IMG/VR virus record: IMGVR_UViG_3300011113_000117
Span: 1 to 28,294 of that record
Length of the DNA stretch: 28,294 bases
Origin: a virus
Direction: 5' to 3' (one strand)
In this document: positions 1 through 28,294 of the stretch, one piece after another
Layout: each line of letters opens with the position of its first letter
How positions within the stretch are numbered: the first letter of the stretch is position 1
Program-made: the position numbers and the translations under genes
Notes under the pieces: model-generated
Database searches by the model: none
The model's input: only the letters and a program-made list of their open reading frames with translations
Told to the model about the DNA's origin: nothing

Positions 1-65
1 TTGGTCGCCTGCCGTCAGAATGATTTCACTATGAACAGTCTGTTGATGCAGTTCGCCTCAACTCG

Positions 66-1400
66 ATGCTCCTTCTGGAAGGTCAGGGACCGGATGCCAC
101 CAAGATGCTGAAACAGATGGAATGGCTCCCCATGAGCATCATGCCGGACGGGGCCAAGTTCGCGCAGAACCGACTCCAGTTGCCAGTCGCAGAATCCATG
201 CAGTTCATGCAGTTCTACATGGGCGACCTCTACCGTGGAATGGGCCAATACCGCATCAACGCTCCCACCCAAGGCGGAAAACAACGCACGAAGGGCGAAG
301 CGGAGTTGGATGCCGCTGAATCCGCGAAGCTGTCTGGAACGCAAATCCGGCGATTCAACGAGTGCGAGACACTCTATTTCCGTGAACTCTATCGCCGCTT
401 TGTATCATCTACGCGAAGTGACGATGGATACGAATACGTCAAGAAGTTCTATGACATCTTGGAGGAACTTGGAACTCCAAGGGAAGCCGCGCAGATGAAG
501 CATATTGACAGCATCCGCTCCAACCTAATCAACGGGGCTGGATCGCCAAGCTACAAGCTCATCACGGCAGAGAAGTTGGTGCAACTCACCAGCATCACGC
601 CAGCAAACGAGGGGCAAGAGAACGCCGTTAAGGATGCCATTGCCGCACTGGCGGGTCGGGATAACGTGGCTCGCTACCGCGAAACCAAGATTAGTAAGAT
701 CGATGACACCGCTCGTATCATCGGATTTGAGAATGCTGGAATGACGGATGTATTCGTCAATCCTATCAACTTCCCAGTCCTGCCAACTGATCCGCATATG
801 GAACACGTTGCTGGCCACTACCAAGACTTGGCCGCGCAGATTCAAGTCAATATGCAGGCTATCCAATCCGGCCAACCGGATATTAACGAACTCGCCAAGG
901 CCGTGCGATCCATCCAATACAAGGGTGGCCATATCATGGCGCACGTTGAGTTTATCGCGAAAGATCAATCGAAGAAAGATTTCCTCAAGCAGTTCTTGCA
1001 GCAAATGCAAGAACTTGGCAAAGTCAGCGACGAGATCAGCAATGTCTATATGGAAATGGCGCAGAGCCAACAAGGTGCGCCGAAGACCAAGGAAGACTTG
1101 GAGCTTCAGTTCCTCGCGGCCAAGTATGGCATCGAAGTGGACACCAAGCAGAAGCTCGCCGACATCGCTCTCGGAAAAGCAAGCCTCTCCCACGCCCAGC
1201 GCACAGAGCAACGCAAACAGCAGGGCATTACCCAACTGGCCCTCCAGAAAGCCAAGGCTCAAGCCGAAATCCAAAAGATTCAAGCCAAGAAGCGCAAGGA
1301 GCAACCAGAGATGGAAGAAGAGGAAGAAGATGAACAACCAGAAATGGAAGAGGTTGAGGAAACTGAGGTTGTTACTCCTATGCCGCAGACCAATCAATGA
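66..1400 (+). CDS. Portal (head-tail connector) protein, C-terminal part
   Basis: Probable portal protein, the dodecameric ring at the capsid vertex through which DNA is packaged and ejected. The call rests on position (just before scaffold and capsid genes) and on a portal-like helical middle with the stretch TKGEAELDAAES followed by an amphipathic helix. The last 130 residues are Gln/Lys-rich coiled coil ending in a very acidic tail (runs of Glu), as in many podoviral portals. The first ATG is at 66, but the frame is open from 24 and reads sensibly there (FHYEQSVDAVRLNS), so the real protein probably extends upstream. An in-frame TGA lies at 21-23, so the upstream part is in another frame, is spliced, or is interrupted by a stop. 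No SD precedes the ATG at 66. Its stop overlaps the next start (ATGA). Portal identity is inferred, not proven. Confidence 0.6.
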   Translation: MLLLEGQGPDATKMLKQMEWLPMSIMPDGAKFAQNRLQLPVAESMQFMQFYMGDLYRGMGQYRINAPTQGGKQRTKGEAELDAAESAKLSGTQIRRFNECETLYFRELYRRFVSSTRSDDGYEYVKKFYDILEELGTPREAAQMKHIDSIRSNLINGAGSPSYKLITAEKLVQLTSITPANEGQENAVKDAIAALAGRDNVARYRETKISKIDDTARIIGFENAGMTDVFVNPINFPVLPTDPHMEHVAGHYQDLAAQIQVNMQAIQSGQPDINELAKAVRSIQYKGGHIMAHVEFIAKDQSKKDFLKQFLQQMQELGKVSDEISNVYMEMAQSQQGAPKTKEDLELQFLAAKYGIEVDTKQKLADIALGKASLSHAQRTEQRKQQGITQLALQKAKAQAEIQKIQAKKRKEQPEMEEEEEDEQPEMEEVEETEVVTPMPQTNQ

Positions 1401-1645
1401 ACACCAACGAAACGATCAAGCCGCTTTGCGCGGCGATTGCTAAACACGAAGACTGGCACAGTCTTGCTACCCACCTCCTAATGTATGTGCAACCAGCATC
1501 AGGCATTGAATCTCTCCGAAACGCGATTGCAACCATCGACTCGATTGGACGCGATGCGGACGGGGAGTTCAAAAAAACCAAACAAAAAACCAAGCAAGAA
1601 CAAAGCGAAACAACAATCATTGACCCAGACCTTCAAGACTTATGA
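1397..1645 (+). CDS. Small hypothetical protein between portal and scaffold
   Basis: An 82-residue protein that I do not recognise. The N-terminal half is mixed and probably helical (TIKPLCAAIAKHEDW, then a segment with LMYVQPASG). The C-terminal third is highly charged and low in complexity (KKTKQKTKQEQSE), so it is likely disordered. It starts in an ATGA overlap with the portal stop and ends in an ATGA overlap with the scaffold start, so it is translationally coupled on both sides, which supports a real gene. The position suggests a head-assembly accessory, but no function can be read from the sequence. Confidence 0.7.
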   Translation: MNTNETIKPLCAAIAKHEDWHSLATHLLMYVQPASGIESLRNAIATIDSIGRDADGEFKKTKQKTKQEQSETTIIDPDLQDL

Positions 1646-2949
1646 GCGAACAAACAACTGCGGATGTCATCAAAGACCTGCAAAGCAAACCCCAAGTCCC
1701 AATCAAGGGAAACACATCGGACTTCATCAAGAAGTTTAGCAAAACCCAAGCGGACTCTGGAATGCCCAGCGGAACCAACGTGGGTGATCCTACGCTTGGA
1801 CTTCGCAAAACGGAATCCGACACCGCTGATACATTCAGCGATGATGATTCAGTAATTGATGACGTTATCGGTTCCGATAAAAAACCTGAACTCCCAATTA
1901 GCTCAAACAAAAAGAAGGGTTTTGTTGAAAAACAAATCGAGGAGAATCGGCGTCTTAAAGAAGAGTTGGAGAAATACAAGAAGGAAGAGATTCCGAAGTT
2001 CACAACCAAGATCGAAGAACTTGAGAAGCTGGTTAAGAACTCTGAGTCCACGGCTGAAGCCAACCACTATCAAGAACAACTCAATGCCGCTCGTAAGGAG
2101 AAGTTGGAGCTTGAAAGCAATCTCACTAAGGAGATCGCGGACCTAAAAGGCAAGTTGAGCTTTCACGATCTGGCCAGCAGCCCCGACTTCCAAGAACGCT
2201 ACATCAAGCCAATCCAAGAGAGTTATGTTGCGGCCAAGGAAGTAATCGGAGAAGACCCGGCACTACTCTCGACATTCCAGCGGGCCATTGCCGCAAACGT
2301 GGCGGCATTGTCGGCGGCTTCCCAAGAGGAACGTGCGGCGGCACTCCGCGAGCGCGACGAAGCCTTTGAGGAGATCAGCGGATCGCTTTCCAGCTTTAAG
2401 CAAGTCCGATTCGCCGATCAGGTGGTCGCATACATGAAGGCCACTAACGCCCATTCTGCGGCACTGGCCAACCATGAGCAAACCAAAGCGGAGATTAGTC
2501 GCCAAGCCAAAGAGAAGGAACTTGAGGCCCGCTCCAGCTTCCTCAAGAAGTGGAAGAGTTCCTACGACGAGCAAGACGAGTTTATTTCCAAGGAGGCATT
2601 TATTCCTGACGAGGTGTATTCCTACATGAAGGAGAAGGGCATCAAGTATGACATCAGCGCGGACGAGGCTATCGCGCTCGCTGCGACTCAACAATCAAAC
2701 GAGCCTGCCAGCGTGGATGACATGAACCGCCTGATCGCGCAGGGCAAGCATTTCAAAAAGATGCAGGCCCAAGTCAAGGCTCTGCAAGAAATGGTCAAGG
2801 AGAAGGACGACTACATTAAGAAGCTCAAAGGCTCTTCAAGCGTCACTTCGTCCGGCAATGCAACGGATTCCCAGAAAGCACGACTAAGCGTATCCGAGGG
2901 ACTGAAGGCGAAACTCGCACAGTTTTCGCCACGTAACAGAGCCGCATAG
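1642..2949 (+). CDS. Probable capsid scaffolding protein
   Basis: A 435-residue, very hydrophilic protein directly upstream of the capsid gene. Residues 1-85 are Ser/Asp/Lys-rich and look disordered. Residues about 88-155 form a strong heptad-like coiled coil (many Glu, Lys and Leu). A helical middle follows, then a second charged helix near residues 370-395 and a basic C-terminus ending SPRNRAA. Scaffolding proteins typically combine acidic disorder, long helices and a basic C-terminal tail that contacts capsid subunits, and they sit between portal and capsid genes. No protease motif is visible, so it seems to be a plain scaffold rather than a protease fusion. It starts by ATGA overlap with the preceding gene and is followed at once by a strong terminator. 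One copy of the TATCG palindrome lies inside the gene at 1866. Confidence 0.65.
   Translation: MSEQTTADVIKDLQSKPQVPIKGNTSDFIKKFSKTQADSGMPSGTNVGDPTLGLRKTESDTADTFSDDDSVIDDVIGSDKKPELPISSNKKKGFVEKQIEENRRLKEELEKYKKEEIPKFTTKIEELEKLVKNSESTAEANHYQEQLNAARKEKLELESNLTKEIADLKGKLSFHDLASSPDFQERYIKPIQESYVAAKEVIGEDPALLSTFQRAIAANVAALSAASQEERAAALRERDEAFEEISGSLSSFKQVRFADQVVAYMKATNAHSAALANHEQTKAEISRQAKEKELEARSSFLKKWKSSYDEQDEFISKEAFIPDEVYSYMKEKGIKYDISADEAIALAATQQSNEPASVDDMNRLIAQGKHFKKMQAQVKALQEMVKEKDDYIKKLKGSSSVTSSGNATDSQKARLSVSEGLKAKLAQFSPRNRAA
1866..1879 (+). repeat. TATCG-N4-CGATA palindrome, copy 1
   Basis: TATCGGTTCCGATA; with one more base each side the arms are TTATCGG and CCGATAA around TT. It lies inside the scaffold gene, where it reads V-I-G-S-D. 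The spacer is in the reverse orientation relative to the commonest form (GAAC on the other strand). Confidence 0.8.
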
Positions 2950-2978
2950 CCCTGAGTCGCGCAATACTGGGTGCTAAC

Positions 2979-3024
2979 GGGGGAGGGGGTTTTTCATGTT
3001 TTTACCCCTCCCCCAAACTTTTTT
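2979..3024 (+). terminator. Rho-independent terminator after the scaffold gene
   Basis: A perfect 10-bp G:C-rich stem: GGGGGAGGGG at 2979-2988 pairs with CCCCTCCCCC at 3005-3014. The 16-base loop is T-rich. After three A and one C comes a run of six T (3019-3024). It closes the portal-scaffold unit and insulates it from the promoter that follows. An AT-rich loop this size is a little long, but the stem and T tract make the call firm. Confidence 0.85.
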
Positions 3025-3034
3025 AATAAATCCC

Positions 3035-3062
3035 TTGACACAATACTGGAGATTCTTATTGT
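3035..3062 (+). promoter_or_regulatory. Sigma70-like promoter for the capsid unit
   Basis: A perfect -35 hexamer TTGACA (3035-3040), a 16-base spacer, and the -10-like TATTGT (3057-3062, four of six consensus bases). It lies right after the terminator and about 210 bases before the capsid start. The context CCCTTGACAC is shared exactly with the candidate promoter at 11153. A TATCG palindrome begins 23 bases after the -10, where a repressor could block initiation or early elongation. Confidence 0.55.
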
Positions 3063-3273
3063 GAGTTCAACGGGATAGCCGAAATATCGAATACGATAAA
3101 TTAGGGATTCAGCCGCACCCAGGCTGGCGAGTATCAGAACTCGCATGAAAATCTGTATTCTGGACTGCGGCGAAAGCCGATCTCGGGGTTGACTCCAGCC
3201 GAGGAAACCAAGCACTCGCTCGGCATTCCTCGGAATCGTTGGGCGGGAAACCAAACCTAAACCAACCAATTAA
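3063..3273 (+). other. Structured leader of the capsid mRNA (gene-free)
   Basis: About 210 bases with no convincing gene. It holds the palindrome at 3085 and two hairpins: GCGAGT/ACTCGC (3127-3132 with 3139-3144, six-base loop) and CCGAGGAA/TTCCTCGG (3199-3206 with 3226-3233, 19-base loop). It ends in an A/C-rich stretch (AACCAACCAATTAA) before the capsid ATG, without a Shine-Dalgarno sequence. A 15-codon ATG frame at 3145-3192 exists but has no start signal. A structured leader may stabilise the abundant capsid transcript or control its translation. Confidence 0.5.
3085..3098 (+). repeat. TATCG-N4-CGATA palindrome, copy 2
   Basis: TATCGAATACGATA in the capsid leader, just downstream of the promoter at 3035. 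The arms are perfect; the spacer AATA is the most divergent of the set. Confidence 0.7.
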
Positions 3274-4680
3274 ATGTCAGATCAACTCTACTTCAACTCC
3301 TGTGCTGAGATTGACAGCTTTTTCCGTGAAGGTCGTGAATACTTCAATGATCTCTATGTTAAGAAGCTCGTCACCAACAGCACCTACTTCACTCGCTTCG
3401 ACGAGGAATCATGGCCGCTGAACCACACCACCGAGCAGAAAGCCTTCCGCTTTGGCCGTGGCTTCTACGACCCCTGCACCCCGTTCCGCAAAATCAACGA
3501 CACTTACTGCAACACGGATTCGTGTGACAGCAAGCCCGAAGTCATTGAACGCCCCGGCACGGAGTCCTACACCTTTGAACTCCTGCGCCGCGAGATGACC
3601 ACGGACTGGATTTGCGTGGAAAGCCTTCTCTATCGCCTCTTCCCCGCTGAAGAGATTCTTCAGTTTGAAGAGTCCAACGCCCGCATCACCAAGAACGTCC
3701 ATGAAGAGTTCCTTCGTGCGAACTACATCGGTGGATCGGGACACAAGTGGCTCGGCATCACCAACGACGATGGAATCACCTGCGGGCTTCTCGATGACGC
3801 CTCTTGGTTCGTTGAGCAATACAGCGGTGAAAACGCTGGATACGACCTCTGCCACGTTAAGGTCAAAGTGCCTGTTGCCGATCTCGTCAACATTGCTTAC
3901 CTCTCGCTGGATATGCTCGATGACGCTCTCATCGAACTCCAGAACGAAGACGACGCCTTCCGCATGGACTTGCAAGAAGCCACTGGAATGCCTCTGCTTG
4001 ACATCGTGATCCCCGATCCTCGCGTTGGCCGTTCGCTCTACTTCCAAGCCAAGAAGAACAACGGTTACTGGGATGCAAACACCGACTTCGACGAGCGTTT
4101 GGCTCGCCTCAAGCTCGGCATCAACCGCATCATCGGTGACTACGCCTTCGGCTACGACATCAACAGCACCCGCTTCAACGCTGACTCTGCCTACAACGCC
4201 AGCCTCCCGGCCTTCGACGCCAGCAACCCCGACACTTGGCCCCGCCTCGTTCGTGTTCCTCGCCACAAGAAAGTCTCGGCTGAACAAGGATGCGTGTATA
4301 TCCCGAACCGCGACTACCAAAATGCTGACTTCGCGATCTCGGCTGCGATGATCAACAAAGCGATGTGCAAATGGACAATGCCTTCCTCGACTGGATATGG
4401 CCAAGCCCAGCAAATGACCCAGAACTACGCTGGCGATTGGGATTGGAAAAACCCAGATTGGGAATGCAACCGCTGGCGCAAATCGGGCTTCTATCAGGCC
4501 CAGTTCCGCCTTGCCGCGCAAATCAAAGACCCAACCATCATGCACACCTTCTTGCATCGTATGCCGAAGGCCCGCACGTTGATCGGTTCCTGCTGCCCGC
4601 TGAACGACTACACACCCTCTGCAAGCACTGTGGATTGCTATTCCTGTGCTGGTGTGGGTGACATCGTGATCCCCGGCTAA
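3274..4680 (+). CDS. Probable major capsid protein
   Basis: A 468-residue protein with its own promoter and leader and followed by a strong hairpin, placed right after the scaffold gene. Codons are heavily biased to C-ending forms (CGC, CTC, AAC, ATC), unlike the AT-rich tail genes, which fits a highly expressed protein. Early residues (GREYFNDLYVKKLVTNSTYF) and the mix of long helices with beta segments fit an HK97-like capsid subunit, but I cannot see a diagnostic motif. It is unusually rich in cysteine, including a CC pair and a C-x2-C near the C-terminus (GSCCPLNDY and DCYSCAG) and YCNTDSC near residue 85. No SD precedes the start, only AACCAACCAATTAA. Confidence rests on position, size and expression signals. 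Confidence 0.7.
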   Translation: MSDQLYFNSCAEIDSFFREGREYFNDLYVKKLVTNSTYFTRFDEESWPLNHTTEQKAFRFGRGFYDPCTPFRKINDTYCNTDSCDSKPEVIERPGTESYTFELLRREMTTDWICVESLLYRLFPAEEILQFEESNARITKNVHEEFLRANYIGGSGHKWLGITNDDGITCGLLDDASWFVEQYSGENAGYDLCHVKVKVPVADLVNIAYLSLDMLDDALIELQNEDDAFRMDLQEATGMPLLDIVIPDPRVGRSLYFQAKKNNGYWDANTDFDERLARLKLGINRIIGDYAFGYDINSTRFNADSAYNASLPAFDASNPDTWPRLVRVPRHKKVSAEQGCVYIPNRDYQNADFAISAAMINKAMCKWTMPSSTGYGQAQQMTQNYAGDWDWKNPDWECNRWRKSGFYQAQFRLAAQIKDPTIMHTFLHRMPKARTLIGSCCPLNDYTPSASTVDCYSCAGVGDIVIPG

Positions 4681-4687
4681 TCAACAA

Positions 4688-4713
4688 GGGGGAGGGTCAA
4701 ACGGCCCTCCCCC
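4688..4713 (+). terminator. GC-rich hairpin after the capsid gene
   Basis: Perfect 9-bp stem GGGGGAGGG (4688-4696) with CCCTCCCCC (4705-4713) and an 8-base loop. There is no T tract after it (GCAACCC follows), so it is more likely a partial terminator or a 3' stabiliser that keeps capsid mRNA abundant relative to downstream genes. Its stem nearly matches that of the terminator at 2979. Confidence 0.6.
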
Positions 4714-4743
4714 GCAACCCAAACAACTTACCAACTAAATACT

Positions 4744-5358
4744 ATGTCTAACCGCCGACCACTTGCTTATGATCGTGTGAACCTCTTTGGTCCCACTCCG
4801 ATCAACCTCCTTGCCTCTGGCAATGCCGACCTGCTCGTTCTCAACGACACGGACACAAAGTTCCTTCCAACCAGCATCGTTCTTGAGAACGCCTATGCTC
4901 GCGGAACTACTGCGACTGACCCCGTTGTGATCGTGGACAATGGCACGACTGGCCAAAACGTGACCGCTTCCTTGACCGTTACCGATGCCCTCGATAACAA
5001 AGACAGCTTCAACACGCTTGCCATCGCCGCTAACGCTCCCGTTATTACCGGAACCCGCAAACTCCGCTTGCTCAAATCCACTGTTGGTTTGGGCCAAGCC
5101 ACCACTACCCGCTCCCGCACTTCGGGTGTTGCCACAATCACTACTGCCGCTCCACATGGTTTTACCACGGGCGACCAGATTACGATTGCCAACATGACTG
5201 ATGCGTCCTTCAATGTCGTTGATGCTATTGTGACTGTTGTGAACGCCACAACTTTCACCTATGCAGACGCCGGACCTAATGTTACCTCCGGTGCTGATAC
5301 CGCTGGCCGCGTTGGTGCGCTTCTGGTGAATGCCTACGTTGTGGGCATCTACTACTAA
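4744..5358 (+). CDS. Capsid-associated/decoration-type structural protein
   Basis: A 204-residue, Thr/Ala/Val-rich beta protein with the C-biased codons of the capsid gene just upstream. Residues about 125-175 carry a module common in phage structural proteins: VATITTAAPHGF, then GDQITIANM, then TTFTYADAG. The N-terminal half looks like a beta-sandwich built of polar strands. Its place directly after the capsid gene and the shared codon bias suggest a capsid decoration or head-accessory protein expressed at high level. It could instead be a tail component, since the PHGF module also occurs in tail proteins. The stop codon directly abuts a TATCG palindrome and a hairpin. Confidence 0.55.
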   Translation: MSNRRPLAYDRVNLFGPTPINLLASGNADLLVLNDTDTKFLPTSIVLENAYARGTTATDPVVIVDNGTTGQNVTASLTVTDALDNKDSFNTLAIAANAPVITGTRKLRLLKSTVGLGQATTTRSRTSGVATITTAAPHGFTTGDQITIANMTDASFNVVDAIVTVVNATTFTYADAGPNVTSGADTAGRVGALLVNAYVVGIYY

Positions 5359-5373
5359 TATCGGAAACCGATA
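5359..5373 (+). repeat. TATCG palindrome, copy 3 (5-base spacer)
   Basis: TATCGGAAACCGATA, immediately after a stop codon. It has a five-base rather than four-base spacer between the TATCG and CGATA arms, and longer arms (TATCGG/CCGATA). Confidence 0.7.
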
Positions 5374-5375
5374 AC

Positions 5376-5404
5376 TGAGCGGGAGGCGCAAAATCTCCCG
5401 CTCA
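5376..5404 (+). terminator. Hairpin after the decoration-type gene
   Basis: A perfect 10-bp stem TGAGCGGGAG (5376-5385) with CTCCCGCTCA (5395-5404) and a 9-base loop. There is no T tract, so it is probably an attenuating or mRNA-stabilising hairpin, the third G-rich hairpin in this capsid region. It lies 16 bases before the next start codon. Confidence 0.55.
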
Positions 5405-5420
5405 CAACCAAATCAAAATT

Positions 5421-5609
5421 ATGCCTAACTGCTTCTCTGAAATCCCCGAAACTGCCAAACTCTATCCTTTCTATCAAACCCTCGCTGAAGCCGCAGGACA
5501 AGTGCCTATCACAATGGGATGCTTCTCACAGTTGACCTATGATGTTCAACTTTACAAGCTCAACGAAGCTCTGAAAGATGCGTTTGCGGCTGTCGCTCCT
5601 CAACCCTAA
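5421..5609 (+). CDS. Small Cys-Phe repeat protein, fibre-module homologue
   Basis: A 62-residue protein made almost entirely of two copies of a roughly 24-residue repeat. Copy one starts NCFSEI at residue 3 and copy two GCFSQL at residue 33; each then has an aromatic-rich helix (LYPFYQTL, LYKLNEAL) ending in Ala. The same two repeats form the N-terminus of the next gene, and one copy opens the gene at 6666. In a fibre locus this looks like a virion-docking or adaptor module standing alone: a free adaptor, a competing subunit, or the remnant of a fibre that lost its distal part. It is flanked on both sides by TATCG palindromes. No SD is visible; the leader is A/C-rich. The function is inferred only from this homology. 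Confidence 0.65.
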   Translation: MPNCFSEIPETAKLYPFYQTLAEAAGQVPITMGCFSQLTYDVQLYKLNEALKDAFAAVAPQP

Positions 5610-5610
5610 T

Positions 5611-5624
5611 TATCGGACTCGATA
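5611..5624 (+). repeat. TATCG-N4-CGATA palindrome, copy 4
   Basis: TATCGGACTCGATA, filling most of the 21-base gap between the small Cys-Phe gene and the fibre gene, ending 6 bases before that ATG. It occupies the place where a ribosome-binding site would lie. Confidence 0.75.
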
Positions 5625-5630
5625 AATCCT

Positions 5631-6659
5631 ATGCCAAACTGCTTTTCTGATCTCACTTACTCTGGACAATGGTATGAGTTCTATTCGACACTCATTGATG
5701 CCGCCGCTCCGGGGACTCCAAAACTCAATCGCGGATGCTTTGAAGGACTTAATGAAGACCTTCAAAAGTATCAACTCAATCTTGCCTTAAACGAAGCGTT
5801 GGCAAATAAAGCATCAAGTGAATTGATTTCACTTGGCAATGACTCATCAAATACAAGCATTGCTGTTGGAGAAGGCGCGTTAGAAGCAAACATAAATGGA
5901 CAGGGAAATGCAAATACTGCAATCGCGGCTTTTGCTCTAAATGCCAACACATTAGGATCAGCTAATACTGCATTAGGTTTTTCGGCATTGTCATCAAATA
6001 CAACAGGAAGTAGTAATTGCGCCGTAGGATCATATTCGTTAGAACAAAACACAATCGGCATTAACAACACGGCCATTGGAACAAGCTCTCTCGACCTATC
6101 TATTTCATTTGTAAATACAACTGGTATTGGCTATCTCGCACAAGTTACAGGAAGCAACCAAATCCAACTCGGCAACTCTGCTACAACAACATACGCCTAT
6201 GGAGCCGTTCAAAATCGCTCTGACGCTCGCGACAAGACGGACATTAAGGACACTGAACTTGGGCTGGACTTCATCAAGGCACTTCGTCCGGTGGATTTCA
6301 AATGGGATATGCGCGAAGATTATCGCGCCAAAGCTCCAAAGGCTCCAGAAAAAGATGCCACAGCAGCGGAGATTGCGGCATACAATCAAGCAAAAGCTCA
6401 ATGGATCGAAAGCTGCAAGCTCGCAAACATCACGCATGATGGAAGCAAAAAGCGCACTCGCTATCATCATGGCTTGATCGCTCAAGAAGTCAAAAGCGTA
6501 TTGGAATCCCAAGGCATCGACTTCGGCGGATTCCAAGACCATTCAATCAACGGCGGCGACGACGTGTTGAGCATCGGCTACAATGAACTCATCGCCCCTC
6601 TCATCAAATCTATCCAACAACTCTCTGCCCGCATTGAGGCGTTGGAAGCACAGAACTAA
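5631..6659 (+). CDS. Tail fibre with YadA-like stalk and S74 chaperone domain
   Basis: A 342-residue fibre in three parts. Residues 1-60 are two Cys-Phe repeats (NCFSDL, GCFEGL), presumably the virion anchor. Residues about 70-185 hold five 14- to 17-residue repeats of the type NTAIG..AL..NT.G, as in the trimeric heads of YadA-like adhesins. From S197 (NRSDARDKTDIKD) to the end is an intramolecular chaperone of the peptidase S74 family: it folds the trimer and then cuts itself off just before that Ser, with K202 as the partner residue. Downstream HHGLIAQEV and a C-terminal coiled coil are typical of the family. It is likely a receptor-binding or side fibre whose mature form is only about 196 residues. 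The stalk DNA is AT-richer than the chaperone, suggesting separate origins. Confidence 0.85.
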   Translation: MPNCFSDLTYSGQWYEFYSTLIDAAAPGTPKLNRGCFEGLNEDLQKYQLNLALNEALANKASSELISLGNDSSNTSIAVGEGALEANINGQGNANTAIAAFALNANTLGSANTALGFSALSSNTTGSSNCAVGSYSLEQNTIGINNTAIGTSSLDLSISFVNTTGIGYLAQVTGSNQIQLGNSATTTYAYGAVQNRSDARDKTDIKDTELGLDFIKALRPVDFKWDMREDYRAKAPKAPEKDATAAEIAAYNQAKAQWIESCKLANITHDGSKKRTRYHHGLIAQEVKSVLESQGIDFGGFQDHSINGGDDVLSIGYNELIAPLIKSIQQLSARIEALEAQN

Positions 6660-6665
6660 ACCAAT

Positions 6666-6926
6666 ATGAGCCTATCCAAAAATTGCTTCACCGATCTCGG
6701 GCCTGACCAACAGCAATACGAGATTTACAGCGCACTCAACGGCATTGCTGGTCTATCAATCCCGCCTTATGACGAGATTGATCTGACCTACTACGGGGCG
6801 ACCAACAACATCGCAACTGTGGTTTATTCCAACAACGGATCGCCAGTGGCCACGCTGACGCTGACCTACGCTGTCCAGCCTCCCACAACCGACGACGCTC
6901 GACTTGTCAACGTAACCCAATCCTAA
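6666..6926 (+). CDS. Small virion-associated protein with one Cys-Phe repeat
   Basis: An 86-residue protein. The N-terminus (residues 5-30) is a single copy of the Cys-Phe repeat (NCFTDL, then QQQYEIYSAL). The rest is a short beta module, DLTYYGATNNIATVVY followed by ATLTLTY, of a kind frequent in phage fibre loci and often encoded just before a fibre. It probably attaches to the same virion site as the two preceding repeat proteins. The start has an A-rich leader (AACTAAACCAAT) and no SD. The gene ends one base before the next ATG, so the two are probably co-translated. Confidence 0.65.
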   Translation: MSLSKNCFTDLGPDQQQYEIYSALNGIAGLSIPPYDEIDLTYYGATNNIATVVYSNNGSPVATLTLTYAVQPPTTDDARLVNVTQS

Positions 6927-6927
6927 A

Positions 6928-7785
6928 ATGGCTATCAAGTTCACCCCTTTCACTGGCAAGCTGGATTACACCGTCTTGAACAATCCAACAGGAGCGACTC
7001 CGACTAACATTCAAGTCTTCACGACTCCCGGCGGAACATGGACAAAACCCCTTGGCGCAAAGAAAATTCGCGTTGAACTTGTTGGTGGGGGTGGCGGTGG
7101 CGGAAGTGGGCGCAAGGGAGCATTGGGAACAAATCGGTATGGTGGCGGTGGCGGCGGTGCCGCTGCTGTTACAGTCTATGAAATAGATGCGGCAAGCATT
7201 ATTTCCCCTGTGACTGTTTTGGTTGGTGCTGGTGGGCCGGGAGGAGCATCAATTACAACAAATGATACTAATGGAGCATTAGGAGCAAGTTTTGGCGGAA
7301 CAACAAGTTTTGGTTTGCTTAGAGCCGCAGGGGGGAATAAAGGAAACGGAGGGACAACAACTACTGGAACCGCTGGAAGCCTGCAAGGTATTGGTGTTTT
7401 CGTTGGCGGTGCTGGTGGGGCTGGATCATCTGGAGGCGGAACCTTGGCAAATTCTGGAGCTTATACTGGTGGCGGAGGAGGAGGCGCAGGACTTACTGCG
7501 GCAGAATTAAACGCAACTGGCGGAACGGGAGGTGCGGCAACTTCATACAATCAAGTTGGAGCGGCTGGAGGAACTTCACCTACACCACATAATTTACTCG
7601 CAACCCTTGGCCTTGGTGGTGGTGGTGGAAACTCTAATAACGCAGGCAATGGTGGCGCAGGTGGCGCAGGCGGTCTCTATGGTGGTGGAGGCGGAGGCGG
7701 TGCAGGGGCAACAAATGATGTTGGAAACTCCGGTGCAGGTGGTGCAGGTGGAAACGGAATTGCAATTATTACAACTTATTTCTAA
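6928..7785 (+). CDS. Glycine-rich tail fibre/tip protein
   Basis: A 285-residue protein. It opens with a short fibre-type N-terminus (MAIKFTPFTGKLDY). Next comes the conserved block FTTPGGTWTKPLGAKKI then RVELVGGGGGGG, the start of the glycine-rich domain found at the ends of many phage fibres. The remaining 200 residues are dominated by GGAGG-type stretches, which in known phage tips fold as polyglycine-II helix bundles with variable loops that touch the receptor. It is therefore a good candidate host-range determinant. The DNA is repetitive (GGTGGC runs), so slippage or recombination among repeats could vary it. Its stop overlaps the next start (TAATG). Confidence 0.75.
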   Translation: MAIKFTPFTGKLDYTVLNNPTGATPTNIQVFTTPGGTWTKPLGAKKIRVELVGGGGGGGSGRKGALGTNRYGGGGGGAAAVTVYEIDAASIISPVTVLVGAGGPGGASITTNDTNGALGASFGGTTSFGLLRAAGGNKGNGGTTTTGTAGSLQGIGVFVGGAGGAGSSGGGTLANSGAYTGGGGGGAGLTAAELNATGGTGGAATSYNQVGAAGGTSPTPHNLLATLGLGGGGGNSNNAGNGGAGGAGGLYGGGGGGGAGATNDVGNSGAGGAGGNGIAIITTYF

Positions 7786-8192
7786 TGAATATTTACGCTA
7801 TTATTGATAATGCTGGTGGTTGGCTAATTACATTGGTTCGCTGGGATGGCAACACACAAACATGGGAACCTCCCGCTGGAACCTATGCTGTTATTGCAAG
7901 CGAAATTGACATTGATTCACTGCCACCAAATCCTGCTGATATTGTTCTACACAATGCCGAACAATGGTTGAAAAGCCAAGGTTATGATGCGACTCAACTT
8001 GTAACCTTTACGGATATGGAACGGCAACTCGCGGCAGCAGGGAAAACATCTGCAAAGATGACCGCAGTTCGCGCATGGGCAAATCAAATTCTCGCTGAAT
8101 ATATTGCAACTCCAGAAAGTAAACCTTCATGGATTCCTGCTCCATATTCATTCAACGAAGCGATTACGGAAGCATTTAACGCACTGCAATGA
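7785..8192 (+). CDS. Hypothetical protein, possible fibre-assembly or fibre-accessory protein
   Basis: A 135-residue acidic protein that starts by TAATG overlap with the glycine-rich fibre gene. N-terminal features are a beta segment (YAIIDNAGGWLITLVRWDG) and WEPPAGT. The C-terminal half is helical, with AVRAWANQILAEY and a tail of aromatic and acidic residues. Short proteins coupled to a fibre gene are often fibre chaperones, and the tryptophan-rich pattern would suit that role, but I do not recognise a defined family. It is AT-rich like the fibre upstream. The call is by position only. Confidence 0.5.
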   Translation: MNIYAIIDNAGGWLITLVRWDGNTQTWEPPAGTYAVIASEIDIDSLPPNPADIVLHNAEQWLKSQGYDATQLVTFTDMERQLAAAGKTSAKMTAVRAWANQILAEYIATPESKPSWIPAPYSFNEAITEAFNALQ

Positions 8193-8452
8193 CCACCGAG
8201 CGACTGAACACCCTTATTGATGTTCTGGTAAAGTTGGCAACCCCGGTTGGAGTTGTCGTCATGCTCTACCTCCAGAGTCAATTTGTAACTCGGCAAGAGT
8301 TCGTGACTGCATCAGAAAAGCTCGACCTGCGAATCCAGAAGATCGAGGAAGTTTTGATCCGCATGGAAATGCGCGACGAAGTGGACTCGCTACACTCAAA
8401 ACAGATCGCAGACCATGAACAACGTCTGCGTATTTTAGAAAAAATCCCATGA
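8189..8452 (+). CDS. Inner-membrane spanin-like protein (TM plus coiled coil)
   Basis: An 87-residue protein with one transmembrane helix near residues 14-30 (LVKLATPVGVVVMLYL) followed by an all-charged coiled coil to the end. The next gene overlaps its stop and encodes a small lipoprotein. This arrangement (anchored coiled coil plus lipoprotein, overlapping) matches two-component spanins, which fuse inner and outer membranes at the last step of lysis in Gram-negative hosts. The order i-spanin, o-spanin, holin, endolysin differs from the usual order in lambda, where the spanins come last. An alternative reading is a holin accessory with a cytoplasmic coiled coil. It starts by ATGA overlap. 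Confidence 0.6.
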   Translation: MTTERLNTLIDVLVKLATPVGVVVMLYLQSQFVTRQEFVTASEKLDLRIQKIEEVLIRMEMRDEVDSLHSKQIADHEQRLRILEKIP

Positions 8453-8580
8453 AAATCATCCTCTCACTCATCGTAGTTGCACTTCTCTCTGGATGTTCAA
8501 CCCTTGGAATCTCACTTAGCACCGACTACGGGCAATTTTCTTACACTCTCCCTGAACCTAAACCCACATCATCCAAATGA
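8449..8580 (+). CDS. Outer-membrane lipoprotein, o-spanin candidate
   Basis: A 43-residue protein with a clear lipoprotein signal: MKIILSLIVVALLSGC, where LSGC is the lipobox and Cys16 would be lipidated. The mature part is only 28 residues and ends PEPKPTSSK. That is very short even for an o-spanin, but Rz1-type proteins are of similar size. The gene starts in ATGA overlap with the coiled-coil membrane protein and ends in ATGA overlap with the holin-like gene, which strongly supports its reality. A lipoprotein in a lysis cassette implies a host with an outer membrane. Confidence 0.65.
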   Translation: MKIILSLIVVALLSGCSTLGISLSTDYGQFSYTLPEPKPTSSK

Positions 8581-8753
8581 GCATCCTCAACATCATTCTC
8601 AACCACCTGAAGCAGAAATCAACATGGGCTGGCCTCGGCACAATCCTCGCGCTGGTCGGAATCCAACTCGACCCAGATCAACTCTCGTCCATCGGCGCGG
8701 CAGTCATCGGCCTCATTGGGGTCTATGAAGTGTTCCGTCACGAACAACGATGA
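8577..8753 (+). CDS. Holin-like small membrane protein
   Basis: A 58-residue protein with two hydrophobic segments: STWAGLGTILALVGI near residues 15-29 and SIGAAVIGLIGVYEVF near 38-53, joined by a short acidic turn (DPDQ). It ends with a charged tail (RHEQR). Size, two membrane helices and a place directly before the endolysin candidate, with ATGA overlaps at both ends, fit a holin that makes inner-membrane holes and times lysis. The pattern KSTWAGLG followed by YEVFR is familiar from small phage holins. Between genes there is no spacer, so expression must be coupled to the spanin genes. Confidence 0.65.
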   Translation: MSILNIILNHLKQKSTWAGLGTILALVGIQLDPDQLSSIGAAVIGLIGVYEVFRHEQR

Positions 8754-9286
8754 TCCCAAGCTCCAGACCCCAACAAAAACGAGAAGTCACCGAGAGGTTG
8801 CTTCTTGAGGCTGGCGTTACCGACAAGGTAGCTCTTGTTGGAGTCAGGGGATATTACATGGACAGCATGGGTGAGAAGGACAAGAATGATCGCGGAATCT
8901 ACGACGATGCGATTTTTGTCATAAGCCCAGATTGCTACGTTACCTTTAATGCTAACACTGATCCATCCAGATTCAGAAAAGGTATTGCCACGTTGATTCC
9001 GGGCGTTCACCGCTACCGGAAAGGAAACCACGGGATCAGTCGTGGGCCGGGCTACCCAGCCTTGCGTCCAGCAACCAAGGGAGAAATGCTCCCAGTTACC
9101 AGAGACGTTATCGGAAACGATATGGGTGTAGCAATCAACATCCATAAAGGCGGGCGCGGCACAACCTCAAGCGAAGGATGCCAAACAATCCCCCCCTCCC
9201 AATGGGACGCTTTTATCAATCTTGTCTATGAGCAGATGGATCGCTTCGGACAGAAAACCATACCATACCTACTAACAATCGCGTGA
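8750..9286 (+). CDS. Endolysin candidate with L,D-transpeptidase-like motif
   Basis: A 178-residue soluble protein right after the holin-like gene. Residues 129-150 contain I-N-I-H132-K-G-G followed by T-S-S-E-G-C144-Q-T-I-P. This resembles the His and Ser-x-Gly-Cys catalytic signature of the YkuD (L,D-transpeptidase) fold, in which Cys is the nucleophile. In a lysis cassette it would more likely cut peptidoglycan peptides (a carboxypeptidase/endopeptidase use of the fold) than cross-link them. No amidase, lysozyme or transglycosylase motif is visible and there is no signal peptide, so export would need the holin. It overlaps both neighbours by four bases. A TATCG palindrome lies within it at 9109. 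Confidence 0.6.
   Translation: MIPSSRPQQKREVTERLLLEAGVTDKVALVGVRGYYMDSMGEKDKNDRGIYDDAIFVISPDCYVTFNANTDPSRFRKGIATLIPGVHRYRKGNHGISRGPGYPALRPATKGEMLPVTRDVIGNDMGVAINIHKGGRGTTSSEGCQTIPPSQWDAFINLVYEQMDRFGQKTIPYLLTIA
9109..9122 (+). repeat. TATCG-N4-CGATA palindrome, copy 5
   Basis: TATCGGAAACGATA, the commonest form, inside the endolysin candidate gene, where it reads V-I-G-N-D. Confidence 0.8.
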
Positions 9287-11148
9287 AAAAGAAACAAAGC
9301 TGGAAGTTTATCGAGCATGGTCGAAACGTCCATGAAATCAAAATTACCCTTCCTCACGTAGGGGATGAGCAATGGGTGCTACTGCAAAGCGATGTCCACT
9401 GGGACAACCCGCATTGTGACCGAAAGAAGTTCAAGTCCCACCTTGATCTGGCACTCAAGCGCAACGCCCCCGTAATCGACGTTGGAGACTTCTTTTGCGC
9501 CATGCAAGGCAAGTATGACAAGAGGGCCAGCAAGAATGATATTCGTATGGAACATTGCAAGGGGGATTACTTGGATTCGCTCGTCAACACGGCGGCGGAA
9601 TATCTTGAGCCATACAAGAGCATCCTGACTGTTCGTGGACTCGGGAATCACGAGACATCAATATACAAGCGGCACGAAACCGATCTTTGCGATAGGCTCG
9701 CGGAAAAGCTACGTGCGGCTGGCGGCATTGCGCGTAAGGGTGGATATAGCGGTTATGTGAAAATCAGTCTTTGTCAATACTTCCCATCGTCACATGATTC
9801 CAAAAAGCTCTGGTATTTTCACGGGGCTGGCGGCGGAGGCCCAGTTACTCGCGGCGTGATCCAAACAAACAGGCAATCGGTGTATGTCGGCGATGCGGAC
9901 TTTGTTGTAACGGGGCACTGTTTTGATGATTCAACCGAAATTTTAACTCGCACTGGATGGAAAAAACACACAGAGCTTTCGCTTAATGAAGATGTGATGA
10001 CTTTCAATCGAGAAATACAGCGGATGGAATTTAATAAAATAAACTCAATTCATAGATATGATAACTATAAGGAACTTATTCAAATCAATGGAAGAAGTAT
10101 TGATTTGCAAGTTACCGACAAGCATGGTCTTTGGGTTGCTCCCGTATCTTCTCAAATCAAAAATCCAGTTACAAATGCAACTGAATGGCATTCCGAAACA
10201 GCAGAAGAAGCGTTTGGTAAAAAACTTGTATTTAGGCATTCTGGGATTGAAGATAATGATGGGCTTCCATTAAATGACGATCAGATAGCATTGCTTGCTT
10301 GGATAATGGCAGAAGGGAATATCGAAAAATGTTTAACAATAAGGATTGTTCAAGGCGATGCGAAAGATGGCAGAATTGAGGTTCTTGAGAGAAATCTTGC
10401 TGGTGCAGTCAAGGCTTTTTCAAAAAACCCACATAAAGGCGGCAAGAATACAAAACTTCAAATGTATCGCTACAATGTGCTGAATGGGCCGGAAGAAAGA
10501 AAATGGATTTTCCAATACTTGGATGAATCCAAAACACCAACAAATTTGCTTCGCAGGATGTCAAATTGGCAAAGGCGCATTTTTATTGATACATACATAA
10601 TGGCCGATGGGAGTGTTGATAAAACAAAAAATAGCACAGGATTTCAACTTGCCACAAATAGAAAAGATCATGCTGATTTTCTACAAGAAATCTGTATTAG
10701 ATCGGGATATAGAACGACTACAAGTTGGGGGCGTGACGGCAAAATGATTTACATTCATGCTTGCGAGCGCGAATTTACGATGGTTCAAAAACAAAATTGG
10801 ACTCGTGTTCCATATGCTGGAATTGTATGGTGTGTCTCCGTCGATAATCAAACGCTTGTCGTTAGGCGAAATGGAAAAGTTACAGTAACAATGAACACGC
10901 ACGATTCATTTCAGCTTCCAATCGAGCGCATTAGGCTCAACATGAAAAACGAAATTGAGTTCGCTCGCCAAACGCACATCAAATGTCCGGGCTACAAAGA
11001 AGAATATCGTGATGGATATGCGGGCTGGCACATCGAGCGTGGCGGTCCACCAAAACCAACCGGAGCATGGTGGATACGTTTTGTATTCGCCGGAGACACA
11101 AGAGCAACGAAGAGACAATACGAATACGAAATCATCGAAGCGAAATAA
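9283..11148 (+). CDS. Calcineurin-like metallophosphoesterase split by an intein
   Basis: A 621-residue precursor. The exteins form a metallophosphoesterase: S-D37-V-H39, V-G68-D69, G121-N-H-E, H180 and, across the splice, V-T-G211-H212 joined to T539-H540-D. These are the metal-binding and catalytic motifs of the calcineurin-like family, which hydrolyses phosphomonoesters or diesters (possibly nucleic-acid ends, but the substrate is unknown). The intein occupies residues 213-538, between H212 and T539, so the final GHTH motif exists only after splicing. The mature enzyme would be about 295 residues. The start is GTG, overlapping the endolysin stop (GTGA), which is unusual here but agrees with the coupled layout. 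Having an enzyme in the late structural region, between lysis and tailspike genes, is odd; it may be packaged or act late in infection. Confidence 0.85.
   Translation: MKKKQSWKFIEHGRNVHEIKITLPHVGDEQWVLLQSDVHWDNPHCDRKKFKSHLDLALKRNAPVIDVGDFFCAMQGKYDKRASKNDIRMEHCKGDYLDSLVNTAAEYLEPYKSILTVRGLGNHETSIYKRHETDLCDRLAEKLRAAGGIARKGGYSGYVKISLCQYFPSSHDSKKLWYFHGAGGGGPVTRGVIQTNRQSVYVGDADFVVTGHCFDDSTEILTRTGWKKHTELSLNEDVMTFNREIQRMEFNKINSIHRYDNYKELIQINGRSIDLQVTDKHGLWVAPVSSQIKNPVTNATEWHSETAEEAFGKKLVFRHSGIEDNDGLPLNDDQIALLAWIMAEGNIEKCLTIRIVQGDAKDGRIEVLERNLAGAVKAFSKNPHKGGKNTKLQMYRYNVLNGPEERKWIFQYLDESKTPTNLLRRMSNWQRRIFIDTYIMADGSVDKTKNSTGFQLATNRKDHADFLQEICIRSGYRTTTSWGRDGKMIYIHACEREFTMVQKQNWTRVPYAGIVWCVSVDNQTLVVRRNGKVTVTMNTHDSFQLPIERIRLNMKNEIEFARQTHIKCPGYKEEYRDGYAGWHIERGGPPKPTGAWWIRFVFAGDTRATKRQYEYEIIEAK
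9919..10896 (+). mobile_element. LAGLIDADG intein in the phosphoesterase GHTH motif
   Basis: A 326-residue intein. It begins with C213 in CFDDSTEILTRTGWKKHTEL (block A) and has T278-D-K-H281 (block B TxxH). Two LAGLIDADG-type motifs follow: LLAWIMAEGNI near 337-347 (acidic E344) and FIDTYIMADGSV near 434-445 (acidic D442). Block F/G is IVWCVSVDNQTLVV then VTVTMN, ending in N538, with Thr539 as the downstream nucleophile. The penultimate residue is Met rather than the usual His, as in some atypical inteins. The DNA is clearly AT-richer than the exteins, as expected for a recently acquired homing element. Both endonuclease motifs keep acidic residues, so homing may still be active. Confidence 0.88.
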
Positions 11149-11152
11149 CCCC

Positions 11153-11182
11153 TTGACACCTTAACCAGTATCGGAAACGATA
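11153..11182 (+). promoter_or_regulatory. Candidate promoter overlapped by a palindrome
   Basis: TTGACA at 11153-11158 sits in the same CCCTTGACAC context as the promoter at 3035. No good -10 is visible: at 17 bases the hexamer is AACGAT. The -10 region falls inside the TATCG palindrome (11169-11182). If this is a promoter, a protein bound to the palindrome would block it directly. It would drive the tailspike and downstream tail genes. Confidence 0.4.
11169..11182 (+). repeat. TATCG-N4-CGATA palindrome, copy 6
   Basis: TATCGGAAACGATA in the 42-base gap before the tailspike, ending 8 bases before the ATG and starting 10 bases after a TTGACA hexamer. Confidence 0.8.
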
Positions 11183-11190
11183 AAACCACT

Positions 11191-13179
11191 ATGGCAAGCT
11201 GCAACTGTAACCACGATCCATGCGGAGGCGCACTCAACCAACTCGCCACCCGTTCCGCGCAATACGCTCAATATACCGCTGGCCTCTATGAGGACTTCAA
11301 CCAAAAGTATCTTGGCTCGCGAGATGTGGCCCCAGTTCCAACTCCAGAAAATCCAATTCAAGAAGGCGCGTTGTATTGGAATAGCTCACAGGATAAACTT
11401 TATGTCTGGAACGGATCATCGTGGACTCCAACGATTGATGCCATAGGCGGTCCAATAAATGTCAAAACCTATGGCGCAACAGGAAACGGGACAACTGATG
11501 ATACTGCCGCCATTCAAGCCGCGATCAATGCTGCTCCTTCTGGTGCTGCCATTTATTTTCCAAGTGGGTCGTATCTTGCTGCTAAAATTCTAATCTCAAA
11601 AAGCATAACTATTTTTGGTGATGGAATTGATGTCACAGAATGGGTGTATTCACTAAACACTGGAGTAACTGCTGCGCCTCCATCAGCAGACGCTTACTTT
11701 GTTGTTTCTGGACAAAATACAGAATTTGATATTAGTAATGGAACGATTATTGATAAATTCGGATTGAGATATGTTGGTAATGATGTCATAACAACTGCAA
11801 TCGGATGCGCTGACGCTTACTCAACTAATGTGGCAAGTTTCCCAAAACAAATTAAAGTGTTCAATGTTAAAGTTGTAGATTTTTGGGATGGTATCTGGCT
11901 AAATACAAAAAGACTAATTGTTGAAAATTGTAATTTTGTTCTTACATATGGCAAGGCAAGCATCGGGCAGCCCAAGCCAATAGGCGGCACAATAAGCGGG
12001 CATCCTAATTGCGGAATTTTAAGTGTATACGGTTCATCTATTATTAAAAATAATAAATATGATGGACTGGAAGACTATACATTTTCAAATGCAAATGCAG
12101 GATATTTGCCTTACAGAACAGGCGGAGATGGTTTTGTTTACATTCAATTTAGAGACTGGGCGTTTACTGCATGGAACACAAATTTCGATGGAAAGCATGA
12201 ATGTTCAAATAATGTTATAGTAAACCACTATGTTGAAGGTATTCAGTATAGTTATCCAGCAGTAACAGTCGCTCCGCCAATAACTAATTCTTTAGTAATA
12301 TCAAATAATTCAATTAGATCAACTCAAAAGAATTTTGTAGATGCTTGGAGTTATATGCCATCCATTGCAGTTGTTTTAGGCGATTTCAAGCCAAACATTA
12401 AAATTGTCTCAAATAACATAGAAAACACTCCGATTGGTATAGATGTTAACGCAAATTCTATTGCGGATGGATACGGGAACATTGAAATTTCAAACAATGT
12501 TCTTAATGGTGTTGTGGTTGGAATATCTGTTTCCAAGTTGTCTGAAAAAGATATAATTTCTAACAATACAATTTTCTGTCAAAGCAAACCAAGGAAAAAT
12601 GCGTTGGCCTATGTGAACTCCCAAGGAATTTATGGACCGGACTCATATTCAAGTCTCTTTGGAATCTATGTGATGAACTGCAACCCATTAGTTGTAAATA
12701 ATACACTGGAGGCTGAATATGACTGGGAACTTGTAACTACATTGGTCTCGCAAAACTCAAATGTTTTGACTCTTTCAAGCGTGACAGGAATTGTCCCCGG
12801 ATTCGGATTAACTTTTTTGCTTTCAAACGATGTTAGAGTAATGCCTGTATTAAGTGTTTCAGGAAATAATGTAACAGTCGATCCGGCGTGGCTTGGAGGC
12901 GCAACAATTACTCCGGGAGCAACAGGGTATTATAGCAGAAACGCAACCCCAGCAACAGCCGGAATTGTTGTTGTGAATCAGCAGGCTAATTTGAAACAGA
13001 ACTTTTTTGGAACAACAATCAAGGGATTTTTGAGAGACATGGGGTCTGTTGATTATCCTAATCTGGGCGGTCAAAGCTCAACGCTGCACAACACGACAAC
13101 AATAAACGTCCAACAGCAAACAGCAACAAGGTTTCCCGGCGGTGTTGTCAAAATTGATGGATTCTATTACAAACTATGA
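11191..13179 (+). CDS. Tailspike with pectate-lyase-type beta-helix
   Basis: A 662-residue protein. Residues 1-80 are a virion-binding head: a Cys-rich start (SCNCNHDPCGG), a helical stretch, then YLGSRDVAPVP and the repeat-like block YWNSSQDKLYVWNGSSWTP seen in many phage fibres. From residue about 90, INVKTYGATGNGTTDDTAAI begins a pectate_lyase_3-type right-handed beta-helix, with many Asn-rich turns (SNN, NNT) out to residue about 510. The C-terminal 150 residues form another beta region. Such spikes usually bind and cleave a host surface polysaccharide; catalytic residues cannot be assigned by eye. The body is AT-rich compared with its 5' end, suggesting exchange of the receptor-binding part. 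It is preceded by a palindrome and a possible promoter, and its stop overlaps the next start. Confidence 0.8.
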   Translation: MASCNCNHDPCGGALNQLATRSAQYAQYTAGLYEDFNQKYLGSRDVAPVPTPENPIQEGALYWNSSQDKLYVWNGSSWTPTIDAIGGPINVKTYGATGNGTTDDTAAIQAAINAAPSGAAIYFPSGSYLAAKILISKSITIFGDGIDVTEWVYSLNTGVTAAPPSADAYFVVSGQNTEFDISNGTIIDKFGLRYVGNDVITTAIGCADAYSTNVASFPKQIKVFNVKVVDFWDGIWLNTKRLIVENCNFVLTYGKASIGQPKPIGGTISGHPNCGILSVYGSSIIKNNKYDGLEDYTFSNANAGYLPYRTGGDGFVYIQFRDWAFTAWNTNFDGKHECSNNVIVNHYVEGIQYSYPAVTVAPPITNSLVISNNSIRSTQKNFVDAWSYMPSIAVVLGDFKPNIKIVSNNIENTPIGIDVNANSIADGYGNIEISNNVLNGVVVGISVSKLSEKDIISNNTIFCQSKPRKNALAYVNSQGIYGPDSYSSLFGIYVMNCNPLVVNNTLEAEYDWELVTTLVSQNSNVLTLSSVTGIVPGFGLTFLLSNDVRVMPVLSVSGNNVTVDPAWLGGATITPGATGYYSRNATPATAGIVVVNQQANLKQNFFGTTIKGFLRDMGSVDYPNLGGQSSTLHNTTTINVQQQTATRFPGGVVKIDGFYYKL

Positions 13180-13934
13180 GCGATTTTCACATCCCCAATC
13201 TCAAGGTTGACACAATCACTGATCCGGTTGTTTTTAGCTCAACGCTAACCGCACCGAATGCAATATCTGTGCTTTCAACGCAAATTGCTAATGTCCAGAC
13301 AAATGATATTCGCTATGCTGGGCCAGATTTGAAACGATTAAGCAACGCTCCCGCATACGACTCATTGGGAGGATGGGTTCAGCTTGCAAGTTTTTATAGT
13401 GGAGGAGTTAGAGGAATTGCAGAACTTTTCTGCATTTTAGCTTGCACTCCACAAAATTTATACGTTACATTCAAGCTATTATTTTCTTTTGATCCATACG
13501 GATTAAGTCCTGACAAAGACTTCCCGCAATGCGTGTCGTTTAGAGAATTGGGTAGCGGATCACCAATCGAATCATGCAGGATTCGCCAATCTGCGCCCGA
13601 TCCCACGTCTGGAGTCAGAACTACATATTTCGATGTAAAGTATAAATCTTCTACAAGCGGAGTTACGTCTGGAACATTTGCAAACGCATTATTAAATGTT
13701 GGGTCAGTCTTGAGTGATAATAATTTCTTGGTTTCAACAGCTTCGGTTGTTAATCCCAATACAGCCGGACAACTGTTGAGCAGTGAATTTTATCTCGCGA
13801 ATAATTCAATCGTGAAAACAACAACAGGAGACTTCCTTGCCGCTCGCGAAGGACAAATGGTAATCAATACTGCCAGCAACACGTTAAAAATCTATGCCGA
13901 GGGCGCATGGCGAACAATCACTACATGGACCTAA
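13176..13934 (+). CDS. Fibre-type structural protein
   Basis: A 252-residue protein starting in ATGA overlap with the tailspike. The N-terminal region (NLKVDTITDPVVFSSTLTAP, then QTNDIRYAGP) looks like a fibre shaft of short beta repeats. The middle is a beta domain with four cysteines. The C-terminus (AREGQMVINTASNTLKIYAEGAWRTI) resembles the small block that also appears as YWNSSQDKLYVWNGSSWTP in the tailspike head, so the two may share an assembly fold. AT-rich like the tailspike, it may be exchanged together with it. It could be a second receptor-binding protein or a tailspike partner; no enzymatic motif is seen. Confidence 0.6.
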   Translation: MSDFHIPNLKVDTITDPVVFSSTLTAPNAISVLSTQIANVQTNDIRYAGPDLKRLSNAPAYDSLGGWVQLASFYSGGVRGIAELFCILACTPQNLYVTFKLLFSFDPYGLSPDKDFPQCVSFRELGSGSPIESCRIRQSAPDPTSGVRTTYFDVKYKSSTSGVTSGTFANALLNVGSVLSDNNFLVSTASVVNPNTAGQLLSSEFYLANNSIVKTTTGDFLAAREGQMVINTASNTLKIYAEGAWRTITTWT

Positions 13935-14338
13935 TGAAAACAATTACCTCACTTTTATTCGATCCGCAAAGCAACGCAGGAACAATCTACGCTGTATCTG
14001 GAGCGTTCACGCAGGCTTTCCCAGTGTATGTTGCTGCACTGCCTCAAAACGAGCAAGAAACCATTTCTGACGCGCTAAACACATTGTCGGTGCAATTACC
14101 CGAAGGAACCGCTTCTGTGCAACGTATCGGCATAGAGCGTCACGCAAACGAGGAAGGCGTAACATTCAACATAGAGGCCGTGGCCAAAGACTCTACTGGT
14201 GGAGTGACAGTTGCCCGTGCATTGGCAAGCGTCGAGACTACTACAAAACTTGATGCCCTATGGCAATACTTGCAAAATGTCATCAACACGGATTCTTCGT
14301 TATTAGTAAATATCACATACCCTAACTTTCAACCATGA
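13934..14338 (+). CDS. Hypothetical protein between fibre genes
   Basis: A 134-residue protein that I do not recognise. The start at 13934 is chosen because it makes the TAATG overlap used repeatedly here; an in-frame ATG at 13907 would give a 28-base overlap and is less likely. The sequence is mixed alpha/beta, with a helix near QNEQETISDALNTL and a beta region around VTFNIEAVAKDSTGG. There is no signal peptide, membrane helix or cysteine. Its position between fibre and tail genes suggests a small tail-associated or assembly protein. Confidence 0.6.
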   Translation: MKTITSLLFDPQSNAGTIYAVSGAFTQAFPVYVAALPQNEQETISDALNTLSVQLPEGTASVQRIGIERHANEEGVTFNIEAVAKDSTGGVTVARALASVETTTKLDALWQYLQNVINTDSSLLVNITYPNFQP

Positions 14339-15660
14339 GCAACTCCTGCACTCCTTGTCCACCGAGCCTTCCCGCATTGCCGGGTTTCTGTGAGCCACTT
14401 CCAATCACATCACAGCCTAAACGGCTGGTTGTAGAAGACAACGCATCTTGCCAAGCAACGATGCAGACACCAACCAACCCGTCGGTTCTGATCCGAAATA
14501 CTCAAGGCAATATCGCATGGGAAGAAGGATCGAATGGCCAGTATCTATCAGTTCAAGGAGGAGAGCCTTCGTTCACAAACCTTCCAGACGGATCAATCTC
14601 CAATCCGATCTCCTACCCGCTGCTGCAACAGAACACGGGAACAACCGATGCCAGACTCATTACGCAGCAGAATAGCGGCGTTCTTCGGAATTGGAGGCCA
14701 TCTGGAAGTTCGGCAACCCCGCGCCTTCTTAATGATAAGAATGGACAATGGGAAGTTGAAACGATTAACAACCTGCTGCCATCCGGCCAAGGCTTGATTA
14801 TCCGCGACACGTCAAACAATCTCGTTGTTGTTCCCAATGGTGTATCTGGAGCGAGCTTGCAGATGGTTGGGACAAACATCCAATTCGTTGCGGCTCCTGC
14901 AAACCAATTTCCAGGTGGCCATCTCTACGGACTAACCATTTCCAACAACGTCAGCGACCCCAACAACGATTTGGATATTTCTGTGGGCGAATGCCGCTCG
15001 GCCACGAATACGACAGACTTGATTCTGACCGCCGGACTGACAAAACTCAGTGATGCGCCTTGGGCGGCAGGGAACAATGTGGGAGGAATGGATGTCGGGG
15101 TCAAACCAAACAATGGAACGCTTCATGTTTATGTCATTGGAAACGGCTCAACTGTTGATGTGATCTTTTCCCAGAGCGCAATCAGTCCTGCATTGCCGGG
15201 AGGATACACGCAATATCGGCGTATTGGCGCGGTGACTACTGATGGAACGGGATCAATCCGCAGATTCGTTCAATTCGGCGATAGGTTCCTTTATACAGGA
15301 AAGCCGATTGCTGATTTAGCACCGGGAACGGTTGCTGCGGGAGGAACGCTCATCCCTCTTACTGTTCCAGCAGGAATCAAAGTTTCTCCAATCATAAATG
15401 GATTTGAACAAAACACAAACGTCTTTGCAACATTTTACGATCCAGATTCTACTTGGCCGTCATCCAATACTCCACAAGGCTCAAATGGAGCTGGGGCCGT
15501 TTTACTTCAAAAGAATGCTTTATATTCTGGATTCGCTCCGCTGTTTGGTTTAATGACAAATACGGTGCGGCAGATCGGCATAGATACAAACTCGCAGTCA
15601 AGTGCCTACTATCTGGACACATACGGCTGGTTCGACCAACGTGGAAGATTGCAACCCTAA
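14335..15660 (+). CDS. Tail structural protein, possible receptor-binding
   Basis: A 441-residue protein starting by ATGA overlap. The N-terminus is Cys/Pro-rich (MSNSCTPCPPSLPALPGFC), similar in style to the tailspike start and possibly a conserved docking element. The region to residue about 190 contains fibre-shaft-like blocks (SVLIRNTQGNIAWEEGSNGQ, then YLSVQGGEP; also LIIRDTSNNLVVV). The C-terminal half (residues about 200-441) is a beta domain with GGHLYGLTISNNVSDP and a YLDTYGWFDQRG ending, a type of receptor-facing or collar domain often found in phage tail proteins. No enzymatic motif is seen. Its TAA overlaps the next ATG (TAATG), so it is translated together with the large tail protein downstream. 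Confidence 0.6.
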   Translation: MSNSCTPCPPSLPALPGFCEPLPITSQPKRLVVEDNASCQATMQTPTNPSVLIRNTQGNIAWEEGSNGQYLSVQGGEPSFTNLPDGSISNPISYPLLQQNTGTTDARLITQQNSGVLRNWRPSGSSATPRLLNDKNGQWEVETINNLLPSGQGLIIRDTSNNLVVVPNGVSGASLQMVGTNIQFVAAPANQFPGGHLYGLTISNNVSDPNNDLDISVGECRSATNTTDLILTAGLTKLSDAPWAAGNNVGGMDVGVKPNNGTLHVYVIGNGSTVDVIFSQSAISPALPGGYTQYRRIGAVTTDGTGSIRRFVQFGDRFLYTGKPIADLAPGTVAAGGTLIPLTVPAGIKVSPIINGFEQNTNVFATFYDPDSTWPSSNTPQGSNGAGAVLLQKNALYSGFAPLFGLMTNTVRQIGIDTNSQSSAYYLDTYGWFDQRGRLQP

Positions 15661-17507
15661 TGGCAACAGAAGGATCAGTCTTTGACGGATTTCAAAGTGT
15701 CGTAGCGCAGGATGCAGACACGCATCCTTCATTTCTGCCAGAATACTATGTAGCAGAATCCGTAAATAGAACCTTTCGCGGGGGAGTCAATCGAACCCGG
15801 CCATCAATCCGCTGGTTAGACATTAAGGCCGGAGAAGGGCAGCCCGAGACTATCGTTTCCGATATTCAGAATGGAAACTTCCAAGGCAGCTATCCCTACC
15901 GCCGAACAAAATATGAGGCCAATGATGGATTATTGTTGGCAGTATCGGGAGTGATCTATTTCTTGAGAATCACTGGATCGACTGCATACGCCTACAAGAT
16001 CATTGATGGAAATGATCCCAGCCTAATGCACACTTGGTTCGTGCAGGCGGAGGATCGAGTATATATCCAAAACGGCTATCAGAATGCGATTGCGTGGGGC
16101 GGTGATCTTTCGATCCCAGCCTACCGCCTCAATCCATATGAGGACGAGATGCCGATTGGAACGATCATGGAATATGCGTTCGGGCGGGTGTTCGTATCCG
16201 ACAAGTTCAACAACATCTACGCATCGGACATCATCTACGGAAACGGATTCACGGATACCAAGAACACAGAGAACTTCACGGAGATTCAATACTGGGCGGA
16301 AGGAGGAGCGTTCACGACTCCAGCCAACATGGGCAACATTACAGCCATGAAGGTGATGCCATACATCGGAGGCAACCTTCGTGGCCAAGGTGAGCTTGTG
16401 GTCTTGACTGCAAATGGGGCATTCTCAATGGACGTTAGCCTTCCAAGATCAGAGTGGGCAAACCGCCAGATTCAGCGCATCAGCCTACTTGGCCGTGGAT
16501 GCACCAGCCCATACACGACATTAGCTAACAGCGAGCTTTGGTTTCGCTCGCATGATGGTTGGGCGTTTTACTCAAACAGCCAATCGGAGTTTGGGCGATA
16601 CTTCTCCATGCGGAAGCTATCCCGTGAGGTCAACAAGTGGGTAAGTAGGGACACAAACTGGCTAAAGCAGTTTGCTTCGGCCATGTTCTTCAACAACTAT
16701 CTCATCAGCACCGTGGCTCCAGAAGCGAAGAGAACGAGCGCAAGTGGCTTGAACCGCTATCATCGCGGTATGGTTGTTCTCGACTTGGATCAATCGGCCA
16801 GCCCTGCGCCTGATGCCCAACTTTCATTTCGGTGGAATGGCCTTTGGACAGGGATGCGACCAACGCAACTGGTATCAGCAGTCATCGCTGGTCAGCAACG
16901 AGGTTTCGCATTCAGCTTTGACCAAGACGAAAAGAATCGACTCTATGAAATCACCAATGAGCATGGTGACGATTACGGCCCAAACGGAACAAGCAAGACG
17001 GTGAGTTTCTTTACTACTGGCAGGTATGATTTCTCTCGCTCAGAAGCTACAAATCGCTTTATCCGCAAGCGCATCACTGGCGGCGAAATGTGGTTGTCAG
17101 AAATCGGCGGCGAGGTGACAACCCAAGTAGAGTATCGAGCGGACAGCAACCCATGCTGGAGTGAGCTTAAAGTCCCAACAACATATGGATGCAATCCATG
17201 CTCACCAGTTATCAAGAGTGAGTGTTCCCCGGCCCGTGGTGGCAAGCGGTATAAACGCTATAAGTTCAACTCGCCAGACCCAGAACTCTGCAACGACATT
17301 GCTGGGATTCCAGCAGTGGAGGGAAGTGAGTTTCAAATCAAAGTTTCCTTGACAGGACAGGCTACCATCGACAGAGTTAGGTTAATGGCGAACATCAAGA
17401 ACAACGAAGATTCGCCAGTTGGAGATTGTCCCGAAGAAGAGCAGGAGTGTCCAGAGATAATCTGTTGTCCTGAAAGATATTGGGATTACTCCATCACCAA
17501 AAAATAA
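15660..17507 (+). CDS. Large tail protein, tail tubular protein B-like
   Basis: A 615-residue protein. The start at 15660 (MATEGSVFDGFQ) is chosen for its TAATG overlap; a longer frame upstream is only a shadow of the previous gene. Near the start it has NRTFRGGVNRTRPSIRWLDI, and the body is a series of beta blades (YAYKIIDGNDPSLMHTWFV, NGYQNAIAWGG, FGRVFVSDKFNNIYASD), recalling the beta-propeller nozzle proteins of short-tailed phages (T7 gp12-like). The C-terminal 80 residues are strikingly Cys-rich (CNPCSPV, CPEEEQECPEIICCPERY), perhaps disulphide-stabilised or metal-bound. A smaller partner of adaptor type lies at 18227. The nozzle assignment is structural intuition, not motif proof. Confidence 0.55.
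   Translation: MATEGSVFDGFQSVVAQDADTHPSFLPEYYVAESVNRTFRGGVNRTRPSIRWLDIKAGEGQPETIVSDIQNGNFQGSYPYRRTKYEANDGLLLAVSGVIYFLRITGSTAYAYKIIDGNDPSLMHTWFVQAEDRVYIQNGYQNAIAWGGDLSIPAYRLNPYEDEMPIGTIMEYAFGRVFVSDKFNNIYASDIIYGNGFTDTKNTENFTEIQYWAEGGAFTTPANMGNITAMKVMPYIGGNLRGQGELVVLTANGAFSMDVSLPRSEWANRQIQRISLLGRGCTSPYTTLANSELWFRSHDGWAFYSNSQSEFGRYFSMRKLSREVNKWVSRDTNWLKQFASAMFFNNYLISTVAPEAKRTSASGLNRYHRGMVVLDLDQSASPAPDAQLSFRWNGLWTGMRPTQLVSAVIAGQQRGFAFSFDQDEKNRLYEITNEHGDDYGPNGTSKTVSFFTTGRYDFSRSEATNRFIRKRITGGEMWLSEIGGEVTTQVEYRADSNPCWSELKVPTTYGCNPCSPVIKSECSPARGGKRYKRYKFNSPDPELCNDIAGIPAVEGSEFQIKVSLTGQATIDRVRLMANIKNNEDSPVGDCPEEEQECPEIICCPERYWDYSITKK
15851..15864 (+). repeat. TATCG-N4-CGATA palindrome, copy 7 (reverse form)
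   Basis: TATCGTTTCCGATA, the exact reverse complement of TATCGGAAACGATA, inside the large tail protein gene, reading T-I-V-S-D-I. Confidence 0.8.
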
Positions 17508-17509
17508 CT

Positions 17510-18025
17510 ATGGACAATCAGCAAAGTAGCCCTCAAATTATTTTCCCCAATGTGCCAGATGATTTCTGTCCTACTGGCAACTGGCAAGAGGTTTTGCAAG
17601 AGTTCATCGACATTGTTCTCTCAAATGGAACTATCAACGTGCCGGGGCTGGGCGATGTAACGCCAGCTAAAATTGAAGAGATTGAAGATGAGTTGCAAGA
17701 CCTCCAGAATCAAATCACCAGCAATGATTCTGATATTGCGAGCATTCAGAGCCAGCTTCAAAATATCCCGCACATTAGACAAGGAATAATTACTGGAGTT
17801 GCAGCAGGGAACTCTACGCAAACTGTAACATTTGCGACTTTTGAAACATCTAATTACAGTGTTGCCTTTACGCCGATCTCCTCAAACTACGCAACCGCAC
17901 AAGCTCCAGTAATCTCTATTGGATCAACAAAGACCAGTTCATCATTCTCCGTATATATCAGCAACAACACGCAAGCGGGCAATCCGATTGTGGTTGATAT
18001 TATGTGGATGGCCATTCACCCCTAA
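17510..18025 (+). CDS. Short fibre-type protein with C-terminal beta-sandwich
   Basis: A 171-residue protein. The ATG at 17510 follows the previous stop by two bases, which is better than an overlapping in-frame ATG at 17480. Residues 1-55 contain NVPDDFCPTGNWQEVLQEF; residues 57-88 form a short coiled coil (IEEIEDELQDLQNQI) that would trimerise the protein. The C-terminal half (QTVTFATFETSNYSVAFTPI to the end) is a compact beta domain like those at the tips of small phage fibres. It is likely a trimeric appendage of the tail. No SD is seen; the leader is A-rich. Confidence 0.6.
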   Translation: MDNQQSSPQIIFPNVPDDFCPTGNWQEVLQEFIDIVLSNGTINVPGLGDVTPAKIEEIEDELQDLQNQITSNDSDIASIQSQLQNIPHIRQGIITGVAAGNSTQTVTFATFETSNYSVAFTPISSNYATAQAPVISIGSTKTSSSFSVYISNNTQAGNPIVVDIMWMAIHP

Positions 18026-18049
18026 ACAACAACCAACCAAACCAAACCT

Positions 18050-18211
18050 ATGACAACCCTAAAAGGAACAGACCCCAAGCTCGTTAGCGGTGGCGCACCC
18101 ACCCGTGGCAAAATCGGCGAAGGAATGGGCAACAAGCCCAATCTCGGATCCAAGAAGCCAAGCATCTACACGACCGCTGGCACTCCCAAGCAAGGCTACA
18201 AAACCGCTTAA
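18050..18211 (+). CDS. Small basic Gly/Lys-rich protein
   Basis: A 53-residue protein, mostly Gly, Lys, Thr and Pro (GNKPNLGSKKPS, then GTPKQGYKTA), strongly basic and probably disordered. Its leader is AACCAACCAAACCAAACCT, the clearest example of the A/C-rich leaders here. It lies in frame between two structural genes and its stop is followed by one base and then a palindrome. It might bind DNA or act as a small tail or head accessory. The function is unknown; the case for a real gene rests on the leader, spacing and non-random composition. Confidence 0.55.
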   Translation: MTTLKGTDPKLVSGGAPTRGKIGEGMGNKPNLGSKKPSIYTTAGTPKQGYKTA

Positions 18212-18212
18212 T

Positions 18213-18226
18213 TATCGGAATCGATA
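18213..18226 (+). repeat. TATCG-N4-CGATA palindrome, copy 8, abutting a start codon
   Basis: TATCGGAATCGATA; its last A is directly followed by the ATG at 18227. It makes up 14 of the 15 bases between the two genes, so there is no room for any other start signal. Confidence 0.8.
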
Positions 18227-19207
18227 ATGGTTGAGACGCTTGAAAGCATGGTTGAGTTGGTCAAGGGCTTTGTCGGAGATTCCGGCAGTTGCTCGTATGA
18301 TCGTGCCGCAAAAGCAATCAACCAAGCGCGGCGACTATTGTGGAACAAGCGCGAGTGGAATGCAACGGCTGAATATGCCTGCATCAAATGCGTGGACGGG
18401 TGCTTCACATTGCCTAATCGCTATGAGCAAATCAAGCTCGCGTGGTTAGACGGCAACCCGGCAAGTCTCGCAGATGAGTGGTTCAACGCCACAGGATTCG
18501 GCCAAGAGTATTACTCTCGCGGATTCCGCGACGAATACTCAGTCCATCGGCTTATCACTGAAGTCGGAGGCAAGCACGTTGTATTCAACGAATACACGCT
18601 TCGTCCGTATCAAATCCTTGCTCTTGGCGAAAGCCAATTAGACGAGGGAGTGAAACTACTTTTCGAGGCGTATGACCAATACGGATCATACAGCAACGTG
18701 AAAGTTCCGATTCAGAACCAATACACAAAGGCCATTGCGCCCGATACGATCGTTGCAATCAGAGCGGTATCGAAGCCGCTTACAAATGGGCGGGTCCGCA
18801 TCTATGCCTACGATCCGGTTATCGACATGAAGTTCCTGATTGCAATTTATCAGGCTGATGACGTGAACCCAACATTCCGTAGATTCCGCATTCCCAAAAA
18901 AGTCGAGTGCATCACGATCTATGCCACCAAGAAATACAAAGACTTGGAGGACAAGAAGGAATTGGTGGAGTTTAGTCCAGATGCCATGATCTATGCAATT
19001 CTTGCGCTTAACTCGCGTGAGAATCGGAAGGCGCAAGAGTTTATCAACAACCTAAACTTGGCTGTGGCTGAAGCAGAGAAAGAGATGGAGGGAGACGAAA
19101 TACCAACAGCGGCCCCGATTCGTTTCGCCAGCGTGAGCCGACCAGAAAATCTTATTGGCGGATACTGGGGCTACCCAAGCAACTCGGATTACTTCCTACG
19201 CCCATGA
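18227..19207 (+). CDS. Head-tail adaptor / tail tubular protein A-like
   Basis: A 326-residue protein. The N-terminal 60 residues are helical with the pattern YDRAAKAINQARRLLWNKRE, typical of ring proteins that dock under the portal (T7 gp11 or P22 gp4 type). The middle is beta-rich (YACIKCVDGCFTLPNRYEQI) and the end is helical with KAQEFINNLNLAVAEAEKEM. Together with the nozzle-like protein upstream this would make the short tail. The start at 18227 abuts a palindrome; an ATG seven codons later is possible but no better. Function is inferred from layout and helix pattern. It ends by ATGA overlap with the next gene. Confidence 0.5.
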   Translation: MVETLESMVELVKGFVGDSGSCSYDRAAKAINQARRLLWNKREWNATAEYACIKCVDGCFTLPNRYEQIKLAWLDGNPASLADEWFNATGFGQEYYSRGFRDEYSVHRLITEVGGKHVVFNEYTLRPYQILALGESQLDEGVKLLFEAYDQYGSYSNVKVPIQNQYTKAIAPDTIVAIRAVSKPLTNGRVRIYAYDPVIDMKFLIAIYQADDVNPTFRRFRIPKKVECITIYATKKYKDLEDKKELVEFSPDAMIYAILALNSRENRKAQEFINNLNLAVAEAEKEMEGDEIPTAAPIRFASVSRPENLIGGYWGYPSNSDYFLRP

Positions 19208-19698
19208 CACTTGAACTTAAAGAGAAGATCAAAGCGACCGAATGGCTTGGCTTCGGCGATCCAGAGGACATCTTAAACCTCGCGGACGTGGAAATCTTAA
19301 AACTACCGCAAATCGAATGCCCATTAGTTCACCGTTTCACTCCGCACCTTTACACCCGCGAGATTCATATGCCAGCGGGTTGTATCGTTTCTTCTCTGCT
19401 GCACCTGACGACACACCCATTCTTCATAATGAAGGGCGATGTGAGTGTCTGGTATCACGATATGCCAGTCCAGCGATACAAAGCACCCTACACGGGGATC
19501 ACTCAAGCCGGGACTCGCAGGCTCCTCTTCACCCATGAAGACACAATCTGGTCAACCTGTCATGTGACAGACAAGACCGACCCGGATGAGATTATGGAGG
19601 AGATCACATCAAACGACTTCAATCCTCTCGTTGACAAAAACCACCCACGCCTTAATCAATGGAGGCATAACCGCTTTGCATTGGAGGAAGCCAAATGA
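19204..19698 (+). CDS. Cupin-like protein in the virion operon
   Basis: A 164-residue protein. The central region (HMPAGCIVSSLLHLTTHPFF, then IMKGDVSVWY, then AGTRRLLFTHEDTIWSTCHV) has the strand order and Gly/His placement of a small cupin beta-barrel, with His residues in the first and second motifs. Cupins bind metals or sugars, but here the gene is wedged by ATGA overlaps between the tail adaptor and ejection proteins, so a structural or assembly role is as likely as catalysis. The fold call is moderate and the function unknown. Confidence 0.5.
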   Translation: MTLELKEKIKATEWLGFGDPEDILNLADVEILKLPQIECPLVHRFTPHLYTREIHMPAGCIVSSLLHLTTHPFFIMKGDVSVWYHDMPVQRYKAPYTGITQAGTRRLLFTHEDTIWSTCHVTDKTDPDEIMEEITSNDFNPLVDKNHPRLNQWRHNRFALEEAK

Positions 19699-20705
19699 TT
19701 CACATACCCATCGAGGAAAGATACAATAAGAACCGTGGAATGTTCCATTCGGGAGCGTTTGCGATTGCCGCTGGTGTAGCTGGAGTAGGTGCGGCGGCAA
19801 CCAGTGGAATTATGGGAGCGCAAGCCGCATCGCGAGCAGCCCGCGCACAAGGGGCGGCAGCCAAGAAGTATCAAAAGCAACAAAAGAAGATTAGTCAGAA
19901 TCTTCAACAACAACTCGCTCAAGTCGATACAAACATTCAAGCTCCCCAATACAATGTTGGAGCGATGATTGGAGATGCGGAGCGCATGACGGCCTACAAC
20001 TTGGCGCAACTTGAGAAAGCACTTCCGGGGGCGCAGGCCGCAAGAGTCGGATCGCAACAGGCACTTCAACAACAGCAGCAACGAGTAGAGGGCATTGGGA
20101 AAATCTTGGATGAGTATGCAAGTGGGAGGTTGCCAAAAGAGCTTGCTGATGAAATCACAAGAAATGTTGCAGAGCGATATGGTGCTGGACTCGCGCCCGG
20201 CGTCCAAGGTTTTTATGGACAGCAGGCGGCATTTCAAGGAGCAAGAGGGTTAGGGCTTGGAGCATTAGGGCTTCAACAATACGCCATTGGCGCAATGCCG
20301 GGCGTTACAAGCCAGCTTGGTGCTATCGCAAACACCCAACAGAACTGGCAGCAAGTTGCGGGTTCATTTATTGCAAACCCCATTGCGGCGGGTCAACTAC
20401 AACTTGGATACGGAGAAGCAGGAATGCGAGCGCAAGAAGCTCAAGCCAGATTGAAGCTGGCAGGAATTGAAATGCAAAACCTGCAAAATCAACGTGCGGC
20501 TCAAGGCATTTATCAATCCAGTCAAGATGCAATAGAGGCTACGCTGGCTGGCCGACAAGCTATCGCCAGCGGAGTGCAGGGTGTTGGAAGTGCAATTCAA
20601 GGCGGTTTATCTGGAGTGTCCGGCGCATACGGGCAACAGCAAACAGCGAGACTTTACGATGCCCGAACTCAAGCGATGGGCGGGCGTTCCATTTTCCCAA
20701 CATAA
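19695..20705 (+). CDS. Internal virion (ejection) protein, membrane-active N-terminus
   Basis: A 336-residue protein. Residues about 20-50 are an Ala/Gly-rich hydrophobic segment (AFAIAAGVAGVGAAATSG) able to insert in a membrane. After it comes a long Gln/Ala-rich helical region (YQKQQKKISQNLQQQLAQ) and further Gly/Ala-rich helices (GARGLGLGALGLQQYAIGA). This is the usual make-up of podoviral ejection proteins (T7 gp14 type) that form a channel across the cell envelope. This gene has the best Shine-Dalgarno-like sequence of the window, GGAGGA about ten bases before its ATG. It is the first of three consecutive genes of this kind. Confidence 0.6.
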   Translation: MIHIPIEERYNKNRGMFHSGAFAIAAGVAGVGAAATSGIMGAQAASRAARAQGAAAKKYQKQQKKISQNLQQQLAQVDTNIQAPQYNVGAMIGDAERMTAYNLAQLEKALPGAQAARVGSQQALQQQQQRVEGIGKILDEYASGRLPKELADEITRNVAERYGAGLAPGVQGFYGQQAAFQGARGLGLGALGLQQYAIGAMPGVTSQLGAIANTQQNWQQVAGSFIANPIAAGQLQLGYGEAGMRAQEAQARLKLAGIEMQNLQNQRAAQGIYQSSQDAIEATLAGRQAIASGVQGVGSAIQGGLSGVSGAYGQQQTARLYDARTQAMGGRSIFPT

Positions 20706-20711
20706 AAACCT

Positions 20712-22040
20712 ATGGCACTACCAGCACTCATCACGGACTTCAACAAACAGACTGTCAACTATGGCGTGGCTGTTGGCGAATCGTTGCAAAAGCTCGGCCA
20801 ACAAGTCGGACAGACGCTCGCGATGCAGGAGTATCAAAAGCAGGCGGCAGAGCTTGCGCCACAACTATCCGAGACATACAAGGCGGCATACACGGATATT
20901 GCCAGCGGGACTTCGGAGGGATTGGCTCGCGGGATGGGAACACTGATTGATGTGGCGAGCAGAAACCCGCAGCTTTACTCCAATCCAATTCTCGCGCAGA
21001 TGAACCAGCAAGCTGCCCAGTTTGGGAAGGAAGCCGCTGACTTGACGATTGCACTTAGAGTGGCACAGTTGCGTTATGGTGGTGGCGGTGGTGGTGACGA
21101 AATGACTCCAGAGCAGATGCAAGAATTTTTGAGCTTCGGTCAAACACCCGCAGAAGAAACAGATCAACAGCCTGCACCTACAGGCCAAGTTAAATTTGAT
21201 GTTAGACCAGAAGAGCTTCCAGTTAATCAACCATCAGCAATAGCAACGCCAGGGCAACAACCTCCAGCGAAACCAGTTCCAGAAGCCGTGGTCGAAATAC
21301 TTCCAGAAGTGGGAAGAAGACCTACAACAGCAATACCATCAGCAGTAGCAACGCCACCCCCTCCCGCACCCAAACTGGAATACGATTCCCAAAAAGAAAA
21401 ACCAAAGGATATTTCCAAAGCTCTTTCTGCATTAACCGGAACACTTCCCAGTGTAGTCATTCCAAAAACATATCAAGAAGAAGAATTTTCTCAAACGCGA
21501 GGCTTTACTGGAAAAGGACAACCAACAGCCTCAACAACAAGAAAGGTAAAAGACGTTGGAGAAAAGCAAGCTGAAGAAGCACAGAAGAAACTAAGGGAAT
21601 ATGAAGGGTATGCGACACAGCTTGGGTCGGATTCAAGACTGGCAAACTTGATTGCCAAGAATGGAATTGACCAATACAACATTGGAACTGCGCCTATTCA
21701 GAGGGGCATTCCCGGTGGGATTCAAATTGGTGGCACATCAACGGAAACTCGTCTGTATGGCCCTGATCTACCATCGGGAGGATACTTGCTCACTAACGAA
21801 ATGGAAAAAGCCTTCAATGCTCTGAAGGGCTTTCAGAATGAGGCTGGAGGTTACGGAATAAAATTCTTGCCAATGAAGCGAGAAGCACCTAAACCTACTT
21901 CATCGGCCACTCCTGCTGGCGCGTCACGCCGCATTCCCGTTCAAGTAGATAACATGGGCAACTCTTATATTACGTTGCCTAATGGACAACGCCGAATTTT
22001 AACAAAAGAAGAAATAGCAAGAATCAAAGAAGAAAAATAA
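20712..22040 (+). CDS. Probable second internal virion protein, Pro/Gln-rich
   Basis: A 442-residue protein. Residues 1-120 are helical and Ala/Gln-rich, similar in style to the previous protein. Then come a glycine run (YGGGGGGDE) and a long disordered Pro/Glu/Gln region (about 135-235) containing a repeated PSA-I/V-ATP element, encoded by near-identical 21-base repeats at 21231 and 21336. The C-terminal part has a small folded region, and the end is VDNMGNSYITLPNGQRRIL plus a charged helix. The place between an ejection-type protein and the giant protein suggests an internal virion role. The Pro-rich linker style is shared with the giant gene downstream. Confidence 0.55.
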   Translation: MALPALITDFNKQTVNYGVAVGESLQKLGQQVGQTLAMQEYQKQAAELAPQLSETYKAAYTDIASGTSEGLARGMGTLIDVASRNPQLYSNPILAQMNQQAAQFGKEAADLTIALRVAQLRYGGGGGGDEMTPEQMQEFLSFGQTPAEETDQQPAPTGQVKFDVRPEELPVNQPSAIATPGQQPPAKPVPEAVVEILPEVGRRPTTAIPSAVATPPPPAPKLEYDSQKEKPKDISKALSALTGTLPSVVIPKTYQEEEFSQTRGFTGKGQPTASTTRKVKDVGEKQAEEAQKKLREYEGYATQLGSDSRLANLIAKNGIDQYNIGTAPIQRGIPGGIQIGGTSTETRLYGPDLPSGGYLLTNEMEKAFNALKGFQNEAGGYGIKFLPMKREAPKPTSSATPAGASRRIPVQVDNMGNSYITLPNGQRRILTKEEIARIKEEK

Positions 22041-22041
22041 C

Positions 22042-25000
22042 ATGGCTCAAAGATTCATTGAATTAACCGAGGAGGAATTGACTGGAATGGAATCTGGAGC
22101 CGCACAAGCTCCATCCACGGGGAAATACATTGAGATGACAGATGAGGAGCTAAATGCTCCATTTGAGCCTGGCATGATCCAACAAGCAGTGGCGATCATG
22201 GGAGGAGCAAGGGGCGATGAGGTTCCAAGAGCCAGTGGATTCTTGGCTCAAGCTCGCGACCTTCCGATCCAAGCCTTCAAGGGTGCGGGAACCGGAGTGC
22301 GTATGCTAACTGACATCTTCGGTGCAAACAATCCCGTCAGCAAGGCGATTGCCGGATACGAGGACACAATGGATGCGATTCTTTCCGCTGAAAGTCGGCA
22401 AGACAGCAAGGAGATGTCACGGATTCTGGATGAGGCTAAAGACAAGGGAACCTACGATCAAGTTATCGCCGGGTTGCAAGCCATCTCCAAAGCTCCGCTT
22501 GAGACTGCTTTCAATGTGGCTGGCATTGCAGTTCCAACACTGGCCGCTGGAGCGGCAGGAAGGGCATTGCAACTTGGCAAGGTTGGCATTACAGCAATAG
22601 GAGCAGGAATTGGGGCATCGCAAGGAGCTGGAAATATCAAAGGTCAAATCTACCAAGGAGTGGTGGACGAACTCCGCAACAGCGGGGAAACGGACGAAGA
22701 GAAGATTCACAATGTCGCATCAGAGGCACAAGCCTATAATGGAAAGAACCTCGACCAGATTTTGATTGGTGCTGGATTGGGTGCTGTTGCCGCATCCACT
22801 GGTGCAGAGAAGGTGCTGAACAGAGTAATCGGTGGAGTTGGTCTCAAGCCAAGTGCGAATATCTTTGCGAACATTCTTAAAGGTGGAATCACCGAAGCGG
22901 TTCCAGAAGGATTCCAAGGTGGGCAGGAACAGCTTGCCCAGAACTTGGCATTGCAGAGGATGGGAAGAGATGTTCCCACGATGCGCGGGGTTGTTTCGCA
23001 AGCCACAATGGAAGCCGCCGCTGGTGCGCCATTGGGAGGTTTTGGCGGGGCCGTGGAATACTATACCGCTCCCAAGCCGCCACCGATCCCCAAACCCCCG
23101 GAAGTTCAAGAGCAAGAAGACATCGAGCGGCAAGCCAATATCGAGGCCAGCAGATTGATGACTCCTACTGGGGATCGCAATTCGGAGGCTGTTCTAAATC
23201 GCATCCAACAGAATGAACAAGCGGTGGAGAATCTGCGCGGATCCTTGTCCACGCTTGAGCCTACATCGCTAGGAGCGGCCAGCCTGCGTATGGAAATCAA
23301 CGCACGGCAAGATGAGTTGGCTACTTTGCGCGACTTGCAGATTCGATTGGGACGAGAGATCGCGCAAGCTACTGGAGTATCGGCTCCGATAATGGAAGCT
23401 CCGATTGCGCCTACCGAACCCGAAACTCCCGTTACACAGCCCACACCTACCGAAGTTCCAGCGGAACCTATTATTGGAGAAATTCCGCAAACTTCTCCAA
23501 TGATAGGTGAACAACCAGCGGAACCTATTATCTCGGAAATTCCAGAAACTTCCGAGTTAGTAGGCGCAGAGCCTATCGCTGTTGTTGAACAAGAACAAGT
23601 TGCTACAGCAGAAGCTCCCGCTATCACGCCTACTCCAGTAGCCGAGACTCCTGCTGTAGCCCCCGCGCCAGAGGTTGCGCCTACTTCATGGGTTGCTCCA
23701 GAGCAAAAACTAACACCTCAAGAAAACAGAGCGTTGCAGGTAGCTAGTCTAAAAGGAACAGAAAAACGAACAGGTAACATTACCTTTGTTCCAGAAAAAC
23801 TAATGACCCCGCAAAGGTTGCAGTCATTAAGAACAGAAAAAGAATCATCTGGCCCATTAAAAGATTTTCCAAGAGGAGGAAAATTTATTGAGATTAAAAT
23901 GATGGCAGATGTGACTGGTGATCCAAATGCAAAAGGATGGGCTATCATTGATCGCAGAATTGATCTTAATAGGAGAGAATGGATTGCTCAAATACCAAAT
24001 CGTGATGAAAGAATTTTGGCTGGAAGTATTGCAAACAAAGAATCAGAAAAGATTGTTTCTGCAATAAAAGATGGAAGCATTACGCAAGAAAGATCAAATC
24101 AACTTGTTGATGAGGCAGTAAATAATCAAATAATCTCATCTGATTTTGCTAATAATTTAAGGACTGCAATCAGTAATTCCACCCCCGCAGTATCGGAAAC
24201 GATAACGCCAGAAAAGATTCTATCTGAACGCGCAATAAGAACAAGAATTGAGGACAACGATCCTGTTCCAGCTAATGCTATTGAAGCATACGGAATCACC
24301 CTCCCCGAAGGATACACCAAGCAAGGTGATCTGTATGTTTACCAGCCAGCCCCACCAATCGCAGAAGCTCCCGCTATCACGCCTACGCCAGTAGCCGAGG
24401 CTCCTGCTGCGTCCGTGCCAAAGGTTGCGCCAGCGATAACTGAACAAGAGGTGGATTCCGAAATCGCAAAAACAAATAGAGAAATAGCAAGCCTTGAATC
24501 GCAAAGAAAGGCAGAGGCTCTAAAGGACACTCCTCGCAAGCAAGTGATCTATGGATTTGATGATAGAATCAAGGAATCAAAGGAAAAGCTAAAGTCTCTT
24601 AATAAACAAAAAGACGCTTTCTATTACGGCAAAATTCAAGAGCAAGAGGTTGGGCTTGAAGATGCGCTGCAAGTTGAAGCGGACAAGATTACTCCGCGAG
24701 ATGCAACTGGCCCACTATCTCAAGCAGAAACAATAACGCTAAATGGTCTTCGTATTGATGAAGAAATGAGCGGAAAGTTAAGCCGCATAAGCCAAATTGC
24801 AAAAGATAGACTTGAAGCCAGAGCAACCGCCCCCACCCCCACAGCAGAAGCCCCCGCTACAAAGGTTGTGCCTACTTTGCCTAAAGCTATAATTCAACAA
24901 CTGCTTAAATCTGGAGTTGAAATTATTCCATCAGGAAACCAATACTCTGGATTTCGTCAATTGGTCATGGAAAAACTTGGTAAGCCTTCTCCAAAATCAA

Positions 25001-28000
25001 AATCTGGAACAAATGCCGTTAAGAAAGAGCTTATACAATATCTTGGTGTAGATACTAATGATACTATTGCTGGAATAGATAATAGCATTAGAAATAAACT
25101 TAAACAAATGTTGGTTAATGAAACCATCACACCCGCGCCAGAGGTTGCGCCTGCTCTTGCGGTGACGGAGCGCCCAAGAATAGAAGCAGAGTCTCCGGCA
25201 ACAACAGAACTGCGAAATAAAATAAAGCAGACAAAGGGACAAGATAGGCGGTCTGTTATTCAACTTGCGATCAATGATAGAAGTTTCTTTCCTGCTGCAA
25301 TTGATGCCGCTGAAACCGGAAAACCGCTGCCAAGTATTGAAAAGGCTTTTGTTCCAGACGATGTTGAGTTGCCGGACAGAATTGACACAACGCGGATAAG
25401 GCTTCCAGAAATTAAAGTTAAGTCACCAGAGGAGGCCGCGAGTCCAATGATTAGTTATGACGATAATCGTTGGGTATTGGGTGGGGTGTATTTTGATTCA
25501 ACAAACAACATGGTTGTGGCAACCGATGGCCGGGCGTTGGTTGCAATCCCTAAAAAAATCACAAAAGATAAGATTATTGCAGCAAGAAATATAAAGGAAA
25601 CAACTTATCAAGAAGCAATTAAAAAAGGTCAACAGATTGATGGAAATTATCCAAACTGGAAAGCTGTAGTTCCAACATATGGAAAAGATATTCCAAAAGT
25701 TGATATTGATATTGATGATGCGCTAAAAGCATCAACAATTCTTGATTCAATAAATAATACTTTTAACAATAAAGTTGGTTCTTCGTTAATTGTTTTTAAT
25801 GGCGCAAAACTTGATCCCAAATATGTTTTATCATCTATTACTGCGCTTGTTGAATCTGGAGCCAAATCAATTACCGCACAAACACTTAGTGAAGCCGATC
25901 CTGTATTACTAACTGGAGATAATGGGGCGATTGCTGTTATTATGCCCAAGCGTGGTAATGAACGCATTTCTCATCCATTAAAATCAAAGGTAGAAATAAA
26001 ACCGGAGATTAAGAAATATAACACTGAAGCACTTCTAAATGCAGCAAAACCATTTTCAGAATACGGATCAAACTATAACCGCAATATAGCCGCATCTTAC
26101 GAGAGGCTTAAAAATGCAATTGATAATGGCTTTTCTGAATCAACAACAGCATCAATTGCTGAAGAACTTGAGATACGACTAAAGAGGTTTCAGCCAGAGG
26201 CACTTGATAAAGCAATACAACAAGTTACCCCATCAGGCATCTCTGTAGGCTCCCGTGTGAAAGGTAAAGGCCCACAGACCTACATCGTAGAAGAAGTGCT
26301 GACACCCAGCCAGAAAGAAGCAGAACTGGGTGAGCAATACTACCGGATTAGGAACGAGCGCACGGGCGAAGTAGGAACATTTGAATCGAAAGATATTAAG
26401 CCAGTCAACGCGAAGGGGATTAGGAAAGTTGCTAAAGACGAATCACTAATAGTCCCAGAGAAAGACCGCTACACCTTTGAAGAAGTGCAAGCGGAAGCCA
26501 ACAAGCTATTCGGCGGGATACCAGAAGGCTTCGTTATTGTTTCCGATACCACGAACCCAGACTACGAGTTCAAAGCGGGATACGACATCGACAATGGCAA
26601 CATCATTGTCAACTTGGCCTACATCAAGAAAGGCGAAAGCGTCCGCAATCTAATCGCACACGAACTCGGTCACTACGCCGCAGGCGATCCAGCTATCCGC
26701 GCACAGCTACAAGCATTCTTGGACGGGCTACCGGCAGAGCAAAGGGCAAAGCTGGAAAGTTTCGTGGATCGAGTTTACAACAAAGATACAGGCGAAGTCC
26801 GCTTAGAAGAGAAGGCGGTCCGCGCATTCGTAGTTATGCTGAAGAAGGGAGACAATCGGAACGTCTTCCAAAAGCTCCTTGATACGATCAAGCGTTGGCT
26901 GAACGAGAAGCTGGGAACGAAATTCCAGATGACCGATATGGATGCGGCGGCAGTCTTGTCCGGTGCGGTTGACAGGTTCCGTAGCGGAGAGAGGATTGCG
27001 CGGCAGGAGGAAGGTGTTCGCAGAGCGGCAGTGGATCGTTATGAGGAGAGAAGCCAAGTCGGAGGAATACCAGGCGTTGGCGCAATCAAGTCCACCCCGG
27101 TTGGAATCAAGGCGAAGACCCGCGATATTGTCCGCACGATGTTCAACTCAGATACCATCTCGCAGGCTAATACCAACCGAGCTTGGAATCTCATCAACCG
27201 ATTTGCGGAAAGGAACCCAGAGTCCCGTGCCAATCTCTCTTCACTCAATCAAATGGTGCGCGAGTCGATGGCCGATGAAGCATCTGAAGAAATTCTGCAA
27301 AGTATCGGTGGTCCCACTCTTCAAAACGAACTTTTCTCCTATGCTATCAAGCTCGCTGGACAGGGTGACAAGAAGATGCTCGATCACTTGTTGGAGAATC
27401 CAATTGTTGTTTCTCAAGGAGGAACAGCCTCCACGATTGGTCGCGACCTTGGTGCATTGGGATCGTTCTCATCGTGGCTTGTGAACGCATCGCAGGCAGA
27501 ACGCTCTGCGACTATTGAGGTGTTGGCATCTCGGCTTTTCAATACCAAGTCCCCAACTCCAGAGCAAATCGCGGCGATCAATACTGTTTTGAATGCGGTG
27601 AAGGACACCAAGATCAACTTGGGTTACGCAATCGAGGAAGAAGTCAAAGAGGTCTCCGAGATTATCGGAACCGATATTGGCGAGAAGATTCAGAGCGAAA
27701 TCGTGGAATCCAATCCCAAGCTCGATCCATTCGCGCAAGCCATGCTCTCCTTGATCCAGCTTCAAGAAGCTGGGGAGGACATTGATTTTACTGTCATGGT
27801 TCCTGCTCGGAAGGAACCCAAGCTCTCAATCAAGATGGAGAAAATGGTGAGAGATGCCTTGGCGAAATACCAATCTAAGATGGGTGCAAAAGGGGCAACG
27901 GGATTGGAGGCCACATTCTGGAAGACGCTATCCAGTCAAGAAGAGGCAGTTGGACCACTTGCCGATTTGGATATGGCCAGCAACCGCAACTTGGCCAAGA

Positions 28001-28294
28001 TCGTCAAAGAGGTTTTGAAGAAGTATGGATTGGTTGGAACTCCACCGAAGCGTGGTGAAGTAGGGAGTGAAAAATTAAGCGACATTCAACTGGTAGCTTC
28101 TATTCTGACAAACACTCCGTTGTCCAAAGAGAAAGTCATGCGAGCGGATGCGGAGATTACAGCGGCAATTGAGCGTCGATACAACAAGGAGAAGCAAGCC
28201 GTCGCTGGGGATCAAACCCTACTGGATGCCGTTGAGCTCAAATACAACACCCTGCGTCAAGCATGGGGAGAGGCAATGGGACATCAGTTGGATA
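22042..28294 (+). CDS. Giant polyvalent virion protein, clamp-like and peptidase-like domains (3' end missing)
   Basis: An open frame of 2,084 codons with no stop, running off the window. Order: residues 1-40, twin FIELTEEEL / YIEMTDEEL motifs; about 150-330, Gly/Ala-rich hydrophobic helices (possible membrane insertion); 354-445, coiled coil; 446-555, Pro/Glu linker; 556-772, unknown island; a linker near 774; 797-930, coiled coil; a linker near 934; 949-1028, small helical domain; a linker near 1030; 1120-1305, region closely resembling the last part of the DNA polymerase III beta clamp; 1400-1456, SH3-like segment; 1480-1610, metallopeptidase-like domain with H1540-E-L-G-H1544; then long helices to the end. 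Large multidomain proteins of this type are carried in virions and injected with the DNA. Residues about 560-1390 are encoded by AT-richer DNA. The start is two bases after the previous stop. Confidence 0.8.
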   Translation, partial: MAQRFIELTEEELTGMESGAAQAPSTGKYIEMTDEELNAPFEPGMIQQAVAIMGGARGDEVPRASGFLAQARDLPIQAFKGAGTGVRMLTDIFGANNPVSKAIAGYEDTMDAILSAESRQDSKEMSRILDEAKDKGTYDQVIAGLQAISKAPLETAFNVAGIAVPTLAAGAAGRALQLGKVGITAIGAGIGASQGAGNIKGQIYQGVVDELRNSGETDEEKIHNVASEAQAYNGKNLDQILIGAGLGAVAASTGAEKVLNRVIGGVGLKPSANIFANILKGGITEAVPEGFQGGQEQLAQNLALQRMGRDVPTMRGVVSQATMEAAAGAPLGGFGGAVEYYTAPKPPPIPKPPEVQEQEDIERQANIEASRLMTPTGDRNSEAVLNRIQQNEQAVENLRGSLSTLEPTSLGAASLRMEINARQDELATLRDLQIRLGREIAQATGVSAPIMEAPIAPTEPETPVTQPTPTEVPAEPIIGEIPQTSPMIGEQPAEPIISEIPETSELVGAEPIAVVEQEQVATAEAPAITPTPVAETPAVAPAPEVAPTSWVAPEQKLTPQENRALQVASLKGTEKRTGNITFVPEKLMTPQRLQSLRTEKESSGPLKDFPRGGKFIEIKMMADVTGDPNAKGWAIIDRRIDLNRREWIAQIPNRDERILAGSIANKESEKIVSAIKDGSITQERSNQLVDEAVNNQIISSDFANNLRTAISNSTPAVSETITPEKILSERAIRTRIEDNDPVPANAIEAYGITLPEGYTKQGDLYVYQPAPPIAEAPAITPTPVAEAPAASVPKVAPAITEQEVDSEIAKTNREIASLESQRKAEALKDTPRKQVIYGFDDRIKESKEKLKSLNKQKDAFYYGKIQEQEVGLEDALQVEADKITPRDATGPLSQAETITLNGLRIDEEMSGKLSRISQIAKDRLEARATAPTPTAEAPATKVVPTLPKAIIQQLLKSGVEIIPSGNQYSGFRQLVMEKLGKPSPKSKSGTNAVKKELIQYLGVDTNDTIAGIDNSIRNKLKQMLVNETITPAPEVAPALAVTERPRIEAESPATTELRNKIKQTKGQDRRSVIQLAINDRSFFPAAIDAAETGKPLPSIEKAFVPDDVELPDRIDTTRIRLPEIKVKSPEEAASPMISYDDNRWVLGGVYFDSTNNMVVATDGRALVAIPKKITKDKIIAARNIKETTYQEAIKKGQQIDGNYPNWKAVVPTYGKDIPKVDIDIDDALKASTILDSINNTFNNKVGSSLIVFNGAKLDPKYVLSSITALVESGAKSITAQTLSEADPVLLTGDNGAIAVIMPKRGNERISHPLKSKVEIKPEIKKYNTEALLNAAKPFSEYGSNYNRNIAASYERLKNAIDNGFSESTTASIAEELEIRLKRFQPEALDKAIQQVTPSGISVGSRVKGKGPQTYIVEEVLTPSQKEAELGEQYYRIRNERTGEVGTFESKDIKPVNAKGIRKVAKDESLIVPEKDRYTFEEVQAEANKLFGGIPEGFVIVSDTTNPDYEFKAGYDIDNGNIIVNLAYIKKGESVRNLIAHELGHYAAGDPAIRAQLQAFLDGLPAEQRAKLESFVDRVYNKDTGEVRLEEKAVRAFVVMLKKGDNRNVFQKLLDTIKRWLNEKLGTKFQMTDMDAAAVLSGAVDRFRSGERIARQEEGVRRAAVDRYEERSQVGGIPGVGAIKSTPVGIKAKTRDIVRTMFNSDTISQANTNRAWNLINRFAERNPESRANLSSLNQMVRESMADEASEEILQSIGGPTLQNELFSYAIKLAGQGDKKMLDHLLENPIVVSQGGTASTIGRDLGALGSFSSWLVNASQAERSATIEVLASRLFNTKSPTPEQIAAINTVLNAVKDTKINLGYAIEEEVKEVSEIIGTDIGEKIQSEIVESNPKLDPFAQAMLSLIQLQEAGEDIDFTVMVPARKEPKLSIKMEKMVRDALAKYQSKMGAKGATGLEATFWKTLSSQEEAVGPLADLDMASNRNLAKIVKEVLKKYGLVGTPPKRGEVGSEKLSDIQLVASILTNTPLSKEKVMRADAEITAAIERRYNKEKQAVAGDQTLLDAVELKYNTLRQAWGEAMGHQLD
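23378..23391 (+). repeat. TATCG-N4-CGATA palindrome, copy 9
   Basis: TATCGGCTCCGATA inside the giant gene at the start of its first proline-rich linker, reading V-S-A-P-I (a different frame from the V-I-G-N-D copies). Confidence 0.75.
23608..23656 (+). repeat. Proline-linker direct repeat, copy A
   Basis: A 49-base direct repeat, encoding AEAPAITPTPVAE and following residues, matching 24361-24409 with two differences. It marks the left side of the 556-772 island of the giant protein. Confidence 0.85.
23662..23682 (+). repeat. Proline-linker short repeat, copy 1
   Basis: A 21-base stretch encoding PAPEVAP that recurs exactly at 25132-25152, about 1.47 kb away, at the other end of the island series. 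Confidence 0.8.
24191..24204 (+). repeat. TATCG-N4-CGATA palindrome, copy 10
   Basis: TATCGGAAACGATA, the commonest form, inside the giant gene in a linker-like stretch, reading V-S-E-T-I. Confidence 0.8.
24361..24409 (+). repeat. Proline-linker direct repeat, copy B
   Basis: Second copy of the 49-base repeat at 23608, 753 bases downstream (a multiple of three), so recombination between the copies would delete exactly one island in frame. Confidence 0.85.
25132..25152 (+). repeat. Proline-linker short repeat, copy 2
   Basis: Exact 21-base match to 23662-23682, just before the clamp-like domain of the giant protein. The separation, 1,470 bases, is also a multiple of three. Confidence 0.8.
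26535..26548 (+). repeat. Degenerate TATCG palindrome
   Basis: TATTGTTTCCGATA differs by one base from TATCGTTTCCGATA (the reverse form at 15851). It is inside the giant gene, reading V-I-V-S-D. It may be a weak site or chance. Confidence 0.45.
27663..27676 (+). repeat. TATCG-N4-CGATA palindrome, copy 11
   Basis: TATCGGAACCGATA inside the giant gene, reading I-I-G-T-D-I; the arms extend to TATCGG/CCGATA. Confidence 0.8.

Follow-up and report, generated by a model that had tools for sequence, protein, structure and literature searches.

Here, a genome-wide network of short palindromes, TATCG-N4-CGATA, was found to be a property of a whole uncultured phage group and not of one contig. It was analyzed starting from a phage contig of 28,294 b, a complete IMG/VR record (the window). 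The network is kept by selection at the DNA level, and the motif is, as far as testable, phage-specific and not host-wide. We favor the explanation, with a probability of roughly 0.6, that the palindromes are dispersed binding or nucleation sites for a dimeric helix-turn-helix (HTH) protein, most likely the phage-encoded, ParB/Noc-type protein cl15.

Palindromic sites in the window and across the phage group

The window contains 10 exact copies of the motif, whereas 0.02 were expected; none of 100 shuffled sequences reached 10, and a reversed, uncomplemented control pattern occurred 0 times. Every coordinate given in the original prediction (10 exact copies, one with a 5-base spacer, and one with a single mismatch) was correct, and its claim of an excess over chance held. 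Five copies are intergenic, as had been claimed: TATCGAATACGATA at 3085 to 3098, at approximately +16 to +30 relative to the start inferred for the capsid promoter; the 5-base-spacer site TATCGGAAACCGATA at 5359 to 5373, immediately 3' of a stop codon; TATCGGACTCGATA at 5611 to 5624, 1 bp past a stop codon and 6 bp ahead of the next ATG; TATCGGAAACGATA at 11169 to 11182, in the junction 5' of a tail-spike-like gene (ATG at 11191); and TATCGGAATCGATA at 18213 to 18226, which occupies the cl5/cl3 junction as far as the ATG at 18227.

The remaining copies lie inside genes. Site TATCGGTTCCGATA (1866 to 1879) is in a scaffold-like gene (1642 to 2949), and a near-equivalent position is occupied in two relatives (G008 and G012). 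Site TATCGGAAACGATA recurs at 9109 to 9122, within the cl33 gene (8750 to 9286), and TATCGTTTCCGATA (15851 to 15864) is within the cl1/gp616 gene. The large polyvalent protein gene carries TATCGGCTCCGATA (23378 to 23391), a further TATCGGAAACGATA (24191 to 24204), and TATCGGAACCGATA (27663 to 27676), and the degenerate site TATTGTTTCCGATA (26535 to 26548), with 1 mismatch, has a position-weight matrix (PWM) score of 14.8, where 0.2 sites scoring ≥8 were expected. This gene (22042 to 28293) is cut off by the contig end after encoding >2,084 aa. Its product has weak matches of the M48 peptidase and RusA/DNA-polymerase-like kinds, and both the length and the site content of the gene vary greatly among relatives. 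Elsewhere in the window, the product of 9283 to 11148, a metallophosphoesterase-like protein, has its GHTH motif interrupted by an intein-like insertion (9919 to 10896; C...MN/T, weak LAGLIDADG_3 match).

The capsid protein (3274 to 4680) has 222 relatives in viral contigs. A search of 50,697 phage records for cultured relatives of the capsid, terminase, and cl15 proteins turned up no genuine one. Counting the motif in relatives, as had been proposed, gave 397 copies against 0 for the control in the best 80 of the 222 capsid-relative loci (1.12 Mb). An unbiased scan of 5+5 dyads in 19 genomes ranked TATCG-N4-CGATA as by far the most enriched (365 copies compared with 1.5 expected). The spacing was specific, with 365 copies for N4, 11 for N5, 12 for N8, and 0 to 2 for other spacers in these genomes, and isolated half-sites were not enriched. 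The sequences of 18 genomes, complete or partial, were examined, two of them (G001 and G002) without the last few hundred bases. Most of the group carries 13 to 33 sites in genomes of approximately 50 to 60 kb, a density of about 350 per Mb; in whole related records, the exact N4 copies number 13 to 32. Outside the group, sampled contigs held mostly single copies, and none of six unrelated large contigs with one 14-mer had a second copy. Three apparent distant carriers (G329, G330, and G332) proved to be ordinary family members and were rejected as such.

A logo of 340 distinct sites gave the consensus wTTATCG-KWWM-CGATAAw, a dyad of 16 to 18 bp with two-fold symmetry (also written TTATCGKWWMCGATAA; the duplex form of the putative binding site is TTATCGTTAACGATAA). 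The two central bases are AA/TT or TA, and rarely AT. The spacers GAAA and GAAC noticed initially do occur in either orientation; the preference is now refined to a KWWM rule (TTAA, GAAA, GTAA, TAAA, GTTA, and GAAC), followed in both orientations.

That the phage accumulated sites for a regulator or nucleoid protein of its host is quite unlikely. Only 17 KWWM 16-mers in total were present in 292 Cyanobacteriota genomes, and the core motifs of 12 assorted bacteria had variable spacers and numbered roughly 1 to 5 per Mb, compared with the density of the phage group; perfect 16-mers in the species-genome collection were isolated matches. These taxa may not include the host, and several sites lie near sigma70-like promoters, both of which favor a host protein. 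The comparison with host DNA was made on these proxies, and the lack of enrichment in them disfavors the earlier suggestion of a host signal; a HIP1-like, host-wide palindrome would be expected at high density in host genomes. The only host clue is a group 1 glycosyltransferase (L228:10667-11785 of G005) that shares approximately 70% identity with its counterparts in Synechococcus cyanomyoviruses; the hint of a cyanobacterial host was not borne out by motif enrichment in Cyanobacteriota genomes.

Selection on the sites and their surroundings

Several sites recur at fixed places. The site inside DnaB occupies one place in 17/17 genomes, that at nucleotide 191 of the gp616 open reading frame is found with the same codons in 18 genomes, and those in TerL and in the cl5/cl3 junction are each found in 16; the scaffold/major capsid protein and large polyvalent protein/cl12 junctions carry a site in most genomes. 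Synonymous entropy at the intragenic sites was 0.06 in gp616, 0.0 in DnaB, and 0.25 in TerL, compared with gene means of 0.92 to 0.99, and the DnaB codons are always TTA-TCG-xxA-ACG-ATA. The reading frame differs from gene to gene. Since synonymous codon choice is frozen at these sites, selection acts on the DNA, which bears out the DNA-level conservation originally proposed.

With a home-made gene caller, so that these values are approximate, intergenic DNA made up 8.8% of the genomes and carried 48% of the sites, many of which extend from 1 bp past a stop codon to 0 to 8 bp short of the next ATG. The gaps between sites were more even than chance (coefficient of variation [CV] of 0.58 versus 0.93). 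This evenness persisted when the intergenic share was preserved (CV of 0.49 to 0.70 versus about 0.92), with P < 0.03 in 14/16 genomes, P values that are not independent because the genomes are related. In the distant relative G328 (see below), evenness was not significant (P of approximately 0.11).

In the scaffold/capsid gap, an intrinsic-terminator-like hairpin, GGGGGAGGGGG...CCCCTCCCCC-AAAC-TTTTTT (2979 to 3024, plus strand), downstream of the scaffold gene is followed by a sigma70-like promoter, TTGACA-N16-TATTGT (3035 to 3062, plus strand; TTGACA at 3035, TATTGT at 3057), upstream of the major capsid gene and then by the site at 3085, at about +16 from the inferred start. The −35 box of this promoter is invariant in 15 aligned genomes. 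The gap ahead of the cl15 operon is ordered as terminator, site, and promoter, with the site just upstream of the promoter in 16/17 aligned genomes, and in the cl29/cl19 region a site lies approximately 12 bp upstream of the −35 box. Overall, the association with promoters was weak: 22% of intergenic sites were ≤120 bp from a promoter of the TTGAC type, compared with 16% of intergenic positions drawn at random. Thus, a simple promoter-operator model fails to account for the site set and was rejected.

In an extra gene block of five genomes (G002, G003, G008, G010, and G016), many genes are preceded by a site, which frequently lies at the apex of a CAGAC...GTCTG hairpin. Repeated CAGACAC...GTCTG leader hairpins stand upstream of several consecutive genes in L209 (G003), at 6.5 to 9 kb of G008, and in G010 and G016; a second small hairpin comes next, and the palindrome is often the hairpin tip. 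HNH homing-endonuclease-like genes (cluster 48) repeatedly adjoin TATCG sites, as at 23123 and 26043 in G008, 19954 in G009, and 42349 in G010 (genomes oriented by the capsid gene). That the dyads are RNA hairpins, mobile palindromes, or recombination joints instead of a protein-binding DNA site would agree with their ability to form a hairpin, with the way they cap hairpins within the c57-c60 leader elements, and with the neighboring HNH genes. We find this hardly credible, given the two-sided KWWM rule for the central letters in both orientations and the exact positions kept with frozen codons inside DnaB, TerL, and gp616, which also disfavor the recombination joint proposed at first. A search of two genomes (G003 and G008) returned no Rfam family.

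cl15 as the candidate binder

The most informative relative was G328, a distant genome of 48.8 kb (terminase approximately 25% identical) that is apparently complete because it has a 123-bp terminal repeat. It carries 9 exact sites and 22 PWM sites, compared with 0.7 expected. Profile searches of G328 with the family clusters recovered structural and packaging proteins, an HNH endonuclease, and cl15; the XRE protein (cl30), cl25, and most other small family proteins were not detected. Thus cl15 (326 aa in the family, 226 aa in G328) is the only HTH-type protein detectably common to both, with E values of 1e-20 to 3e-21. Overall identity is 25 to 30%, and the HTH residues SYSTVS...R of the recognition-helix segment are kept. 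Because G328 is a single genome, the argument from a shared protein has one independent data point behind it; the intermediate relative G338 is a partial contig without the cl15 region. The motif is present at all 54 cl15 loci. The cl15 gene is in an early-type operon (G005, 40940 to 41920, 326 aa); the window does not reach it, since the contig ends within the large polyvalent protein gene.

AlphaFold models of the family and G328 proteins (pLDDT of 75.8 and 81.6) are not fully independent, since they share alignment members. For both, the best Foldseek matches were ParB-family DNA-binding domains: the family model matched Noc with a probability of 1.00, the complex of the Noc DNA-binding domain with its binding site (NBS) with 0.87 (TMt of 0.67), and ParB with 0.94, and the G328 model matched Spo0J/ParB with 0.95, Noc with 0.90, and SopB-DNA with 0.60. 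The probabilities were high with E values of about 0.09 to 1.5, never <0.001, and the support is therefore at the fold level only. At that level, the predicted central domain of cl15 resembles the DNA-binding domain of ParB, Noc, and SopB, with a ParB-type HTH fold. Against a profile of 8 chromosomal ParBs, cl15 ranked first of 65 phage clusters (E of 0.0006 to 0.002), with an alignment of 78 collinear columns that spans the HTH and the LSSTEVRNRV/LSVRQTEALV helix, at a low hhalign probability of 13 to 30%. Pfam HTH_ParB (PF17762) matched in 0/9 phages at E ≤ 10, and a sequence search of solved structures with cl15 gave no match. Only the HTH half aligned in the profile comparison, the N-terminal ParB CTPase domain being absent, and the G328 homologue begins approximately 75 residues ahead of the HTH. 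These models and profiles suggest that cl15 may work like a ParB/Noc-type binder, yet it is not filed as ParB. Alternatively, the sites could be bound by a divergent protein that went unrecognised. Elsewhere in G005, L228:12869-13126 encodes a zinc-ribbon protein of the NrdR type (85 aa), which lacks the ATP-cone part and is present in 10 genomes.

The main rival is stoperator-like immunity, in which the repressor of a temperate phage, such as XRE cl30, would act on the sites to halt transcription throughout the prophage. The likeness is partial. The density of sites (13 to 33 in approximately 50 to 60 kb) and their placement in short junctions, many exactly between stop and start codons, resemble the operators/stoperators of L5, as does the site about +16 past the capsid promoter (PMC9283540); an XRE repressor-like gene is present (HTH_3 above the Pfam cutoff), and in G338 a TATCG site is close to the XRE promoter palindrome. 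The original prediction had proposed looking for a phage HTH repressor with a similar operator, but the palindrome of the XRE-type gene is different, TTGAC-N2-GTCAA. At approximately 3720 to 3790 of L226 (G005), the −35 box of the divergent cl29/XRE promoter is embedded in this palindrome, TTGACYTGTCAA, which occurs once per genome among the genomes that include the cl29/XRE locus. The XRE protein was demoted as the binder on account of this single, different palindrome and because its gene was not found in motif-bearing G328. Furthermore, the sites are symmetric with spacers both ways, in contrast to oriented 13-mers (PMC9283540), and classical prophage immunity seems less likely given that no tyrosine integrase was found in 14 genomes and no relatives in a capsid profile search of 84,980 species genomes. 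Overall, we regard stoperator-like immunity as unlikely. No tRNAs were found.

Another HTH-looking protein, cl25, is conserved in 16 genomes, resembles a small terminase, and has sites near its start in several of them, as expected if the dyads were packaging sites. Such a role is very improbable: packaging proteins usually recognise one or a few sites, whereas these are palindromic and genome-wide, and no cl25 homologue was detectable in G328.

Among the alternatives first raised, a nucleoid protein fits better than a stoperator, because a ParB/Noc-like protein is shared with the distant phage and the spacing is even. Under the preferred reading, a dimeric HTH protein, dimeric because the dyad is symmetric, would occupy sites throughout the genome, and cl15 dimers are the predicted occupants. 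The ParB/Noc/SopB fold would take a 16-bp palindrome as two 8-bp half-sites, here TTATCGKW-WMCGATAA; the length and symmetry of the sites fit the 16-bp palindrome expected of the ParB/Noc type, for which binding is predicted. The approximately 20 evenly spread sites would let cl15 nucleate along the whole phage genome. More speculatively, the resulting nucleoprotein might organise or mark the DNA and modulate transcription, as gene junctions, the capsid promoter, and the operon of cl15 itself carry sites. The XRE protein, with its own single operator-like palindrome, could conceivably be a partner, as KorA is for KorB. A fuller version, in which a lytic-looking lineage uses a CTPase-less ParB/Noc-type protein that nucleates at about 20 even sites and coats or marks the entire genome, possibly with a KorA-like XRE partner, is put forward tentatively.

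Comparison with known systems

Genome-wide, sequence-specific networks with a ParB/Noc-type protein are already known for chromosomes and some plasmids. If the preferred reading is true, such a network is built into a phage group of approximately 50-kb genomes, with a stringency that fixes codon choice in genes for replication and packaging. It would then offer a compact system in which to ask why a virus needs nucleoid-type marks, whether for gene timing, protection, replication, or self-recognition. In addition, the dyad is a simple motif for recognising contigs of this uncultured group.

In Bacillus subtilis, Noc has a ParB-type DNA-binding domain, and its NBS are palindromes of approximately 16 bp scattered over the genome (PMC4331003, PMC7383237); parS and NBS are both 16-bp palindromes (PMC7383237). 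The half-sites are TGTTTCAC-GTGAAACA for parS, TATTTCCC-GGGAAATA for NBS, and TTATCGKW-WMCGATAA for the phage dyad. The phage network is like that of Noc in its dispersed palindromes of approximately 16 bp and in the predicted resemblance of the cl15 models to the Noc DNA-binding domain. It differs in lying on a phage genome, in sequence, in the lack of the N-terminal ParB/Noc CTPase domain in cl15, in having no known link to cell division, and in density, with approximately 350 sites per Mb versus approximately 70 NBS per chromosome.

The prophage-plasmid N15 has SopB inverted-repeat sites, IR1-4 (PMC7205306), and is comparable in combining a ParB-type protein, a predicted role for cl15, with inverted-repeat sites on a phage genome. 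N15 has four sites and the ParA-type SopA, whereas here there are 13 to 33 sites and no ParA-type family among the best 25 of the 33 Pfam families listed for the 57 proteins of G005.

Cluster A mycobacteriophages of the L5 type are temperate and carry >20 stoperators per genome of approximately 50 kb, asymmetric 13-mers oriented with transcription and bound by a monomeric immunity repressor (PMC9283540). The load here is on the same scale (13 to 33 per approximately 50-kb genome), with many sites in short junctions, but the phage dyads are two-fold symmetric, unlike these oriented 13-mers.

Plasmid RK2 encodes the ParB-family protein KorB, with 12 dispersed operators (OB) of approximately 16 bp, and KorA, a small repressor that has a separate promoter operator of 12 bp (PMC11790492). 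KorB acts as a CTPase clamp, whereas cl15 is without that domain, and the phage network extends into genes, where its sites fall on conserved codons. By analogy, the phage group may be likened to KorB/KorA in pairing dispersed sites with an XRE gene that has its own single operator-like palindrome.
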